Source of the DNA: Kineothrix alysoides
GTDB lineage: Bacteria > Bacillota > Clostridia > Lachnospirales > Lachnospiraceae
DNA: 64,000 nucleotides
NCBI RefSeq assembly: GCF_000732725.1
Contig: NZ_JPNB01000003.1
Location: 1-64,000 of the forward strand
Direction of reading: 5' to 3'
In this document: positions 1 through 64,000 of the stretch, one piece after another
Layout: every line of letters starts with the position of its first letter
Numbering within the stretch: the first letter of the stretch is position 1
Made by a program: the position numbers and the translations under genes
The notes under the pieces: generated by a model
The model's input: the letters and a program-made list of their open reading frames with translations, nothing else
What the model was told of the DNA's origin: nothing
Databases searched by the model: none

Positions 1-185
1 AAAAATTGAGCCAAAGTAATACCACAGGCTTTACAAATAGCTTCTAATGTATTAAAACTTGGAGAATTATTTCTTTTAAATATATTTGTGATTGTTGATT
101 CAGATAAGTTAGCCTGTTTCGCCAGTTTATAATCTGTCCATTTACGTTCTTGCATAAGTTGCTTTATTCTTCCCTGTATATCCAT
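1..185 (-). CDS. XRE/Cro-CI family transcriptional regulator (3' end beyond window)
   Basis: The minus strand from an ATG at 185 reads as a Cro/CI-type helix-turn-helix. A first helix (RIKQLMQERKWTDYKLAK) is followed by the turn and recognition helix (ANLSESTITNIF) and the typical continuation SPSFNTLEAICKACGITLAQF. An AAAGGA ribosome site precedes the ATG. About 61 codons are visible and the C-terminus lies left of base 1, so I cannot tell whether it is a short Cro-like repressor or a longer phage/ICE repressor. It is divergent from the next gene, and two matching 20-bp inverted repeats lie between them, as expected for a repressor that controls itself and its neighbour. Confidence 0.85.
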   Translation of the reverse strand, partial: MDIQGRIKQLMQERKWTDYKLAKQANLSESTITNIFKRNNSPSFNTLEAICKACGITLAQF

Positions 186-214
186 ATTTATATCCTTTCA
201 TATTTATACTATAC

Positions 215-279
215 TACCACTCATTTTAGTGGTATAATAGTCAAAATAAGTAATGCCAGTACCATACAAATGAGTGGTA
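215..279. promoter_or_regulatory. Two 20-bp operator-like inverted repeats in a divergent promoter region
   Basis: Site 1 (215-234) has 7-bp arms TACCACT and AGTGGTA with a 6-bp spacer. Site 2 (260-279) has the same 20-bp geometry, a perfect right arm AGTGGTA and a left arm matching at five of seven bases. A TATAAT box (233-238) reading rightward overlaps site 1. Their place between the XRE gene and the divergent gene at 294 suggests they are the repressor's operators. This is inference from symmetry, repetition and location. Confidence 0.6.
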
Positions 280-293
280 TTATGGAGGGAAAA

Positions 294-988
294 ATGAAAG
301 TTTGTAGTTTTTTTGGGCAGAAAGAAGTATATAACAAAAAATTAAAATTAAAAATTAAAAAGAAATTGAGGCTGTTTTGCCCTGCGATAATAGTTTTATT
401 TTTTATTTCTACTTAAAAGATAATTTTTCTTATATTTGCTTTAGAGCAGTGAAACAACTACAGCAAATGCATAAAGATAAAGATATCAGCATTGTTTGCG
501 TAAACTATCGGTCGGAAGATTACAAAGATCATTATTTTGAAACTCCTATGGGAGAGATGTCAAATTTACAAAATTATGATAATTCTTTTATTCTGCATGT
601 ACCTGGTAAAAACGACCATTGGTATCATAATAGTTTACGAGTACAAAAATGGATAATAACAGAATCTGACTTTGTCTTTTACTACCTTTATGATAAGTTT
701 TCTATTACTCACATGAGTTTATTATCTTTATTAAAAAAACAGCAAGAACAAGGAAAGATTATTCTGACTGATATTACTTATAAAAGTACACAATTAAAAG
801 TTAAGAAAATTATTGCATCTCTACCAACCGATATACAATATGTATATACGCAACTTAATGATGGTACACCCACAAGCAAACTTTCAAAAGAATTGGGGCT
901 TTCAGTTGTTAAACTATATCAAAAATATAGAACAGGAGTACGTTCATTATCAGTTCTTAAACAAAATGTAGAAATTGAAAAACCATGA
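294..988 (+). pseudogene. SLOG/DUF1273-like protein, frameshifted
   Basis: Translation from ATG 294, with GGAGGG at 284-289, begins MKVCSFFGQKEVYNKKLKLK. This is the usual opening of a family of SLOG (Rossmann, nucleotide-binding) proteins. The frame runs out at 416. The continuation (KEIEAVLPC, then AVKQLQQMHKDKDISIVCV and on to 988) is in another frame. The two frames join at the A5 run near 361-366; one extra A would make a single protein of about 230 residues. The last 60 residues look like a separate helix-turn-helix-like tail (SKLSKELGLSVVKLYQKY). The break is either a true inactivating deletion or a homopolymer sequencing error. The molecular role is not known to me. It is divergent from the XRE gene and probably repressed by it. 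Confidence 0.6.
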
Positions 989-1119
989 TTATGTGAAAGT
1001 GTATTATATAACTTATAGTACATGCTTACGAAGTCATAGTTTCTTTCTATTAGCTAATTCCAAAACAGACTGATATCACAAATCTATTTTTCAGAATTAA
1101 TGATGGAGATATTAACAAC

Positions 1120-1431
1120 GTGAAGGGAATAATTACAGCATCGGAAGCTTATAGAGAACAAGATATAAATAATCCGATGGATACCGTTGTAAAATATTTT
1201 CAAAGTGACTTAGAATGTTATACATTATCGGATTTGTGGTATGAAAAAAATACTTCTACTTCTTCATCATATGGCCAGGCAAAACAATATGATTCAGATA
1301 AATTTATTATGTTATTTTCAAATTTTAATGTAGTTTCTTCAGTTAGGGTTCGTAGCTTAAATCCCAATGATATATATTCAAACTTACAATGGATTCTAGC
1401 TCGGAGAATAAGAGTCATAAATGAAAACTAA
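1120..1431 (+). CDS. Small hypothetical protein (doubtful)
   Basis: A 103-codon ORF starting with GTG, with only a weak GGAG about 12 bases upstream. I recognise no domain; it is polar, with a serine/threonine-rich stretch near residues 45-50. The 131 bases between it and the preceding gene hold nothing I can identify. It may be a real accessory gene or the remains of one. It ends 14 bases before the convergent yolD gene. Confidence 0.3.
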   Translation: MKGIITASEAYREQDINNPMDTVVKYFQSDLECYTLSDLWYEKNTSTSSSYGQAKQYDSDKFIMLFSNFNVVSSVRVRSLNPNDIYSNLQWILARRIRVINEN

Positions 1432-1444
1432 AAACATAGGAATA

Positions 1445-1861
1445 TTAACATTCGAAGATTTCCCCATTTATACCAATTATATCATCAATAGGAATCATTT
1501 CTCCATCAATCATAGCAAGGATTCTCGCATATAGGTCTATCTTTTTTACTCCCCCGGTGACAGAAACGTAAGCGCCGCCATCCTTCTTTCCGTCCGGTTG
1601 AAAATAAGTGATTGTGATTTGAGGATGTTCTTTTATCTCATCCACTATAGTCTGTAGCCTATCTTTCAAAGAATCTTTCACATATTCATCCAGTTCTACT
1701 CTCTTATCAGTCTGCCTTGCAGTTTCCTTGATGGCAGCGTCATGACCGGTCAATGCAGCGAATGGGGAAAACTGAGCCGCTCGATTAATCACTGCCATAT
1801 GGGGATGCGTGAAAGAAACATGGTGCGGTAGATGAATTATGTCATCATATGTCTTCATCAT
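1445..1861 (-). CDS. yolD: YolD-like protein, partner of the Y-family polymerase
   Basis: 138 residues beginning MMKTYDDIIHLPHHVSFTHP and continuing NRAAQFSPFAALTGHD, the hallmark of the YolD-like family of Firmicutes. Members are nearly always encoded next to an error-prone Y-family polymerase and are thought to assist or restrain it. The ATG overlaps the TGA of the upstream polymerase gene (ATGATG), so the two are translationally coupled and share its SOS promoter. C-terminal residues 90-138 form a predicted beta-rich part. No defect is seen. Confidence 0.88.
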   Translation of the reverse strand: MMKTYDDIIHLPHHVSFTHPHMAVINRAAQFSPFAALTGHDAAIKETARQTDKRVELDEYVKDSLKDRLQTIVDEIKEHPQITITYFQPDGKKDGGAYVSVTGGVKKIDLYARILAMIDGEMIPIDDIIGINGEIFEC

Positions 1862-3381
1862 GCTTTATGCCCTCCAATCTGCCTATTTCGGAGTACAGTG
1901 GTGGCTCCTTCTTCCAAATTCATACCTTTTAAAATGGCATTTTTTCCGTACTTCCGTTTTATCTCCAGCATCGCTTTCTGCACCTTTTTTTCTTTTGCAA
2001 GTTCGGCTTCTTTCTCTTCTTTTTCCGCCTGTGCTGCGGCATAGTCCGTAAAGAGGCTAAGCTGTTCAAAACAATCGGTCTTTTGCATGGTTGACTCATC
2101 CACCACATGATTTGCTGAGATATTAATTCTTCGTACTAAAAGATTCCTATCAACAATTTCTTCGAATAGCTCCGTAATAGAATCCAGCATTCTCTTTGTA
2201 GAGGCTGTTGGTTTCCCAAGATTTATTGTGCCATGAGCAGATTTTGGAACAGAACGACCGTAGTGATCAGTGGTAACGGGCCCGCGATATAGTTGCTTTC
2301 TATTTTGATCTGACAAATTTTCAATATCATATCCAACCGTCAGCACAAGTTGATCCGTCACAAGACTTCTATCCACTAGATCAAGTGCTAACAAATCAGT
2401 CATCTCCCGAACCACCAGTCTTGCCTTATCACAAGAACAGGCACATTGCAATACCTGCCCTGATCCAATACTGTTTGTACTTGGCTTATAGGCTTTCACG
2501 TCAGCAATCGTACATGGTTCCCATCCCCATGCATGGTCTATCAACAGCTCTGCATTGATACCAAACATCTTATACAACAAATCTTCGTTGTAATAATCAC
2601 TTGGCTTACCGAGAGAACATTTTGCAATATCTCCCATAGTAAAAAGCCCTTGTTCCTCCAGCCTCTTAGCATGTCCTCTCCCAACACGCCAAAAGTCGGT
2701 AAGTGGCCGATGTGACCACATCAAATGTCGGTAACCTACCTCATCCAATTCTGCAATCAGTACACCGTTTCGATCTACCGGAATATGCTTTGCCTGAATG
2801 TCCATAGCAATCTTGCAAAGGTACAGATTTGTTCCAATCCCTGCCGTCGCTGTAATACCTGTGGTTTTTCGAACATCTTGAATCATTTTTGTTGCAAGCT
2901 CACGTACTGACATCTTATAAGATTTTAGATAATCAGTTACATCCATGAACACCTCGTCAATAGAGTAAACATGCATATCTTCAGGAGCAACATATTTCAA
3001 ATAAATATTATAAATCCGTGTACTGTACTCTATATAATGGGCCATTCTCGGCGGTGCAGCAATATAATCCAACGCAAGTTCCGGTGAGGATTTCAATTCA
3101 ATATCATTAAAAGATGCCCCAAAAAAGGTGTGTCTTGGCGCATTCTGCCGCCTCTGGACATTTACTTCCCGAACCTTCTGTATGACCTCAAATAACCTTG
3201 CCCTGCCGGAAATACCGTATGTTTTGAGGGAGGGCGAGACGGCAAGACAAATAGTTTTTTCCGTCCGGCTTACATCTGCTACCACAAGATTAGTCGTTAG
3301 AGGATCAAGTTTCCTCTCTATGCACTCAACGGAAGCATAGAAAGATTTTAAATCAATTGCAATATAGGTTCTATTTTTCAT
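1858..3381 (-). CDS. Y-family DNA polymerase (UmuC/UvrX-like)
   Basis: 507 residues, full length for Gram-positive UvrX/UmuC-like translesion polymerases. Motif I is YIAIDLKSFYASVECIE at residues 6-22, carrying the first catalytic Asp and the steric-gate Phe-Tyr. The second catalytic site is YSIDEVFMDVTDYL near residue 140. A helix-hairpin-helix region (VGRGHAKRLEEQGLFTMGDI) and a little-finger domain follow, then a lysine/glutamate-rich C-terminal coil. Such enzymes copy damaged DNA after SOS induction and are common cargo of ICEs and phages. The LexA box in its promoter (see 3452-3480) supports damage induction. GGAG lies upstream of the ATG. A decayed relative of this gene occurs at 28204-28416. 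Confidence 0.93.
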   Translation of the reverse strand: MKNRTYIAIDLKSFYASVECIERKLDPLTTNLVVADVSRTEKTICLAVSPSLKTYGISGRARLFEVIQKVREVNVQRRQNAPRHTFFGASFNDIELKSSPELALDYIAAPPRMAHYIEYSTRIYNIYLKYVAPEDMHVYSIDEVFMDVTDYLKSYKMSVRELATKMIQDVRKTTGITATAGIGTNLYLCKIAMDIQAKHIPVDRNGVLIAELDEVGYRHLMWSHRPLTDFWRVGRGHAKRLEEQGLFTMGDIAKCSLGKPSDYYNEDLLYKMFGINAELLIDHAWGWEPCTIADVKAYKPSTNSIGSGQVLQCACSCDKARLVVREMTDLLALDLVDRSLVTDQLVLTVGYDIENLSDQNRKQLYRGPVTTDHYGRSVPKSAHGTINLGKPTASTKRMLDSITELFEEIVDRNLLVRRINISANHVVDESTMQKTDCFEQLSLFTDYAAAQAEKEEKEAELAKEKKVQKAMLEIKRKYGKNAILKGMNLEEGATTVLRNRQIGGHKA

Positions 3382-3451
3382 ATAGATGCTCCAATTCCTC
3401 TCTCACAATGATCTGCTTAGAAGTACTTAATTTTTTATATACACTGGACAT

Positions 3452-3480
3452 ATTATATCAAGAACGTTTGTTCGTGTAAA
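3452..3480 (-). promoter_or_regulatory. SOS promoter: LexA box inside the -35/-10 spacer
   Basis: On the minus strand TTTACA (3480-3475) and TATAAT (3457-3452) are separated by exactly 17 bp. The spacer contains GAAC-GTTT-GTTC (3462-3473), a perfect match to the Gram-positive LexA/DinR core GAACN4GTTC. LexA bound here would block RNA polymerase directly. It drives the polymerase-yolD pair that starts at 3381. Confidence 0.9.
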
Positions 3481-3582
3481 TAGAATTGGGACAATTCCTG
3501 GAACTTACAAACCTTCAAGTATTTGGAAAGTATATAGATCAGGAAACATGAACCACCCGCATAAAATACAGTAAATCTTCCT

Positions 3583-3896
3583 GATAAATTTGTCATTTCT
3601 ATAAAAACAAAGGAATTTGAGATTATTCAAGATGAATATCTCGAGGAAGTAAAAAGGGTTGTCTTAAGTTACGAAGCAAGTGGGAAACTTTCTTACCGAT
3701 ATTGTCCCACTTTAGCATTTATACTAAACACCGGAGCCCGGAAAGGAGAGCTTTTAATAATTCCAAAAATAGATTTTTAATTAATAAAAATGGAAATAAA
3801 CAAATCCATATCTCTGAAACGGTAAGTACCACCAAAAATAAGGATAAGAATGCAACTACTAAAGATAAGCAAATTATTTACACACCTGAGTATTGA
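3583..3896 (+). pseudogene. Tyrosine recombinase (integrase) remnant
   Basis: Reading from 3583, the plus strand encodes an integrase-like stretch ending TLAFILNTGARKGELLIIP and then KIDF. TGARKGE is the conserved first catalytic Arg region of phage-type integrases. The frame hits TAA at 3780 after a T5 run; one extra T continues it as LINKNGNKQIHISETV and on to the stop at 3896. The N-terminal arm/core-binding part and the distal catalytic HxxR and Tyr are absent, so it is a broken fragment even if the shift is an error. It lies between the polymerase promoter and the terminator of the large operon, marking a past integration or deletion event. Confidence 0.7.
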
Positions 3897-4011
3897 GTAT
3901 TTTTCGCAGTCTGAAAATACCCCCTAAAGTAAATAACATTCCAGTAAAATAATTTGGCTCACTGCCGTTGCCCAATAACCCATAAATCAATCTTTTCTAA
4001 ATTTTTATTTT

Positions 4012-4051
4012 AAAAAAAGACACGGTAATATTTATTTAAAATTACCGTGTC
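4012..4051 (-). terminator. Rho-independent terminator of the 24-kb operon
   Basis: Perfect 11-bp stem, GACACGGTAAT (4019-4029) with ATTACCGTGTC (4041-4051), and an 11-base loop. On the minus strand it is followed at once by seven T (4018-4012). It lies 240 bases past the last stop of the operon; the bases between (4052-4291) hold no gene I can see. On the plus strand no T-run follows, so it acts on leftward transcription. Confidence 0.85.
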
Positions 4052-4291
4052 TAAAAGTTTACTTAACAAGATAGTATTTTTTCCAGAATTCCCCTGTATT
4101 TATCTTGATATTTTTATGGAATGACCTTGCGATGTAATATTATCTTTCGATACGCTGTACTTACCTCTATAAGTAAGCATACTTCAATAATGATTTTGCT
4201 ATATTAAGCTCTTTGAACTGGAATAGGACTGTCCTAAGGAACTCCCAGATGACTTTGATAACTGCTTACAATAGACCAAATTCGAAAACAA

Positions 4292-6244
4292 TTAGGAAAT
4301 CTTTTCCTTTTCTGTTATTAAATGTTGAATGCTATTACATATATCTTCAATCATAGGTCTTTCATATATACTCCTAATATCAATAAGTACATTAAAAAAA
4401 TCTTCGATTTCAACCGATAAACTCATAACTGTGAGAGACTTTGCACCCAGTTCAAAAATATTATCGGTCAAATTTACATTCTCAATTTCTAATACTGATT
4501 TTATAATCCGAACAAGGTTTTCTCTAATATCAGCTTCATTTTGTTTATTTTTCAATTCACCTTTATTATCTATATGGTCTTGATTCAGCTTATTAATTAT
4601 TTCATCAAATTTACCATCTAAAAATATATTTTTTAAAATAACACGATTCACTTTTCCCACTGCAGTTCTTGGCAACTCCTTTAACGGAATTATATATTTT
4701 AGATCTAATCCTACTTTAGATTTGACCGAATATCTAATTTTTGTTGCCAATTCACTGAAATGTATTTCATCACCTTCATATTGCATAAACACAAGGACTT
4801 CATCTTCCATAGAAGTTTTATCTTGTATGCCACAAGCAGCTATATTTCCTACTAATGAGCTATCAACTTTTTCAATAACCATTTCAATATCAAATAAATA
4901 GTAATTAACCATGTTTACAATAATCATTTCTTTAGCACGCCCTGTAATTACTACTTCTTCATCTTTTATAAAGCCCACATCACCTGATCTATACCACCCA
5001 TCGGCAGTAAAGGCATCGTCATTAGGCTTATAGTACCCTGGAGAAACGTTAGGTCCTCCTACTTGAATATGGCCTACCTTTTCATCTTCCAATAATCTAT
5101 CTTCATTATCACAAATCCTAACTTTGCAACGTCTAGGGGGAGTACCAAGGCCAACAAATGATATACCATCTTGAGGATTTTCTTTAATTAATGAACCAAT
5201 GGATAAGCTACCCCTGTCCAAAAAATATGTATTTATGGTTTTTTCCTGGGATACGCAGGCAACTACCATTGCTTCTGTAACCCCGTAAACAGGGCTGATC
5301 ATGCTCCTTTTAATTCTATATTTTTCAAACGAAGAAATAAATGAATTGACTAACGGAATGGATAATGGTTCACCTCCTACTGTAATTAACTTTATATGAG
5401 AAAAATCCCATTCGTGCTTTTCATTTTGATCAATTTTCGACATTAAATATTTCATACCAAAGTTAGCTGTTAATAAAATGGTAGCTCTGTGTTCACATAT
5501 TTTATTAAACCACAACTTTGGAAATCTAAAATATACCCGCTTATCCATTAGGTACTGTGGAGTAGCAGTCATTATGGGGAACAAATGGCAAAACACTATT
5601 CCAACCATATGAGTTAGTGGCATCCAATGTAATGAAACATCACTTGAATCAACATTAAATTTTTCCACCAGATCCTCATTTGTCACCAAAATATTCCTAT
5701 GTGTTGTTTTTACTCCCTTGGGTTCACCCGTCGACCCTGATGAAAACATAATTAGAGCTACATCATCTATATTAGCATTATGAATAGTTCCCTTTTCATC
5801 TGCTGTATCTATTTCATCATAAAACAATACTCGTTTTAAATCGAATTGTCCTATGATTTCAGAAGATGCATTTTCTTTAAATCTTTTAATAATCTCAAAT
5901 ATATCATCTGATGTTAATAAATATGGATAATCAAATAAATTATATACTCTGAATATTCTTGACATTTGCTCATCTGTAATAGCCGTTGATAAAGGAACCG
6001 GAATAATCCCTCCCATAATACATGCCCATAATGAATATATATATTTTTCTTGATCTTCAATTTGAATAATGATTTTTTCTCCTGGCTTAATACCTTTACT
6101 TTGTAACACATAAAGTAACCTTAATGCCTTTTCGTATAAAGCATTGTAAGATACAAACTTTTCTTTCTCCTCACTCAATATAAAAGTTATGCCAATATCC
6201 TCCGACTTATTAGAACTCATCATATCAATTAAACTATCAAACAT
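4292..6244 (-). CDS. Acyl-AMP ligase with C-terminal acyl carrier domain
   Basis: 650 residues. Residues 1-510 form an ANL-superfamily adenylating enzyme. The P-loop-like motif MFSSGSTGEPKGVKTTHRN is near 166-184, YGVTEA lies mid-domain, and GWYRSGDVG and GRAKEMI lie toward the mobile C-lobe. Residues 560-645 form a phosphopantetheine carrier domain; LGAKSL gives the attachment Ser at about 603. It resembles fatty-acyl-AMP ligases that load an acid onto their own carrier instead of making free CoA esters. It is the last gene of the operon, with no polyketide or peptide synthase beside it, so the loaded acyl group probably goes to another enzyme of the operon. The ribosome site is GGAGG. The acid is unknown. 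Confidence 0.85.
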   Translation of the reverse strand: MFDSLIDMMSSNKSEDIGITFILSEEKEKFVSYNALYEKALRLLYVLQSKGIKPGEKIIIQIEDQEKYIYSLWACIMGGIIPVPLSTAITDEQMSRIFRVYNLFDYPYLLTSDDIFEIIKRFKENASSEIIGQFDLKRVLFYDEIDTADEKGTIHNANIDDVALIMFSSGSTGEPKGVKTTHRNILVTNEDLVEKFNVDSSDVSLHWMPLTHMVGIVFCHLFPIMTATPQYLMDKRVYFRFPKLWFNKICEHRATILLTANFGMKYLMSKIDQNEKHEWDFSHIKLITVGGEPLSIPLVNSFISSFEKYRIKRSMISPVYGVTEAMVVACVSQEKTINTYFLDRGSLSIGSLIKENPQDGISFVGLGTPPRRCKVRICDNEDRLLEDEKVGHIQVGGPNVSPGYYKPNDDAFTADGWYRSGDVGFIKDEEVVITGRAKEMIIVNMVNYYLFDIEMVIEKVDSSLVGNIAACGIQDKTSMEDEVLVFMQYEGDEIHFSELATKIRYSVKSKVGLDLKYIIPLKELPRTAVGKVNRVILKNIFLDGKFDEIINKLNQDHIDNKGELKNKQNEADIRENLVRIIKSVLEIENVNLTDNIFELGAKSLTVMSLSVEIEDFFNVLIDIRSIYERPMIEDICNSIQHLITEKEKIS

Positions 6245-6253
6245 ATTATCCTC

Positions 6254-7414
6254 CTACTTTGAAATCATTTCTACAAAAGCTTCTAGCCTAGTTAACAGTT
6301 GCGCCCTATTATAGCTCCGACTATCTAAACAATCACCATTAAGCTCTATTATAGGAATATCCCTTCTATTTAGATGTTTCTTTATGATATTGAATCTTGA
6401 ATTAAACAATCTGCAATTCATATGTGAAAAAAACACAACACCATCAACATCATAATCTAAAACCAGCTTTATTATATTATTTGCTCTTAACTGAACATCG
6501 CAGATAAAAGGAGTATTTAATGTTCTTTCAGCTAACCCTAAAAAAGGATTTTCTGTGGTCAATTCTATTTCCGGTAAAATATTAAACTCTTCAATTGTAA
6601 TCATTGCTCCAAGCTCTTTTTCTATATATTCATATAATTTATCATCATAAGAAATACCCATGTTACACCATAGTATTTTGCATTTTGGAGCAATCTTCTT
6701 TTCATTACATTGCGCATACTTATTACATGTTTCATAATACTCCTGAGCCACCTGCAAAGCTCCCTCTGTCCCAAATAGCATAACTAAATTAACAAATTTA
6801 AGCATCTGTCCGCCATATATCAACCCGGGGTATTTTTTTCTTATATTATTAGCTTTTCTGAAATAGTTTGCTGCTTTATTAGAGAGGTCGATAACTTCTG
6901 ATAATTTAATTAAATCAGGTTCTATTCCAGAAATCTCACACAGTTTTACATAAGTCTCTTCATATTGTTTGGCCACAAAGAATGCTGCATTATTTGACCT
7001 TTCATAAGGTAGATCAATCGCATAAAAAGGTATTTTGTGTTGATTTGACATAACAAAGAAGTCATTTACTACCTCTTGGCACGCATTTAGCCCCACAAAG
7101 GTATTTGGTAATGGTATCAAATTATTATTGACAGCAGATAATGCTAGACGATGAAAACTGCAACCACCTGTATCATAAAATAAGCTATTTGCCCTATCCA
7201 ACCCCCTTTCGTGTATAGTTGTAGGAGGCAGCATTCCAATCATGGACTCAACGATTACAGGCATAAGATCTGCACCTAAAATTATTTCCTGTGGAAAACC
7301 AATATCCTTAAAAATAATCTTTCCCTGATAATTGGACATTCCGCGATAGAACCTGTATTGGAATTTGATTAAGCTGAAATAAAAATCTTCATAATAATGT
7401 ATATCCATTTCCAT
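6254..7414 (-). CDS. 2-hydroxyacyl-CoA dehydratase / benzoyl-CoA reductase family subunit (HgdB-like)
   Basis: 386 residues, the normal subunit length of the HgdB/FldB/BcrC family. These bind [4Fe-4S] clusters and accept single high-energy electrons from an ATP-driven activator to dehydrate 2-hydroxyacyl-CoA or reduce aromatic rings. Conserved features are GGCSFHR near 110, NACQEVVNDF, GVVFFSHMNC with a likely cluster Cys near 335, and the family-typical C-terminus YNRAQLLTRLEAFVEM. It sits directly downstream of a second subunit and the activator. The substrate cannot be read from sequence; the neighbouring adenylating enzyme suggests an acyl thioester. Confidence 0.87.
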   Translation of the reverse strand: MEMDIHYYEDFYFSLIKFQYRFYRGMSNYQGKIIFKDIGFPQEIILGADLMPVIVESMIGMLPPTTIHERGLDRANSLFYDTGGCSFHRLALSAVNNNLIPLPNTFVGLNACQEVVNDFFVMSNQHKIPFYAIDLPYERSNNAAFFVAKQYEETYVKLCEISGIEPDLIKLSEVIDLSNKAANYFRKANNIRKKYPGLIYGGQMLKFVNLVMLFGTEGALQVAQEYYETCNKYAQCNEKKIAPKCKILWCNMGISYDDKLYEYIEKELGAMITIEEFNILPEIELTTENPFLGLAERTLNTPFICDVQLRANNIIKLVLDYDVDGVVFFSHMNCRLFNSRFNIIKKHLNRRDIPIIELNGDCLDSRSYNRAQLLTRLEAFVEMISK

Positions 7415-7428
7415 CTATTATCCCCTGC

Positions 7429-8462
7429 CTATTCTAAGCATTCTATAAAAGCTTGAATTCTTGTATGTATCTGTGCAGAGCAGCTACCAGAAAAAGAATC
7501 ATTTATTACAAGAAAAGGTATTTTCTTTTTCTTTGCGATTTCTGATAAGAGAATCACTCCATATGATTGTATAGGACAAAACTTAATTGTTGAAAATATA
7601 ACTCCTTTTACATTATAATTTTCAAGCTTATCTTCAAACTTCTTTATCCATCCAGAATTCCAATTGCATATGATACTTTCATGATTAGATTGATTATTTG
7701 TATATTTACTACTACCTAAGTCATCTTGCTGAATATATTTTAAGTCATTAGTTTCAAAATTGTCATATGAAATTACTTTACCACCATAATCATTAATCAC
7801 CTGTATAATATCTAATGGTGTAATTTGTATTCCACTTAACAATAATTCAGGAGAATAACATTCGTTTTCAGTCTTTCTTTTCGTTTTTCTTCAAGACTGT
7901 TTAATTCCTTATCATATATCTCATGCAGTTCCCCTGGAAATTCATCAAGAACTTCAATATCTCTTAGGGATAAAGGGACAGAGTTTTTCGCAATATCATC
8001 AACAATTTCTTTTTTATATTTCGTTATTCTTTTTATTTCAAGGCGTTTTTCCTGTAAGATATTATCAGAAATAATTACGTTAAATTCATTCCTTATAAAA
8101 TTAATCAGCTTCAGTTCTTCAATGTTATAATACTCCAATGAATACAGAGAGTTTATCTTTGGTATGTTAATCATAAATATTTTTTTGTTAGGCATATATT
8201 CATGTAAATATTCATACAGGGCCACCATTGCATGACATTTATTTTCAAAAATAAATCCATCATATTTTTGTTCTTCTCTTATAATAATATCTAAGCAGCT
8301 CATTGCATATGAGCACATATAAGTAGGGAAATAACATCTGGAATTATAAGATACCAAACCATCACCCTTTATTCTTGTAAGCTTTATACCAAATGAAAGG
8401 AATACTTCAAAGGGAATCGCATTTCCACACATATAGGCCATATGTATATCCGGACGTATCAT
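7429..8462 (-). pseudogene. Second 2-hydroxyacyl-CoA dehydratase family subunit, split into two reading frames
   Basis: An N-terminal frame from ATG 8462 to a stop at 7836 contains FPTYMCSYAMSCLD, the Cys motif typical of the small subunit. A C-terminal frame from about 7842 to 7429 holds LLSGIQITPLDI, STIKFCPIQSYG and the family ending HTRIQAFIE. Joined, they give about 345 residues, the normal length. The second frame has no ATG or ribosome site of its own, so a single-base loss near 7840-7890 is more likely than two genes. AAAA runs there would restore the frame with one extra A. Without repair the enzyme would be inactive. The ATG overlaps the activator stop (TAATG). It is listed as a pseudogene; a sequencing error is equally possible. 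Confidence 0.75.
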
Positions 8463-9256
8463 TAACAATTGCCACCCCCCACTTTCTTGTATTCTTCTAA
8501 AGCTATAAGAGCCGCTCCAAGTGCTCCTACTATCTGTGGCTCCGGTGGAATGAAGACTTTTTGCCCGATATATTTTTCAAGTTTACGTACTATTCCCATA
8601 TTTTTTGCCACACCACCAGTCATTACGACACTCGGTTCTATTATTGCCCTCTCTAATATTGCTACTGATCTACAACATACAGAATCATGAATCCCATCAA
8701 TTATATCTTCTATCCTATGTTCATCCGCTATTTTTGAGATAACTTCAGACTCTGCAAACACAGTACACACACTGCTTAATTTAATTTCTTTTGAAGCCTG
8801 TTCTGATAATTCCCCCATTTTATCAACATTGACATCAAGAACCCTTGCCATTGCTTCCAGAAATCTACCTGTGCCAGCTGCACATTTTTCATTCATTAAA
8901 AAATCTTCCACTTGTCCGTTAACTCCAACCTTAATTACTTTGCTATCCTGACCTCCAATGTCCAAGATCGTGCGTACTTTTGGATAGTAATATCTCGCCC
9001 CTCTGGCATGACATGATATTTCTGTAACATTTTTAGATGTTTTATCTACATTTTTTCTTCCATATCCAGTGCTCACCATATATTTTAAATCTGACTGTAA
9101 GCATCCTTTCTTTTCACATACCAAGTTTAACGCTTTTTGTGCAGATTCCTTATGATTTGCACTTGTCTGGATCACTTCATAACTTTCTATTTCTTTTTCA
9201 TCATTAATCAACACAATATTCGTTGAACTAGATCCAATATCAATCCCAGCAAACAT
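8462..9256 (-). CDS. 2-hydroxyacyl-CoA dehydratase activator ATPase (HgdC/BadF family)
   Basis: 264 residues starting at ATG 9256 behind GGAGGG; an upstream in-frame GTG overlaps that site and is less likely. ASKHA-fold ATPase: phosphate-1 motif GIDIGSSSTN near residue 4, DIGGQDSKV near 100, VVMTGGVAKN near the C-terminus. The cluster Cys residues in NEKCAAGTGRF (about 125) and SSVCTVFAESEV (about 164) hold one [4Fe-4S] between two protomers. It hydrolyses ATP to push low-potential electrons into the dehydratase subunits encoded just downstream. All motifs are intact. It is oxygen-sensitive, so the pathway must run under anaerobic conditions. Confidence 0.93.
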   Translation of the reverse strand: MFAGIDIGSSSTNIVLINDEKEIESYEVIQTSANHKESAQKALNLVCEKKGCLQSDLKYMVSTGYGRKNVDKTSKNVTEISCHARGARYYYPKVRTILDIGGQDSKVIKVGVNGQVEDFLMNEKCAAGTGRFLEAMARVLDVNVDKMGELSEQASKEIKLSSVCTVFAESEVISKIADEHRIEDIIDGIHDSVCCRSVAILERAIIEPSVVMTGGVAKNMGIVRKLEKYIGQKVFIPPEPQIVGALGAALIALEEYKKVGGGNC

Positions 9257-9282
9257 AATCACCCTCCTAACTAATATCTCAT

Positions 9283-10242
9283 CTAAATATTATCTGCCAA
9301 TATTGCTATTGCTAATGTTAATGTAGGTGACGGCAACTTTTTCTGTCCAAAATCCCATCCTTTGTATCCAGTGTAGATTGATTCCGGTGTAAAAGAACCA
9401 TCTTCATTTTGCTTGTCTAATAATATTGATACCATTTCATTATAAGATTCCTGTGTCTTTGCGTATTCAAAGTTACTCAAAACTTTAATAACATGTATAA
9501 TATCATACCAATGATTTGGATATTTTAGCTTTCTAAAGTCTGTACCCATAGCAAACATGTATATTTTTCTTTCCTTCGTATGTTTCCAATGGTCACAGAT
9601 CGAATCAATCGCATTTTTCACAAACTCTTTATCATGATATTCTGGTAATAAAGAAAAAACCTGTAAAGCCCATAGCGAACCTATTGGGCAATAATCCGTT
9701 TTCCTTCCGGGCCCTCGGAAATTGCTGACAGAACCAGAACATCTCCATCCATTATCTTCAGCTTTTGAAACCAAAAATTGAATTCCCCGCTTTACACGCT
9801 CATCCTCCTTATATCCTGCTACTATTAAAAAGTGAATGAGCAGAGGAAAATCACACATTAACCAATCCATACGAGGTTCTTTTGCACCGCCATAAGATTC
9901 TGGCACATGTAATAAAGATAAAAAAACTCCTTCATCATTTTGATTCTCAAATATTTTCCTTGCCAAATTCTGTATTACCTTTTCTTTACCATCAATTCCC
10001 ATTTCCAAAAGCAGATGTGCCTTATGTATTGGATGATTTACATCGTTATGTCTAACTAATGGCGGTTCCGGCCACTGCTCCACAATTTCGATTGTTTTTT
10101 TTACCTCATCACATGAAAGCAATTGCTTTTTCATTTCTTCAGCACCGCTTTCATTCTTTTCCAGAAATCTTTTGATACCATATTCTACCCAAGGCTGCTT
10201 TTGTCTTTTTAAATAATCCATATAATCATACTTTAATTTCAT
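9283..10242 (-). CDS. Squalene-cyclase/prenyltransferase-repeat (alpha-toroid) protein without DxDD
   Basis: 319 residues with QW-type repeats of terpene cyclases and prenyltransferase beta subunits: FENQNDEGVF near 90, AEDNGWRC near 155 and DKQNEDGSF near 285. It has half the length of a squalene-hopene cyclase and no DxDD protonation motif. It may be a cyclase-fold binding or partner protein, or an enzyme acting by another mechanism. Conserved acidic and aromatic residues (KEPRMDWLMCD, YPNHWYDIIH) line the middle. It is in the same operon as a full-length cyclase domain (14019-17552). GAGGAG precedes the ATG. I do not know its precise role. Confidence 0.7.
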   Translation of the reverse strand: MKLKYDYMDYLKRQKQPWVEYGIKRFLEKNESGAEEMKKQLLSCDEVKKTIEIVEQWPEPPLVRHNDVNHPIHKAHLLLEMGIDGKEKVIQNLARKIFENQNDEGVFLSLLHVPESYGGAKEPRMDWLMCDFPLLIHFLIVAGYKEDERVKRGIQFLVSKAEDNGWRCSGSVSNFRGPGRKTDYCPIGSLWALQVFSLLPEYHDKEFVKNAIDSICDHWKHTKERKIYMFAMGTDFRKLKYPNHWYDIIHVIKVLSNFEYAKTQESYNEMVSILLDKQNEDGSFTPESIYTGYKGWDFGQKKLPSPTLTLAIAILADNI

Positions 10243-10259
10243 GGTCTGCTCCTCTATGT

Positions 10260-11498
10260 TTATTTATTTTCTTTATTGGCTTCAAGGATATAATAAGTCT
10301 TCTTCTTTTCCATTAGCTTTAAAACAAACCCCTTCTTTCCAAATATCTCCTTTACTTCTTCAGCATTCATAAAATGATCATCAAATATAGACTCCATAAT
10401 ACTAATTTTTCCTGTTAGTTTTAAAATCCTTGCTAATTCCTTAATACTTTCATCCAATTTAACAATTTCGCCTAGTACTAAATTGATGCAAATAAGGTCT
10501 ACTGAGTCATCTGAAAGATCAATTGAACAACTATCACCCTTTATATATTTTATATTTTTTATATTCTTTTTTTCTGCTCTTTTTCGAGTTATCTGCAGCA
10601 TTTTTTCCCTGATATCCATTGCAATCAACGTGCCACCAATTTTTTGTGCCAAAGGTATCGAATAATATCCTGGTCCACATCCCAAATCCAGTACCACAGG
10701 ATTCTCAACCTTTTCATCTATACTTAAATTTGCTATGTATTTATATGTAGGAAACAATAAATATCTTAATGGCTGCAATAGTACATATGGCGGAGCTGTT
10801 GATGGTATAGCTTTTATTTTACCTGCATCTGACTTTATTTTTCCTACAATAATAAAGTTCAGTATGATAGTAATAACAAATGTGATTCCAAGAAATGTGT
10901 AATCATACTTTAAAAACGGCATTAGTATGATTATCAGAAATACAAATACTATTCCTCCGAAAATCGGTCCAGCATCTCTTTGTAACCCACGTTTCCAATT
11001 AGCTTTCCCTTGTGCTGGAATCTCAAGAACTTTTCCACGATAAGGAATCAGTCTGGGCACCTTTTTTTTATATGTATCATAAAATTCATTGCATATATTT
11101 ATCAAGAATTTTTCTTCCACATATATTTGATGCATGTGTACCCCTATGGTAGGCAAAACAGCAATTGCAACAACCTGCCACGAATCAAAGATTAGACTAA
11201 ATCCTAACGTAAGTATAATGGCACTAAAATACATTGGATTTCTACAATACCGATAAGGCCCGTTTGTAATGATACCATTTGTCGCTATCGGCTTAATGGA
11301 ATTTATATTTTCCCAATTGTACATTGATGTCCAGATTCTTAAAATTATGCCTAAAAACATAACAATTGTACCTACTCCAAGCATTGTCTTGTTGAACCTG
11401 CTATGTTCATCTAATATAAAGTATAAAATGCTAACAGCCACAGGGAGAACTCCCATCAAAACCCGATATTTATATAGCAAGAGATGTAATCTTTTCAT
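10260..11498 (-). CDS. Membrane isoprenylcysteine-type methyltransferase fused to a soluble SAM methyltransferase
   Basis: 412 residues. Residues 1-150 are an ICMT/PEMT/NnrU-like membrane domain with helices near 12-30, 40-57 and 92-120, and the signature TNGPYRYCRNPMYFS (78-92). A further two membrane helices follow at about 180-220. Residues 240-412 are a class I SAM methyltransferase; the glycine-rich motif is VLDLGCGPGYYS (269-280). The order suggests one or two methyl transfers onto a membrane-bound lipid, for instance an O-methylation and a C-methylation. GGGGGAG lies upstream. Fusions of these two folds are not ones I know as standard. Confidence 0.8.
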   Translation of the reverse strand: MKRLHLLLYKYRVLMGVLPVAVSILYFILDEHSRFNKTMLGVGTIVMFLGIILRIWTSMYNWENINSIKPIATNGIITNGPYRYCRNPMYFSAIILTLGFSLIFDSWQVVAIAVLPTIGVHMHQIYVEEKFLINICNEFYDTYKKKVPRLIPYRGKVLEIPAQGKANWKRGLQRDAGPIFGGIVFVFLIIILMPFLKYDYTFLGITFVITIILNFIIVGKIKSDAGKIKAIPSTAPPYVLLQPLRYLLFPTYKYIANLSIDEKVENPVVLDLGCGPGYYSIPLAQKIGGTLIAMDIREKMLQITRKRAEKKNIKNIKYIKGDSCSIDLSDDSVDLICINLVLGEIVKLDESIKELARILKLTGKISIMESIFDDHFMNAEEVKEIFGKKGFVLKLMEKKKTYYILEANKENK

Positions 11499-11514
11499 AA
11501 AATCTCCCCCAAAG

Positions 11515-12351
11515 TTACTTATTGTATTCTTCTATCCATTTATGACTGTCAACTATGCTGACCATTTCATTATTAAGTTCTCGTATATCATCCTCGTTAT
11601 ATGGAATTGCCGCAAGAATTGCATTCCCATCCATAAATAATTCATCCGTTACTTCATGAAACAATTTAAATTTTTTATTTTTGCAAGCTAATTTACAATT
11701 CTCCCCCTCTTCACAAACCAATCGCTTGGTATGGCATTTTCTTGTCAATGCAACCATTACATTTCCTTTGTGAACATAAATATACATTCCCTCTTTTTGC
11801 AATTTCTTAATTAAGGGAAAGGTTTCGGGTATATAATCAAATTCAAGCCCATAGATATCATTACTTTTTATATATTTTAGGGTTAATTTGTAATTTAAAT
11901 TAGACAAATGAAATAATTTCTTATCCGCAAAGTCAGAAATTATACTATCCTTATCCATAACTGAAGGCATTGCTGGTCTGGCTCTCATTGGTACTGATAT
12001 GGTTTGGCGACCTAATATCACCTTTAGATTCTTTAATGACAAAGATTTTATTAATTGGCTAATACCCAAATCATTTGCAATAATATAAACTGGTAGATTA
12101 TATTCATTAATTTTACATAACTGATGTTTTACCTGATTTATTTCATCATCATTCAAACGTGGGTAAATGAATGATACTCTTTTTCCATGCCTTTCAGCTA
12201 AGTTCATTGCTTCATCTAATTTGTCATCAGGCAAACATTTTTTGAAACAAAATTCGTTACCAAATCTTAACTCAAAGGCTTCCGTTAAAATGTGATTTTC
12301 CTCAATGCCATCCAGATCATTACTATCAATGCACTGCACAAACCGTTCCAT
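11515..12351 (-). CDS. U32 family protein, UbiV-like
   Basis: 278 residues of the U32 'peptidase' superfamily, shortened as in UbiV. The Cys set is Cys35/Cys39 in NEFCFKKC, then Cys206, Cys213, Cys219 and Cys223 in ALTRKCHTKRLVC and ENCKLAC. This matches the spacing of the four-Cys iron-sulfur site that UbiV uses in O2-independent ubiquinone hydroxylation. It overlaps the upstream UbiU-like gene by 26 bases, the order expected for a complex whose two chains are made together. The likely role is half of an anaerobic hydroxylase taking its oxygen from a donor such as prephenate (known for UbiUV; inferred here). It is not a protease by this reading. Confidence 0.7.
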   Translation of the reverse strand: MERFVQCIDSNDLDGIEENHILTEAFELRFGNEFCFKKCLPDDKLDEAMNLAERHGKRVSFIYPRLNDDEINQVKHQLCKINEYNLPVYIIANDLGISQLIKSLSLKNLKVILGRQTISVPMRARPAMPSVMDKDSIISDFADKKLFHLSNLNYKLTLKYIKSNDIYGLEFDYIPETFPLIKKLQKEGMYIYVHKGNVMVALTRKCHTKRLVCEEGENCKLACKNKKFKLFHEVTDELFMDGNAILAAIPYNEDDIRELNNEMVSIVDSHKWIEEYNK

Positions 12352-13336
12352 TTGTATCCTCTCTTTCGTAGAAGCATTTCTTTAACTGACAGACTCCAAG
12401 CAATTCTGGTGTATTCTTTTTCAAGTTATCTATGTATTCCTCATACCCATTTTTATCATTGTTTTCTAAAAATTTAACTAGCGCAGTATACTCCCTTGGA
12501 ACTCTTTCCTGATATTCTATCGGCTGACATCTTCCTTCAATTTTCAAGACAGAAACATTCGTCTTTAACAGATCAGGCAGATAGCACAATGAACAGAACG
12601 GATAACAATTCAGGCAGTTATGCTCCATCTTCTCCTTACTTTTCCAATCCTCTATTTGAAAAGAAAACATACAGGGATTACGGATACCAATTGAAACGAA
12701 TGATTTGTCATTATCCAATTTCCACAATGGGTCATTCGGAAATTCAACACTTTGTTTTTTATAGGAGTGGGATAAATAGCAGTTTCCATTAACATTAGAG
12801 CATCCCTGCCCATGAATAAACGCTTCTATTTCCAAATTATATGGATTCTCGGATAACCTGGATAATTCTTTTAATGTAGTATCCGGTGGTGCGATAATCC
12901 TCGAAACATTAAATTGTGAATAAAATCCTATCGCCTCACTGTTTCTTACTGTAGCAAAACTACCTATATGTATTGGTATCTTCACTTTCATTTGATCCAA
13001 CAATAATATCAAACCTAAATCGGCTACTATGAAACTATCAACTTCCGCTTTCACCGCCTGCTTTATATGGGGCTTTGCTAAAATATCTAAAATATCTGCC
13101 ATAAACGGAAGGTTAAGAACGAAATTTACTTTTCTGTTTCTGGCATGGGCATACTCTGTTACTTTTTTCAGTTCTGCAAAATCTTCCAGGCTACCATAGC
13201 TTGGCCTGCCATTAAACGTAACATGTTTTATACCTTTTAAACGCACACCACAATAGACTTCATCCGCACCAGCATCGATTGCCTTTTTTGCCGCTTCTAA
13301 TGAACTTACTGGTGAATTAACACAAACATGTTTCAT
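12326..13336 (-). CDS. U32 family protein, UbiU-like
   Basis: 336 residues. N-terminal U32 barrel (NSPVSSLEAAKKAIDAGADE, DEVYCGVRLKG), IEAFIHGQGCSNVNGNC near 169-186, then NPCMFSF (Cys222), a dense group Cys241, 244, 248 and 251, and the family signature VLKIEGR near 263-269. The length and cysteines match UbiU/YhbU-type proteins, which hold a [4Fe-4S] cluster and pair with a shorter UbiV/YhbV partner, here the overlapping downstream gene. It overlaps the ABC ATPase gene upstream by 20 bases. Predicted cytosolic anaerobic hydroxylation of the pathway's lipid intermediate. An RNA-modifying U32 role (RlhA/TrhP-like) is less likely because of the context. Confidence 0.75.
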   Translation of the reverse strand: MKHVCVNSPVSSLEAAKKAIDAGADEVYCGVRLKGIKHVTFNGRPSYGSLEDFAELKKVTEYAHARNRKVNFVLNLPFMADILDILAKPHIKQAVKAEVDSFIVADLGLILLLDQMKVKIPIHIGSFATVRNSEAIGFYSQFNVSRIIAPPDTTLKELSRLSENPYNLEIEAFIHGQGCSNVNGNCYLSHSYKKQSVEFPNDPLWKLDNDKSFVSIGIRNPCMFSFQIEDWKSKEKMEHNCLNCYPFCSLCYLPDLLKTNVSVLKIEGRCQPIEYQERVPREYTALVKFLENNDKNGYEEYIDNLKKNTPELLGVCQLKKCFYEREDTNGTVCAVH

Positions 13337-14009
13337 CCGAAATTACCCTCCCATCCTCGATTTTAATAACTCTATTCGCCTTTTCTACCAAATTTAAATT
13401 GTGTGTAATATAAATGACAGTCTTACCATTATTTTTATGTATTTGCTGCAAAGTATCAAATACATACTCTGACATCTTACTATCCAGGCTTCCAGTCGGT
13501 TCATCGGCTAATATGATATCTGGATCATTTACTAAAGCCCTTATAATTGCTACTCTTTGCTGTTCCCCACCCGATAGTTGACTGGGATATTTAGTTAGTT
13601 GATTTTTTAACCCATACGTTTCAAATAGATGTATCACCTTTTCTTTCCTTGGAGAATCCACACCCTCTTCACTAACCAAAAGCGGAAGTAATGCATTATC
13701 CAGAGCAGATAAGGTAGGTATTAACCGAAACTGCTGAAAAATAAATCCGATTACTTTATTACGGAGTTTTGATTTTTCATTTGCGTCCATACTTAATATA
13801 TTTTTATTCTTTATTTCTATCTGTCCAAAAGTAGGGGTATCCAGCGTCCCTAATATATTAAACAAAGTTGTTTTACCGGCCCCACTGGGTCCAACAATTG
13901 CAATCAATTCACCTTTATTTATCTCTAGGGATACATCCCTAATACCAAAGAACTCAGCTTCTGTATTAAGGTTATACACTTTTGATATATTTTGTGCTCT
14001 AATTATCAT
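13317..14009 (-). CDS. ABC transporter ATP-binding protein (MacB/LolD type)
   Basis: 230 residues. Walker A GPSGAGKTT at 40-48, Q-loop FIFQQFRLIP near 89-98, signature LSGGEQQR at 145-152, Walker B DIILADEPTGSLDS at 164-177, switch His in YITHNLNL. It is of the MacB/FtsE/LolD class, which pairs with FtsX-fold permeases; the matching permease is the C-terminal half of the gene 10 bases upstream (14019-17552). It energises an exporter or mechanotransmitter moving or releasing the pathway product at the membrane. GAGGTGA ribosome site. Confidence 0.92.
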   Translation of the reverse strand: MIIRAQNISKVYNLNTEAEFFGIRDVSLEINKGELIAIVGPSGAGKTTLFNILGTLDTPTFGQIEIKNKNILSMDANEKSKLRNKVIGFIFQQFRLIPTLSALDNALLPLLVSEEGVDSPRKEKVIHLFETYGLKNQLTKYPSQLSGGEQQRVAIIRALVNDPDIILADEPTGSLDSKMSEYVFDTLQQIHKNNGKTVIYITHNLNLVEKANRVIKIEDGRVISDETCLC

Positions 14010-14018
14010 CTATTCACC

Positions 14019-17000
14019 TCATCTCAATGCCTCAATCGGTTCCTTTTTCAATTCTTTTATAATAGGTATTACCCCAAAAAATAAAACAATTGCAATTCCA
14101 AGAAACATGGAAAGACTCAATATAAAGGCAAAATTAGGCATAGTCAATATTTGAGCAATAAACTGCGTAATCAGCACGACAAACAGTCCTCCAATGAATC
14201 CAGCTATACCACCCACGATGCCAAGAAAAACCAGCTCTAGAACTAAAATTTTTATGATTGTCTTATTAGGTGCCCCTATCGCCATCATAATTCCTATTTC
14301 TTGACGCCTTTCAGTCATATTTACTATCACCATATTCATAATACCAATTCCACTTACTAACAGACAGAATATTCCTATGAGTGATATAATTAGGTCAAAC
14401 TGGTAGAGTATTTCCGAAACCGTACTCTGCAGCTTTTCTGTATACACAGTGCTAAATATCCTGTTTGGATATTTATCCTCTAAAATATTATTGATTTTTT
14501 CATCTGTTGTTTTTGTTTTATTTGTATCAATCACTTTTACTTCGATTACATCATAATAATCTTTTCTTACAAATTTATCAGCCATCTCCAACGGAAGATA
14601 TATCACAATATTCGGTGTAACAATAGACTCAATCCTTCCGGACATTCCATCCGTCTCTTGAAATATCCCTTTTGTACTAACATTAAAGTTACCAATTCTT
14701 AATGTATCACCTACTTCTATCGTTTCAGAAAATGCTTTTGCACTTATGTCATATCCAACATTAGCTGTCAGTCCATCTCCTTTTTCTAAAATTCTGCCCT
14801 TGTCAATTTGCAACGGTGTCATTTGCTGGAATGTATCAAGATCTACAAACTGAATAAAACAGTTTGTACTCTCACCCCTGAATGTAACAGTTGTCTCATA
14901 ATTCATTACTGGGCAAACACTTTTCACATTTTCTATTTTCTTTATCTCATTGACCACATCATCAGTAAGCCTTAATGAAGCTGCTTTTTCAAATGATTGC
15001 GTAGGCGGTGATACACTTATATCAACCTTTTCCGACAAGATAATAATTCTACCTGCTCCAAAACTTTCAAAATCCTTCCTCAGTTTTTGATCAAATGCTT
15101 GACCTAATGAAATAGAACCGGCAGTGGCAGAAATCCCAATCACAATCCCAATAAAAGTTAAAACTGTACGAGTCCGATTTCTTCCTAAATTTTTAAAGGC
15201 AAATTTTATTAATTGTATATTCGTATTCCTAAACAGTATAAATAAACAGATGCACAAAAGTACAATAACGACAAAAACTACAATTGTAAATATTGATATA
15301 TTTACTCTATTGACCTTTGTTAAGGAAATCTGATATCTATCAACTATTTCCCTTCCTTCTCCCCTTGATGTATATTCGGACACAATTCTTAGTGATTTGC
15401 TATCTTCTCTTTCATCGGAAAAAGAAAGGACCTTTGATATTCTTTCTTCCCCTTTTAATGTATCAAAATCATAAGTCAAAATTATATCATTTGTTTTTTC
15501 ATCATAAACAGTAACTACTACATCTTCTAATGCTTCTTTACCACCATTATATAAGCCTAGAAGAAATGCATTTTTACCAGTTTCTTCAAATGTCACGCTC
15601 AAATCTGCCTTTTTAAGGGAACCCTTTACTTCATCAGCTACATCTTCATAGGAGAAGTTATCAAGCATTAAATATGTCTCTTTATCGGTTCTAACCTCAC
15701 CATTTGCAGCAGGTGTATCAATGACAATTCCTTTTACCTTGGCATAATCTGAAAGAGCTGCTAATGAAAAATAATGGGGATAATATGTGTTTTTATATGG
15801 ATTTAGACCAAGTACCGTATAATATGGATGTTCCCAGCCTCCATATTCTTTCTGATTATCAAGTATGTACTGTACTCCCTCTTCAATTTGAGGCATATAT
15901 TTATCGGAATCTACTTTCATGAGTGCCATGATCACCCAGGCAGTCTGTTCGGGTGTACTGGGCCCCATTTCTGTAAAAGAAATTCCATTTTTCTCACTCC
16001 ACCATGAAAAATGTTCTCCCCATCCTCCATCATCATTCTGCTGGGCGAGAAGCCAGTCTACTGCCTTTACAATAAATTCATCATTCATGTCATACCCAAT
16101 ATCTGCCAAACCTTGCAAAATACAAGAGGTTCCATACAAATAACACAGCCCCCATCTACCATACCAGGCTCCCTGATCATTTTGATCTTTCTTAATATAA
16201 TCTAAGCATTTTTGGATAACCGGATCATCTACAGTGTAGCCACATGAAGACAATGCCGTTAGTACATGTCCTGTAATATCGGCTACACTTGGATCTTCCG
16301 TTGATTCTGTAGGGTCTTTAAAATCCTTGTCTCCATCAAACCGTTCAAATGTTCCCCATCCTCCATCATCATTCTGCATATATAAGAGCCATTCTTTTCC
16401 TTTTTCAACGGCCATTCTTTTTCTAAATTCAGCTGAATATGACGTAAAACGTAAATCATTCAACGCATTAATTGCTAATGCGGTATCATCATTATCAGGA
16501 TACAAGATATTATATTCATTATAAGACCAGCCGCCTGAAGGTGCATTGGACCAATTATATCCTCCGCCTTGTGTCTGTGCGTTCACGATCCAGGTAGCCG
16601 CTTTTAATAAGGAATCTGCTGAAGAATCAATATTTGATTTGCTCAAGGCACTAATCGCAAAAGATGTATCCCAAACACTTAGAATAAATCTCTTCTGATA
16701 TCCGTCAGACTCCCTATTACTGTTGATCCATTCCATACCTCTTTCAATTCGTGGAGCATGTTTTTCACTGTCTATTTCATGTAAAGCAATCATATTAAGG
16801 CATGTTCCCAATAATGTATACCAGCATCCATCTTCTAATTGATGCGATACCATCCATTGTTCCGCTAAGTTTAGCTCCGATGACTTTATATGCAGATTTT
16901 CTCTTTTTCGATATTCCTTTATCACGCTCATTGCAATCCCAGCTTCTCTTCCCCATGCCATACTGGAATATGGGCTATATTCATCAGTATTGTCTAAATA

Positions 17001-17552
17001 CAATATGGAAAGGTCAGGGAAAAAAATCTTAGAATGAGGGCTGTCCCATGGTTCTTCATAAAGATTAAAAAGAGCGTAGAAAGTTTTACAGAATATATCT
17101 GTATTTTTTAAACCACCGTTATTTTCGACAAAGACAGCACTTCTTTTTAGTTCCTCCCGATTTTCATCCACCCCATTAACCAGCAATGCTAATCTGACTA
17201 TTGCACTTATAGAAACCTCAGACGTTCCGCCTTCATCAAAAAAACCCCAGCCTCCATCTTCATTGATATGATCCAAAAGCCATGTTGCTGATGTTCCTAT
17301 CGCTTCTTCTAAATCTTCTATTTGTAGATATTTGGCCGTTATCATGAAATATGCAGTTTCTCTGGGATTTATCCTTATATCTGCCTGCCACAATCCTCGA
17401 TCAGTTTGAAGGGACAACAAATAATCTCCAGCTCTTACAATGGAATCTTCCAATTGTTCATCTGTAATTGGTGCCGCTTCAACGACAACAGGATTAACGA
17501 ATAATAGCAATAAAATAAATATGATGCTATACGAAACGACTTTCTTGAACAA
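14019..17552 (-). CDS. Exported squalene-hopene-cyclase-like domain fused to MacB/FtsX-type ABC permease
   Basis: 1177 residues, TTG start after AAAGGAG. Residues 1-27 are a signal peptide ending VVVEA. Residues 30-605 align along their length with squalene-hopene cyclases: QW repeats (NEDGGWG, QNDDGGWG twice), SVWDTSFAI, the catalytic acid motif DNDDTA at 353-358 (DxDD intact), WYGRWGLCYLYGT at 463-474 and GPSTPEQTAW at 530-539. Residues 610-745 are a beta-rich linker. A helix at 753-775 precedes a MacB-type permease: helix 795-818, large external domain 820-1050, helices 1053-1077, 1104-1128 and 1143-1165. Topology puts the cyclase outside the cytoplasm. The ABC ATPase follows. It overlaps the upstream radical SAM gene by 26 bases. 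It is probably a cyclase coupled to transport. The substrate is unknown. Confidence 0.88.
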   Translation of the reverse strand: MFKKVVSYSIIFILLLLFVNPVVVEAAPITDEQLEDSIVRAGDYLLSLQTDRGLWQADIRINPRETAYFMITAKYLQIEDLEEAIGTSATWLLDHINEDGGWGFFDEGGTSEVSISAIVRLALLVNGVDENREELKRSAVFVENNGGLKNTDIFCKTFYALFNLYEEPWDSPHSKIFFPDLSILYLDNTDEYSPYSSMAWGREAGIAMSVIKEYRKRENLHIKSSELNLAEQWMVSHQLEDGCWYTLLGTCLNMIALHEIDSEKHAPRIERGMEWINSNRESDGYQKRFILSVWDTSFAISALSKSNIDSSADSLLKAATWIVNAQTQGGGYNWSNAPSGGWSYNEYNILYPDNDDTALAINALNDLRFTSYSAEFRKRMAVEKGKEWLLYMQNDDGGWGTFERFDGDKDFKDPTESTEDPSVADITGHVLTALSSCGYTVDDPVIQKCLDYIKKDQNDQGAWYGRWGLCYLYGTSCILQGLADIGYDMNDEFIVKAVDWLLAQQNDDGGWGEHFSWWSEKNGISFTEMGPSTPEQTAWVIMALMKVDSDKYMPQIEEGVQYILDNQKEYGGWEHPYYTVLGLNPYKNTYYPHYFSLAALSDYAKVKGIVIDTPAANGEVRTDKETYLMLDNFSYEDVADEVKGSLKKADLSVTFEETGKNAFLLGLYNGGKEALEDVVVTVYDEKTNDIILTYDFDTLKGEERISKVLSFSDEREDSKSLRIVSEYTSRGEGREIVDRYQISLTKVNRVNISIFTIVVFVVIVLLCICLFILFRNTNIQLIKFAFKNLGRNRTRTVLTFIGIVIGISATAGSISLGQAFDQKLRKDFESFGAGRIIILSEKVDISVSPPTQSFEKAASLRLTDDVVNEIKKIENVKSVCPVMNYETTVTFRGESTNCFIQFVDLDTFQQMTPLQIDKGRILEKGDGLTANVGYDISAKAFSETIEVGDTLRIGNFNVSTKGIFQETDGMSGRIESIVTPNIVIYLPLEMADKFVRKDYYDVIEVKVIDTNKTKTTDEKINNILEDKYPNRIFSTVYTEKLQSTVSEILYQFDLIISLIGIFCLLVSGIGIMNMVIVNMTERRQEIGIMMAIGAPNKTIIKILVLELVFLGIVGGIAGFIGGLFVVLITQFIAQILTMPNFAFILSLSMFLGIAIVLFFGVIPIIKELKKEPIEALR

Positions 17553-18819
17553 TTTTTTTCAACTCCTTTACCACATTTATTTGTGAGAGATTTAATACAA
17601 TATTCAAAAAACTAGGGTTCGATAGGATACGTAACAAAATATTCCTCCATGAATAAAAATCCTTCATGGCTATATATTGCCCCTGCTGCAATTCCATAGC
17701 TTTCATTTTATGAGGAGTAAATACTACATGAGCAGCATCATAATTTTTCCATTGATAATTAAAAATTCTATTTTCTTCCTTATATTGATCATAAAGAGGT
17801 GTTCCTGGATATGGAACCAATATTCCAAAATTAGCGACATCCAGTTTTGCCTCTTTTGCAAACCGAAGAGTTTTTTCAAATACTTCAATGTTGTCATTTT
17901 CAAAGCCAAAGATAAAGGCCCCATGTACAATTATCTTCTTTTTTCTAATCTTTTTTATCTGTTCTATAAATAAAGAAGTTTTATTTACATTTTTACGATT
18001 TGAAATTAAGTTATTTTCGTCAACAGATTCAAACCCGATAAATAAACCTATACATCCACTCCTTTTTGCCAGATCCAATAACTCATCATCATTGGCTATG
18101 CTAATGGAACATTGACTGAACCATTTTATTTTTAGCGGGATAAGTTCTTTAAAAAATTCTTTTGCAAACTCTCTGTCACCAACAATGTTATCGTCAACAA
18201 AAACAATTACTGGCATTCCTCCTTTAGGTAAGCTTTTGATATCTTCTATTATTTTTGAAATTTCCCTTGTCCTATAAGTAGGCCCATATATTTTCTTAAC
18301 CAGACAAAATTCACATGTATTTGGGCATCCCCGGCTCATTAATACCGTCTTTGTTACCAAATATCCGCTTTTACTGAAAATATCCCTACGAATTTCAGGA
18401 ATTCTTAACGGCTTCATTGCTCTTTCCGATTTATAAATGGATTTATGCTTCCCATTTTCAAAATCTTTAAGAAATTCTCCCCATGTCTCTTCACTTTCAC
18501 CTATAAAAATAACATCTGCATATTCAAGGCATTCTTCAGGCATGACTGTCGGGTGCATACCACCCATTGCTACCGTTGCACCGGTTTCTTGATAGTGTTT
18601 CGCAATTTCAAAAGCAGCTTGTGCTGCAGGGGTGGATACTGTAATTGCTACAATATCCCACCCACTTAATATATCTACTGTCTCAATATTACCATCAATG
18701 AATTGCACCTCATAATGACTTGGTGTTAAACCAGCCAGTATACCGATAGCAAGAGGCGGTGCAAGATACTTGCTTGCCATCTTTCCTATTGGAGGAGCAA
18801 TAAACAAAAGTTTCATCAT
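17527..18819 (-). CDS. B12-binding-domain radical SAM enzyme
   Basis: About 430 residues. ATG 18819 overlaps the UbiA stop (ATGATG) and is preferred over an upstream start. N-terminal cobalamin-binding Rossmann domain (PPIGKMASKYLAPPLAIGIL, then MGGMHPTVMPEE). The radical SAM motif CPNTCEFC has the three cluster Cys at about 165, 169 and 172, followed by FVDDNIVGD and the HGAFIFGFENDN strand. This is the architecture of class B radical SAM methylases (HpnP, HpnR, BchE-like), which methylate unactivated carbons. In an operon with a hopene-cyclase-like domain, C-methylation of the prenyl-derived skeleton is the natural guess. The exact reaction is unknown. Confidence 0.85.
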   Translation of the reverse strand: MMKLLFIAPPIGKMASKYLAPPLAIGILAGLTPSHYEVQFIDGNIETVDILSGWDIVAITVSTPAAQAAFEIAKHYQETGATVAMGGMHPTVMPEECLEYADVIFIGESEETWGEFLKDFENGKHKSIYKSERAMKPLRIPEIRRDIFSKSGYLVTKTVLMSRGCPNTCEFCLVKKIYGPTYRTREISKIIEDIKSLPKGGMPVIVFVDDNIVGDREFAKEFFKELIPLKIKWFSQCSISIANDDELLDLAKRSGCIGLFIGFESVDENNLISNRKNVNKTSLFIEQIKKIRKKKIIVHGAFIFGFENDNIEVFEKTLRFAKEAKLDVANFGILVPYPGTPLYDQYKEENRIFNYQWKNYDAAHVVFTPHKMKAMELQQGQYIAMKDFYSWRNILLRILSNPSFLNIVLNLSQINVVKELKKIVQESRFV

Positions 18820-19751
18820 TTCACCCAACTTTCAAAGATCAACAGTAATGTTGCCGCCCCTGTTCCCATAAGCCAAACTGGAGTATGAATACTTTTCTTT
18901 AATTTCATTAATTTTGACTCATCCCTCAACAATGAAGGTTCTGACATCCTATATATTCTTGCATAATCTAATATTACAAATACAAAAAATAATAAAGCAA
19001 TGATAAAAAGGACCATCTTCAACGATGAAAAATAAGATATGTTATTAAACCAATAAAACAGCATAGCTGCATTGGAAATGCTACCAATTATGATTGATAT
19101 CATAACTGTTTTTCTCCGCCCAAATCTGACACATGGATTCATCACATTTGCTTCTTTATCTTCTTCATAATCACTTATTTCATCCATAAAGAACATTGGA
19201 ACCATCTGTACACCAAAAATCAGAATTGTAATAACAGACAATCCATGAAAATCTCCGGCTATTAATAAATAAGCAAATAACATCGGAATTAAGTATAAGA
19301 CCAATGCCAAAGTTATTGGGTTCATTACTGTGCGGCGTTTGAAGTTAAAAGGCTTGCCGGAATATGCGTATGCAAAAAACAATCCTATCAACCACAGTAT
19401 TAACAGCATAGGCTGCCTACGCACTATAGTGAGTCCAATGGTCAGTGCCGAAACGATAATGGTTTCAATAATAATCATCTGCTTAACTTTTTTCATCCCA
19501 AAATATTCAATCGAATCAGAAATATATGATTTAAATTTCTTATCTGATTCATAATCACTTATATTATTGATTTGCGCACCAATAAAATGGGCACCATACC
19601 ATATGAGCAGGCTCATGATAACTCGGAAAACATACTGTGAAGAAAATGGAACAAATAATAATGCCAATAATGCCGGTATACCAGTTTCATTAATCGCTGA
19701 TGGTAAATACTCCCATCTAACTAGAATAAAAAAATTTTTAATAGCTTTCAT
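18816..19751 (-). CDS. UbiA family prenyltransferase
   Basis: 311 residues, seven to nine membrane helices. The two Asp-rich motifs that bind prenyl diphosphate through Mg are present: NNISDYESD (62-70) and DEISDYEEDKEAN (190-202). Enzymes of this family transfer a polyprenyl chain to an aromatic or other acceptor at the membrane (UbiA, MenA, ChlG, geranylgeranylglyceryl-phosphate types). The operon also makes the chain (27042-28021), so the acceptor is probably made or modified by the rest. GGAGGAGAG precedes the ATG. The acceptor cannot be named from sequence. Confidence 0.88.
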   Translation of the reverse strand: MKAIKNFFILVRWEYLPSAINETGIPALLALLFVPFSSQYVFRVIMSLLIWYGAHFIGAQINNISDYESDKKFKSYISDSIEYFGMKKVKQMIIIETIIVSALTIGLTIVRRQPMLLILWLIGLFFAYAYSGKPFNFKRRTVMNPITLALVLYLIPMLFAYLLIAGDFHGLSVITILIFGVQMVPMFFMDEISDYEEDKEANVMNPCVRFGRRKTVMISIIIGSISNAAMLFYWFNNISYFSSLKMVLFIIALLFFVFVILDYARIYRMSEPSLLRDESKLMKLKKSIHTPVWLMGTGAATLLLIFESWVK

Positions 19752-19781
19752 TTCTCTCCTCCTAATCTCCTCAAATGTGTT

Positions 19782-20984
19782 TTAGTCCTGCTGGCAGAAT
19801 GGTCGTATTGAATTATCCCCTTCCAGAAAAAATAGACCGCATTTTTGATTTCGTTCAGCACTGAACTGATGATCTCCCATATAGTTCTCACAACTAATCA
19901 TTAAAACTTCTTTTAAATTTGCCAAAGGGTCAAATTCTTTTTTCAGCATTGATGAAAATAACATTTTTCTAAAGATTTGCTTCTTAATTAGCTGAAACAT
20001 TTTTAAAGTTAATTTTGTCATCAAGAACGTTTTTCTGCCCCATGAGTTAGTATTATTAAGTTCCACTGTCAACTTCTCTAAGTATTTTAGAAAAGAATCC
20101 ATATTCAATGCTTCCTGCACAGGAATTAATGACTTGTTTTTTGTTACATAAACATAAGTTGTTAAATTACACTCCTTATGAAATAAGGGAAAATACTGTT
20201 TTTGTTGCTTTTTACTTACCGCTTCAATAAATTCTGGAACAGGAAGAATGGAAGCCGGTGGTGTGAAATGCTCTTTCCTAATCCGTTGATTTGTCTGGTA
20301 CTCAATACTGTTTACAATCTGGTCTTTGTCAAAGATGTATGTAGAACTAAATTCATCCGAATTATTTCTGTTCCGTATAAAGGATTGGAAATTTACATGT
20401 TCTATAAAATCCTTATTTTCTACTGCAAAATCAATAATAGAACCAATTTCTCCGTCATTCACCCTCTTCATAATGCACGCTGCCAGTATTGTAGCCTGTT
20501 TCACAGATTTTAGGTTTTCTAAGACCTTTCTTTTCGTCTCAGCCAGTTCTCTTCCCCTCATTAATTGGTAAGCTTTATCATTGAATCCATCAAACTGCAA
20601 ACCCATCTGACTCAATCCTGCTTTTTTTAGATCTTTCACGAGTCCTATATCATCAGCAAGCCTTATCCCATTCGTCATGACCTCTGTTCTTTTAAATCCC
20701 ATTTCATGAATTTTTGCAATCAAGTCAGGCAGATCATCACGAAGGGTAGGTTCACCACCGGTTAGCGCAATTGTTGGGTTAATATCCGGTCTATCTTTTT
20801 TTAACTTTTCTAATCGCTCAATAATTTCGCCAAAAACCAAATCTTTGGATGTACTTCCTTTACATGCATTCTTTAATCTTCTAAAACAGATTGGACAATT
20901 AAGATTACATTTTTGCGTCACTTCAATAAGTCCTAATATTGGATTAGACAAATCATTAATGGAAGTAATAAAACCAGTATCCAT
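19782..20984 (-). CDS. Radical SAM enzyme (class D/Tes-like signature)
   Basis: About 400 residues, start taken at ATG 20984 after AGGAAAGGG; an in-frame ATG at 20999 overlaps the upstream gene. The cluster motif is CNLNCPICF at about 26-34, followed by LTGGEPTLRDDLPDLI. The segment MGLQFDGFNDKAYQLMRGRE resembles the MJ0619/Tes-like radical SAM group acting on methanopterin or archaeal lipids. That similarity is by eye and tentative. A C-terminal Cys set (SCENYMGD, KCGLFF, FCQQD) may bind a second cluster. It is between UbiA and a B12 radical SAM gene, which suggests C-C or C-methyl chemistry on the lipid. Confidence 0.75.
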   Translation of the reverse strand: MDTGFITSINDLSNPILGLIEVTQKCNLNCPICFRRLKNACKGSTSKDLVFGEIIERLEKLKKDRPDINPTIALTGGEPTLRDDLPDLIAKIHEMGFKRTEVMTNGIRLADDIGLVKDLKKAGLSQMGLQFDGFNDKAYQLMRGRELAETKRKVLENLKSVKQATILAACIMKRVNDGEIGSIIDFAVENKDFIEHVNFQSFIRNRNNSDEFSSTYIFDKDQIVNSIEYQTNQRIRKEHFTPPASILPVPEFIEAVSKKQQKQYFPLFHKECNLTTYVYVTKNKSLIPVQEALNMDSFLKYLEKLTVELNNTNSWGRKTFLMTKLTLKMFQLIKKQIFRKMLFSSMLKKEFDPLANLKEVLMISCENYMGDHQFSAERNQKCGLFFLEGDNSIRPFCQQD

Positions 20985-20992
20985 ACCCTTTC

Positions 20993-22363
20993 CTACCATT
21001 TCTGTGAGTCAAAAAAGCCACCAATCGACCATTTAAAGAATCCCTTAAACGTTTCTTTATCCAACTTCTTTACTTCTGCAATTACACGCTGCATCATCTT
21101 AATAGGTCTAAAATAAAATTTCCGATAAGAATAATTTAATAGCTTTTGTCCATCCTTAAGCGATATCTCTTTAGTTTCAATAATTGGACTCATAATCGTA
21201 TACCGCAACAAATTCCTTTCCTTAATTAATCCTTCGTTTTCACAGGACTTATAGAATCTTGTTCCTGGAAATGGAGTCGGAACGCCAAAAAATACATAGT
21301 CTGGATCTAATTTTAATACAAAACTCACCGTAGCTTTTGCATCTGCAATTGTTTCCCCCGGAAATCCGAGTATAGACGACACCGCCACTCTCATTCCGGA
21401 ATCACGTCCTAATTGTACAGCCCGGAAAAACAGATCATTTGAAATATCCCTATTGAGATTCTTCATCGTTTTTTCCTGAACAGACTCTATTCCAAACAAT
21501 AAGCATTCACAACCAGCACGATAAAAACGTTTCATAGTTTCTAAATCAGGTACCCGGTCTGCTCTGGTCTGCATCCCCCACCATACTTTCAATTTTCTCT
21601 TTTCAATCTCATCACATATTTCTAACGCCCGAGGTAAATCAACTAAAAAATCTTCATCAACGAATGAAATTCCTTTGACCTTGTATTGTTCAATAAGTGA
21701 TTCCATTTCATCCACAACATTTTTAGCGCTTCTGCCTCTCCAGCTTGGAAATAAATGAGAAATAGAACAGTAATTGCAAGCCATAGGGCATCCTCTGCTG
21801 GTCATCATAGTTGCCATACTCATTGGTCCGAAAAGTTTATATTTATGCATTGGAAATAAATGTCTGGCTGGAAACGGAATCTTATCTAAATCCTCTTCCG
21901 GTGCCCTTGGATTAGTTTTTATTACTTTTCCATCCTTTTTAAACATAAGACCATCAATTTCTTCCGGATCTTTACCACTTAACAATTCTACAAACGTTTT
22001 TTCTCCTTCGCCATACATTACATAATCTGCATATTCGACAACTGTATCTGGTTCTAAGGACGGCATTGTTCCCCCTATTGCTACCGGATAATGCTTTCTT
22101 AGTTGTTCAGCAATCTGCTTGCCATAATCGATATTACAGGTAACGCAGGATATTCCTACAAAGTCAGGATTTGTTTTAAGTGCTTCTTCAACTGTCTTCT
22201 TTACGGAATACTTGAATCCAAAAGCATCTATTACCTTTACCTCATGCCCCGCCCGTTCAATTGCAGCAGCTACATATGCAAGTCCAATTGGAATGCTGGG
22301 CAGGCCCATGAATTTTAATACTCTGGGTTCATCGTAATTTGGATTGACTAAAGTTACACGCAT
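20993..22363 (-). CDS. B12-binding-domain radical SAM enzyme (BchE-like)
   Basis: 456 residues. Cobalamin-binding N-domain (GLPSIPIGLAYVAAAIERAG, then AIGGTMPSLEPD near 95-106), cluster motif CPMACNYC with Cys192, Cys196 and Cys199, SFVDEDFLVD, and SSILGFPGET near 325. Class B methylase or cyclase/oxidase architecture, as for BchE and HpnR. It is a paralogue by fold of 17527-18819 but clearly diverged, so two different carbons may be modified. AGGGGGA ribosome site; the stop overlaps the next gene's alternative start. B12 must be made or taken up by the host. Confidence 0.85.
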   Translation of the reverse strand: MRVTLVNPNYDEPRVLKFMGLPSIPIGLAYVAAAIERAGHEVKVIDAFGFKYSVKKTVEEALKTNPDFVGISCVTCNIDYGKQIAEQLRKHYPVAIGGTMPSLEPDTVVEYADYVMYGEGEKTFVELLSGKDPEEIDGLMFKKDGKVIKTNPRAPEEDLDKIPFPARHLFPMHKYKLFGPMSMATMMTSRGCPMACNYCSISHLFPSWRGRSAKNVVDEMESLIEQYKVKGISFVDEDFLVDLPRALEICDEIEKRKLKVWWGMQTRADRVPDLETMKRFYRAGCECLLFGIESVQEKTMKNLNRDISNDLFFRAVQLGRDSGMRVAVSSILGFPGETIADAKATVSFVLKLDPDYVFFGVPTPFPGTRFYKSCENEGLIKERNLLRYTIMSPIIETKEISLKDGQKLLNYSYRKFYFRPIKMMQRVIAEVKKLDKETFKGFFKWSIGGFFDSQKW

Positions 22364-22364
22364 A

Positions 22365-23594
22365 TTAATTCCCCCTAAATATTTTATCTTTGAAGTACGG
22401 TAAATGCTTTTTCATCATTTTCCACTTCTTTGTATCCTTTACATATTGATTAAAGGCATATTTCATCAATAAAAACTTAAAAACATTTTGATTCTTCTTA
22501 ATATCCATCATTCTCCCTAATACCTCAAATTTAGCACGATAATCCACTAATGCCTTATCATCGTAATACACAATTTCTCTAAAATGGTTTTTACAATAAT
22601 TACATTTAGTGCAATCTTGGCATTCATATCCATCTTTAAAAAAACGATTGAAAAACTTTTCAATCCTCTCATTATCGGAGATGAATTTAAGTTTATTATT
22701 AAACATCAGTTCCCCTAATTCATGGGACTCAGGAGAGATTATTGTCAATAAATCAAGAATATTTTCATTATATGTTCCTCTACTGTAAGCTACTGCTGCC
22801 CGAATAATCCAATCTAACCCCTTCTCTCTACCTCCAATCTTCATATAATCTATGATACCTTCATAATTACTGCAGTCTTCAGGTCGCAACCATGGGCTTT
22901 TCAATATTTCATCCACATGTAATAACCGTTTGTTCAAACAATTATATATGCAATAATCCAAATAAAAAGCTTTCTTATGTACAGAAGCATGCGAACCTGA
23001 ATTATAGTGATAATAACGATATGGACAATCTTTCAAACAACTGTCATTCACAAGTATTTCAAGATCTATCTTTGTATGGTTACGTATACTATTTACTACT
23101 TTAGGCATTCGATTTAAATTAATATTCAATACAATGCGGTCAACACCTAACTCTTCAAATCTTTTTGCCTTTCCGATACTATCAACTCCTACAATTGTTG
23201 ATAACGCAATTCTTACCCTGTTTCTACTTATTTCCTTTACTAATTCAATGAGATAAGGAACAGCTACGGTTACAGTATCACTAAACGAACATATCCATTC
23301 AAGTTCATCCAGCATTTTTGCCTTATATCGTGGATTAAACTCCAAATTACCCAGACAGCTGGCGTTTATTGTATAATTAAATTCCAATCCATTTTCATGA
23401 ACTTTCTTTACATATCTTTCAACATCTTCTCTTTTCAGGTAATCGCCTCGAATTGCTGCTGAAGAATGACCAGCTCCCAGGTAACTGGACTTTAGGGAAC
23501 CATATAGCTCATATATTTTATTCTTTCCTTTTTGGAGTTCTGGAAGATAGTCAAAAAATTTATAATCCCAGGAACAAGGTAATGCTATTTTCAT
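22365..23594 (-). CDS. U32 family protein, third copy, with extra cysteine clusters
   Basis: 409 residues. U32-like barrel (IALPCSWDYKFFD, ELYGSLKSSYLGAGHSSAA, TINASCLGNLEFNP, VDRIVLNINLNRMP) with VNDSCLKDCPYRYYH, DYCIYNCLNK and a C-terminal CQDCTKCNYCKNHF. It resembles U32/UbiV-like iron-sulfur proteins found beside radical SAM and quinone genes, not proteases. It may act alone or with the other pair in O2-free hydroxylation at a different position. Its ATG overlaps the upstream stop (ATGA). No partner of the shorter type is adjacent. Confidence 0.65.
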   Translation of the reverse strand: MKIALPCSWDYKFFDYLPELQKGKNKIYELYGSLKSSYLGAGHSSAAIRGDYLKREDVERYVKKVHENGLEFNYTINASCLGNLEFNPRYKAKMLDELEWICSFSDTVTVAVPYLIELVKEISRNRVRIALSTIVGVDSIGKAKRFEELGVDRIVLNINLNRMPKVVNSIRNHTKIDLEILVNDSCLKDCPYRYYHYNSGSHASVHKKAFYLDYCIYNCLNKRLLHVDEILKSPWLRPEDCSNYEGIIDYMKIGGREKGLDWIIRAAVAYSRGTYNENILDLLTIISPESHELGELMFNNKLKFISDNERIEKFFNRFFKDGYECQDCTKCNYCKNHFREIVYYDDKALVDYRAKFEVLGRMMDIKKNQNVFKFLLMKYAFNQYVKDTKKWKMMKKHLPYFKDKIFRGN

Positions 23595-24808
23595 TTTATG
23601 TTGGACAACCCCTTTTCAATCAACGTCAAATCCCCATTTGTAGATTTTACAAACTTTATTAACTCCTCTGTCACACTACCATTTGCAATAGACTGTTTAA
23701 TAAGATCTGTTCCTTTTTGAAATGTATCTGCCATTCCATTTAAAAATAGATATTGTGCAGCATTTATGATGAGTAAATCAGAATATCCATCATCTCTTTT
23801 ACCAGTCATAGATTCCAGAGTGATTCTTAATCTATCATCAGATTTCGATAATGTAATCTCTTCTGTTTTTCTTCTTTTTACTCCCCAGTCTTCAGGAGTT
23901 GTATATATAGTATCCTTTACCCTATTATCTTCAATCATTGTAATCTTTGTAGTCCCTACATTAGAGACTTCATCCAAAGAATGGCCTTCTTCATCCATAC
24001 CATAGACCACCATGCCCTTTTTGATATATGTACAAAGCTCCACAATCAGCTCTCCAACTAACTCTGTATTTGAAACGCTGATTCCTCTTTGTTGATATGG
24101 GGCTTGAAAAAAATCAAAACAAAGTATATGAAAACGAAATGGATAGAATAAAGCCTTCATAATGTGCATACCATTCGGTACCTGCGACATAAAGGTTGCA
24201 ATATCCTGCGTTTTTGCATCTGCTGCTGATTCACCATTGATATATGCTGCCCGGCTCATGGTAAAAGCTGTATCTACTGCTTCTGGGGTTGTAATGGCCT
24301 GATATCCAATATTATCCGTAAAATTACCAGCTCCTGAAGCTCCAAAATAGGAATGACTGCCCATTTTCAATACGTTGGCTCCAGCTGCAGCTGCCATTAT
24401 TATTGAGGGCGTAGAAACATTGACTGTTCTAATCTCATCTCCACCAAATCCATTGGTATATATTAGATTATCGCTAAATGACTTAACATCTTGGAATCCC
24501 CCAAACCAGCCATTGTCTTTAAAGCTCTGAATAAACCCTTTCATTTCATCAATCGTGATTCCCTTTGCAAATATACCTGTCAAAAAGGTTGGGGCAACCA
24601 ATATTGTAAAAGGATCAATTGATTTTAAAGCCATAAGCATTTGAAGTTTTTTAGGTAAAAACTTCATGTTTACAAATCCTTTTTCAATACTCTTCCATTC
24701 ATTCCATAAATAACTCCATCCCTTTCTTACCTCTTCCTGTGTAAGATTGTCTTGGTTTTGAATGCGAATCAGTATCTTTTCCCACCATAATTCCCATTGT
24801 TTATCCAT
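23591..24808 (-). CDS. Anthranilate phosphoribosyltransferase (TrpD)-like protein
   Basis: 405 residues. It has the TrpD-fold central sequence NVSTPSIIMAAAAGANVLKM, then HSYFGASGAGNFTDNIGY, and VYGMDEEGHSLDEVSNVGTT, where TrpD has its GxDE metal site. There is an unusual N-terminal 80 residues. Genuine TrpD joins anthranilate to phosphoribosyl diphosphate; no other tryptophan gene is near, so this copy probably ribosylates (or moves a ribosyl group onto) a different acceptor of the pathway. Ribosylated lipids such as ribosylhopane give a precedent for the idea only. The glycine-rich phosphate site GDGG of TrpD is replaced by NGFGGDE, so activity is not assured. Confidence 0.72.
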   Translation of the reverse strand: MDKQWELWWEKILIRIQNQDNLTQEEVRKGWSYLWNEWKSIEKGFVNMKFLPKKLQMLMALKSIDPFTILVAPTFLTGIFAKGITIDEMKGFIQSFKDNGWFGGFQDVKSFSDNLIYTNGFGGDEIRTVNVSTPSIIMAAAAGANVLKMGSHSYFGASGAGNFTDNIGYQAITTPEAVDTAFTMSRAAYINGESAADAKTQDIATFMSQVPNGMHIMKALFYPFRFHILCFDFFQAPYQQRGISVSNTELVGELIVELCTYIKKGMVVYGMDEEGHSLDEVSNVGTTKITMIEDNRVKDTIYTTPEDWGVKRRKTEEITLSKSDDRLRITLESMTGKRDDGYSDLLIINAAQYLFLNGMADTFQKGTDLIKQSIANGSVTEELIKFVKSTNGDLTLIEKGLSNIK

Positions 24809-25421
24809 TTTCGCCTACCTTTTCACATAAAATTCCATATTCGAAAAAATATTTTACAGTACCTACTACTTTCAAGCCTGATTTAATACATATTTGCATA
24901 CATTCATCCATGTTTATCGGCTCTGAATAACCCATTTTTTTCTCTCCTAATTCCAGAAACCATGTAAATAAATTATTATTGAGCGCAAAGATTAATATAT
25001 ATCCATTCACTTTAGTAAAGGATTTATGTAACTCAATGATATCTTCCTTTTTACTAAAGTGTTCAAGTAAGCCATCACTCATTACCAAGTCATACTCCGG
25101 TTTGCGATCAATCTTGAGAAAGTCTTCTCTCAGATACCTGATACCAGCTGCCTTATTCCTAAATAATTTCTTATGCATTTCATAGGCAATCTCATTGTTA
25201 TCTACGAGTGTTATATTACCCCCATATAGATCTTGAACATGTACAGACGCTGCTCCTGTACCAGCACCTACTTCAAGAACGCTAGGCTCTCTCAGTTCGA
25301 TTTTCTCTAAAACTTTTCTATACTTCTTTAAATGCAGGAAATAAAGGAATTCCAAAAACAGAGGATGTTTCCTTACCCTTTTCCAAAAGAAATCCCAATC
25401 AACCTTCTCTTTTGTTTCCAT
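24801..25421 (-). CDS. Class I SAM-dependent methyltransferase
   Basis: 206 residues. Motif I PSVLEVGAGTGAASVH near 46-61, acidic motif II ITLVDNNE near 75, YDLVMSDGLLEHFS near 109-122. An N- or O-methyltransferase or a lipid methylase by family; no substrate clue in sequence. It is translationally coupled downstream to the TrpD-like gene (8-base overlap) and lies 4 bases after the radical SAM gene. The C-terminus carries an aromatic segment (VKYFFEYGILCEK) that could cap the active site. Confidence 0.82.
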   Translation of the reverse strand: METKEKVDWDFFWKRVRKHPLFLEFLYFLHLKKYRKVLEKIELREPSVLEVGAGTGAASVHVQDLYGGNITLVDNNEIAYEMHKKLFRNKAAGIRYLREDFLKIDRKPEYDLVMSDGLLEHFSKKEDIIELHKSFTKVNGYILIFALNNNLFTWFLELGEKKMGYSEPINMDECMQICIKSGLKVVGTVKYFFEYGILCEKVGENG

Positions 25422-25425
25422 ACTA

Positions 25426-27045
25426 CTACCATTTTCCTTTAATCATTTTTGAATAATCATTGAGTCCATATTTTTTCAAAACATCTTTCATAAGATAATC
25501 GAATATTTTCTTTTGGTAAACTTTATCTACATAAAGATTATCTTCTCCTCTGACGTACAAATCATTATATGCCTCTGTTAAATCAGGATAATATTCCTTA
25601 ATAAATTGTTTTATTTTAAACTTGCTGTCACCACGCAAATTCAAAATATCCGGTATCACATAATCTACTTTATAATCAGCTAGTGTTCTAATAATATTTT
25701 CCATTTCATTTTCACTGTCATTAATGTAAGGAAATATAGGAATCATTAGAACACCAACTGTGATACCTGCTTTCTTTAAGTATTCTATCGCTTTCAAACG
25801 ATCCTCTATACGTGCAGCCCTTTTTTCAATTTTATCGAGAAATGTCTGATTCAGAGAAGGTATACTGAAAACAACATCTGTTAGTGATCCTAACTTTTTT
25901 AATATATCAATATCCCTGATTACCAAATCTGATTTTGTCGTAATTGTAACTGGGTTTTTATGCTTATACAGTGTCTCAAGAATTTTCCGTGTAATTTCAT
26001 AATGTTCATCAATCTTTTGATATGGATCTGTTACTGTGCCAAGGTTAATCAATTTATTTCTACTATTTCTCCATTTAGGAACAATAATCTGTTTTTCTAG
26101 CGCTTTATCTGCATTTATTTTTACATAGATAAAACGTTCAAATTCATCCTTGGTATGCCCCATAAATTCATGGCTGGTTCTTCCATAACAATATTCACAA
26201 GCATGCAAACATCCTCTATAAGGATTTGCTCCCCAATTAAAGGGCAACATAGGTGAATTAATGAAATGCAACATAGTAGAAACAATAATCTCCTGATAAG
26301 TTACATCTACTTTACTCTCATCACTGCTGAACTTCTCGCTAATTAATCGAATTCTTTGTTCCTCATATTCATTCATTTTATCTTCACATGATTTCCTAAA
26401 ACCCGATTCAACCAATTCGCCAAACTTAAGCTCAAACACCTTTCTAATAACATAGAAAGTATTGATATTCTTTCTATTTATCCAATCAATAAAGTATTTT
26501 TGTAGCAAAGTAACATTTTTCTTACCTAAATTATTTATGGCAGAAATCAAACCCTGCTGAGTATCCAGGTTATTTGACTCAATATAATTCTCTGCTGAAT
26601 CCAAGAAAGCGATAATTTCCTCCCTATTGTTCTTTTTGGCCAATACTTTACTGTATACTTCCAAGTATATACGGGGTAATGCCGGAAACTCCGGATCAGT
26701 TATTTTTTCTCTTATATATGATATAAATTTAAAATCCTCTTTTGACAATATTGTTTCAAAACTTGGTATCAAACCATATCTGATGAACTTTTTACTCCAA
26801 TCATTAGATAGCACTATCAATTTTTCCTGAATTGATTCTCTGTTTTCTTCTAACTTATTGTATTCGTGAGCCATATACATAGCTGCAAAGATTCTGACAT
26901 ATTCATCTTCTGACTCTAAAAGTGTAAGAACATCTTCAAAATCATTAACCTTTGATTCGGATTCTATTTCATTTTTTAATAGGGTTTTACATGTCTTAAT
27001 TTCCGGATTTCTTTTAATTTCATTGATAATCAAATTAATATTCAT
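25426..27045 (-). CDS. HEAT-like repeat + SPL-type radical SAM protein
   Basis: 539 residues. Residues 1-235 are all-helical and look like HEAT-type repeats (for example LLESEDEYVRIFAAMYMAHE). Residues 250-530 are a radical SAM domain of the spore-photoproduct-lyase/PA0069 group: NPYRGCLHACEYCYGR with Cys279, Cys283 and Cys286, LGTVTDPYQKIDEHYEITR, TTKSDLVIRDID, IEKRAARIEDRL. The reaction is unknown; the N-terminal repeat domain may hold a protein or lipid partner. AAGGAG upstream; the ATG overlaps the prenyl synthase stop (ATGA). Confidence 0.82.
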   Translation of the reverse strand: MNINLIINEIKRNPEIKTCKTLLKNEIESESKVNDFEDVLTLLESEDEYVRIFAAMYMAHEYNKLEENRESIQEKLIVLSNDWSKKFIRYGLIPSFETILSKEDFKFISYIREKITDPEFPALPRIYLEVYSKVLAKKNNREEIIAFLDSAENYIESNNLDTQQGLISAINNLGKKNVTLLQKYFIDWINRKNINTFYVIRKVFELKFGELVESGFRKSCEDKMNEYEEQRIRLISEKFSSDESKVDVTYQEIIVSTMLHFINSPMLPFNWGANPYRGCLHACEYCYGRTSHEFMGHTKDEFERFIYVKINADKALEKQIIVPKWRNSRNKLINLGTVTDPYQKIDEHYEITRKILETLYKHKNPVTITTKSDLVIRDIDILKKLGSLTDVVFSIPSLNQTFLDKIEKRAARIEDRLKAIEYLKKAGITVGVLMIPIFPYINDSENEMENIIRTLADYKVDYVIPDILNLRGDSKFKIKQFIKEYYPDLTEAYNDLYVRGEDNLYVDKVYQKKIFDYLMKDVLKKYGLNDYSKMIKGKW

Positions 27046-28021
27046 TCCGTCTCCTTTAGAAAATGCTCACAGTATTCTTGCAAAGCAATTTTATATTTAC
27101 TTTCTTTTATGTCCCTTAATTCTTCTTTGGCCTTTAATACATAACAAGCAATTTTCTTTTTGACTTCAGCAATAACCATATCACAGCTTATTATTTCAAT
27201 TACTGAATCTTTATTAAAAATCTTTCCATTATAAAAATTTTTTATAATTTCTTTTTCTTCTTTATTACTTAATTTATAAGCAACAATTATTGGCAAAGTT
27301 ACAAGTCTTCTCTCAAAATCAGTCTGATAGGATTTATCTTCTTTCTCCATCTTTAAAAAAATAACGCTTTTTAAATCATCCATCATCTGATAAGCAATTC
27401 CTAGATTGTAGCCATACGATACTAAAGATTTTCTATAATGTTCGCTGGCACCTGCTATTATTGTACCTAATTCACATGCCATTGAAAAAAATATGGATGT
27501 TTTATTACTGATAACTTTAAAATAATCTTCTTCACTAATTTCATAATTTCCTATCAGGATGCTTTCAGACCTCTGTCCTTCATACATATGTAACAAACAT
27601 GAAGATACACTTTTAAGAATTTGTTTTTTTTTTCTTCCGCTTTAACTTCAGCAATCAATCTCATAGCTATGAATATAAGATAATCACCTAATAATAACGC
27701 AGAATGGAGGCCGTATTCATTAATAACTGTTTTACGGCCTCTTCTATACAAGCCATTATCTATGATATCATCATGGATTAGACTTGCAGCTTGTATAAAT
27801 TCAATAATAATTGATAAATGGGAAAGATTTGGATGGGATTCTTCGCTCTCTAAAAAACTTGTAATATACGTAAAAGTAGAACGAATCATTTTCCCCGGAG
27901 ATTCTATTACTTGCTTTAATTCAGGAATTTTATTATAAACATCTATACCAGCAAGTATTTTTAAGACTTGATTGTTATAATCGTTTCTAACTATTTCATT
28001 AATTTCATTAAATAACTCCAT
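27042..28021 (-). CDS. Polyprenyl diphosphate synthase, two frames joined by a likely -1 shift
   Basis: The first frame (28021-27554) holds the first Asp-rich motif HDDIIDNG (83-90) and RRGRKTV. The second (to 27042) holds GTIIAG and the second motif YQMMDDLKSV. They meet at an A10 run followed by C (27633-27623); a -1 shift there reads on as QILKSVSSCLLHMYEGQ and gives a normal 326-residue synthase. The run contains A AAA AAC in the correct phase. The second frame alone has no good start. Synthases of this family extend C5 units to a chain whose length I cannot tell. The usual third Asp of the second motif is Ser (DDLKS). First gene of the operon; AAGGGG upstream. It could be programmed shifting, slippage, sequencing error or decay. 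Confidence 0.78.
27620..27636 (-). promoter_or_regulatory. A10C slippery site in the prenyl synthase gene
   Basis: In the zero frame the codons are GAA AAA AAA AAC, so the final seven bases form A AAA AAC, a classical -1 heptamer. Ten A in a row also allow RNA polymerase slippage. A slip of -1 continues in the frame that encodes the rest of the synthase. No obvious stimulatory hairpin with strong GC pairing lies just downstream. Confidence 0.5.
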
Positions 28022-28126
28022 TTCATTCCCCTTTTAACTATATCTAATTACTAAAATATTAAATAAGTAAAATAAATAAGTAAAAAATAATATAAATATT
28101 TTTCATATTTTATATTATTTGTGTAT

Positions 28127-28156
28127 ATTATACGTAATAAAGGTATGTTTTGTCAA
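28127..28156 (-). promoter_or_regulatory. Consensus promoter of the 24-kb operon
   Basis: On the minus strand TTGACA (28156-28151) and TATAAT (28132-28127) are separated by 18 bp. Both hexamers are perfect matches to the housekeeping sigma consensus. Transcription would start near 28120, leaving an AT-rich leader of about 100 bases before the prenyl synthase ATG at 28021. I see no riboswitch fold or operator repeat in the leader, so expression may be strong and constitutive or controlled by a factor not visible here. Confidence 0.85.
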
Positions 28157-28203
28157 TGAATTTAGTTTATATTCCTAAATTCTGTCATAAATTCTTAGAC
28201 TGC

Positions 28204-28416
28204 TCTCACATCCACAATGGTGCATGGTTCCCATCCCCATGCATGGTCTATCAGCAACTCTGCATTAATACCATCTTATACAACAAATCCTCGTTGTAAT
28301 AATCATCCCACAGCGAATGACGGTAATTCATTTCATCTAATTCCGCAATCAGCACACCGTTTTCATCTGCCGCTATGTGCTTCGCCTCAATATCCATAGC
28401 AATCTTACAAAGAATG
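28204..28416 (-). pseudogene. Fragment of a second Y-family polymerase gene
   Basis: 28204-28305 matches 2494-2598 of the intact polymerase gene, including an identical 22-base core around CCATCCCCATGCATGGTC. 28306-28416 matches 2711-2821. The 112 bases between are deleted, as are four bases near 28273. Orientation is the same (minus). Mismatches are scattered, so it is a diverged relative and not a recent copy. The remaining stretch 28417-28529 holds nothing I can identify. With the intact gene at 1858-3381 it brackets the metabolic operon. Confidence 0.85.
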
Positions 28417-28529
28417 AATTAAATCAGCAGAGCTAACAGATTACTTTATAGGTAGCATATATAATTAATATGAACTCCCTATAATCTTATTTCTCGCTTT
28501 TTATTTTCTTAGATGTTAAACTGAGCAGT

Positions 28530-29207
28530 TCAAGGAGGTATCAGATTGACCTCCTCCCCCGTCCACACCGGGCATAAGGTGCAATATTTCTCAAAATAAT
28601 AAACTAACGATTCTAAAAAGTTTGAATATCTCTTAATAAGAAATATCCACATATTTCTATCTTTTCTAACTTTTAGAATGTTTCTCTGCTCCATCTTTTC
28701 TATTTTTGTCGTACCTTCTGCCATCGCTCTTTCAGAAACCTCTTCCTCGGCCTCTGTCTCATCTATTTTCTCATATACCCTGTCCTGTGCTTCTTCTGAT
28801 ATAAATTCCACCTCTATTTCTATCAAAGGTTTCTCCGTTGCATTCAGCTCCACATATACCATATGTTTTTGTTCTACATTATCCGAAGCCCTCACCGATT
28901 TCATTTCATTCCCACAATCTTCACTCTTCTTCACTTCCTGAAAGAATAATATATATAGGTTAGAAGTCTGCCCCCGGTTCCCCTCACGGAACCGGCTCTC
29001 CTTCTGTACATAGCCTGCGTCTACCAACTCTCTCATAGCACGTTTGACCGTAGATATACTGATATGTAATTCTCTGCTAATAGTAGGGACTGCTGGAAAA
29101 CAGGTTTTTTCCTTGTTTGAACGATCAATCAGATAAAGCAGTACCTGTAAGGCACGGCTCTTTAAATTGGACTGGTATGCTTTTTGCTTCATTTCGAACT
29201 GGTTCAT
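28530..29207 (-). CDS. Helix-turn-helix protein of the ICE (replication/transfer regulator-like)
   Basis: 225 residues from ATG 29207 behind GGAGGAAACG; the longer reading to 29297 overlaps the upstream gene and is rejected. Winged helix near residues 10-90: SRALQVLLYLIDRSN, TISRELHISISTVKRAMREL, VDAGYVQKESRF. The remainder is acidic and low-complexity with a basic aromatic tail. Similar DNA-binding proteins open the transfer region of many Lachnospiraceae ICEs. It is predicted to regulate or initiate replication/transfer. The target is not known. Confidence 0.7.
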   Translation of the reverse strand: MNQFEMKQKAYQSNLKSRALQVLLYLIDRSNKEKTCFPAVPTISRELHISISTVKRAMRELVDAGYVQKESRFREGNRGQTSNLYILFFQEVKKSEDCGNEMKSVRASDNVEQKHMVYVELNATEKPLIEIEVEFISEEAQDRVYEKIDETEAEEEVSERAMAEGTTKIEKMEQRNILKVRKDRNMWIFLIKRYSNFLESLVYYFEKYCTLCPVWTGEEVNLIPP

Positions 29208-29226
29208 ATACGTTTCCTCCAAAATT

Positions 29227-30237
29227 TTATGCTTTCTTGTCGGGGATATCATTCCCGCCAATGTATCTTTGCACGATTGTCTTATATAACTTTGCATTTG
29301 GACTGCCGTTCATGCAATCTGGCTGATATTCCAGAAACAATACCTTGTGATAATCAGATTGCAGTGCTTCTGTATAGGTTTCGCGTAGTTCTCCATCCAC
29401 AAAGGGACATAGTACAAAAGCTGACTTCGTCTCATATTGTCGTAAAAGTTTCACGCTATATGGCAGTTCATATGGTTTTGTTCCGCAAACCAACAGAACA
29501 ATATCTGCTCCCACTATTTCCTGACTGGTTCCATAATCCTCCAGGGAAAACTGAAACCCGCTTTCAGGCGTAATTTCCCCATACCATATATTTTCCAGAC
29601 GGTAACCGCCTGCTTCCTCTTTCATTTCATAAGCATCCGCCAAATAGGGAATAATACCTCCACTATTTTTTTCTATGTAACACACTCTGCTGCCTACACT
29701 TCCAATCCATGCCACAAATCCCAATGCCGCTGTTGTAGTTCCAATCCTGCTTTGGGAACTTATCATGGCAATTCTTACCCTGTCTGCATCAAAGCGGTAA
29801 CTCTCTCTTGTCTGCTCCGGTCTGTTCCTCTCTTTCGGATGGTACCTTGTCATTCCCTGCTCACTCAGAGATTGTCTGATTTCTTCCTGTATGCCCTCTA
29901 CCATGTTTTCCGTCACAATATTTCCTACACCAGCCTCTAACAAGCTTTGGAACAGAGACGTCTGTTCCGTTAGACCTTCATAAATTACCGTGATTCTTGC
30001 ATTATACATTGTCAGAAATTCTGCGATTGCCTCTACAAAGTCTTTATCCTCATCCCCAAATGCAATCCGGTCAAGTACCAGCTCCGTACAGTGGGAAAAA
30101 TTCCGCATATCATAAATAACAAATTGTTTTAACATAAAACTACCGGTCATTTTCTTTACCGGCAGGCCATTCTCTTCCTGCTCCATTAAGAAATCAAGCA
30201 GATTCGTGTGCTGCTGTGATGATAAATATAAAACCAT
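29227..30237 (-). CDS. CpaE/ParA-like ATPase with degenerate P-loop
   Basis: 336 residues from ATG 30237 behind GGAGGAGCAAAG. N-terminal receiver-like half (residues 1-130) and C-terminal ParA/MinD-like half with a P-loop region ISSQSRIGTTTAALG, where the usual signature Lys positions (KGGxGKT) are Arg-Ile-Gly-Thr-Thr. This is like many CpaE/TadZ localisation proteins that have lost strict ATPase motifs. It probably positions the Tad-like pilus machinery of this element at the membrane. A second CpaE-like protein is at 43446-44291. Confidence 0.7.
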   Translation of the reverse strand: MVLYLSSQQHTNLLDFLMEQEENGLPVKKMTGSFMLKQFVIYDMRNFSHCTELVLDRIAFGDEDKDFVEAIAEFLTMYNARITVIYEGLTEQTSLFQSLLEAGVGNIVTENMVEGIQEEIRQSLSEQGMTRYHPKERNRPEQTRESYRFDADRVRIAMISSQSRIGTTTAALGFVAWIGSVGSRVCYIEKNSGGIIPYLADAYEMKEEAGGYRLENIWYGEITPESGFQFSLEDYGTSQEIVGADIVLLVCGTKPYELPYSVKLLRQYETKSAFVLCPFVDGELRETYTEALQSDYHKVLFLEYQPDCMNGSPNAKLYKTIVQRYIGGNDIPDKKA

Positions 30238-30258
30238 TCTTTGCTCCTCCATTAATTC

Positions 30259-31080
30259 CTATCCAATCGCCCAGAACGGACCTCCTGCGCCCACCCGCTT
30301 ACGGGCCTCATTTAATATAATAGAGATATCCCATTCCTGGTTACTCCGCTTCACGCTGGCTGGATCCGCCACCAACACTTTTCCTTCCGCTGTGATACCC
30401 CGCAGGACAATGAAATGTCCGCTGGATGTAAAATGTCCTTTTGACATGATTACCACCACCAGCTTTCCATCAGCAAGAGCTGCCGCTACCCCCTCACCAT
30501 CAAGATTTTTATCCACAGACAAGCCCCAATGCATCGCTGCATTTGGTATCAGACTGTGATAGGAACCACCGCCCGGACAATAATACCCATTTTCATAAGA
30601 CCATTTTGCCATTTCAAAAGGTGTTACTTGTATTCCAGTTAGAGTAGACACCACAATACTCATACTGGCAGGCCCGCATCCATGGGTTCCAATTTTGTCC
30701 CTCCCATAAGCTTCATCTGCCCATCTCTCATCCAATTGACTAAAGTAGACAACCGGTGTTTCTCCTTCTTTCCCTAACAGAATATCCTTGTCATATTCCT
30801 GCCCGCTTCCCTCTCTAAAATCTCTCTCAAAAATACCGGAATCATGAGTATACCCATAATCCTTCTGAAAAGCATCCACCGCTTCTACCTCATCCCCTAC
30901 AAGCCATCCTGCCAATGCTGAGAATGGACTGATCGCAAGATAAAAAACCAAAGAAGTCAATACCAGCAAAAATATGACCGGACCTAAAATAATGGCAAGC
31001 ATTTTCTTTCTGCTTTCCTCATCCTTTGATACCTGCAGGGCCACTTCTACCAGAATCTTTATTACTGCCGGATTTGCCAC
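30259..31080 (-). CDS. Membrane-anchored C39-like cysteine peptidase
   Basis: 273 residues from GTG 31080 behind AAGGAAG; the longer reading overlaps virB4 and is less likely. A membrane helix near residues 27-55 (IILGPVIFLLVLTSL) is followed by an external C39-like domain: VVYFSQLDERW, THGCGPASMSIV with the catalytic Cys, SSGHFIVLRGI with His and VLVADPAS with Asp. In conjugation loci such proteins sit where a cell-wall hydrolase is expected. It may open the wall or process a surface protein. Wall hydrolysis is inferred from position only. Confidence 0.78.
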   Translation of the reverse strand: MANPAVIKILVEVALQVSKDEESRKKMLAIILGPVIFLLVLTSLVFYLAISPFSALAGWLVGDEVEAVDAFQKDYGYTHDSGIFERDFREGSGQEYDKDILLGKEGETPVVYFSQLDERWADEAYGRDKIGTHGCGPASMSIVVSTLTGIQVTPFEMAKWSYENGYYCPGGGSYHSLIPNAAMHWGLSVDKNLDGEGVAAALADGKLVVVIMSKGHFTSSGHFIVLRGITAEGKVLVADPASVKRSNQEWDISIILNEARKRVGAGGPFWAIG

Positions 31081-31165
31081 GTTTCCACTTCCTTTCTTGT
31101 TTCCAGCCAAATACAGACCGCACATATTTTTTGATAGGTGCGGTCTGTACAAGAGCAGTTTTCTT

Positions 31166-32992
31166 TTATCTTCCTCCAGCATTTCCCATATATTGCAGCT
31201 TGTAAGCCGGTATATCAAACTGGATATGCAGCCGTTTGGCTCCTGCCATGAACAGGGCATGTCCTCTCTTTCTTGCCAATAAAAGCTCCTGCTCTGCTTC
31301 TGTCAGATCGTAAAGGTCTGCTGTTTCTTTCAAATTTTTCCCATCCGTCCCCATGAGAATCTTATAGCATGGAATGTCAAGCAGTGCCTGCCCATACTGT
31401 TTGATACTCTCATGCAAAAAATCAACCAGACTATGTGAGATGATTCCCAGTGCCGATTCATATTTTCTTGCCCGCTTCATCACATTTCTCAGATATACCA
31501 ATGACTGTGGAACTTTCTGGTCTATCATCAGATAAGCTTCATCACAGACCAGCATGACCCGTTCATTGCGGTCACGGCTCATCTGTTCCCAGTTGTATGT
31601 CAGTATGTTAAAATATTGGGTACGCTTGATATTATCCCCGGTTTCCTGCAAAGCATGGGTATCCATGACCGTAAATCTGGAGTCAGACGATACCGTGGTA
31701 TAACCGTTCCAAATAAAGCTATCTGCGCCCTCTGCAATATCATACAAAAGCATGGCAAGGTCTTTGTATACCTGAGAATCCCAGGCTCCCTCTGCCTTTT
31801 TCTGTATCAACTGATAAAGGTCAGAGAAAATAGGAAAATCAGTGGGTTTCAGTGTTGTGATGTCGGTATCCCATGTGATGTGGAACTGAGCATACAATTC
31901 TATTAGACATTTTTTAAGAACAGCCTTCTGCATATCCGTAAGAGATGGGATATATAGGCTAAAAAAGATTTCTAAATTTTTCATGTGAAGGGCAAGGTCA
32001 TTCATGCCATACCCTTCATCCCGATATAAACGGTCGGCCTCATTCTCCTCATCTCTTGGAGATGGTCTCACCTGCAGAGGGTTGATCCTTCCATGGGAAC
32101 CACCAACAGCATTTATCCAGTCACCATTTAGATTTTTGCAAAGATCTTTATATTCGCTTTCAGGATCTACCACAATAATGCGGGTTCCCTTCATGTACTC
32201 TGACATCAAAATATGTTTTATTGCCGTCGATTTTCCTACTCCGGAATTTCCCATGACACAGAAATTACTATTTGTCCGGTCTCCACCACGTTTCCATATA
32301 TATACAATGACAAGACCACCGTTGGTATCTTTAGCCAAATAATACCCTTCTCCATCATTAAAGCCGCTGCTTGCAAATGGAAATCCTCCTACGAATGTTG
32401 AAAAGGGAACTACCCTCTGTAATATGCTCTCTATCTTTCCATGATTGGGGAACATTGGCGATAAGTGCATAAATGCTTCCTTTTGCAGATTTGGAATAGC
32501 TCGCATTTTACATTTCATCACACTTACCGTGCTCTCTGCCCGGCGGCAGGTTTTCTTGAACTCCTTTTCTTCCCTTGCCACCGGCATGACCTCCACGCTC
32601 ATTAGTCCAACTGTCTCTCCCTCTCTGTCAATCTGCCGGATGATCTTCTCCCCGTCCTCGGCTGCTTTCTCCGCACGCTGTCTGGAAAGGGGATCCTTCG
32701 CTCCTTCTACAATCCCTCTTTGCTGTACCACACTTCGGGATATCGCATTGATAAGGGCTCCGTTATCCACCGGCTGAAACCCAATAGACACAAAGGTGCT
32801 CGGAATATTCGTCAGTTTGGAAAGCCATTCTACATCCACCTTTTGCGGATACTGAATGATCCCGTATACCTTACCCATATTTTCCCCGATGGAAAGCCGA
32901 TTTTTCTGAAATTCCAGTCCCATAGGTGTCACAACATTTAACAGGGCATGATTGACCGGTATTTGTTCTTCTGTCTGTACTTTTCGCTTCAT
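31166..32992 (-). CDS. virB4: VirB4-family conjugation ATPase
   Basis: 608 residues. Walker A MGNSGVGKSTAIK at 248-260, Walker B VMLVCDEAYLMID near 500, and RKRGHALFMAGAKRLHIQFD at the end. VirB4/TraE ATPases power assembly and substrate transfer of the type IV secretion channel. The protein begins at what is normally the middle of the VirB4 N-domain; the preceding gene (32994) carries the missing front part. This gene split is seen in related ICEs. GGAGGTGG upstream. Confidence 0.92.
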   Translation of the reverse strand: MKRKVQTEEQIPVNHALLNVVTPMGLEFQKNRLSIGENMGKVYGIIQYPQKVDVEWLSKLTNIPSTFVSIGFQPVDNGALINAISRSVVQQRGIVEGAKDPLSRQRAEKAAEDGEKIIRQIDREGETVGLMSVEVMPVAREEKEFKKTCRRAESTVSVMKCKMRAIPNLQKEAFMHLSPMFPNHGKIESILQRVVPFSTFVGGFPFASSGFNDGEGYYLAKDTNGGLVIVYIWKRGGDRTNSNFCVMGNSGVGKSTAIKHILMSEYMKGTRIIVVDPESEYKDLCKNLNGDWINAVGGSHGRINPLQVRPSPRDEENEADRLYRDEGYGMNDLALHMKNLEIFFSLYIPSLTDMQKAVLKKCLIELYAQFHITWDTDITTLKPTDFPIFSDLYQLIQKKAEGAWDSQVYKDLAMLLYDIAEGADSFIWNGYTTVSSDSRFTVMDTHALQETGDNIKRTQYFNILTYNWEQMSRDRNERVMLVCDEAYLMIDQKVPQSLVYLRNVMKRARKYESALGIISHSLVDFLHESIKQYGQALLDIPCYKILMGTDGKNLKETADLYDLTEAEQELLLARKRGHALFMAGAKRLHIQFDIPAYKLQYMGNAGGR

Positions 32993-32993
32993 C

Positions 32994-33683
32994 TCACACC
33001 ACCTCCTTTACTATGGGAATGCTGGCGGTGATTTCCGTATCCTCCAAATGGGTATAAGAAGGGTTGTTGACCAGATTTAACAGACGAACAATTTCCTTCT
33101 CTGTTAGAATGTCGCACATGATCCCACCTGTCGAAAACTTCTCGCAAAGCAGGGATGCCCTTTTTAATAGATCTCTTTCACATCCTTCTTCCTGTTTCTC
33201 CCAAAGGGCAATATAAAACTGCCGCTCAACAATTTCACCGGACAATGCAAATCCACCCATTTGCAAAATCTCTTGTCGCAGCAGCTCCTTCCGCTTTTCT
33301 TCTGCATACTTTAACATCTCCCCCATTTCTGTGATCAGCGGGGAAATATCTACCGGCCTTGACAGCGCCATGAATTTAAAAGGATACTGAATATTAGAAA
33401 GCTCCGCTGTCAGAGTCTTTATTAATACATTCTTTTCGGAATTACTGTATAGATCTATACTGATTGAATGGATACGAAGATAGACAAATATCATGCCGTC
33501 TCTCGTATATAGATATTTGTCCTGAATATCTTTCACATTGATAAAGTGCTGCGCCGTTTTTAAGGCTGCACTCTCTGTTTCTGTCTCCCTGCTTCCCTTT
33601 CCATTCTTTAGAAACAGAAGCAAAATGCCGCCACCAATTAAGGTGACGGCAAGCATGATAATAGGAAATATTAAACTCTCCAT
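32994..33683 (-). CDS. Membrane-anchored N-terminal partner of VirB4
   Basis: 229 residues from ATG 33683 behind GGAGGAAAAA. One N-terminal membrane helix (LIFPIIMLAVTLIGGGILLLF) and a soluble domain resembling the front part of VirB4/TraC-like proteins (YTRDGMIFVYLRIHSISIDL, then PFKFMALSRPVDIS). It ends two bases before virB4. It probably tethers VirB4 to the membrane at the channel. The assignment rests on order and weak similarity. Confidence 0.6.
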   Translation of the reverse strand: MESLIFPIIMLAVTLIGGGILLLFLKNGKGSRETETESAALKTAQHFINVKDIQDKYLYTRDGMIFVYLRIHSISIDLYSNSEKNVLIKTLTAELSNIQYPFKFMALSRPVDISPLITEMGEMLKYAEEKRKELLRQEILQMGGFALSGEIVERQFYIALWEKQEEGCERDLLKRASLLCEKFSTGGIMCDILTEKEIVRLLNLVNNPSYTHLEDTEITASIPIVKEVV

Positions 33684-33698
33684 TTTTTCCTCCACTAT

Positions 33699-35462
33699 TT
33701 AGTTATCCGGACGTATATGCCAGTCCGAAAATAAGTTGTCATACACTGTCAGGGAATCCGTTAGGTTAACTTGCAACATTCCGGCCGGCGTCCACGCATC
33801 TATGACCCGCCCATAGACCGTGTAGTTCCCATCAGGGTACCACACTGTGCTGAAGTGTACCCGCCGGTTGTAGGTGCTGTATTCATTTTTCTGAAACTGA
33901 AACACTGCCGAATAACCGGATGTTATTCTTTCTAATAGTCTCCAGTAATCGTTATATTCAAATTCCGGAAAATAAGAAACACATGTCTGTACCTGTGTGA
34001 TATGGCTGGACGGTGCGCCGGAGCGCATCTGTGCCGATACTTCCATATTGATTCCATAGCCCGATTTCATCGTCCTGCCGTTTGCCGTTGGATTCTTCTC
34101 ATCTGATTGAATCTGCATGATGGCAGAAAGAGCTGCGGAGTAGGCAGTCCATTCATAAACATACCAGCCCTTATCTTCCCATTCCCCGTTATCTACCCAA
34201 CGTCCATGACTGGAAGTACAGTCATCCGGGCAACTCGCGCTATGGCTCCCACTTTCCCAATTCCAGTCAGAAATCCACACCCAATTTTCATGCCACCAGC
34301 ATTTCCATACCCCCCAGGTAAGGCTTGCCACATTCTGCCCTGTCGGGATAGAAGGGCGCACGAAACCATCATATCGATCATCTGCCTGGGGATCAGGCGG
34401 CGGATCTTCATTTAAATCCACCACATTGGCATGGATGGTGCTGTTACTGAGACTTCCCTTATCCGTAGATACATTTATGGTCACTTCCTGCGGTTCGGAC
34501 GGCGTATGCCACTTTACCCATACAAGCTGGCTGCCATTTTGTGGAATGACTACCCCGGCCATCTGATAGCTTCTGCCTGCAATAGAAAAAGTCACGGTAG
34601 CCTTTGCATCGTTATTGATTTCCTCTCTGGTGGAAAGAGTGACTGCTGTAATCACATCCGTGTCTATTCGGTAAGTAATGTCATATTCTGCTTCTGTAGG
34701 CGGTACTCCCTTATAGCTGACTATACCAATCCCTAATATCTGTATTATTTCTTCCGTTGTCCTCGCTGTATTTTTGGAACCAGTCCAGGCTGAAAAACCT
34801 AAGTCTGCTTTTTCCAAAAAGAGAGCAAGGGCTAGATTTTTCATCACTACGGTAGGAAAGTGTGTTCCCAAATCCCCGCCCACTATACGGTTATACAGTC
34901 CAGCTTCCGTGGTAGTCATGGCAAAATACAGATTATTGTAAATCAGATAGATAACCGGCTCTATCACTAGTTTATATGAGCCGTCTGTCAATGCAGAAAC
35001 ATTTATTCCAGTCTTGGCCGCCACCATGGATGCCGCACCCTCGGAGCAAAAATACCTTTTAATCTGTGTAATGCTTGCTTTTTCGCTATTGCTGGAGATA
35101 ATCTGAGGTATTGGATTATCCGGCATATAATAAGTATATTTTGTAGTCTGCAAAGTAAGTGCCGCGCCATTTCGATACTGCATCTTGCTGACCTTTCCGA
35201 AATGGAACATTCTTTCCGCTGTTGCCGAAAGGTTCTTATTTGTAAAATCGATAGGATTACTTACAATAGCACCCGTTTCCGCATTTACTACTGTAATTCT
35301 GACTCCTTGATAGGAATTTCCCGGCCAGTTACAAGTTTTTGTTCCTTGATTCAGTCCGCCACCGCCACCATCTACATTTCCACTTCCAGACGCATAGGCT
35401 GTCAGCGTACCAAAGTAGAAAAAAATTGTGAATATACATACTGCGATACATGTTTTTTTCAA
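33699..35462 (-). CDS. Large secreted/surface protein of the conjugation module
   Basis: 587 residues with a signal peptide (MKKTCIAVCIFTIFFYFGTL, cleavage after AYA). The mature part starts with a glycine run (VDGGGGGLNQGT). Later comes a Trp-rich, Cys-containing section (WGVWKCWWHENWVWISDWNW, SCPDDCTSSHG). There is no membrane anchor or LPXTG motif at the C-terminus. The central 230-350 region looks immunoglobulin/beta-sandwich-like. It may contact the recipient cell or decorate the transfer apparatus. AGAGGAAAA lies upstream, preceded by a terminator-like hairpin (35481-35502). Confidence 0.75.
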   Translation of the reverse strand: MKKTCIAVCIFTIFFYFGTLTAYASGSGNVDGGGGGLNQGTKTCNWPGNSYQGVRITVVNAETGAIVSNPIDFTNKNLSATAERMFHFGKVSKMQYRNGAALTLQTTKYTYYMPDNPIPQIISSNSEKASITQIKRYFCSEGAASMVAAKTGINVSALTDGSYKLVIEPVIYLIYNNLYFAMTTTEAGLYNRIVGGDLGTHFPTVVMKNLALALFLEKADLGFSAWTGSKNTARTTEEIIQILGIGIVSYKGVPPTEAEYDITYRIDTDVITAVTLSTREEINNDAKATVTFSIAGRSYQMAGVVIPQNGSQLVWVKWHTPSEPQEVTINVSTDKGSLSNSTIHANVVDLNEDPPPDPQADDRYDGFVRPSIPTGQNVASLTWGVWKCWWHENWVWISDWNWESGSHSASCPDDCTSSHGRWVDNGEWEDKGWYVYEWTAYSAALSAIMQIQSDEKNPTANGRTMKSGYGINMEVSAQMRSGAPSSHITQVQTCVSYFPEFEYNDYWRLLERITSGYSAVFQFQKNEYSTYNRRVHFSTVWYPDGNYTVYGRVIDAWTPAGMLQVNLTDSLTVYDNLFSDWHIRPDN

Positions 35463-35480
35463 TTTTCCTCTTTTCTACAC

Positions 35481-35502
35481 AAAAAGGCCCGCAATGCGGG
35501 CC
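35481..35502 (-). terminator. GC-rich hairpin with T5 just ahead of the secreted-protein gene
   Basis: GGCCCGC-ATT-GCGGGCC (35502-35486 on the minus strand) followed by five T. It stops transcription arriving from the cargo genes (35654-38339). It lies only 18 bases before the ATG of 33699-35462. If that gene's promoter is upstream of the hairpin, the hairpin would act as an attenuator. No clear promoter is seen in 35503-35653. Confidence 0.8.
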
Positions 35503-35653
35503 ATGTGTCAGTTAACAATAATAATTAATAAACTTTCTTTTTAAAAAAGAGCATGACATTTGCCATACTCATAAAATGGAAATAAACTGCATTCTATTCC
35601 AAATTACAATATAGGATTTTGTTATTTATACAAATTGGATGCTATATCTATGT

Positions 35654-36133
35654 CTACACTTCTAAAAGGGAATTTATTTCAAAACAATTTTGCCCATAAT
35701 ATGCCTTATGATATCTTTCCAATTTAGAATCGTATTCCTTATTACCATGATTTTCCTTAGTCACTATATGTGCTAATTCATCCAATATTACATTAACCAA
35801 AAGAATCTCCTTTTTATTCTGCCTAATGGGTGCCATCGATAACTTTCTATTAAAATCCGTAAAAGAACTTGTCATGATGGCTGATGTAGAAATCCATATT
35901 TGTTTTTTATTCACATAACAAAACCCATATTTATAATTATTTTGATATATAAATGACGGCATATTCTTTTTCAAAAAATTACACTTTAAATAATCCTTTT
36001 CATCAAATATAATCCACTCTATCTCATCATCTTTTACACCAGTTTTTTTCTCTATATCTGTAATTGCTTTCTGAAGAAGTTCACTCCATATGGATAATAC
36101 ATTTGTTTCTTTATCAAACCTAATATTGCTCAT
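35654..36133 (-). CDS. Putative zinc-metallopeptidase-like cargo protein
   Basis: 159 residues, ATG 36133 after GGAAGAGGAGATGG. Near the C-terminus LVNVILDELAHIVTKENHGN has DELAH in place of the zincin HExxH, with a later His-x-x-Tyr-Tyr (KAYYG). It could be a SprT/YgjP-like or toxin-type metalloprotein with a changed first ligand. It is AT-rich compared with the flanking transfer genes, so it was probably acquired separately. The function is unknown. Confidence 0.55.
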   Translation of the reverse strand: MSNIRFDKETNVLSIWSELLQKAITDIEKKTGVKDDEIEWIIFDEKDYLKCNFLKKNMPSFIYQNNYKYGFCYVNKKQIWISTSAIMTSSFTDFNRKLSMAPIRQNKKEILLVNVILDELAHIVTKENHGNKEYDSKLERYHKAYYGQNCFEINSLLEV

Positions 36134-36333
36134 TTTCCATCTCCTCTTCCTTCCACTTATAACAACATTTCCAGCATATCCCAAACAATATTATTTTTCA
36201 TTTAATACTTTAATTACCTTTGATAATACACTTAGCTTTTTTCTATGTCTATAATAACTCTCTTATAATTCCAATTTATCAGACTGAAAAAATGTAATTT
36301 TTAAGTTTTATATAAACATAATGGAAAGCTTAT

Positions 36334-37458
36334 TTATTTCTTTATAAAAATTTTTAATAAATTACATTTCTTTACTTTTTGCCCATTCGTATTCATCCAA
36401 AAAAAGCCTGCTTTTATAATTACATAAAGTTCTTCATAAGTCTTGTATTTAGAAAAATCAACAATTTCACCCAAATAAGTCTTAAAGTTTTCTACTTGTA
36501 TAAAAGCAGAATTGCCATTGCCATATACAACATCACTTAATTTTGAAAACGCATATCCGCAATTAGTTGGATACGAGTCATCAATGCTTTGAAGTTCGGA
36601 AAAATTCATCTGTTGTAAGCATGTGAATAACTCTTCAATTTTATGTAAAAGAGCAATTCTATAATAATTAACAACTTCTTGATTTTGGGGATTAGTAATA
36701 GATGTCGTGAAAATTATTCTGAGTTTTTTTAATTCCGAATTATAATAATCATTATCTAACCTTTGTTTAGCCTCTTTAACTAAAATCTCTATTTGAGCAG
36801 CCGGATTATCATCCCTCATTATTCTTTGATTACACCACGAATTGAAATATTGCCCAACCTTCATGTCTATTTCTTCCATTACAGTACAAAGATAGTTATA
36901 ACGAATCTCTGCAAAGGCAAGTAATTCATCAAAATAAATATTCAAGTATAAAGATTCCTTATCAGGTTGATTGCTATAGAGAATGGCAGAAAAATCCCCC
37001 TCACTAAAACCGCCACCAGACCAACTAGCATATCGTCGCTCGGCTTTATTTGCTCCGGTGAAATTATCATTCAAATTTATGGGGTGTGCAGCAAAGCAGG
37101 CCCGTATCGTCTTAAAATAATCATTATCGGTTGCTTTAAAAAGTTTATGCTTAAATACTGAATTATCAGCAACAAACGGTATTTCATTATTGTTAAAAAA
37201 CACACGATGTAGTTGTTGGATTGCCTCCCAGAGAACGTCTATGCAAGTTATGAAAGTAATTACTTTGATGCTTGATTCATTATCATTTTTACGTGAAAGA
37301 TTATTTGTATCAATCGAATCTACCACGACATCAATCCAGTCCATTGCAGAGCAGATGATACTCCATTGATCTTTTCCATTATGGTTATGATAAATGTGAC
37401 AAACTAAGTCTTGTTCATTTACTTTTTCACGAAACTCATCAATAAGCATTCTATCCAT
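36334..37458 (-). CDS. Hypothetical cargo protein
   Basis: 374 residues, GAGGAAAATA upstream, AT-rich. I recognise no family. It is soluble, mostly helical, with conserved-looking FAAHPINLNDNFTGANKAER and YASWSGGGFSEGDF, and three Cys. The 200 bases on its left side and 220 on its right side show no other gene. Its company (a membrane protein and a metallopeptidase-like protein) between two hairpins suggests a small cargo set, perhaps for defence or maintenance; that is a guess. Confidence 0.5.
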   Translation of the reverse strand: MDRMLIDEFREKVNEQDLVCHIYHNHNGKDQWSIICSAMDWIDVVVDSIDTNNLSRKNDNESSIKVITFITCIDVLWEAIQQLHRVFFNNNEIPFVADNSVFKHKLFKATDNDYFKTIRACFAAHPINLNDNFTGANKAERRYASWSGGGFSEGDFSAILYSNQPDKESLYLNIYFDELLAFAEIRYNYLCTVMEEIDMKVGQYFNSWCNQRIMRDDNPAAQIEILVKEAKQRLDNDYYNSELKKLRIIFTTSITNPQNQEVVNYYRIALLHKIEELFTCLQQMNFSELQSIDDSYPTNCGYAFSKLSDVVYGNGNSAFIQVENFKTYLGEIVDFSKYKTYEELYVIIKAGFFWMNTNGQKVKKCNLLKIFIKK

Positions 37459-37679
37459 TATTTTCCTCTTTGATTTCTACAACAATTCCCATTATTACTA
37501 TACTGCTGGCTTAGCTAAATCAGCATATTCTAATTTATCAACAACATCAAAAAGTATTAATAACTTATGAGTTGTATTAGAATAGCAATAAAAAAGTACA
37601 AAAATATTATACGTTCTCTTATATGCTTATCCAATTTATAGTTCCAGTTTCATATATATGATATTTAATAAATATCTTT

Positions 37680-38339
37680 CTAATACAAATAATCAGGCAT
37701 TGTTATACCAAAATCAGCCTGAGCATCTATGCTAATTTTTTCAGTGGCAACCTCTTCCTCTTTACTAACTGCTTTAATGGTAATTATGTATTCGTCTGGT
37801 TCTTCAAACACTGCGATAAAACTAAAACGTCTTGAGGATTCCATCGTCATATTAAAAGGCCCAAAAACTTTTGTCGATGATTCACCTGTTAGTGTTATAT
37901 TCTCCGTATCATCCGATGCTGTCACAACAATCTTTTTTGCAGGCTCAAAATTATCACTTATAGTATCCGACACTGCTACTGAAACAAAATATTCATCCAC
38001 TTCTTTCAGTAAATCTGGCGGTTCCGTTATTGTTCCCTTTCCCTTATTATCAGATAGAGCCGCAAGTATCGGAACAATTATCAGGGCACTTCCAATACCA
38101 CCAATGGCTATCCATATCCATTTTTTCAATTTTTCTCTTTTTTTATTTTTTTCATTGGCTTCTGTAGGACCTATTGGAAAAGGAATTATTCTCTTCCGAC
38201 CGAGAGTTGATGTTGAGGGAATATCATCATCTCTGTTTTTTCTGTTCAGATTTGTTAAGAAATGTACTAGAAGACCCGATATTGTCCCCCCTACAATCGT
38301 TATAACAAAAAATTCTATTATGAAGTCTTTCCACATCAT
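37680..38339 (-). CDS. Two-helix membrane protein, hypothetical
   Basis: 219 residues from ATG 38339 behind GGGGAAG. Membrane helices at about 5-28 (IIEFFVITIVGGTISGLLVH) and 75-97 (WIWIAIGGIGSALIIVPIL). A basic loop lies between them, and the external C-terminal 110 residues look like a single beta-sandwich domain (YFVSVAVSDTISDNF, then FGPFNMTMESS). No family is recognised. First gene of the AT-rich cargo set. Confidence 0.55.
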   Translation of the reverse strand: MMWKDFIIEFFVITIVGGTISGLLVHFLTNLNRKNRDDDIPSTSTLGRKRIIPFPIGPTEANEKNKKREKLKKWIWIAIGGIGSALIIVPILAALSDNKGKGTITEPPDLLKEVDEYFVSVAVSDTISDNFEPAKKIVVTASDDTENITLTGESSTKVFGPFNMTMESSRRFSFIAVFEEPDEYIITIKAVSKEEEVATEKISIDAQADFGITMPDYLY

Positions 38340-38431
38340 TCTTCCCCATCTTTCCAAACAATCCAATACTTTCTTAAAAATAGAAACTTATGTAACATTA
38401 TAAAAAAGTCCTGATTTGGTCTATATTTTGA

Positions 38432-38453
38432 GAGCATGGCTCCAGCCATGCTC
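38432..38453 (-). terminator. Perfect 10-bp hairpin after the Tad operon
   Basis: GAGCATGGCT-CC-AGCCATGCTC lies 15 bases beyond the stop of the last Tad-side gene (38469). The T-run on the minus strand is weak (TCAAAATAT), so termination may be partial or the hairpin may protect the 3' end. It marks the right edge of the cargo genes. Confidence 0.55.
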
Positions 38454-38468
38454 CCTATTTTCTCATAT

Positions 38469-39002
38469 TTAATTCATATCACCGACCTGCTTATTCCAAT
38501 CCCCATCCGAACCTGCATTTTCTCCAGTCGGCGCTCCCGGATCATCCACATATCCGAATCCCGGAACATTTATCTTACCTCCACTATTCGTTCCTCCTGC
38601 GGGATCCTGCGGCTGTTGGGGTTCCGTCACTTCCGGCGCATATTGGGGTGCTTTCCCTGAATTGTTCACAGAATTATTATCTGTTACCTCTGGTTTGCTC
38701 TCTGGCCGCTGTGCTTCTTCTTTGGTCTGTGGTTGCTGCTCTGCATTCTCTTCCACAAGCGTATTTTTCACTTCAGAATCCCCTGCCGCTTCCAATTCGC
38801 CTGTTGGCTCTTCCACCGGAACTGTAATCTCAGGCACCGTCACTTCTATATTATCAGTTTCTATCTCTACCAATGCTTCTTTCGGTGTTTCATTATGTCC
38901 GATTACTCCTAAATACCAACATAATCCTACCACTAAACACACAGCCACTATTGCAAGACTGCCAATTACCAGCTTCTTTTTCTTATCATATTCTTTTTTC
39001 AT
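38469..39002 (-). CDS. Membrane-anchored low-complexity protein
   Basis: 177 residues: short cytoplasmic basic tail, one helix (LVIGSLAIVAVCLVVGLCWY at 11-30), then an external acidic Pro/Glu/Gln-rich region and a glycine/asparagine-rich end (GGTNSGGKINVPGFG). It belongs with small ICE proteins found at the end of Tad-like operons. It may serve as a spacer or wall-spanning component. The 184 bases separating it from the next gene hold nothing evident. Function unknown. Confidence 0.6.
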   Translation of the reverse strand: MKKEYDKKKKLVIGSLAIVAVCLVVGLCWYLGVIGHNETPKEALVEIETDNIEVTVPEITVPVEEPTGELEAAGDSEVKNTLVEENAEQQPQTKEEAQRPESKPEVTDNNSVNNSGKAPQYAPEVTEPQQPQDPAGGTNSGGKINVPGFGYVDDPGAPTGENAGSDGDWNKQVGDMN

Positions 39003-39186
39003 CTAAAAGACCTCACTTTCCATAAAATCACTTTTACGGCAAATGCTGCCCTACTTTTTATCCATCTTTATCATACAAGATTTTAGACAGAAAGTCCAGA
39101 CATTCCCCTACAGGATGTGGTAGTTTTTCCACTTCCTGCCTAATAACTTTATCATGCCTGATGTTGTCTGTCTACCTGTTCCAGTA

Positions 39187-39726
39187 TCAAAATTTGGGCA
39201 TATAGGCAGCTTTTGTCTTAATTTTCATCTGTAACGGTGGAAGATTCTCCCATCCAAAGGACAGCGGTACTTCTAACTGTACCGCTGCCTCTGCTTCAAA
39301 ATTTTGTCCGGCACTTCCCGGTGTCAGCGGTACATTTTTAATTGATACCTCCAACCCTGATATACGAAACTCATATCCTTCTCCCTGCCACTTTACCTGA
39401 TATCCATTATAGGGATTTGTTCCTAATGTCCGGTCAAGCTGGCTATAGATATCTCCATAGTCTAAATTTTCTACCCAGCCGTCTTCATCCAGATAATATC
39501 CTCCGCTGTAGCCTTCTCTCAATCCGTTGTAAACCTCGTTGTAATTAGTGGTTGCCACGGATATGACTGCTTCCTGTAAAGAATTTCTTACCCCGGATGC
39601 AGTTATGCTCAATCGAAAAAATTCCGATATGACACAGAGTAATAGTAGCAGAACAAGCACTAACGAAGCCGTCAATAAGGTAGACATGCCTTGCTTATCC
39701 CGCAGAATATTCTTAAATTTTTTCAT
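39187..39726 (-). CDS. TadE/TadG-like pseudopilin
   Basis: 179 residues from ATG 39726; the longer frame to 39837 overlaps the upstream gene. Short basic lead (MKKFKNILRDKQG) and a hydrophobic helix (MSTLLTASLVLVLLLLLCVI) typical of TadE/TadG minor pilins, then an external domain rich in Tyr and Gly (EGYSGGYYLDEDGW). Probably a minor component of the Tad-like fibre, processed or inserted by the same system. Last of the pilin-type genes in the operon. Confidence 0.72.
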   Translation of the reverse strand: MKKFKNILRDKQGMSTLLTASLVLVLLLLLCVISEFFRLSITASGVRNSLQEAVISVATTNYNEVYNGLREGYSGGYYLDEDGWVENLDYGDIYSQLDRTLGTNPYNGYQVKWQGEGYEFRISGLEVSIKNVPLTPGSAGQNFEAEAAVQLEVPLSFGWENLPPLQMKIKTKAAYMPKF

Positions 39727-39757
39727 ATGAATAATCACTTTCTTTTCACACTTCCAC

Positions 39758-40168
39758 TTATTTATAGTAGACTTCACTTTTGCCACTTGCCCTGGCCTGC
39801 AACTCGATAGGGAAGGAACCAAACACAAAGAACCCAATATTTACCCGCTGTTTCAAAGTTACGTTGATATCTCCATTAAGCTGTACTTTGTTTCCACTGT
39901 AATAATCACAGTCCCAATATATTTCTGGATTCAGCCCAGTCTTTGCTTTCAACTCCTCAATTCTTACCGATACGTTGGTACTTCCTACAATTTCTGCCTG
40001 CCTTACGATTTCATCCGCAAAAGTATCAAGCTGCTGTTTCTGTATAAAAACGGGAAACAGCACCATAGCAAGCGCCACTACCAGCATCAGGCATAGAACG
40101 CCTATGGCAGTATCAATATAGCTTTCTCCCCTGCAATCTTTTTTTAACTTTTTGAGCTTCTTTCTCAT
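39758..40168 (-). CDS. TadE-like minor pilin (DUF4320 type)
   Basis: 136 residues: basic lead MRKKLKKLKKDCRGESYIDT, hydrophobic segment at 21-42 (AIGVLCLMLVVALAMVLFPV), external domain. The GES-YIDTAIG junction resembles class III/TadE pilin starts cleaved before Glu. AAGGAGAG upstream. Ten bases separate it from the TadC-like gene. Confidence 0.72.
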   Translation of the reverse strand: MRKKLKKLKKDCRGESYIDTAIGVLCLMLVVALAMVLFPVFIQKQQLDTFADEIVRQAEIVGSTNVSVRIEELKAKTGLNPEIYWDCDYYSGNKVQLNGDINVTLKQRVNIGFFVFGSFPIELQARASGKSEVYYK

Positions 40169-40177
40169 ACACTCTCC

Positions 40178-41053
40178 TTAAAACATCCCCGACATAGTTC
40201 CCAGTATCTGATACCCCATGACACCCATATAGATGATCAGCATGCAGGCCAGCAGAAGGAAGGAATACCGCCTAATCTTTGGCGGCCGTTCCAATGCAAG
40301 CCGTTTTAGACGCTGTATTTCTAATTGTTTCATATCATGGGAAAGCATCCGGAAGAAAGTCACTCCATCATCCCCACGAATACATCCAATCAATCCCCTT
40401 ACCACATCGGACAGCATAGCGCTGGATACTCTCGCTTCCATTCTTGTCAGTGCCGCCTCGTAGTTTCCCGTCCGCATATCTGCCGTAGTAATAATCAGTT
40501 CATTTTTCATAGCTCGGCCAGCATTTTTCTGATAGGTCTCCAGCATGGATAAGATGTCCCGGCTCGCCATCAGCTCCTGGGTTATGGTAGCCACGAAGCG
40601 GGGTAATTCATATTCAATCTCTTCCCTCCGCTTCCTTACCATTTTTTCTGCTTTTCCACTTTCAGAGAAAAATACTCCGATTCCTACAATAAGGAAAGCC
40701 GGAGTAAGAAGCGGAAAAATAACTATACATGGAATAATACTCAAAAGAATCATCCCTGCTTTTATATAAGCCTGTGCCATATATACCTCTGGTGTCATAG
40801 CAATTTCTGCGGAACGTAAAATTGCTTCCAGCTTTCTTTTTTTATAGGTATCCATGGGTAAAAACTTTGACAGCTTCGCCGCAAACTCCATGATGAATGC
40901 ATCCGAACTTCTTGCCTGCTTTTTCTGCCTTTTTCCCATAGACAGGATTACCCGGCTGGTACGGTAAGTAGGAACCTTACACCATTCTGCCAATAACAAA
41001 TAACTTCCTGCCGTAAAAAACACGGCAAAAAGCAGTAAAATCAGATTCTGCAT
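40178..41053 (-). CDS. tadC: TadC-like inner-membrane platform protein
   Basis: 291 residues with the type II secretion F-domain (EYELPRFVATITQELMASRD, RMEARVSSAMLSDVVRGLIG) and membrane helices near 3-22, 100-135 and 262-285. It forms the pilus-assembly platform with the TadB-like protein encoded 14 bases upstream and is driven by the TadA/CpaF ATPase. No defect is seen. Confidence 0.85.
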   Translation of the reverse strand: MQNLILLLFAVFFTAGSYLLLAEWCKVPTYRTSRVILSMGKRQKKQARSSDAFIMEFAAKLSKFLPMDTYKKRKLEAILRSAEIAMTPEVYMAQAYIKAGMILLSIIPCIVIFPLLTPAFLIVGIGVFFSESGKAEKMVRKRREEIEYELPRFVATITQELMASRDILSMLETYQKNAGRAMKNELIITTADMRTGNYEAALTRMEARVSSAMLSDVVRGLIGCIRGDDGVTFFRMLSHDMKQLEIQRLKRLALERPPKIRRYSFLLLACMLIIYMGVMGYQILGTMSGMF

Positions 41054-41067
41054 ATCTTCCAGTCTCC

Positions 41068-42000
41068 TTATCTTTTATACTCAATGGGTCTGGTATGCTT
41101 TGCCACTGCCGCCACTGAAATAAATATTACAGTTCCGCAAATTGTCAAAAGTACCTTCCCAAATCCAGTAAACATTAAGGTTTCATACCAGTCCTTATTT
41201 AAGAAGTACAAAAGTGGTATGCTCCCCAAAAGCAGAAATACCATAGTAATATACTCTTTGATCGGCTCATACAAAAGCAGGTCTAACTCGAAAGATACCA
41301 CACGCATATCAGATAACTTTGCTACCACCGGCGGCAGGGTACTTTTTAGATTGTAATCCTCCTGACAAGCAATGACAGCATCCACCCATTCGTGAAAAAC
41401 TGCATTATCCATTCCTTTTTTTAGGCTCTCCAGTGCTTCTGCCATATTGGAATTAATGAGCTTTGTTTCCATCATAAAATTACGGAATACTTCTGATACT
41501 GGCGGGTTTAAATATGGCAAATTCTCCTCGATTGCCCGGACAATAGTATTTTTGTTTCGCAAATAACTGGTTGTAATCATAGAAAGTGCAGTTTCTAATT
41601 CCGTATTAATTTGTTTTTTGTGTCTGGATGCCGTAAATTTTACATAATAAAAAGGCAGCAAGGCGAACCCCACTGCCAGCACCGGCATTAAAAAGCCGTT
41701 GTCCATAGTAAGCGCAATCAACACTCCCATGACAAACAGAATCATTGCAAGGACACAGAGAGTCGCAAACTGCGTACTCCGTCCCGTCAGCCGAAGGATT
41801 TCCTTCACTTCCTCAAATAAAAGGCACAATCCCTTTGATTCTTTCGTTTTCTTACTTTCCTTTATCCTGCTTCTCATGCTTTCATTCTTTGGTCTCAAAT
41901 ATCCAGCTATACCGTCCAGAAACATAAAGGGCGACATATTCAGCATAATGAAGCTTCCTGCAATTGCTATAAAAAAGGCAATTGTCACAAGTAGTGCCAT
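41068..42000 (-). CDS. tadB: TadB-like inner-membrane platform protein
   Basis: 310 residues. Helices near 4-28, 80-125 and 250-300; cytoplasmic F-domain (ELETALSMITTSYLRNKNTI, then EALESLKKGMDNAVFHEWVD). It pairs with TadC as the platform of the Tad-like system. GGAGGT ribosome site. Order TadA-TadB-TadC is the usual one. Confidence 0.85.
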   Translation of the reverse strand: MALLVTIAFFIAIAGSFIMLNMSPFMFLDGIAGYLRPKNESMRSRIKESKKTKESKGLCLLFEEVKEILRLTGRSTQFATLCVLAMILFVMGVLIALTMDNGFLMPVLAVGFALLPFYYVKFTASRHKKQINTELETALSMITTSYLRNKNTIVRAIEENLPYLNPPVSEVFRNFMMETKLINSNMAEALESLKKGMDNAVFHEWVDAVIACQEDYNLKSTLPPVVAKLSDMRVVSFELDLLLYEPIKEYITMVFLLLGSIPLLYFLNKDWYETLMFTGFGKVLLTICGTVIFISVAAVAKHTRPIEYKR

Positions 42001-42020
42001 TGGTTATACCTCCATTTCTC

Positions 42021-43379
42021 CTATTTCTTTGCAAGAAGCTGTTCCTGCATTTTTAACGGTAGTCCATTCTCACGAAGCCTTTTTTGTAATCCTTCCGAAA
42101 GGTTTTCTACTTTTTCATAATGTCCGATAATCTTCGGCTTTCCATCCACCATGATATTATCGGTGATATTGAACCGATACAAAGTACGCATACGGCATTT
42201 TCCATCCGACAGCGTCTCACATTCTATCATCTCCATAATGCGCCTGGAATTGTCCTCCAAGCGTTTGGTAAAAGCTACAATGGGAAATGCCTTGGTTGCT
42301 AAATTCTGCAACGTAGAATCATCCATCCCTGGCTGTTCCTGTTTGCACAATGTAACCATACGATAATATGTGTCCTCACAGGAATTGGCGTGAGTAGTGG
42401 TAATCACTGCATGTCCTGTATTTGCTGCATTTATGGCCTGCATACTCTCACCGCCCTTCATTTCCGCTACTGAAATACAGTCCGGGTTAATCGTAAGAGT
42501 GATTTCCAGTAACTTTACCATATCAATATTTTGTCTCGGATCATCGGAGAATCTTGTAACCAGATGAACTACATTATTTAAGACATTTCCCTCTTCATCT
42601 TCTACTGTCAGGTCAAACTCCCGGCATCCCTGTTCAATTGTAACAATACGCTTATTATAGGGCACTTCACCCAATATCCAGCTCATTAACGTAGTCTTAC
42701 CGGAAGATGTAGCTCCGGTAATGCACATAGATACCCCATGAATAAAACATAGAGATAGCAAGTCAAGCATCTCCGCTGTTGCAGTACCAAACCTTACAAA
42801 TTCTTCTTTTGTCAATTTCTTTGGATTGACAATACGAATAGAAACCGCCAATCCTTTTTCCTTATCAATCACACCATCCCCCATAACTGTTATACGGATC
42901 TTGTTATTCAGATGTCCCACCACAATAGTCTGTGCGTTGTCAAATATCATGCCGGACTTATGAAGCAGTCTGCGGATTACATCCACCGCATGGCTTGCAC
43001 TGTTGAAAGACTCTTTCGCCTGCAGGATCTCTCCGGTAGAATAAGTAATTTTCACATCCCGCCACTGATTGATATTGATTTCCTCCACATCATCCCGGTA
43101 AAGATATTTTGTCAGAAAAGAAAAACCTGTCATTTCTCCATATAAAAGTTCGCATAGCTCTGTCAGCTCCATTCCTTCCACACCGACCTGATTTTCCTCC
43201 AAATATTTTGCAATGTAGGATTGTATCAGTTCTTTGTTCTCATCCGGATTATCTCGCAGGACAGATGCAAAGTTTTTGGATATGTATTCCTGTACATCCT
43301 TTAAAATTTCCGGAAAAGTGCGAATCACCATATTTTTTCTGATAAATCCTGCCATTTCATGTATGTTCACTATTTCCAA
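42021..43379 (-). CDS. tadA: CpaF/TadA-type secretion ATPase
   Basis: 452 residues, TTG start after AAGGAG. Walker A ITGATSSGKTTLMSW at 220-234, IVTIEQGCREFDL (Asp box), Walker B PDCISVAEMKGGESMQ, His box TGHAVITTTHANSCEDTYYR. A hexameric ATPase that drives assembly of Tad pili or transfer of proteins across the membrane. The N-terminal 90 residues carry the CpaF-type helical region. All motifs look active. Confidence 0.92.
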   Translation of the reverse strand: MEIVNIHEMAGFIRKNMVIRTFPEILKDVQEYISKNFASVLRDNPDENKELIQSYIAKYLEENQVGVEGMELTELCELLYGEMTGFSFLTKYLYRDDVEEININQWRDVKITYSTGEILQAKESFNSASHAVDVIRRLLHKSGMIFDNAQTIVVGHLNNKIRITVMGDGVIDKEKGLAVSIRIVNPKKLTKEEFVRFGTATAEMLDLLSLCFIHGVSMCITGATSSGKTTLMSWILGEVPYNKRIVTIEQGCREFDLTVEDEEGNVLNNVVHLVTRFSDDPRQNIDMVKLLEITLTINPDCISVAEMKGGESMQAINAANTGHAVITTTHANSCEDTYYRMVTLCKQEQPGMDDSTLQNLATKAFPIVAFTKRLEDNSRRIMEMIECETLSDGKCRMRTLYRFNITDNIMVDGKPKIIGHYEKVENLSEGLQKRLRENGLPLKMQEQLLAKK

Positions 43380-43445
43380 ATGTCACTCTCCTTTTCCACA
43401 TTCAATAACTATTCCTATCGCTTCTTTCTCCCCTATCGCACAAGG

Positions 43446-44291
43446 TCAAAATTCCCCTTTCCGTCCTGCAAAGGGATTCTGGAAGGATGACTTTTTTCTT
43501 GCTGTAACAGTTCTCTTTACCTCTGGCTTTTGTTCCTGAATATGTACTTGTAAACCGGATATCTCCGTCATTAGTTTTCTTATTTCCATCTGAAAAGCGC
43601 TAGATTCCTTAGAGGTAAGCCCTTCAAACAAATGCAGTTCGTCATACTGAGCTTCCAGTTCCAGAACATATGGAAATACAAAGGATACACCGCCGTAATG
43701 CCCTGCGGCCGCTTCCCATTCCTGACCGGTCTTGAAGTTGCCTATGGCACTAATATATTTTCCGCCATCCTTCCGGTCTTCCAACATTCCGGCGTGGGAG
43801 CGGTAATAAGAGATACCCCTTAGATTAGAGGTTCCCATCCGCAGCACTCGGTCTGCCAGCTCCATAGCAAGAATAGAAAATATATCTGCTTCAAATACTG
43901 CCGTACAATCCAATATTACATAATCCGCCAGATGGCGTAGACTGACTAAAAAATCTATCACTCGTTCTCTTGTGACCTTGGGATAGCTCATCGGGTTTTC
44001 TCCCAGGCAATACCCTAACAGGCTGATATGTTCACTGGAAGGAACTAACACACAGGCTTCCAATATCTTATTTTGAGTCAGAGTTGGTGCTGTAAGCAGT
44101 GCCCCCAACGAAGTATTCTGTTCTGTATCTGCCGTAAGCAGAAAAGGAACTGGCGGCGCAAAAGGATCTGCACACACAACAATAACGTTCTTCTTTTTCT
44201 TCGCAATTTCTACAGCCAGCTTTATGCTGATTGTGGTCTTTCCGCTGCTTGGACTCCCCACAACTGCAAGCATATTTCCATATTCCATCAT
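43446..44291 (-). CDS. CpaE/TadZ-like ParA-family ATPase
   Basis: 281 residues. P-loop VVGSPSSGKTTISIKLA near 10-26 intact, VIVVCADPFAPP, DYVILDCTAVFEAD (switch II region). Unlike the CpaE-like protein at 29227-30237 it has no receiver-like front part and has a good P-loop. It is predicted to localise the Tad-like assembly site. GGAGG upstream; it lies between cpaF-like and cpaB-like genes, the standard order. Confidence 0.8.
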   Translation of the reverse strand: MMEYGNMLAVVGSPSSGKTTISIKLAVEIAKKKKNVIVVCADPFAPPVPFLLTADTEQNTSLGALLTAPTLTQNKILEACVLVPSSEHISLLGYCLGENPMSYPKVTRERVIDFLVSLRHLADYVILDCTAVFEADIFSILAMELADRVLRMGTSNLRGISYYRSHAGMLEDRKDGGKYISAIGNFKTGQEWEAAAGHYGGVSFVFPYVLELEAQYDELHLFEGLTSKESSAFQMEIRKLMTEISGLQVHIQEQKPEVKRTVTARKKSSFQNPFAGRKGEF

Positions 44292-44303
44292 TTTTTCCTC
44301 CCG

Positions 44304-45122
44304 TTATTCTCCTGCTTCCTGCTCTTCATCTACAATCCTTTCTTGCTCCGTATCGGCTGATTCTACATCTTTCTGTTCCTGCCCTTCTCCTATATACAGC
44401 TCATCCAGCATTTTCTCCTGTACTTCCAAAAATCGCTGTGCCTGCATACTATCTCCACGGAATACTAAAGTGGCATGAATCTTTCCGTTCTGTTCCAGTT
44501 CTGCCAAAAGCCTTGCCTGTTCCGGCGTGGCAAGAACAGTTATAGTAGATGCCAATTCCAGCTCCTCACCGTTTACATTTTCTGCTTGAACGTCATTGTC
44601 GGCACCAGTGCTTGTGGTAGTAGCTATAATTTCTACATACTGTAATTCTGGCGGTATAAGTGTTTCTCGCAATTCTCCCACGTCCGAAGCGATAAGTGTT
44701 ACGATATCCCCAGCTTCCAACTTGCCAGACAGTCCCGCAGCAAAAGACTTGATACTTACGGAAATGGCACGATTTTCTCCATTGAGCTTATTTAAATATG
44801 CATTTTTTAGCATAGATGTGTCCGACAGCTTGCTCCTTAAGATATAATCTCCTTTGTACAGGTCTGCATTGGCATATTTTCCGATGACATCCTCTGCCTG
44901 ATACACCACATCGGAAGGCAGATTATACCCACCCACATCTACGGTAATCAGCATTTTTGCCGTAATCTGATCACCTTTTTTTATTTCTGTATTCACACGG
45001 ACTAACGATACCTTTGATTTCAGCGCATTATTGAACATCGGAGTAAGTCCGAAACATATAATCAGCGACAGAATGATACAGATCAAACCTATAATGATTC
45101 GGTTCTTCATTAAATTTTTCAC
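44304..45122 (-). CDS. CpaB/RcpC-like SAF-domain protein
   Basis: 272 residues, GTG start after GGAGGAAATAAGAA. N-terminal helix (IIIGLICIILSLIICFGLTP), SAF domain at about 38-105 (KKGDQITAKMLITVDVGGYN, YKGDYILRSKLS), then RcpC domain and an acidic Glu/Gln-rich tail. CpaB/RcpC proteins are periplasm/wall-facing parts of Tad systems and may bind peptidoglycan. It is complete. Confidence 0.83.
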   Translation of the reverse strand: MKNLMKNRIIIGLICIILSLIICFGLTPMFNNALKSKVSLVRVNTEIKKGDQITAKMLITVDVGGYNLPSDVVYQAEDVIGKYANADLYKGDYILRSKLSDTSMLKNAYLNKLNGENRAISVSIKSFAAGLSGKLEAGDIVTLIASDVGELRETLIPPELQYVEIIATTTSTGADNDVQAENVNGEELELASTITVLATPEQARLLAELEQNGKIHATLVFRGDSMQAQRFLEVQEKMLDELYIGEGQEQKDVESADTEQERIVDEEQEAGE

Positions 45123-45161
45123 TTCTTATTTCCTCCATTTTTATATTTTTTCAATTTCAAG

Positions 45162-45734
45162 CTATACTAGCAGAAGCGCCATCATACAACCAAATGCCAG
45201 ATAAGGCACCAAGGCAAAGGCTTTCTCCTCTTCTTTGCCAAATGACCGTTGGCATAATACAGCCATAAGCAATCCAAGCATTAACGCAACATATCCCCTG
45301 GTAACTCCCAGTACAAACCCGCTGGCTCCCATGAGTTTGATATCTGCACCGCCGATACTCCCGTCTTTTAGAAGTGCCGCCGCCAGAAACGGAAGCGGCA
45401 CTAAAATAAGCCCCAACATTGCCGGAGCAAACTGTACTTCTAACAATCCAATCAGCAGTATCAATACCGGTACATAGTCCGGCACGGTATGGGTTGCTAT
45501 ATCATATTCTGCTGCAAAAACAAGCACCTGTCCGAATAGAATACAGACAAGTGCATGCAGGTTCATACCATAGGCTCCCATAAATATCCCGGTCACTAAG
45601 GTAACCAATATTACCGTATACTTTGTTCTTCCCGGAGCCACCAGCTTCTGTAACACCATATCCATCAATATTCCACACAAAAAGCTGACTGACAATACCA
45701 CCATAACCTTATGCGGCTCAAGGTCCCATATCAT
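45162..45734 (-). CDS. A24 prepilin peptidase (TadV/CpaA-like)
   Basis: 190 residues, six helices. Aspartates of the type IV prepilin peptidase family appear in FAAEYDIATHTVPDYV (first Asp) and SIGGADIKLMGASGF (the GxGD-like second site, here GGAD). It cleaves pilin leader peptides at the membrane; likely substrates include the short pilin-like proteins at 50018 and 39758. First gene of the Tad-like operon reading leftward. Confidence 0.85.
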   Translation of the reverse strand: MIWDLEPHKVMVVLSVSFLCGILMDMVLQKLVAPGRTKYTVILVTLVTGIFMGAYGMNLHALVCILFGQVLVFAAEYDIATHTVPDYVPVLILLIGLLEVQFAPAMLGLILVPLPFLAAALLKDGSIGGADIKLMGASGFVLGVTRGYVALMLGLLMAVLCQRSFGKEEEKAFALVPYLAFGCMMALLLV

Positions 45735-45806
45735 TTCTCATTTCCTCTCTCATTCCTTCAGTTCTTCAAATCTTTGCAGTCTCTCTTTCATATCCGTGCC
45801 GACAAT

Positions 45807-47282
45807 TTAATAATATTTGTCCTCCATTTCCGCAAGACACACGCCAATTTCATACACAATGTTTACGGTCACAGAATTACCCGCTTGTCTATAAAGCTGT
45901 GCATCGCTTACCCCTGCTGCTTTTGCCCTTTCAAACAGGTAATCTTCAAAAGCCTGTAACCGGAAACACTCCTTTGGCGTCAGTTTCCGTATCCTGCAGT
46001 AGACCAATACCCCCATACTACTTTCCGTTAAAAGTGTCTGGGCACACTGTTTTCCAACACGGCCTCTTCTTACCTTGCTGTTGGGATAGGCCAGATTGAT
46101 TCCATCCCCATGCCTGGCAAGCACATAGCCTTTCTTGGTTGCTTCCTTGATCGGCAATCCCATTTTGTACGGACACTGAAGGAGCATGACACCGTGACGG
46201 TCAACTGCTGTCAAGGTAAAACCCGGTTCTCCATCTTCTTTAAATCGTCGTCCATTCTGCCGCTTTTCCATCCGTTCCGGAGTCAATGTTGCTCTTGCCT
46301 GCGTACATTTTTCCATACATGCCGTACAATGTAACACACCAGAACTTGTGCCGAACCTGGTAATACCGGCATCATAGTGGGCCACAAGACACCTTGCCCA
46401 CTGTGTCATATCCGGTTCCTTTTTATAGGATATAAAACCAGCATACTGATGGGCACCGCACTCCAAAAGGTCCTGCTCATTGAAACATTTCATCCACTCT
46501 TCCGGTTTCTTTGTCTCACAAAGGTACAGTCCGGTTTTTCCACCCACGCCTCCGCCTTCCGCTGTCAAAGTCACGGAAAGGCCTTTCGAAGAATATACCC
46601 TCGCACCCTGACTGCCATCTATAATTTTTTTAACAGACGCTGTGTTTGCTCCGGTGAGAGGAAATACTTTTCTTCCACCTCTTCCTCCAAAATATCCAAC
46701 AAGGTACACTCGCTCCCTGTTCTGAGGGACTCCGAAGTCTTTACTGTTGACACACTGCCATTCAAGGTCGTACCCTGCTTCCCATAAATGAAGGAGAACG
46801 GTGGTAAAATCCCCTCCGTCCTCGCTTGACATAAGATGCTTAACGTTCTCAACGATAAGGAACCGGGGCTTATCTTCGGCTTTTGTGCTTTTGAGCAGGC
46901 CAGCAACCGTAAAAAATAATCCACTTCGTTTTCCGGCAAGACCTGCCCTTCGACCTGACAGGGAGATATCTTGGCAAGGAAATCCAAAAGTCCAGATTTC
47001 AGCTTTTGGTATCTCTCCTGTTCCAAGCTGTTTAATATCTTTTGCGAACCACTCGCTTTTACAATTCTTTCCGTCACAGTGTTCCCTCACTTCCGAATCA
47101 CAGATTCTACAGATATTTCCTTCCTCACTGTTTTCATACTTACAATAAGAAAGTCCATACATTGCCATATAACTGATATTTGCGTATTTATCAATTTCCA
47201 CATGCCCGACACATTTATGTCCGCTTCGTTCCAATCCTCTTCTAAATCCACCTATTCCACTAAATAAATCTAAAAATTCCAA
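45807..47282 (-). CDS. DNA (cytosine-5) methyltransferase
   Basis: About 490 residues; start taken as the TTG at 47282 behind GGAGGT, four codons inside the longest frame. Motif I FLDLFSGIGGFRRGLE, catalytic motif IV FGFPCQDISLSGRRAG, motif VI FLIVENVKHL, motif VIII QNRERVYLVGYF, motif X QAGNSVTVNIVYEIG. A Cys-rich insert (CRICDSEVREHCDGKNC) looks like a zinc site. No restriction gene is adjacent, so it is an orphan methylase, commonly used by ICEs to protect themselves on transfer. Confidence 0.93.
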   Translation of the reverse strand: MEFLDLFSGIGGFRRGLERSGHKCVGHVEIDKYANISYMAMYGLSYCKYENSEEGNICRICDSEVREHCDGKNCKSEWFAKDIKQLGTGEIPKAEIWTFGFPCQDISLSGRRAGLAGKRSGLFFTVAGLLKSTKAEDKPRFLIVENVKHLMSSEDGGDFTTVLLHLWEAGYDLEWQCVNSKDFGVPQNRERVYLVGYFGGRGGRKVFPLTGANTASVKKIIDGSQGARVYSSKGLSVTLTAEGGGVGGKTGLYLCETKKPEEWMKCFNEQDLLECGAHQYAGFISYKKEPDMTQWARCLVAHYDAGITRFGTSSGVLHCTACMEKCTQARATLTPERMEKRQNGRRFKEDGEPGFTLTAVDRHGVMLLQCPYKMGLPIKEATKKGYVLARHGDGINLAYPNSKVRRGRVGKQCAQTLLTESSMGVLVYCRIRKLTPKECFRLQAFEDYLFERAKAAGVSDAQLYRQAGNSVTVNIVYEIGVCLAEMEDKYY

Positions 47283-47403
47283 ACAGACCTCCAATTATGA
47301 TGTGAGAGGTATTCAAGACGCCTTACTGTTTGATTGATAGAATAGCTTCTTTGTCATTGCAGATAGAATCGCAACCATGGAAAAATATCATTATATTCTT
47401 TTG

Positions 47404-47730
47404 TCATTCACCCCATTCACTCAATGCACGGTAGGGATATATCTGCTGGCTTTTTGCGAACCGTATCATATTACCTACTTGATCCACTACACTCTGATTG
47501 TTCAGATCCTTCGTACACATCATTACCGAACCAAAAATACCCGTTAATACGGCAACCACTGTAAATGCGACATTGGCAGAACATATCCAGATAACAGCGG
47601 CAACTACGCCGCCAAAAAGGGAGCCTGCAACACTTTGCAAAAGCTCCCTCTTTCCAAAACCGTTAAATAATTCATTTTGTACCTTTACTCCACTTGGGAT
47701 ATAAAGCGCCCATTGCTCCATATCATTCAT
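47404..47730 (-). CDS. PrgI-like conjugation membrane protein
   Basis: 108 residues with two close hydrophobic helices (LLQSVAGSLFGGVVAAVIWI and FTVVAVLTGIFGSVMM) and a C-terminal FAKSQQIYPYRALSEWGE, the PrgI-family layout. It lies upstream of the VirB4 genes in related elements and is thought to be a VirB3-like part of the channel. It overlaps the upstream PP-loop gene (ATGA). The 120 bases on its left hold no gene. Confidence 0.65.
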   Translation of the reverse strand: MNDMEQWALYIPSGVKVQNELFNGFGKRELLQSVAGSLFGGVVAAVIWICSANVAFTVVAVLTGIFGSVMMCTKDLNNQSVVDQVGNMIRFAKSQQIYPYRALSEWGE

Positions 47731-48470
47731 TTTCCTCCTCTCTCTTTATAAGCAAATGCCCTTTTTTCAGCATCCCCTACGCTTCCTATTCGATCAAATC
47801 TATTCATTACCTTGTCCGGAATCTTTTCCAGTTCCTTCAATCTGTTCCACAATTCCGGATGATGCTCTATAAGATGCCTCCTTTCCATGTCGCGGCAATT
47901 CGGACAAAACCAGCATCCATTTCTTTTTGTAAATTGATAAATGGGGCTAAGTAGTCCATTTTCCCGGCATATTTCCAGTGCTTCCTGTTCAGATACCCCA
48001 TATTTATCCAAAAGAGAAATTTTATTACTTCCTTCCAGCCGCTCCAATCTCTTCTTCTCATCTGCTGCAATTCCCAGATACTGTATGATCTCTCCTTTTC
48101 CATATTCCTTTAAGTATTTATGTATTGGTCGCAGCTTGCAATCCCGATTAATCCCACACCTTCCAGCCATTGGAAATCCTCTGTGCTTCCCTATCAATTC
48201 AGGATAAGCACTTCTTTTTAAGGTATGGAAAAAATAATCCATGTAAGTGTCTTTTGCCCGTACCACCTGTACAGGTATTCCCCATTTTTCTATTCTTGGG
48301 ATTGCCTTTTCATAAATAAATGCTGCATGCTCCGGTATTTCTCCACTGATATTTTTATCAAACATTACCTCGGCATACAGTGCCATGTCTATCGGTTCCT
48401 TCTTCTCTAAAGCCAAAATGATTGTCGCCATGCTATCTTTTCCAAAACTGCAACTTGCAATATATTTCAT
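47727..48470 (-). CDS. PP-loop ATPase of the PAPS-reductase family
   Basis: 247 residues. PP-loop SCSFGKDSMATI at 7-18, GHRGFPMAGRCGINRDCK with two Cys, and a C-terminal zinc-finger-like NGCWFCPNCRDMERRHL. Such proteins adenylate a substrate for sulfur transfer; genuine sulfate assimilation is unlikely here because no partner gene is near. They recur in phages and ICEs beside DNA methylases, perhaps for DNA or tRNA modification. It is next to an orphan C5 methyltransferase. Confidence 0.75.
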   Translation of the reverse strand: MKYIASCSFGKDSMATIILALEKKEPIDMALYAEVMFDKNISGEIPEHAAFIYEKAIPRIEKWGIPVQVVRAKDTYMDYFFHTLKRSAYPELIGKHRGFPMAGRCGINRDCKLRPIHKYLKEYGKGEIIQYLGIAADEKKRLERLEGSNKISLLDKYGVSEQEALEICRENGLLSPIYQFTKRNGCWFCPNCRDMERRHLIEHHPELWNRLKELEKIPDKVMNRFDRIGSVGDAEKRAFAYKERGGK

Positions 48471-48578
48471 GCTGTTATTGGAGAACTCATGAGATCATGT
48501 CCGGACGACTCGCTCTCCTTTTTTTATTTTTGGATAGCTATCAATTGTTTTTTATCAGTATCTGAATCGAAACCTAAT

Positions 48579-48785
48579 TTAAGAATAGTAATACATTATA
48601 ATATCCTTAATCTGCCAGATGCTTTCTGCTAAGATATAAAATAACAGGATATTTTTTGCCCGCTTCCGATACTGCGTTGCTTCCTCTTCTGCTCCCTGAA
48701 GTCGGACCATGCAATACACAAAACGAAACACCGCTCCTAATCGTATTAGACTTATAACAGCCACAGAAATATCGTTTACTTTCAT
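48579..48785 (-). CDS. Small two-helix membrane protein
   Basis: 68 residues; AGGTGA site before the ATG, 10 bases after the VirB6-like gene. Hydrophobic segments VAVISLIRLGAVFRFVYCMV and NILLFYILAESIWQIKDII flank a charged loop (QGAEEEATQYRKRAK). Position next to VirB6-like and PrgI-like genes suggests a channel component. An overlapping 62-codon frame (48607-48795) lacks such helices and is rejected. Confidence 0.55.
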   Translation of the reverse strand: MKVNDISVAVISLIRLGAVFRFVYCMVRLQGAEEEATQYRKRAKNILLFYILAESIWQIKDIIMYYYS

Positions 48786-48795
48786 TTACCGTCAC

Positions 48796-49638
48796 CTACT
48801 TTATCATGTTCTTTGCCATGCCTGCCAATCGGACGGAATGATATACGTTGTTAATTACGCCTCCACCGCCTCCGGTTGAAACAAGAAATTCACGCAGGAA
48901 CGCCGGTGTTTTAATGGCAAGAACCATGCAGGCCAGTCCCCAAAAAACGTTCATGTTAATTCCCATATTCAACATCATGCCGACTCCTAATTTGCAGAGA
49001 CATATCTGTATCACAACTGCAAAGGTACTTTGAAAAAACTTGTTAATATAAGTCTTAAATACACCTTTGTCATTATCCAAAAGCCCTACACAGGCCATGG
49101 GCATTCCAATCCGCAGTATGGCGATTTCCAGCCCTCTCATCAGGAACTGAAAATACAGCATAAAATAGCAAATAATAAAGATCAGTCCGAAAATTGCTGT
49201 GGTCAGCCCCAAAGATGAAATACCGTTTACCCATGCCTGCCAGTCATATGAAGTGACAGTCCCGATAGCTGCCATAAGCTCCTCAATCAGTCCCTGTGTA
49301 ACTTCTGCCATCCATCCATATAGGATAGGAAAGCAGACGGCTACAGCAACCGCCTGAACAAAGCGTATCACAAGACCGGCTGGCTCCGTATCTGGATCCC
49401 CATCCGTCCACATGACATAGCACTCAAACCCCTTTTTCAGGAATTTCAGTATGATAAGCGACACCCCGAATCCCAGCATGACTTCAAACAATACCTCCAC
49501 TATACTCCCACCGCTGGAACCAATCATGTAGCGGTCAGCATACAGTGTCATGGGAACCAATTCCTGTAACATTTCATCAATATAGGCGATAGCTCCGTTT
49601 AAAACTGCCACAATCAGCAGTACCAGTATCACTTCCAC
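48796..49638 (-). CDS. VirB6/TrbL-like polytopic conjugation protein
   Basis: 280 residues with about six helices, GTG start after AGGGGGTGAACC. Conserved-looking GVSLIILKFLKKGFECYVMW, FCF-like pore segments (TAIFGLIFIICYFMLYFQFL) and a glycine loop STGGGGGVINN near the end. VirB6/TrbL proteins form the inner-membrane pore of type IV secretion channels. Downstream of the VirB2-like gene and SpoVG, as in related ICEs. Confidence 0.78.
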   Translation of the reverse strand: MEVILVLLIVAVLNGAIAYIDEMLQELVPMTLYADRYMIGSSGGSIVEVLFEVMLGFGVSLIILKFLKKGFECYVMWTDGDPDTEPAGLVIRFVQAVAVAVCFPILYGWMAEVTQGLIEELMAAIGTVTSYDWQAWVNGISSLGLTTAIFGLIFIICYFMLYFQFLMRGLEIAILRIGMPMACVGLLDNDKGVFKTYINKFFQSTFAVVIQICLCKLGVGMMLNMGINMNVFWGLACMVLAIKTPAFLREFLVSTGGGGGVINNVYHSVRLAGMAKNMIK

Positions 49639-49680
49639 TCCGGTTCACCCCCTTCGCCAGAGAACAGCAAATATCCCCTA

Positions 49681-49956
49681 TTACTCATCCGTTTCGTTCT
49701 CTTTCAAACCAGCATCATAAGCATTTAAAACTACCGTGTTAATCTGGCTACGCAGCTCCGATTTGATCGGAAAACATACATCCCGATATTCGTCCTCCTT
49801 ATCCTTCATGCTAGGCATAAATACAGTGAGACCTTTTTCACATTCCACGACTCTGACACCTGTTACCAAAAAAGTGTCAGCCAAACAGATTGTGGCAAAA
49901 GCCTTCAGTTTTCCAGCATTGTTAAAGAATTTTGTAATCTTTGCAGTTACTCTCAT
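49681..49956 (-). CDS. spoVG: SpoVG family protein
   Basis: 91 residues, GGAGGAAAAATC upstream. KAFATICLADTFLVTGVRVVE and GLTVFMPS match the SpoVG core (DNA/RNA-binding, septation and regulation). Chromosomal SpoVG is about 95 residues, so this is full length. ICE-borne copies sit within transfer operons and may regulate transfer genes. An acidic tail follows. Confidence 0.88.
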   Translation of the reverse strand: MRVTAKITKFFNNAGKLKAFATICLADTFLVTGVRVVECEKGLTVFMPSMKDKEDEYRDVCFPIKSELRSQINTVVLNAYDAGLKENETDE

Positions 49957-50017
49957 GATTTTTCCTCCATTCTATGAAATAGCGCCTTCCGTTTCCGGCA
50001 GGCGCAGATACTCTTTA

Positions 50018-50269
50018 TTATCCGGCGTAGTTGAAAAGGCTGTTAATCCGCTGGGTAAGTGTTGGTAAGATATTATCTTTGAAAAGTGTATACAACCCAG
50101 CAAGCAATAAAGCTCCCACAACAACTGAGATCAAAATTTTCAGGGCGGTATCCACGAATCCTTCTCCCTTTTTTTCGCTTAATATTTTAGTAACTTTTCT
50201 TTTTATGCATTCACCCCTCACATAAACAGAAACCGTCAGCTTGTTTACCATATGATTCAATTTATCCAT
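50018..50269 (-). CDS. Small pilin-like protein (class III signal peptide type)
   Basis: 83 residues from ATG 50269 behind GGAGGAAATAG; the longer frame overlaps the VirB2-like gene. Basic lead (KRKVTKILSEKKGEG), then FVDTALKILISVVVGALLLA, the Gly-Glu-Gly-Phe-type junction cleaved by A24 peptidases, and a short tail. A probable major subunit of the Tad-like fibre; the prepilin peptidase at 45162 would process it. Confidence 0.7.
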   Translation of the reverse strand: MDKLNHMVNKLTVSVYVRGECIKRKVTKILSEKKGEGFVDTALKILISVVVGALLLAGLYTLFKDNILPTLTQRINSLFNYAG

Positions 50270-50324
50270 TCCTATTTCCTCCAAAATATGATTTGTTCCC
50301 GGCACTTGCTGCCGCAGTTTGCAG

Positions 50325-50672
50325 TTATTTGTAATATCCAATAATGATATTTAATGTAGCACTTCCAATCACCGCTCCTATACAGGACACAATGGTAACC
50401 ACAATACGGTTATTCCATTTCTTCTGGTCCATCTCATCCGCTGCCGCTCTGCGGATGCAAAAATAGATAATCAAAAGTCCTCCAACGATTGGCGAAAGGA
50501 CCATAAGCCATGTGGTTGCATCCTTTATCAGATTTTCTGTTCCCTTTGCCAATTTACTCTCGCCAATACCGCTGGCATATACTGTATTGACATTTATCAA
50601 AAACATGGTAAAAGCGGCAAGAACTGTTCGCCCTGCCGCCTTACATCTTCTTAACCATCTACTCTTCCTCAT
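50325..50672 (-). CDS. VirB2/TrbC-like conjugative pilin
   Basis: 115 residues: signal sequence (AAGRTVLAAFTMFLINVNTV, cleavage near YAS), then two hydrophobic helices (TTWLMVLSPIVGGLLIIYFC and VVTIVSCIGAVIGSATLNII) separated by a charged loop. This is the layout of VirB2/TrbC subunits of the transfer channel or pilus. It overlaps the VirD4 gene end by 14 bases. Confidence 0.75.
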   Translation of the reverse strand: MRKSRWLRRCKAAGRTVLAAFTMFLINVNTVYASGIGESKLAKGTENLIKDATTWLMVLSPIVGGLLIIYFCIRRAAADEMDQKKWNNRIVVTIVSCIGAVIGSATLNIIIGYYK

Positions 50673-52929
50673 TGTTTTCTTGCTTTCCTCCTCTCCGCAT
50701 AAATTTTTCTGAAAACAAGGAGCCTGCCTGCAACGGCATCCCCTGCTGTTTCTGGCGTTCTTCTTTCATCTGCAAGTCCTTTGTATAGTAAATCCAAATA
50801 TTCCACAGCGGAATTTCTACCATAGGATTACTTCGTACCGGACGTTTGCGTTCCCGTTCTTCCCTTACTTTCCGGTTATGTTCTTTATCCCCTAACCCCA
50901 TCATTCTATTAAAATACCATTTAGATAAATCTGGCGATACCATCATGGCTGGATGAGAACGAGACACTACAATCTGATATGGTCTGGATACCCTCCTGAT
51001 TTCATCGGTAGTCAGAAGTTCTCTTCCTACCAACATCAGGGTACTGCTGGAAGAAGGATTGACATATCTCCCATGTTGGCTGGATAATTGATAGCCGGAA
51101 CAGGTATATTTCCCCAGCTTGTCGCAGATCTCTGATAGAGTTTCCTTATCGTCCGCCTGCAAATAAATCCAACTCTGGCAGTTTCCCTTGACAATGGATG
51201 CGGTTTCCTTGCTATATTTTTCCGTAATCTGATCGAAGCCCTGCAGGAAAAAATGGAACCGCATGCCTCTACCACCTGCCACGGTCAATTTATTGGGTAG
51301 ATCATTTAGCTTTGTGAAATTTCCAAACTCTTCCAGAACGAAATTTACCCGATTTATAAGCCTGCCGCCTCTTTCATCAGACTGGCGTACCAGAAGTTCA
51401 TATATCTGTGATACCATAAGGCTTGCAATCGGATAATATGTCGTTTTTTCATCCGGCAGGATAAAAAATAGTGCCTGCTTTTTCCGTCCTATATCTGCTA
51501 TGTCATAATCACTTTTATGGGTAATGGAATAGACTGATCTGGAAGTGAATAATCGAAGTGTCGTTAATGCAGAGGTATAGAAGCTCCCTTTGGTCCTGCT
51601 GGGTGCCACATCCGAAATAGATAACAGCGCTCTTGCTGGATGCCCCGGTTTCAATTTTTTTACATATTCCTGCATGGGTGTTTTGTTTCCTACGGCTTTA
51701 CACATCTCTGCCACGAACCAGTACACGTTTGTAAGATTCTGGTATTCCGGTCTTTTTGCATTATCCACCACCACACATAATATTGCGGCTGCTATGGTTG
51801 ATTTCTCACCATTTTCCCAAATCTTCTCATTACTGGTATTATCGCCTACCAGAATATTCGTGATATCCCAGGCATACATTTCTGCTTTATCCATCTCACC
51901 CGCATTCACAGCATCAATAATCGGTTGCAAAAGATTGTAATGGCTGCTTTTTTCTGGATTTTTAAAGTCCAGACATATGACATCGTAGCCCAGCTTTTCC
52001 AAAAGCTGGGCTACATACTCATACAGTTCAGCCTTTGGATCGCTAATTACCAGGCTTTCCCCTGCCAGTGCCATAAGGCATATGGACTGTAATACCAGTG
52101 TCCTTGTTTTTCCGGAACGAGTGGCACCGATGGTCAAGGTGTGGGTATCATCAGAAATATAATATATCTTTTCTTTATTTCCACACTTAGTCATGCCTAT
52201 CACAATGCCCCCTTCCCTTAGAATACAATAAGGATCCGGCATGACCTGTTTTTTTTCTAACTCCTGCCTTTCTTGCTTCCTGCTTTTTATTTCTGGTTCT
52301 TTTTTCTCTTCGGACGGTTCTCCTTTTTCAAACGTATATTCCACAGGTTCAAAACCATCCTCGATTCCCACATCCTCCTTTTTTTCTCCCTCTTCTTTCT
52401 CTTCTCCTCTGTTTATAGGAACGGCATAATTCGTGAACTTTCTGTCCTCCTGTTCCCCGATTATGCCGGTATCCTCCGTCTGGCCGCCTGTTAGAAAACC
52501 TAGTCCGTCATATCCTGTCTCCAATAATTCTTTTATGATTTTATCTGCCGGATTTAAGTAACACACGGCAAAAACCTTATCCATTTCCTCTTCCTTTAAC
52601 CATCGGGAAGAACCATGCTGATACTGCCCCACCGGAACAGGAGTTTCAATATCATCTGTTACCTTCATCAAGTCTGCCTGATAGCTTCTGCTATTCTGCA
52701 CAAAAAACAAAACGCAGCAAAGTACCGCAAAACTTTCAAATGATAAAAACAGCATCCCCTGCCTCGATTCTGTGAAAAGTCCCGCGATACAGTTCCAAAT
52801 GGGAACCAGCGTAAAAGAAGCCGCCTGCCCGGATAAAATCTGGTGCAGTGCGGCGGTAAAGAATAAATTGAATAGGGTTCCAAACCCTAGCAGTATACTT
52901 CCTAAAATAAGTCTTTCTTTTTTCTTTAT
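50659..52929 (-). CDS. virD4: VirD4/TraG type IV coupling protein, probable ATA start
   Basis: The annotated-looking ATG at 52755 would cut off the N-terminal membrane part. The same open frame continues upstream to 52929 and encodes LILGSILLGFGTLFNLFFTA and a second helix, as VirD4 needs. The only start fitting the ribosome site AGGAAGGA is ATA at 52929-52927, overlapping the previous stop (ATAA). This gives 756 residues. Walker A LTIGATRSGKTRTL is at about 266-279 and DPKAELYEYVAQ follows. It brings the relaxosome to the channel. A Glu/Lys-rich linker (110-170 of the shorter form) is unusual. The function is sure, the start less so. Confidence 0.88.
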   Translation of the reverse strand: MKKKERLILGSILLGFGTLFNLFFTAALHQILSGQAASFTLVPIWNCIAGLFTESRQGMLFLSFESFAVLCCVLFFVQNSRSYQADLMKVTDDIETPVPVGQYQHGSSRWLKEEEMDKVFAVCYLNPADKIIKELLETGYDGLGFLTGGQTEDTGIIGEQEDRKFTNYAVPINRGEEKEEGEKKEDVGIEDGFEPVEYTFEKGEPSEEKKEPEIKSRKQERQELEKKQVMPDPYCILREGGIVIGMTKCGNKEKIYYISDDTHTLTIGATRSGKTRTLVLQSICLMALAGESLVISDPKAELYEYVAQLLEKLGYDVICLDFKNPEKSSHYNLLQPIIDAVNAGEMDKAEMYAWDITNILVGDNTSNEKIWENGEKSTIAAAILCVVVDNAKRPEYQNLTNVYWFVAEMCKAVGNKTPMQEYVKKLKPGHPARALLSISDVAPSRTKGSFYTSALTTLRLFTSRSVYSITHKSDYDIADIGRKKQALFFILPDEKTTYYPIASLMVSQIYELLVRQSDERGGRLINRVNFVLEEFGNFTKLNDLPNKLTVAGGRGMRFHFFLQGFDQITEKYSKETASIVKGNCQSWIYLQADDKETLSEICDKLGKYTCSGYQLSSQHGRYVNPSSSSTLMLVGRELLTTDEIRRVSRPYQIVVSRSHPAMMVSPDLSKWYFNRMMGLGDKEHNRKVREERERKRPVRSNPMVEIPLWNIWIYYTKDLQMKEERQKQQGMPLQAGSLFSEKFMRRGGKQENNEEE

Positions 52930-53615
52930 GGTTCTATTCCTTCCTGAATCGTAGGGGTGGTTCTATGTACTTCCTCTTTTAAATAGATGAAATCATATTG
53001 TTGCTGTACTTCCTTCCATATCTCTGGCCGGATAATTCCTGCAAAATCCTGACGGTAAAAATTCGCCTGTTCCCCGTCATAGACACTGGTAACAAAAACT
53101 TTTCTTCCACGCGCCGTCGGGCTGCATCCGAAACCTCCTGTAGCAAGCCATATTTGATTAGATCTGCTCCGATATTCCGGCTTCAAGGTATCATAATTCA
53201 TTACCAACAGTCTATCGGTATAATCCTGTTTTGAACTATCCACTATGCAGGAATGATTTCCCAACAGAATGTTATGATCCGTACTGATGGGATAGCACTC
53301 CATATCCTGTGGCTGTTCCACAATAAAAATCGGTATTCCAAGTTCCTTCGCATAAGCGATTTCTCCCTGCATTCCTTCGCTGATATGCGTTCCCATTACC
53401 CAAAGTTCCTCACATTTTTCTAACATAGCAAGTCCCATTTTCAATCCCTTTTCCCGCTCTTCTGGTATTGTATCATTATAAAACTGGGTAAAATACAGAT
53501 GAGGAGCAAATGCGATGATTCCCAAAGAACAGGCTTTCTCGCAATATTCCGATGCCTTCCGGATATTATCTTCATAGTTTCCGCGTAGAGGACTTGCAAT
53601 ATAAACCAGCTTCAT
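52926..53615 (-). CDS. DUF4406-like (nucleoside-deoxyribosyltransferase fold) two-domain protein
   Basis: 229 residues from ATG 53615 behind AAAGGAGAGGGA. N-terminal Rossmann-like domain: VYIASPLRGNYEDNIRKASE, AFAPHLYFTQF, LWVMGTHISEGMQGEI, close to DUF4406 and nucleoside 2-deoxyribosyltransferases. The C-terminal domain (CYPISTDHNILLGNHSCIV, ATGGFGCSPTARGRKVF) is a second module often joined to it in ICEs. Role unknown; nucleotide binding is likely. Confidence 0.68.
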   Translation of the reverse strand: MKLVYIASPLRGNYEDNIRKASEYCEKACSLGIIAFAPHLYFTQFYNDTIPEEREKGLKMGLAMLEKCEELWVMGTHISEGMQGEIAYAKELGIPIFIVEQPQDMECYPISTDHNILLGNHSCIVDSSKQDYTDRLLVMNYDTLKPEYRSRSNQIWLATGGFGCSPTARGRKVFVTSVYDGEQANFYRQDFAGIIRPEIWKEVQQQYDFIYLKEEVHRTTPTIQEGIEP

Positions 53616-53626
53616 TCCCTCTCCTT

Positions 53627-54442
53627 TCACCGTTCAAACCCGTAATCCACCTGCTCTCCATAATCTTCTTCCTCATATTTTTCTTCCCTCTCCTGTTCTA
53701 TAACATCTTTCTTTCCTTCGTTATCCGGTTCCTGATTTAGCTGTTCCTGCAGGAATAGGTTAAGCGGTGCTTTTATCTTTGGAATCTGCTCGTCTTTTCC
53801 CACAATTCCATTGTACCCTTCCCGATAGGTAGGATAATACTGGCAGATTGTAGCATACAGACTTTCCTCTGAAACAAGCATCTGTCTGCATTCTGGGAAA
53901 ATTTCCTTGAGTTCATTTAAAGGAACTGCTCCTGCCTGTAGGGAATAATAGAAATACCCATCTTGATTTTTTCCAAATTCACAAGCGTATGGGGAAAGAA
54001 AATATTCTGCAATCTGCTCATGGATCGCAATCTGCGCTTCCTTTCCATATACCATATAAATACCCTCACGGACCGCTTTTACCTGCGCGGCCTCTTGTTT
54101 CGGTGGTTCCATGGTCTGAAAGAAATCAGAAACCATCTCCTGCCCGCTCTTTCTAATGGTATCCATCTGATTTGCTGTGGTAATCTCCATTTTTCGTGCC
54201 ATAGCTGCTCGCTTCTGCAAAATCTCGTATAAGGGCATATCCATGGTATCTCCCTTTTTATAATACAGATTTCCTTCCGACTCCTTTCCGGCGGCTACCG
54301 TTTTATCGGAAAAATTTGCTTCTGCGTGTTCCTTTGGAATGACAATTCCTTCGCCATTCTCTCCCCATATGTAATAGATATTCAATGCGATCTCAACACA
54401 TAAATTGATATTGCCCCATATTGTTCCTCCTTGTGGCTGCAT
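53627..54442 (-). CDS. ICE hypothetical protein (DUF3849/DUF4316-like)
   Basis: 271 residues, GGAGAAAG upstream. The middle has LYEILQKRAAMARKMEITTA; the C-terminal part PLNELKEIFPECRQMLVSEE with ATICQYYPTYREGYNGI resembles accessory proteins of Lachnospiraceae ICEs. The tail is highly acidic (EREEKYEEEDYGEQ). No catalytic motif is seen. It is cotranscribed with the relaxase and coupling protein. Confidence 0.5.
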   Translation of the reverse strand: MQPQGGTIWGNINLCVEIALNIYYIWGENGEGIVIPKEHAEANFSDKTVAAGKESEGNLYYKKGDTMDMPLYEILQKRAAMARKMEITTANQMDTIRKSGQEMVSDFFQTMEPPKQEAAQVKAVREGIYMVYGKEAQIAIHEQIAEYFLSPYACEFGKNQDGYFYYSLQAGAVPLNELKEIFPECRQMLVSEESLYATICQYYPTYREGYNGIVGKDEQIPKIKAPLNLFLQEQLNQEPDNEGKKDVIEQEREEKYEEEDYGEQVDYGFER

Positions 54443-54455
54443 TGTCTTTCTCCTT

Positions 54456-55148
54456 TCATCGCTCCATGCCGTTCCCCACGGAAAGAGCTTCCAATAATCT
54501 TGTTACATCAAACTTTCTTTCCTCTTTGTGCAACTCTGGCAACAACTCTTCCACACGGTTGATAAGCGTTCCTATTGCCTCCATATCCTTTTTGGAGAAC
54601 TCCTCATCCAGAGTGCGCATCTTAATAAGTCCGGTATGGATTATTTTTAGTTCCGTTTCAGAAAACATCTTCTTTTCATCCACAAGCCCACTACGTGTAG
54701 AAAAACTCTCAAAAGCTTCTTCCTTATTATAAAAATATTGCCTTTGAATCGGCTTGTCATCATTCTGTGCATCTTGCTTATAAGTAGACAGCACGTACCC
54801 GAATAACGGATGCTGCTTACAGGCCAAAATCACGCCGTTATGTTCGTTCAGCTTCATTACACCGTTCTTTAGCTTTTCTGCCTTGTCCTCTTCATATGGT
54901 TGATCCGTACAGATTCCGCATAAGCTGGCCGTAGCCCTTGCAATGCTCCAAAGACGTTCCATCTGTTTTTCCGGTACTTCTACAAACGGATTTTTTTCGA
55001 TCATGTCTGCTTTCGTATAAAAAGCTACTGTTTTTCCCTTGAACACTATATCTACCACATAATCCGGAGAAGAGGGCTGCTGTACACCAAAGCCTTTCCT
55101 TTCCAATTCTTCAAAAAATGCCTTATAAAATTCTACTTTAGATTTCAC
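54456..55148 (-). CDS. ICE hypothetical protein
   Basis: 230 residues, GTG start after GGAGGT. It is soluble, alpha/beta, with KVEFYKAFFEELERKGFGVQ at the start and a charged helical C-terminal half. I recognise no family. It is between other accessory genes of the relaxase region and moves with them. Confidence 0.5.
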   Translation of the reverse strand: MKSKVEFYKAFFEELERKGFGVQQPSSPDYVVDIVFKGKTVAFYTKADMIEKNPFVEVPEKQMERLWSIARATASLCGICTDQPYEEDKAEKLKNGVMKLNEHNGVILACKQHPLFGYVLSTYKQDAQNDDKPIQRQYFYNKEEAFESFSTRSGLVDEKKMFSETELKIIHTGLIKMRTLDEEFSKKDMEAIGTLINRVEELLPELHKEERKFDVTRLLEALSVGNGMER

Positions 55149-55176
55149 AATTTACCTCCTGCTTTTCATTCCGGCC

Positions 55177-55515
55177 TTATTTCCAACTATCTCCACCGTA
55201 TATGCATCCACCTTTCATTTCAATTGTCGTTCTTAACATTTCTATTCCCTTATTCAGCTTTTTTCTGTCCTCTGACAGCTTTCCATTAAACTGAAAATAT
55301 CTATCTGAAATTTCTTCTTTTGGCCTCATAGCATCCGTATGCCCACACATTCTTTTATAGAAATACCACGCACAATCCCCCGGAATCGAACCCATAATAC
55401 AGCCCGGCACATCAGGTCGATAGATATATGGGCATCCATAGCATGGATGCCCTTGGGGAAATGGGGTATGACACTTTACAGACGCCCTCGATTTTCTTCT
55501 TTTTTCAATGCTCAT
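55177..55515 (-). CDS. Cysteine-rich small protein
   Basis: 112 residues with Cys spaced like a metal or cluster site: VKCHTPFPQGHPCYGCPYIY, GCIMGSIPGDCAWYF, RMCGH, then GGCIYGG near the end. It may be a zinc- or iron-sulfur-binding DNA-associated protein. It overlaps the relaxase gene end by 11 bases, so it is translated with it. Confidence 0.5.
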   Translation of the reverse strand: MSIEKRRKSRASVKCHTPFPQGHPCYGCPYIYRPDVPGCIMGSIPGDCAWYFYKRMCGHTDAMRPKEEISDRYFQFNGKLSEDRKKLNKGIEMLRTTIEMKGGCIYGGDSWK

Positions 55516-56716
55516 ATCCTTTATCCTGATTCTTCATAAACAATTCTTTTTTTGCCTCCTTTGATAAGTCACTGCTCGTATTTTGGTAATTATAGTAGTC
55601 CTCTTCCTGTTTCCATGCTGTCTGTGCCAGCGTATTAAGTGCATCCAACAATAATCTGGATGCAAAATATTCTCTGCGCCTTTCCATATAGATAATAGTT
55701 CGGTTCTCACTTTCCAGCCGAAGCAGCATCTTTACTCCCGATAGGACACGATTCGCCAATATCTTTTCTGCTTCCTTTTCAAAACCTCCCTTCTGCTTGG
55801 CAAGGATAGTCTCATCCATTGCATATAACTTTGCCATCCTGTATTTTGCATCTACATATCGGTCAAAACACTGCTTGATTTCCGGTATCATTGATAGAAG
55901 GAACGCCACAAGATCATCTACCTTCTCTTTGCATTCAAGTGACAGAAATTGATAAGACAGCCTGCCTTCTTTGGGCAAGCTGCCTTTTAATAAAAATAAC
56001 TGTTCCGCAATATTCTGCAAAAGTTTTTCGTCAAAATAGGCCTCTGTATCCAGTTCCGTATTTAACATCTTCTCAATTTGTTTGTACCCGGTCATTTTTT
56101 TGCATCTAAGATTATTTTCAAATTGTTCTATCAGATAATTTGTAATCTGCCGGAGTTCTCGAATAGCTGAATCTTTTTCCCTGGCATAAGCCAGTATCTT
56201 TTCTGCAAAAGTGTCTTTTATCATCTGTTTTCGTATGGCATCTGGTATCTTAGGTGACGTATAAGGATTTTGAACCCGCACAGAAGTATCCCAAAACACT
56301 ATATGAATATGGGGATGCTTCTTTTCTCCATGTACGGCCGCAGCCCATTGCAGATGTTCTCGTTTTATTCCGTTTTTCTCTGCTATAGTCAAAATATGAT
56401 TTTCGATATATCTCTGCCAGCTCTTCTGATCCTTTAGCAGAAGTTCTTTCGCTGTCTCTTCCACAAAAGATACCACGCTCCGATACATAACGGTTCCCTT
56501 CTTAGAATTGCTATAGACCTGCCTTGCGACTTCTCTCCAATCCTCAAATTCCTGAATGATTCCCGGCTCTAGTTTCCCGAACAGCCCATGGTTCATGCCT
56601 TTATTATTCATTACGCCTCGCCTTATAGCAATGTAACGTACATGAGCATAATTTGCCCCTGCTGTATCCTTACGGTTGGGATTTCTATGGCGCTGCTTGT
56701 AGAATAGGATTGACAT
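55505..56716 (-). CDS. mobL: MobL-type relaxase
   Basis: 403 residues, GGAGG upstream. The HUH metal motif is HPHIHIVFW, with His134, His136 and His138; candidate catalytic Tyr residues lie near the front (ANYAHVRYIAIRRG). This is the MobL group found in Firmicutes. The enzyme nicks the transfer origin and leads the strand into the recipient. The C-terminal 200 residues are helical. The ribbon-helix-helix protein at 57846 is a likely relaxosome partner. The transfer origin itself is not identified with certainty. Confidence 0.85.
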   Translation of the reverse strand: MSILFYKQRHRNPNRKDTAGANYAHVRYIAIRRGVMNNKGMNHGLFGKLEPGIIQEFEDWREVARQVYSNSKKGTVMYRSVVSFVEETAKELLLKDQKSWQRYIENHILTIAEKNGIKREHLQWAAAVHGEKKHPHIHIVFWDTSVRVQNPYTSPKIPDAIRKQMIKDTFAEKILAYAREKDSAIRELRQITNYLIEQFENNLRCKKMTGYKQIEKMLNTELDTEAYFDEKLLQNIAEQLFLLKGSLPKEGRLSYQFLSLECKEKVDDLVAFLLSMIPEIKQCFDRYVDAKYRMAKLYAMDETILAKQKGGFEKEAEKILANRVLSGVKMLLRLESENRTIIYMERRREYFASRLLLDALNTLAQTAWKQEEDYYNYQNTSSDLSKEAKKELFMKNQDKGYEH

Positions 56717-56749
56717 AGCATCCTCCTACCTCTCATTTTACATCCTTTT

Positions 56750-57832
56750 TTACATAGAGTTTTCCAAGTCACCATTTTCCTGTTCCTGTTCAGGATTTGA
56801 ACCTTCCATACCGCTATTTATGAAATGATCAATAAACTCCCGTGTTTGTTCCTTATTTGTTGCCATTACTAATTTTTGTTCTTTACAGTCATAACAATAT
56901 ACCTCATCCGACAGAACTTCTTCTGGTGCCACTTGGGTTCTGTTTATTTCTATGACCATTCGCTGTAATTCTTCTGCACTCATATCTCCATTATCTTTCA
57001 TCAAAATCACTTCATGCGTACTGCTGGGCAGGATAAATACATTACTGCCGGTCTCCTTCGCAATTTCCTTAAGAAGATCCGGGTATAGAATCGCCGTTGC
57101 ACCATTCAATCTAGCGGTATTCGTAAGTACATATTGTTCAAATGGCTGCAAAGAAAATATGTTGTCCTGCTTTTTATACTGATCAGAAAAAAGGTGCTCC
57201 AATAATTCCTGATCAAAATCACCGTCAAATGAGTCGTGCATTAATTCAGTCATCATTTCGCGCATATTTATTAATTCCACGGGAAATAGTATCGGCGTAT
57301 TTTTTAATGCATGTTCACATAACTCAGCTTCTGTTACGTTCCACAGGGAAAGGTGCTGCTTATTTACTAAAAAACTGGCATGCCCATTTTCTCCTGATGA
57401 TTTACAAAAAACCTTTGGAACAGCTACCATATCCACTCCCGGCATATCCATAGCACATGCATTTTTTAAATATTCCTGATTATATTCCTTATTTAACACC
57501 ACCATATAAAGCCTTGGTTTTACTTCTTCATAACTATGAAAATCAAACGTCATAAAAGAATTACTTATCTTCATTGGTTCCTTATAATCATCACTCATTT
57601 CTTTCATTATTTCATCAATCTCTCCCCGTTCTACATAGTCTCTATAATACTTATCCAGATTAAGATTAGGTGTTACAACATCGCCCTCCCTCCGGATACT
57701 CAAAGCAGAATACTTATTATCATTTCCCTTTATAACCTCATTTTGAATTACCTCTGCGTTCTGATATTCTTCTGGCATAAACTCTAATATACGTTCCTTA
57801 ATAACATTTTTAAATTGCTCGTATGCGTACAT
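56750..57832 (-). CDS. DUF5688 family protein
   Basis: 360 residues, AAGGAGAGG upstream. MYAYEQFKNVIKERILEFMP at the front, NAEVIQNEVIKGNDNKYSAL, GATAILYPDLLKEIAKETGS and FILPSSTHEVILMKDNG are typical of DUF5688, a widespread ICE and defence-island accessory family of unknown function. The C-terminus is acidic. It is between the relaxase and its probable accessory gene. Confidence 0.7.
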   Translation of the reverse strand: MYAYEQFKNVIKERILEFMPEEYQNAEVIQNEVIKGNDNKYSALSIRREGDVVTPNLNLDKYYRDYVERGEIDEIMKEMSDDYKEPMKISNSFMTFDFHSYEEVKPRLYMVVLNKEYNQEYLKNACAMDMPGVDMVAVPKVFCKSSGENGHASFLVNKQHLSLWNVTEAELCEHALKNTPILFPVELINMREMMTELMHDSFDGDFDQELLEHLFSDQYKKQDNIFSLQPFEQYVLTNTARLNGATAILYPDLLKEIAKETGSNVFILPSSTHEVILMKDNGDMSAEELQRMVIEINRTQVAPEEVLSDEVYCYDCKEQKLVMATNKEQTREFIDHFINSGMEGSNPEQEQENGDLENSM

Positions 57833-57845
57833 AATATTCCTCTCC

Positions 57846-58316
57846 TTATATTTTTTCAGATAAATTTCTTAAGTTTCCTGTATCCTGCAAAAAACTATTA
57901 ATTTGAAAATCCTTTTTCTGCATATAATCCACACCCAACTTAACAGAATCAGCAATCATTTGGTCAAAATCGTCCTCACTCCCTTCATTTGCCAAGTTCA
58001 TCAATACCTTTAACAAAAGAAAGAACATGGCACCATTAATCTTGCCTATTTTCATCAGCATCTTTGCCAAACGGTCAGCATCATGGTCTACGATAGCTTT
58101 GATTTCATCCACATGATAAACTGCCGTCAATTCCTGTCTTATCATCTGTGCAATAAAATCAATGTCTTCACGATTTCCCTCTATTGCAAGCCCTTTATCA
58201 ACATATTCCCTTACAATCTCGGATGTTGTCGTATGCTTTTTAGCTGCTAGCTTATCTAGTGTCTCCAGCGTTTTGATTGGAAAGTTGATAGAGCGCTTCT
58301 GTGTATTCTGAGGAAT
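57846..58316 (-). CDS. Ribbon-helix-helix relaxosome accessory protein, probable ATT start
   Basis: 156 residues from ATT 58316, seven bases after a perfect GGAGG. The longer frame to 58397 runs back into the upstream gene and a hairpin. Ribbon-helix-helix: KRSINFPIKTLETLDKLAAK then TTTSEIVREYVDKGLAI. The rest is helical (IRQELTAVYHVDEIKAIVDH). Position next to the relaxase suggests DNA binding at the transfer origin, like MobC/NikA proteins. AUU starts are known (infC) and lower expression. Confidence 0.7.
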   Translation of the reverse strand: MPQNTQKRSINFPIKTLETLDKLAAKKHTTTSEIVREYVDKGLAIEGNREDIDFIAQMIRQELTAVYHVDEIKAIVDHDADRLAKMLMKIGKINGAMFFLLLKVLMNLANEGSEDDFDQMIADSVKLGVDYMQKKDFQINSFLQDTGNLRNLSEKI

Positions 58317-58345
58317 GCTACCACCTCCTTTGGAATATAAGAAAA

Positions 58346-58363
58346 CCCACCATGTTAGGCGGG
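58346..58363 (-). terminator. Weak hairpin between surface-protein and RHH genes
   Basis: On the minus strand CCCGCC-TAACAT-GGTGGG followed by TTTTCTTAT, nine bases past the stop at 58372. One G-T pair in a 6-bp stem makes it a partial terminator at best. It would reduce read-through to the RHH and relaxase genes. Confidence 0.5.
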
Positions 58364-58371
58364 ATTTCCTT

Positions 58372-60621
58372 TCAATTACTTTGAAACTCAGTAACAATCT
58401 CTTGTCCGGCTTCTTCCTGTTCTTCTGCCATCACTTCTCCTTGATTTCCCGATATTTCCTCCTTTTCACTTTCATGAGGTGCTGTGGTCTCATCCTCTGG
58501 AACTTCTGACTGCTCCGGTATTTTCTCTGGTTCTTGTATCGTACTCTCGACTTCTTGAATGGTTTCCATAGGAATGTCAATTGCAGACGAACTCATCATG
58601 GCAGCTCCATTTTTATAAACTATGTGCGCTCCTATAATCTGTCCGTCCCCCAGCCCACAACCGGTACGATACGCCTCCACCGTATGTTCATCTTTTCCGC
58701 AGCCTAATTGATATCCGTTCAATCCCTCTGAATATCCGCAGATCAGATTGTTTATCGTCGAATTTTCCTCATGAGAGTATGCTTTTCTCTGCACACAGAG
58801 TCCGCAGCTATAACCCAAATCTCCTTCTCCATCCTTCGAGCTGGTCAAAACACCGTTTGCATATACTTTTTCCGTATAACGATACTTAGCGTAATTCTGC
58901 CCATAGGCATCACCACAGCAGGGATGCCCCGTTCCCTGCCCGGTAAACCAAAAACCAGTCACCTGACGCACCTTTTTTATTGTTTCATAGCAGGATGAGG
59001 TGTGATTATGAATAATCGGAACCATATAGCAACCTCCCCCATTTCTGGAGTCTCCCGTATGTACATGGTAAATAGGGACAGTATAGCAGCCTCCCGACTG
59101 AGCAAGATGTTCCACATGTTGAACATTTCCATTCTGATCTTTGTGATAGTGATATTCGTAGGTAATAGTCCCTGGGATTTGTGACTCACCGATGACCAGT
59201 TCTTGAGGAATGGCAAGTATGGCATCCGTGATTTCTTCAAATGTGGCATCCTCTTTGCAATTGATTCCCTTTGTGAGTAATGCGGATGCCATTTTTTTCT
59301 TGCCATCACTCACAGATTGAAAAACCGAATCTAATCTCTGCCTTACCGCGCCAAAAACACTAGAAATATAGTCTCGCAGTCCTTCATCACCCTGATTTAC
59401 AACATTCGTCAGATTAGTATTTTGATTCCTTATATTCGTCTCCAAAATATCCAACCGATTTTCCACATTGTTTCCTACATTGGATACATTCTGATTCATT
59501 TCCTGCTTCAGCACATTAAAAGAATTATCATACTGCACTGTCATTTTATCCATGCTGGTAAGTATCTGATTCAGATTCTGACTGCCGCTTTCCTGCATTC
59601 CGCTTTCCATTTCACCGAGTACAATTAACAGTTCCTTTTGTCCCGCCACCGTGGTTTCCTTCAAATCAGTAATCAGCTCCCGGATTTCTTCATGGGCACT
59701 ATTAAATTCTGTATAAATTTGATTCATTGAGTTCTGTATGGAAGTAAAAGTTTCCATAGTCTCTTTTTGGTTCTCCGCTTGATTATTTTTCACATCAAGC
59801 AACAATTGTTCCAGTTCTCCCTGTGTACCTGCAATCTGTACACGGATGCCCGCCAGCTTTTCTGACAGCTCAACCATATTATTTTCCATCTGTATCTGCA
59901 TATCATAAAATTGAAGGTCCATATTTTCAAGTAAGGTAGCCATTCCATTTTCTGTAACTTCAGAAAGTCTTTCTTCCGATTCCGAAAGTAGTCGGATGAC
60001 TTCCTGATACTGCTCATCCTGCTCATTTTGTATTTGTTCTAATAGCACTGCAATTTCCTTTGTAAACTTGATCAACTGCTCCCTGTTGTCTTTTATAGAT
60101 TGCCTTAAGCCTTCAAAGTTCTTCTCCATATCCTCCCTGCCATCTTTTTCTTTCTCTTCCATGTTATTTAACACAGATAGCAATTCTGTCCGAGAAGATA
60201 GGATTGACTCCTGTATATGCTTTAACTCATTTGCAAGATTTTCCAGTTTGATATCCAACTCTTTATTTTCTTCCGTGGTAACATTCTGATAACTTCTAAT
60301 CTGTTTCTCCACTTGCTCTATGCTCTTACTCAATTCCACGAAACGGATATCCACGTTATCACGATATCCCCCAATGTTTTCCAGCGACATCTGATTTTCT
60401 TTAAGAACAGTATCCATCTGTGCAAGGCTTTCCATGATGCCGTTGATTTCTCCCAGCATTTCTCCCTGTTCTAACTGTTGTTCTACATTGTTTTTCTCAT
60501 TTTCTGCACCAGCTTTGCTCTGATTCCCCAATACGATTAACAATACAATAAGAGTTACCAGGACAGTACTGGCAACAACATACTTTCCCCATTTTTTGGT
60601 ACCTGTTTTTCTTTCTTCCAT
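58372..60621 (-). CDS. Large coiled-coil surface protein with Cys/His-rich end
   Basis: 749 residues, AAAGGAG upstream. One N-terminal membrane helix (YVVASTVLVTLIVLLIVLG at 14-32), residues 40-440 of heptad-rich coiled coil, then about 480-680 rich in Cys, His and Tyr. This part has a repeated unit: GGCYTVPIYHVHTG followed by GGGCYMVPIIHNHT. Further pairs are HPCCGD, SCGLCV, ICGYS and GCG. The tail is acidic and Pro/Glu/Gln-rich. It probably projects from the cell and may contact the recipient or bind metal. No sortase motif. It resembles large surface proteins of Lachnospiraceae ICEs. Confidence 0.7.
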   Translation of the reverse strand: MEERKTGTKKWGKYVVASTVLVTLIVLLIVLGNQSKAGAENEKNNVEQQLEQGEMLGEINGIMESLAQMDTVLKENQMSLENIGGYRDNVDIRFVELSKSIEQVEKQIRSYQNVTTEENKELDIKLENLANELKHIQESILSSRTELLSVLNNMEEKEKDGREDMEKNFEGLRQSIKDNREQLIKFTKEIAVLLEQIQNEQDEQYQEVIRLLSESEERLSEVTENGMATLLENMDLQFYDMQIQMENNMVELSEKLAGIRVQIAGTQGELEQLLLDVKNNQAENQKETMETFTSIQNSMNQIYTEFNSAHEEIRELITDLKETTVAGQKELLIVLGEMESGMQESGSQNLNQILTSMDKMTVQYDNSFNVLKQEMNQNVSNVGNNVENRLDILETNIRNQNTNLTNVVNQGDEGLRDYISSVFGAVRQRLDSVFQSVSDGKKKMASALLTKGINCKEDATFEEITDAILAIPQELVIGESQIPGTITYEYHYHKDQNGNVQHVEHLAQSGGCYTVPIYHVHTGDSRNGGGCYMVPIIHNHTSSCYETIKKVRQVTGFWFTGQGTGHPCCGDAYGQNYAKYRYTEKVYANGVLTSSKDGEGDLGYSCGLCVQRKAYSHEENSTINNLICGYSEGLNGYQLGCGKDEHTVEAYRTGCGLGDGQIIGAHIVYKNGAAMMSSSAIDIPMETIQEVESTIQEPEKIPEQSEVPEDETTAPHESEKEEISGNQGEVMAEEQEEAGQEIVTEFQSN

Positions 60622-60735
60622 GAATACTCCTTTACTTTCAAAGTTTTTCTATGTAATTTTCAATAATAAAAAATAGATATCCCTTTTCTTCTGTGATGTT
60701 CTATATAGAACCCATGCATATATGCAAGAACCCCG

Positions 60736-60857
60736 TTGCAGGCTTTGCCTGCAAGCTGTTTTCCGGCGCGGTGGAACCCGCCTATTCCTGCCTTAACCGC
60801 CAAACTTTAGTTTGACGTCAAGTTTTATGCCTTCGGCACATCGGATGCAAAGCATCC
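60736..60857. repeat. Array of hairpins in an intergenic region
   Basis: In 122 bases: TTGCAGGC-TTT-GCCTGCAA (60736-60754), GCGG/CCGC (60768-60781), CAAACT-TT-AGTTTG (60801-60814), palindrome TGACGTCA (60813-60820), TGCC-TTC-GGCA (60828-60838), GGATGC-AAA-GCATCC (60843-60857). It lies in the 264-base gap between the primase-like gene and the surface-protein gene; no ORF is present. Candidates are a transfer origin, a single-strand origin or a structured leader. Confidence 0.6.
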
Positions 60858-60885
60858 TTCTTCCCAAATAGCGGAAAAAAACTAC

Positions 60886-61917
60886 CTATGGCTCCAGCCC
60901 TTCTTCCTCTGCATCTTCCTCAAAGATGACCGGCGCCTGGATTGGCCTTCTGTAAAGAGCGGTAAGCATTTTATTATAATCTTTCTGTTTTGGTGTCTGT
61001 ATATAGGTACGGTAACCCAAAGATTCAAAATACTCCTTTTCCTGCTTTGCTTTTTCCTGACCATGATTATGTGGCGTCCCATCCGCCAATTTTCCATCCA
61101 AATCATTGTCATAACAAAACACGATTTCCTCTACTTCTGAATGCTGTTCCAAAAAATGTTTTAATGCCCTGCTGGACAATCCGCCTTCTGATATTCGGTA
61201 ATCCTGCCGCCAGTCAATCCCCTGCATCTTGCATAGGGTGGCATGGCTCATAGCATCAATGGGAGATTCAAATTCATACACTCTCTTATTTTTCCCCTCC
61301 ATGACAAATCCATAGGCTTTATCCGAATTTTCTATATCCTGCCGGAAACTGCTATCTGCACTAGGCCCCCGGAGGGAGCAATATCTTGCGGTTCCCTCTT
61401 TATCGTAACCAACAAAAGCACAGTTGCACCGAATCTTTCCATTTATCTCCTGCCGCGATTGATATACCTTGCCCTGTTTCATCATCTCCTGCACGATTTC
61501 AGAATCTATACATCTGGTTTTCGTGAGATAAGCAAATACACGCCTGTCATTTTCGTCTCTGGGCGGCAAAGACAGCTTTCCCCTGGATGCTTTTTCTTGT
61601 GGCGGGATTACATGAACGGTCTGCTCATATGCTTTGTCTCCTAATATATATTCCATAGCCTCCAACTTTTCCAAATTCAGATAATGCATAGCAAACTCCA
61701 CGATGTCCCCTCCTTTTTCTTCCGTAAAAGAATAATAGCCACGACCATGTTTGAACAGATATAATCCTCCGCTGTTCTTCACATGCATCGTGGCCTTATC
61801 TCCCTTTTCTACTTCAAAACCATTACTTACGGCAAAATCAATAATATTTGTACCATAAATCTGCTTCATCTGTTCTTCCGTAAACGGCATTGGTCTCCGT
61901 TCTGCCCCTGTCTGCAT
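60886..61917 (-). CDS. TOPRIM/DUF3991 primase-like protein
   Basis: 343 residues. Front part with a zinc-free primase-like fold (YLFKHGRGYYSFTEEKGGDI), DUF3991 section (VFAYLTKTRCIDSEIVQEMM), then a TOPRIM domain: VYEFESPIDAMSHA with the conserved Glu, and VFCYDNDLDGK with the Asp-x-Asp metal site. It may prime the transferred single strand in the recipient. GGAGGT upstream. Confidence 0.8.
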   Translation of the reverse strand: MQTGAERRPMPFTEEQMKQIYGTNIIDFAVSNGFEVEKGDKATMHVKNSGGLYLFKHGRGYYSFTEEKGGDIVEFAMHYLNLEKLEAMEYILGDKAYEQTVHVIPPQEKASRGKLSLPPRDENDRRVFAYLTKTRCIDSEIVQEMMKQGKVYQSRQEINGKIRCNCAFVGYDKEGTARYCSLRGPSADSSFRQDIENSDKAYGFVMEGKNKRVYEFESPIDAMSHATLCKMQGIDWRQDYRISEGGLSSRALKHFLEQHSEVEEIVFCYDNDLDGKLADGTPHNHGQEKAKQEKEYFESLGYRTYIQTPKQKDYNKMLTALYRRPIQAPVIFEEDAEEEGLEP

Positions 61918-61940
61918 TTAGGCTACCTCCTTCTACTTTT

Positions 61941-62408
61941 TTACCTTTCTATCCCCTCTTCTTCATTTTCCAAAGTCACTTCTTCTATCAACTCTTTCCC
62001 GGAAGCTACAAAGGATCCACCATCTTCTGGTCTCCATTCACGACTCGGCGTCCAGACATCATCACGATTATAGATTCCGTGTCCACTACAGCAATCCCAA
62101 TCTGGTACAGGCGCAGGATGCTCTGGAAGTTCCTGTATATTATTAAAAAATACTGTTTCCCTCGGTGCTGTCTCACCCATCTGCATAGGTAAAAATACCG
62201 GCATGAGCTCATTTCGTAAAAAGTCCTGATCATAACAACGATCAAGAAATCCCCCATAAGTGGTAAGAAGGGGATAACCATGCAGTGTGTATAATATAAT
62301 ATTTTTTTCATATCCATAGCCTGTAATGAAAGAAGATATATTCTCTGCATCCGCTTGAATACAAAATTCTTCTCCACACACATTACCAATTAAGCATTTT
62401 TGATTCAT
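61941..62408 (-). CDS. ICE hypothetical protein
   Basis: 155 residues, GAGGAAACAGG upstream. No known domain; a Cys pair in WDCCSGHGIYNRDD and an acidic tail (EEVTLENEEEGIER). It is in the replication/transfer-prep operon together with the primase-like gene and radC. Confidence 0.5.
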   Translation of the reverse strand: MNQKCLIGNVCGEEFCIQADAENISSFITGYGYEKNIILYTLHGYPLLTTYGGFLDRCYDQDFLRNELMPVFLPMQMGETAPRETVFFNNIQELPEHPAPVPDWDCCSGHGIYNRDDVWTPSREWRPEDGGSFVASGKELIEEVTLENEEEGIER

Positions 62409-62466
62409 CCTGTTTCCTCATTCCGCTCTCTCTTCATTCGATTTTTGGGTTACTTTCCTATTTTTC

Positions 62467-63240
62467 CTACCTTTCCATGTCATCTTCCTCCACTTCTTCT
62501 ATTTCATTTACTTCTTGCCATGATTTAAAATATTCTGATAGCAGTTCCTCCTTTAGTTGATCTACGCCTCGTTCTGCAGCTTGTCCTATAGGAATTTTTT
62601 CATATTCCTCTCCCTTTACATAAGCAAAGTCTGTAAAGCTAATGCCTTCATTTTTCATAGAAAAGGCTTTATCATCCCCAACTATGATATGATCATATAC
62701 ATGCATTTCAAATGGTCTTAAAATGTTGTGGAACGTATTAGTCAGTCGAATATCACACTGGCTCGGCCTACAGGAGCCTCCTGGATGATTGTGTGCCAGA
62801 ATAATTCCTACGGCATCCAGTTGCAAAGCGCGCTTTACTACTTCCCTTGGATGTACATAGGCAATATCTACGGTTCCCTGCGATATTTTCTCACAAGACA
62901 ACACTCGCATACCCGATCCCAAAAAGATACAAAGCATAGCTTCTCTTTCTCTATAAAATGATAATTGTGATGAGCAGTAAGCCGACGCTTTTGTAATAGA
63001 ATCCATTACTTCTATATCTTCTTTTTCATTCTCCCTAAAATATTGGTATAGATTAATAAAATCCTTTAGTTGTACGATTTTCTCATATTCTTTATCACTG
63101 ATTTTTATCACGGCCGGATGGTCGATAATATGCAGGATATCATTCTCCTTTGCATAATCACTTAAGACCGATTTTTTAATTCCAGTCAGCCTGTGTAAGC
63201 CTTCCAGAAATTGATCCTGATTCCCTTTTATGATTTCCAC
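62467..63240 (-). CDS. radC: RadC-like JAB/MPN domain protein
   Basis: 257 residues, GTG start after GGAGGGG. JAMM-type metal motif: Glu upstream, GIILAHNHPGGSCRPSQCD, and YDHIIVGDDKAFSMKNEG. It is the ICE form of RadC (longer N-terminus than the chromosomal one). Such copies are usual next to primase and helicase genes. The biochemical role is unsettled. Confidence 0.85.
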   Translation of the reverse strand: MEIIKGNQDQFLEGLHRLTGIKKSVLSDYAKENDILHIIDHPAVIKISDKEYEKIVQLKDFINLYQYFRENEKEDIEVMDSITKASAYCSSQLSFYREREAMLCIFLGSGMRVLSCEKISQGTVDIAYVHPREVVKRALQLDAVGIILAHNHPGGSCRPSQCDIRLTNTFHNILRPFEMHVYDHIIVGDDKAFSMKNEGISFTDFAYVKGEEYEKIPIGQAAERGVDQLKEELLSEYFKSWQEVNEIEEVEEDDMER

Positions 63241-63256
63241 GCAATCCCCTCCGCCT

Positions 63257-63454
63257 CTAAGTTAACAATTCAGAAATAGTTTCCAACTTAGCCTTTGTAT
63301 CCTCAGCAAGATTCATAGAAGGATATGCTTCTAATAACTGCTGTATAGAATGTTCCTCGATAAAAAGCCTTAGCTGTTGTTCCTCTCCTTTTGGCAGTTC
63401 CAATAGTTCCAATAATTGTCTACATAGCATTTGCCCTTTTTCTTTATCGTTCAT
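63257..63454 (-). CDS. Small helical protein
   Basis: 65 residues, GGAGGT upstream, helical throughout (QLLELLELPKGEEQQLRLFI). It is in the chain of accessory genes, 8 bases after the gene to its right. No known family; likely a real gene because of its ribosome site and tight packing. Confidence 0.5.
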   Translation of the reverse strand: MNDKEKGQMLCRQLLELLELPKGEEQQLRLFIEEHSIQQLLEAYPSMNLAEDTKAKLETISELLT

Positions 63455-63462
63455 CTTACCTC

Positions 63463-64000
63463 CTATTGTTCCATATCATTTTCCTGTTCATAAGTTTCAA
63501 TTAAGGCTGGTTCAAAACCTTGATCTTTGATATTTGTAAACCACTGTGCCATAAATTCCTTCAAACTTGTTATTTGCTCCGAAGAAGCATTTGATGTTTC
63601 ATAAAAAATCCCCACATCGTCTTGAAGATACGAAGTGGGGTAAATAGATTGTGTTTCTTTATCAATAATAAAAGTAATTTCCGGATCACGCATAGCGCTG
63701 TCGTTCTGTCTATAATAGTGAGCAATACTGTATTCGTTCCCACCAATATTCTCTATCACCAGATCCTCAAATCCATCTGATTCCAGTTTCATATAGTAAG
63801 CGGTTTCGTCGAGAATAGGACCGGCAAAAACATTTAACCTCTTATAAAGCTTCTGTTCCAACGTATGAGATGTCTGATCCGTACCCTGTGGTTCCTCTGA
63901 TCCATCTGCGGATATTACATCCTCGCCCTCATCCTTAAATTCTAATGCAAGGTCAAGTTGAACCTTTCTCTTTTGCAGTTCCAGAAGACGTTCTTCATCA
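63463..64000 (-). CDS. C-terminal end of a large ICE protein (5' end beyond window)
   Basis: The frame is open from the window edge (63999) to the stop at 63463, about 179 residues, so the internal TTG at 63861 is not the true start. It opens with a charged helix (ERLLELQKRKVQLDLALEF) and an acidic linker, then a beta-rich end (YYMKLESDGFEDLVIENIGG, DPEITFIIDKETQSIYPTSY). Ends like this follow the large helicase/methylase-type proteins of these ICEs; the catalytic part is outside the window, so I do not name it. Confidence 0.6.
   Translation of the reverse strand, partial: DEERLLELQKRKVQLDLALEFKDEGEDVISADGSEEPQGTDQTSHTLEQKLYKRLNVFAGPILDETAYYMKLESDGFEDLVIENIGGNEYSIAHYYRQNDSAMRDPEITFIIDKETQSIYPTSYLQDDVGIFYETSNASSEQITSLKEFMAQWFTNIKDQGFEPALIETYEQENDMEQ

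Follow-up and report, generated by a model that had tools for sequence, protein, structure and literature searches.

Our analysis reveals in Kineothrix alysoides one biosynthetic, operon-like block of genes that, judging from sequence comparisons, moves horizontally among Clostridia. We lean towards reading it as a gene cluster, with its own exporter, for the anaerobic biosynthesis of a cyclised, prenylated (meroterpenoid-like) lipid. The most likely product would be an exported, cyclised and prenylated meroterpenoid, probably aromatic. The window, i.e., the whole stretch of 64,000 nucleotides that was analysed, holds the cluster on the minus strand at positions 4292-28021, where 21 tiling ORFs, all in the same direction, overlap or leave gaps of at most 30 bp. 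They represent 19 genes, the polyprenyl synthase and one HGD-D-type subunit being each split by a frame break. This confirms the observation of an earlier note on this DNA, which had described about 20 tightly packed same-strand genes, and partly supports its interpretation. The families that it named are all present: polyprenyl synthase, UbiA, squalene-hopene cyclase (SHC), U32, two B12-radical SAM and two other radical SAM proteins, methyltransferases, a TrpD-like protein, HGD-D proteins with an activase, and an acyl-AMP ligase with its carrier. Its list omitted the ATPase L and the permease fused within K, and it had missed that two genes are frame-broken in this copy. Shorter ORFs on the opposite strand overlap the 21 ORFs. 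The elements of the cluster are:

28127-28156, minus: candidate sigma-70-type promoter with 12/12 consensus bases and an 18-nt spacer, about 105 bp 5' of gene A
A, 27554-28021, minus: polyprenyl diphosphate synthase, N-terminal part (PF00348, 8e-23); reading frame lost close to an A run
B, 27042-27596, minus: polyprenyl diphosphate synthase, C-terminal part, same gene as A (PF00348, 2e-22)
C, 25426-27045, minus: radical SAM protein with CX3CX2C and a PA0069/Rv2578c-like C-terminal part (matches below cut-offs)
D, 24801-25421, minus: small SAM-dependent methyltransferase (PF13649, 8e-10)
E, 23591-24808, minus: TrpD-fold phosphoribosyltransferase-like protein with an altered motif (PF00591, 3e-23; aligned to 9ucw)
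F, 22365-23594, minus: cysteine-rich U32-family protein (PF01136, 1.5e-5)
G, 20993-22363, minus: B12-binding radical SAM protein, BchE/HpnJ-like (sequence and family matches)
H, 19782-20999, minus: radical SAM protein related to the tetraether synthase Tes (NF045702, 264 bits, under the cut-off of 450)
I, 18816-19751, minus: membrane prenyltransferase of the UbiA family, with two Asp-rich stretches (PF01040, 5e-21)
J, 17527-18828, minus: second B12-binding radical SAM protein (family matches)
K, 14019-17552, minus: 1177 aa, signal-peptide-like N-terminus, squalene-hopene-cyclase toroid, TM helix and MacB/FtsX permease (domain matches)
L, 13317-14009, minus: LolD/MacB-type ABC ATPase, presumably acting with K (PF00005, 1e-35; LolD model, 229 of 308 bits)
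M, 12326-13336, minus: UbiU-like U32 protein (PF01136, 1e-37)
N, 11515-12351, minus: adjoins M; UbiV-like in its cysteine motif (C35 or C39 ... C206-X12-C219-X3-C223)
O, 10260-11498, minus: PEMT/ICMT-like membrane domain fused to a UbiE-like methyltransferase (family matches)
P, 9283-10242, minus: putative small alpha-toroid protein (weak SQHop_cyclase_C match, E 0.001)
Q, 8462-9262, minus: 2-hydroxyacyl-CoA dehydratase/benzoyl-CoA reductase activase (TIGR00241, 277 bits, above the cut-off of 125)
R, 7836-8468, minus: HGD-D-type subunit, N-terminal part, frame-broken (PF06050, 1e-15)
S, 7429-7842, minus: C-terminal part of the subunit begun by R (PF06050, 6e-18)
T, 6254-7414, minus: second HGD-D-type subunit (PF06050, 4e-54)
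U, 4292-6244, minus: fatty acyl-AMP ligase-like enzyme with its carrier domain in the same protein (PF00501 and PF00550; NF006624, 245 of 600 bits)

The conserved neighbourhood that the earlier note had proposed to look for does exist. A member of another family of the class Clostridia (genome G510) carries the full set, colinear and without breaks, at 77% DNA identity over 23.7 kb. In Mobilisporobacter senegalensis genes A to Q are colinear and the last genes absent (78% over 19.6 kb). Since the gene order is repeated in two other genera, the cluster is not a chance assembly. The dN/dS ratios between the window and these relatives do not exceed 0.25. Against M. senegalensis, all the 15 genes from C to Q except H, whose synonymous sites are saturated, have values of 0.04-0.10; G is the most conserved gene of the cluster (91% to M. 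senegalensis). The values for A, B, R, S, T and U, computed against G510, range from 0.09 to 0.25. In M. senegalensis R is truncated and S to U were not found in the DNA 3' of the block; hence, the dehydratase/ligase genes R-U may be an optional module. The clusters of the two relatives are 93% identical in DNA, versus 66% for their LysS proteins, and therefore the block moves horizontally. A contig scan with only two N-terminal peptide patterns returned one locus, a result that sets no bound on distribution.

The earlier note had placed the cluster on a conjugative element, and conjugation genes indeed lie next to it, with a relaxase and a VirD4 coupling protein that pass the NCBIfam cut-offs:

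1445-3381, minus: gene for a Y-family DNA polymerase and a YolD-like gene whose match is below cut-off, adjoining the cluster
28202-28412 (strand.): remnant of this same polymerase gene, upstream of the cluster, 80-87% identical to parts of 2492-2820
31166-56716, minus: region of conjugation genes, four genes recognised
31166-32992, minus: VirB4-like protein, 608 aa, model positions 293-885 of 894, N-terminal third absent, 360 of 590 bits
42021-43379, minus: VirB11/TadA-like protein (below the NCBIfam cut-off)
50659-52755, minus: VirD4 of the CD1115 family (314 bits, cut-off 250)
55505-56716, minus: MobP3 relaxase (210 bits, cut-off 150)

DNA similar to the Y-family polymerase/YolD region also adjoins the cluster of M. 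senegalensis. The first base of the window is a contig end. The contig carries 20 tRNA genes and thus looks chromosomal; these genes, along with ORFs that from their sequence we take to be TsaD- and IspD-like, led us to reject a plasmid. Cargo of a phage or known plasmid was also rejected, as megablast gave no match in 72,556 plasmid and 50,697 phage records. A tblastn search of plasmids with E matched 27 records, all below 60% identity, most of those among the matches listed being annotated as trpD; the same search with VirD4 matched 2939 records, again all below 60%. None of the 14 stretches of viral contigs fitting the E pattern is a relative, and neither the megablast of the conjugation region against plasmids nor a Rep_3 search of the own genome gave a useful lead.

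The most unusual gene of the cluster is K. The hopene-cyclase-like domain listed in the earlier note is no free enzyme: it is fused to a MacB/FtsX permease that is followed by the ABC ATPase. Like squalene-hopene cyclases, the toroid matches the structure 1gsz (275 bits by sequence) and retains the DXDD acid motif, as well as an H and a W aligning to residues 451 and 489 of A. acidocaldarius SHC. It differs from them in its signal-peptide-like N-terminus, its permease fusion, its score on the squalene-hopene cyclase equivalog model TIGR01507 (320.5 bits, below the cut-off of 431) and a genome in which no squalene/phytoene synthase was found. K and L resemble MacB/LolCDE-type ABC systems by their MacB_PCD and FtsX permease domains and LolD-like ATPase, and differ by a cyclase-type toroid at the N-terminus of the permease and by one additional TM helix. 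Length and layout of K are equal in both relatives, and the signal-peptide-like N-terminus and extra TM helix occur in all three orthologues. We tentatively propose that K-L is a cyclise-and-export machine: the ABC permease would contain its own class II terpene cyclase, working on the outer side of the cytoplasmic membrane, and would be supplied by an O2-independent meroterpenoid pathway passed between Clostridia. The toroid could, however, bind rather than cyclise. Some other secreted alpha-toroid proteins only bind, and the signal-peptide-like N-terminus, the permease fusion and the sub-threshold equivalog score are compatible with a lipid- or ligand-binding ABC system whose product is an uncyclised prenylated compound. 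We hold this to be possible but unlikely, given that the catalytic acid motif and neighbouring residues are kept, that K is under purifying selection (dN/dS about 0.07 against both relatives) and that related clusters have free SHC genes.

These related clusters, in genomes G006 and G543, share with that of the window a polyprenyl synthase, UbiA (two there), SHC and radical SAM genes; they differ by having two free SHC genes and, by sequence, SPASM-like radical SAM genes, with a Dxs in G006. No tblastn match to D, E or M-U was obtained in the stretches of G006 and G543 examined. Neither of the two free SHC proteins of G543 has a signal peptide, so an outside location is not general. G543 also has a MacB-type permease, but about 11 kb away from its SHC genes and separated from them by plus-strand ORFs, so that it hints only faintly at a link between cyclase and transporter. 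As for the "second cyclase fold" of the earlier note, P does match a toroid domain, weakly (18.6 bits against a Pfam cut-off of 26.1), and its profile had no meaningful match in the PDB.

How would the cyclase substrate be made? The earlier note had seen no squalene or phytoene synthase, and the family (SQS/PSY) was found in 0 of the 5 SHC-carrying genomes (completeness 81% for G006 and at least 99% for the other four), while the same search was positive in 7 of 14 controls. Hence, a prenylated acceptor is a likely substrate. The reactions that we infer, their order and the acceptor would be as follows. The polyprenyl synthase (A/B) would provide a linear polyprenyl diphosphate, which I (with Asp-rich stretches that are presumably the UbiA-family motif) would couple to an acceptor, probably aromatic, whose synthesis or activation would be the task of E, U and the dehydratase/reductase module Q-T. 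D and O would methylate, and the B12-radical SAM proteins G and J, with the radical SAM proteins C and H, could functionalise unreactive carbons. The UbiU/UbiV-like pair M-N, with the U32 protein F, may carry out O2-free hydroxylation; if the analogy with ubiquinone synthesis holds, prephenate would supply the oxygen. Finally, K-L would lift the lipid from the membrane into the extracytoplasmic SHC-type toroid, which would cyclise the prenyl tail by protonation and then pass the lipid outward. A role of E in tryptophan synthesis was rejected: it scores 132 bits, under the trpD cut-off of 199, and the alignment to 9ucw places K-M-G-S where we take TrpD, the anthranilate phosphoribosyltransferase, to have its KHGN motif.

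Known meroterpenoid tailoring mostly uses O2. In this cluster a UbiA-type prenyltransferase, an SHC-type cyclase and a prenyl diphosphate synthase occur together, and no P450 family match was found among the 21 ORFs. The first two are also paired in the merosterol (MstE) pathway of cyanobacteria, in which a UbiA-type enzyme works with an SHC-type class II cyclase whose substrate is a prenylated aromatic acid (PMC5618424, PMC9401909). In contrast to that pathway, O2-independent enzyme families take the place of a P450, the cyclase domain seems to be exported and forms one protein with an ABC permease, and the cluster is mobile between Clostridia.

The putative hydroxylases resemble the anaerobic hydroxylases UbiU-UbiV of Escherichia coli: the UbiU- and UbiV-like genes are adjacent, N has the UbiV cysteine spacing, and UbiA and UbiE-like partners are present. 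They differ in that curated cut-offs are not reached (M scores 106.9 bits on the UbiU model, cut-off 440), one UbiU cysteine is unaligned (3/4 cluster cysteines align in M) and no UbiT was found in the cluster. The tie of N to UbiV would consist only of a weak alignment and the cysteine motif, CXnCX12CX3C, which is kept in 3/3 orthologues and in which C35 aligns to C39 of UbiV. N has no family match (best Pfam 0.098; NCBIfam none at E<=0.01, UbiU and UbiV models included), its profile had no useful match in the PDB, and F aligns to UbiV slightly better than N (z 4.7 versus 3.9). Comparisons of N and of F with M by hhalign gave 1-2% probability, with thin profiles of 2-4 sequences. F has four cysteines (C186, C190, C215 and C219) invariant in 4/4 sequences. 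Together, the UbiU-like M, its neighbour N and the third U32 protein point to an O2-free hydroxylation. Some relatives of F are located in other natural-product-like loci.

The polyprenyl synthase, UbiA, UbiE-like domain and UbiU/UbiV-like pair, as in anaerobic ubiquinone synthesis, could also belong to a new respiratory-type isoprenoid quinone, with the remaining genes decorating the ring. According to a 2026 survey (PMC13386864), the lineages that lack a known quinone pathway belong for the most part to Bacillota and Chloroflexota, and a new quinone has been discovered recently. Yet a quinone seems improbable to us: no SCP2 (UbiT) match was found among the 21 ORFs, such a pathway has no place for the cyclase domain, the exporter, the acyl ligase and the TrpD-like gene, and the distribution is sporadic. 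Searches with E found only the own genome, both among 16 genomes of the genus of the window and among 299 phylum-wide; SHC is present in 2 of 11 genomes of the genus of G510.

We are also quite doubtful that the cluster is a decaying passenger of a mobile element, inactive in its present host. The two frame breaks, the truncated 3' end in M. senegalensis and the faster change of the broken genes (R being the highest, at 0.25) are what decay would produce; the breaks may be assembly errors or recent decay. However, all other genes are open and constrained, as are both sides of each break, and every gene is fully open in G510, including the two split ones: R+S is there a single gene of 334 aa, and A+B one of 329 aa both there and in M. 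senegalensis. Moreover, a consensus promoter match lies upstream; a promoter scan gave 5 sites versus 4.7 expected in shuffles, and only this one matches 12/12. Improbable, finally, is a structural hopanoid- or sterol-like membrane lipid built by the SHC domain and the HpnJ-, HpnR- and Tes-related radical SAM proteins and placed by K-L in the outer leaflet: G and J score on the HpnJ/HpnR models and H on that of the tetraether synthase, in each case under the cut-off, but a hopanoid pathway was rejected since no squalene/phytoene synthase was found in the five SHC-carrying genomes; moreover, the UbiA, U32, dehydratase and acyl-ligase genes would be left unexplained, and the distribution is sporadic.

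If the cluster makes a meroterpenoid-like lipid, O2-independent families would apparently do the prenylation, hydroxylation, C-functionalisation and cyclisation, resulting in a class of natural products for anaerobes that was not found in the literature searched. As the earlier note had supposed, no described pathway or cluster with this gene set appeared among the matches listed, judged by title and start of abstract, nor did the Mobilisporobacter titles listed concern it. The cluster supplies candidates for new reactions of U32 proteins, B12-radical SAM proteins and an exported cyclase. The fusion of cyclase and permease has a clean architecture open to testing and, if our reading of it is true, would establish a new principle, terpene polycyclisation on the extracellular side coupled to ABC transport.

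The cluster consists of 21 open reading frames, A to U in order of transcription, which tile positions 28021 to 4292 of the minus strand and either overlap or lie at most 30 bp apart. All proteins except N matched known families in the scans, as listed here.

Features of the cluster (all on the minus strand; genes from family scans, promoter from a consensus scan)
28156-28127: promoter match, 12/12 with the consensus
A, B: polyprenyl diphosphate synthase, one gene in two pieces
C: radical SAM protein
D: methyltransferase
E: TrpD-like protein
F: U32 protein
G: B12-radical SAM protein
H: Tes-like radical SAM protein
I: UbiA
J: B12-radical SAM protein
K: squalene-hopene cyclase (SHC) toroid fused to a MacB/FtsX permease
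L: ABC ATPase
M: UbiU-like protein
N: no family match
O: membrane methyltransferase with a UbiE-like domain
P: weak toroid match
Q: activase
R, S: one 2-hydroxyacyl-CoA dehydratase-type subunit in two pieces
T: 2-hydroxyacyl-CoA dehydratase-type subunit
U: acyl-AMP ligase with carrier

The promoter scan returned 5 sites against 4.7 expected from shuffles, the listed one being the sole perfect match. The cluster has a G+C content of 0.336, its right flank one of 0.408 and the short left flank one of 0.350; for the cluster in Mobilisporobacter senegalensis (G169) and in a genome from another family of the class (G510) the values are 0.342 and 0.340, with flanks at 0.31-0.35 and no contrast. No radical SAM protein reached a curated cut-off among the matches listed, and their roles are family-level guesses. 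Aligned with TrpD, E shows the G-GGD, N-ST, K and DE features and carries K-M-G-S at the position of K-H-G-N, which we take to be a functional motif of TrpD that is altered in E. The earlier note had proposed the prenylation, cyclisation, C-methylation and O2-free hydroxylation of one lipid. The scans bear out the gene families, and from these we infer that the broad idea of the pathway may stand. No paper with this gene set was found among the open-licence PMC papers listed by the literature searches.

The cluster is real, mobile, constrained and of unusual composition. The gene order is seen again in two other genera: A to Q are colinear in G169, also of the Lachnospiraceae (78% DNA identity over 19.6 kb), and A to U in G510 (77.4% over 23.7 kb), where A/B and R/S are each one open gene. 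Between the window and G169, dN/dS is 0.04-0.10 in 14 of the 15 genes C to Q; for H, whose synonymous sites are saturated in this comparison, it is 0.04 against G510. The frame-broken genes, each side taken apart, give 0.13 (A), 0.11-0.13 (B), 0.25 (R) and 0.19 (S), T and U give 0.09-0.10, and the close pair G169/G510 gives 0.09-0.28 over eight genes, N being highest. These low values indicate that selection maintains the cluster genes, and maintained even the broken ones until recently, although the frame breaks could also be sequencing errors. Since the G169 block holds just 45 residues of R beyond Q, R to U may form a separate or optional step.

Over 19.9 kb the clusters of G169 and G510 share 93.1% identity, whereas their LysS proteins are only 66% identical, which indicates horizontal transfer. 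Between the window and G169 the contrast is small (76-91% for proteins C to Q, 73% for LysS). Like a composite transposon, the G510 block has a repeat on either side; the two copies, each at least 3.9 kb long, are 92% identical and carry IS21 genes and a serine recombinase gene (CcrB/XisF-like, below cut-offs):

L046 1014-5788 (G510): first repeat
L047 from 16048 (G510): second repeat

Beside the window cluster lie genes for a CD1115-family VirD4 and a MobP3 relaxase, which pass their cut-offs, and VirB4- and VirB11-like genes, which fall below theirs; the VirB4-like frame (31166-32992) lacks the N-terminal third of the model. ParB-like (Pfam) and ParA-like (by sequence) genes lie near 70-72 kb of the contig, adjoining a single 2317-aa frame at 63463-70416 that also belongs to the conjugative region. 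Inside the conjugation region, 45807-48470 encodes a C-5 cytosine DNA methylase and also gives a weak PAPS-reductase-like match, below cut-off. The contig carries 20 tRNA genes and thus looks chromosomal overall, making an integrated conjugative element the likely setting; its left end is cut off by the contig end. In the window as in G169, a Y-family polymerase gene adjoins the cluster; the window also has a remnant of this gene upstream.

The cluster is rare within the genomes sampled. At E<=1e-40, in three overlapping samples, the SHC-domain profile matched 2 of 397 genomes of the family (own, G169), 3 of 391 of the class (own, G510 and G543, the last with a related type) and 2 of 11 from G510's own genus and family. 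Used alone as the query, K matched 141 of 145 relatives, nearly all through the permease; the toroid part matched only the window's genome and G006 among the matches listed. E matched 2 of 195 relatives (own, G169), 1 of 299 genomes phylum-wide (own) and none of the 15 others of the genus.

Two related clusters were seen. Within the window's genus, G006 (L034 161-13743) has a polyprenyl synthase, two UbiA and two SHC genes (tblastn), with Dxs, three radical SAM/SPASM-like and ABC transporter genes (by sequence). The G543 cluster on contig C8 (L048 112-15000, L049 1-7827) has two SHC, two UbiA and two polyprenyl synthase genes, B12-radical SAM, C-like radical SAM, F-like U32 and NUDIX (Idi-like) genes, and five similar radical SAM-like frames in tandem, one of them scanned against families. 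Farther along (L049 12472-17638) lie acyltransferase, MacB-type permease and thioesterase genes.

The strongest new point is the cyclase-permease fusion. K (1177 aa, same layout in 3/3 orthologues) comprises a signal-peptide-like start, the SHC toroid, a transmembrane helix at about 754-774, MacB TM1, a periplasmic-type core domain and FtsX helices. The toroid aligns with Alicyclobacillus acidocaldarius SHC at 275 bits, with the D-x-D-D acid motif and with H and W at SHC residues 451 and 489 (numbering counted from the alignment); the hydropathy profile predicts it outside the membrane. The two free SHC genes of G543 lack signal peptides, which counts against an outside cyclase being general. 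About 11 kb from these genes, beyond plus-strand frames, G543 encodes a MacB-type permease and an ATPase resembling L, which lends weak support to a cyclase-transporter link. As the earlier note had observed for the window, squalene/phytoene synthase was found in none of the five SHC-carrying genomes (G006 only 81% complete; control positive in 7 of 14 genomes). The substrate of K is therefore likely a linear prenylated compound, as described for MstE (PMC9401909, PMC5618424).

Oxygen-free hydroxylation would involve the U32 proteins. M matches Escherichia coli UbiU (local z 37, 0/300 shuffles as good), with 3 of 4 cluster cysteines aligned. The adjoining N has upstream cysteines C35 and C39 and the CX12CX3C spacing reported for UbiV (PMC6747719), C35 pairing with UbiV C39 in the global alignment. 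Its scores are local z 3.9 (1/300) and global z 3.2 (0/300) against UbiV, and 3.1 and 0.5 against UbiU. Profile-profile comparisons of N and of F with M, from thin profiles, gave no support, so that a UbiV-like N rests on motif, adjacency and weak alignment. In anaerobic ubiquinone synthesis, one review derives the hydroxyl oxygen from prephenate and describes direct evidence for the U32 step as lacking (PMC11574389). F, the third and more distant U32 protein, scores local z 4.7 against UbiV (0/300) and has relatives in 8 of 291 class genomes, its own included (E<=1e-35). Four such loci were read with 13-20 kb of context; those of G543 (contig C19) and G592 lack the neighbours seen in the other two, where the F-like gene sits among B12-radical SAM genes and genes of acyl-ligase or NRPS-like type (tblastn, sequence):

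L065 9135-10376 (G720): F-like U32
L062 9752-10927 (G594): F-like U32

These natural-product-like settings hint that F-like U32 proteins may form a family of anaerobic tailoring enzymes, acting as O2-free hydroxylases in natural-product clusters.
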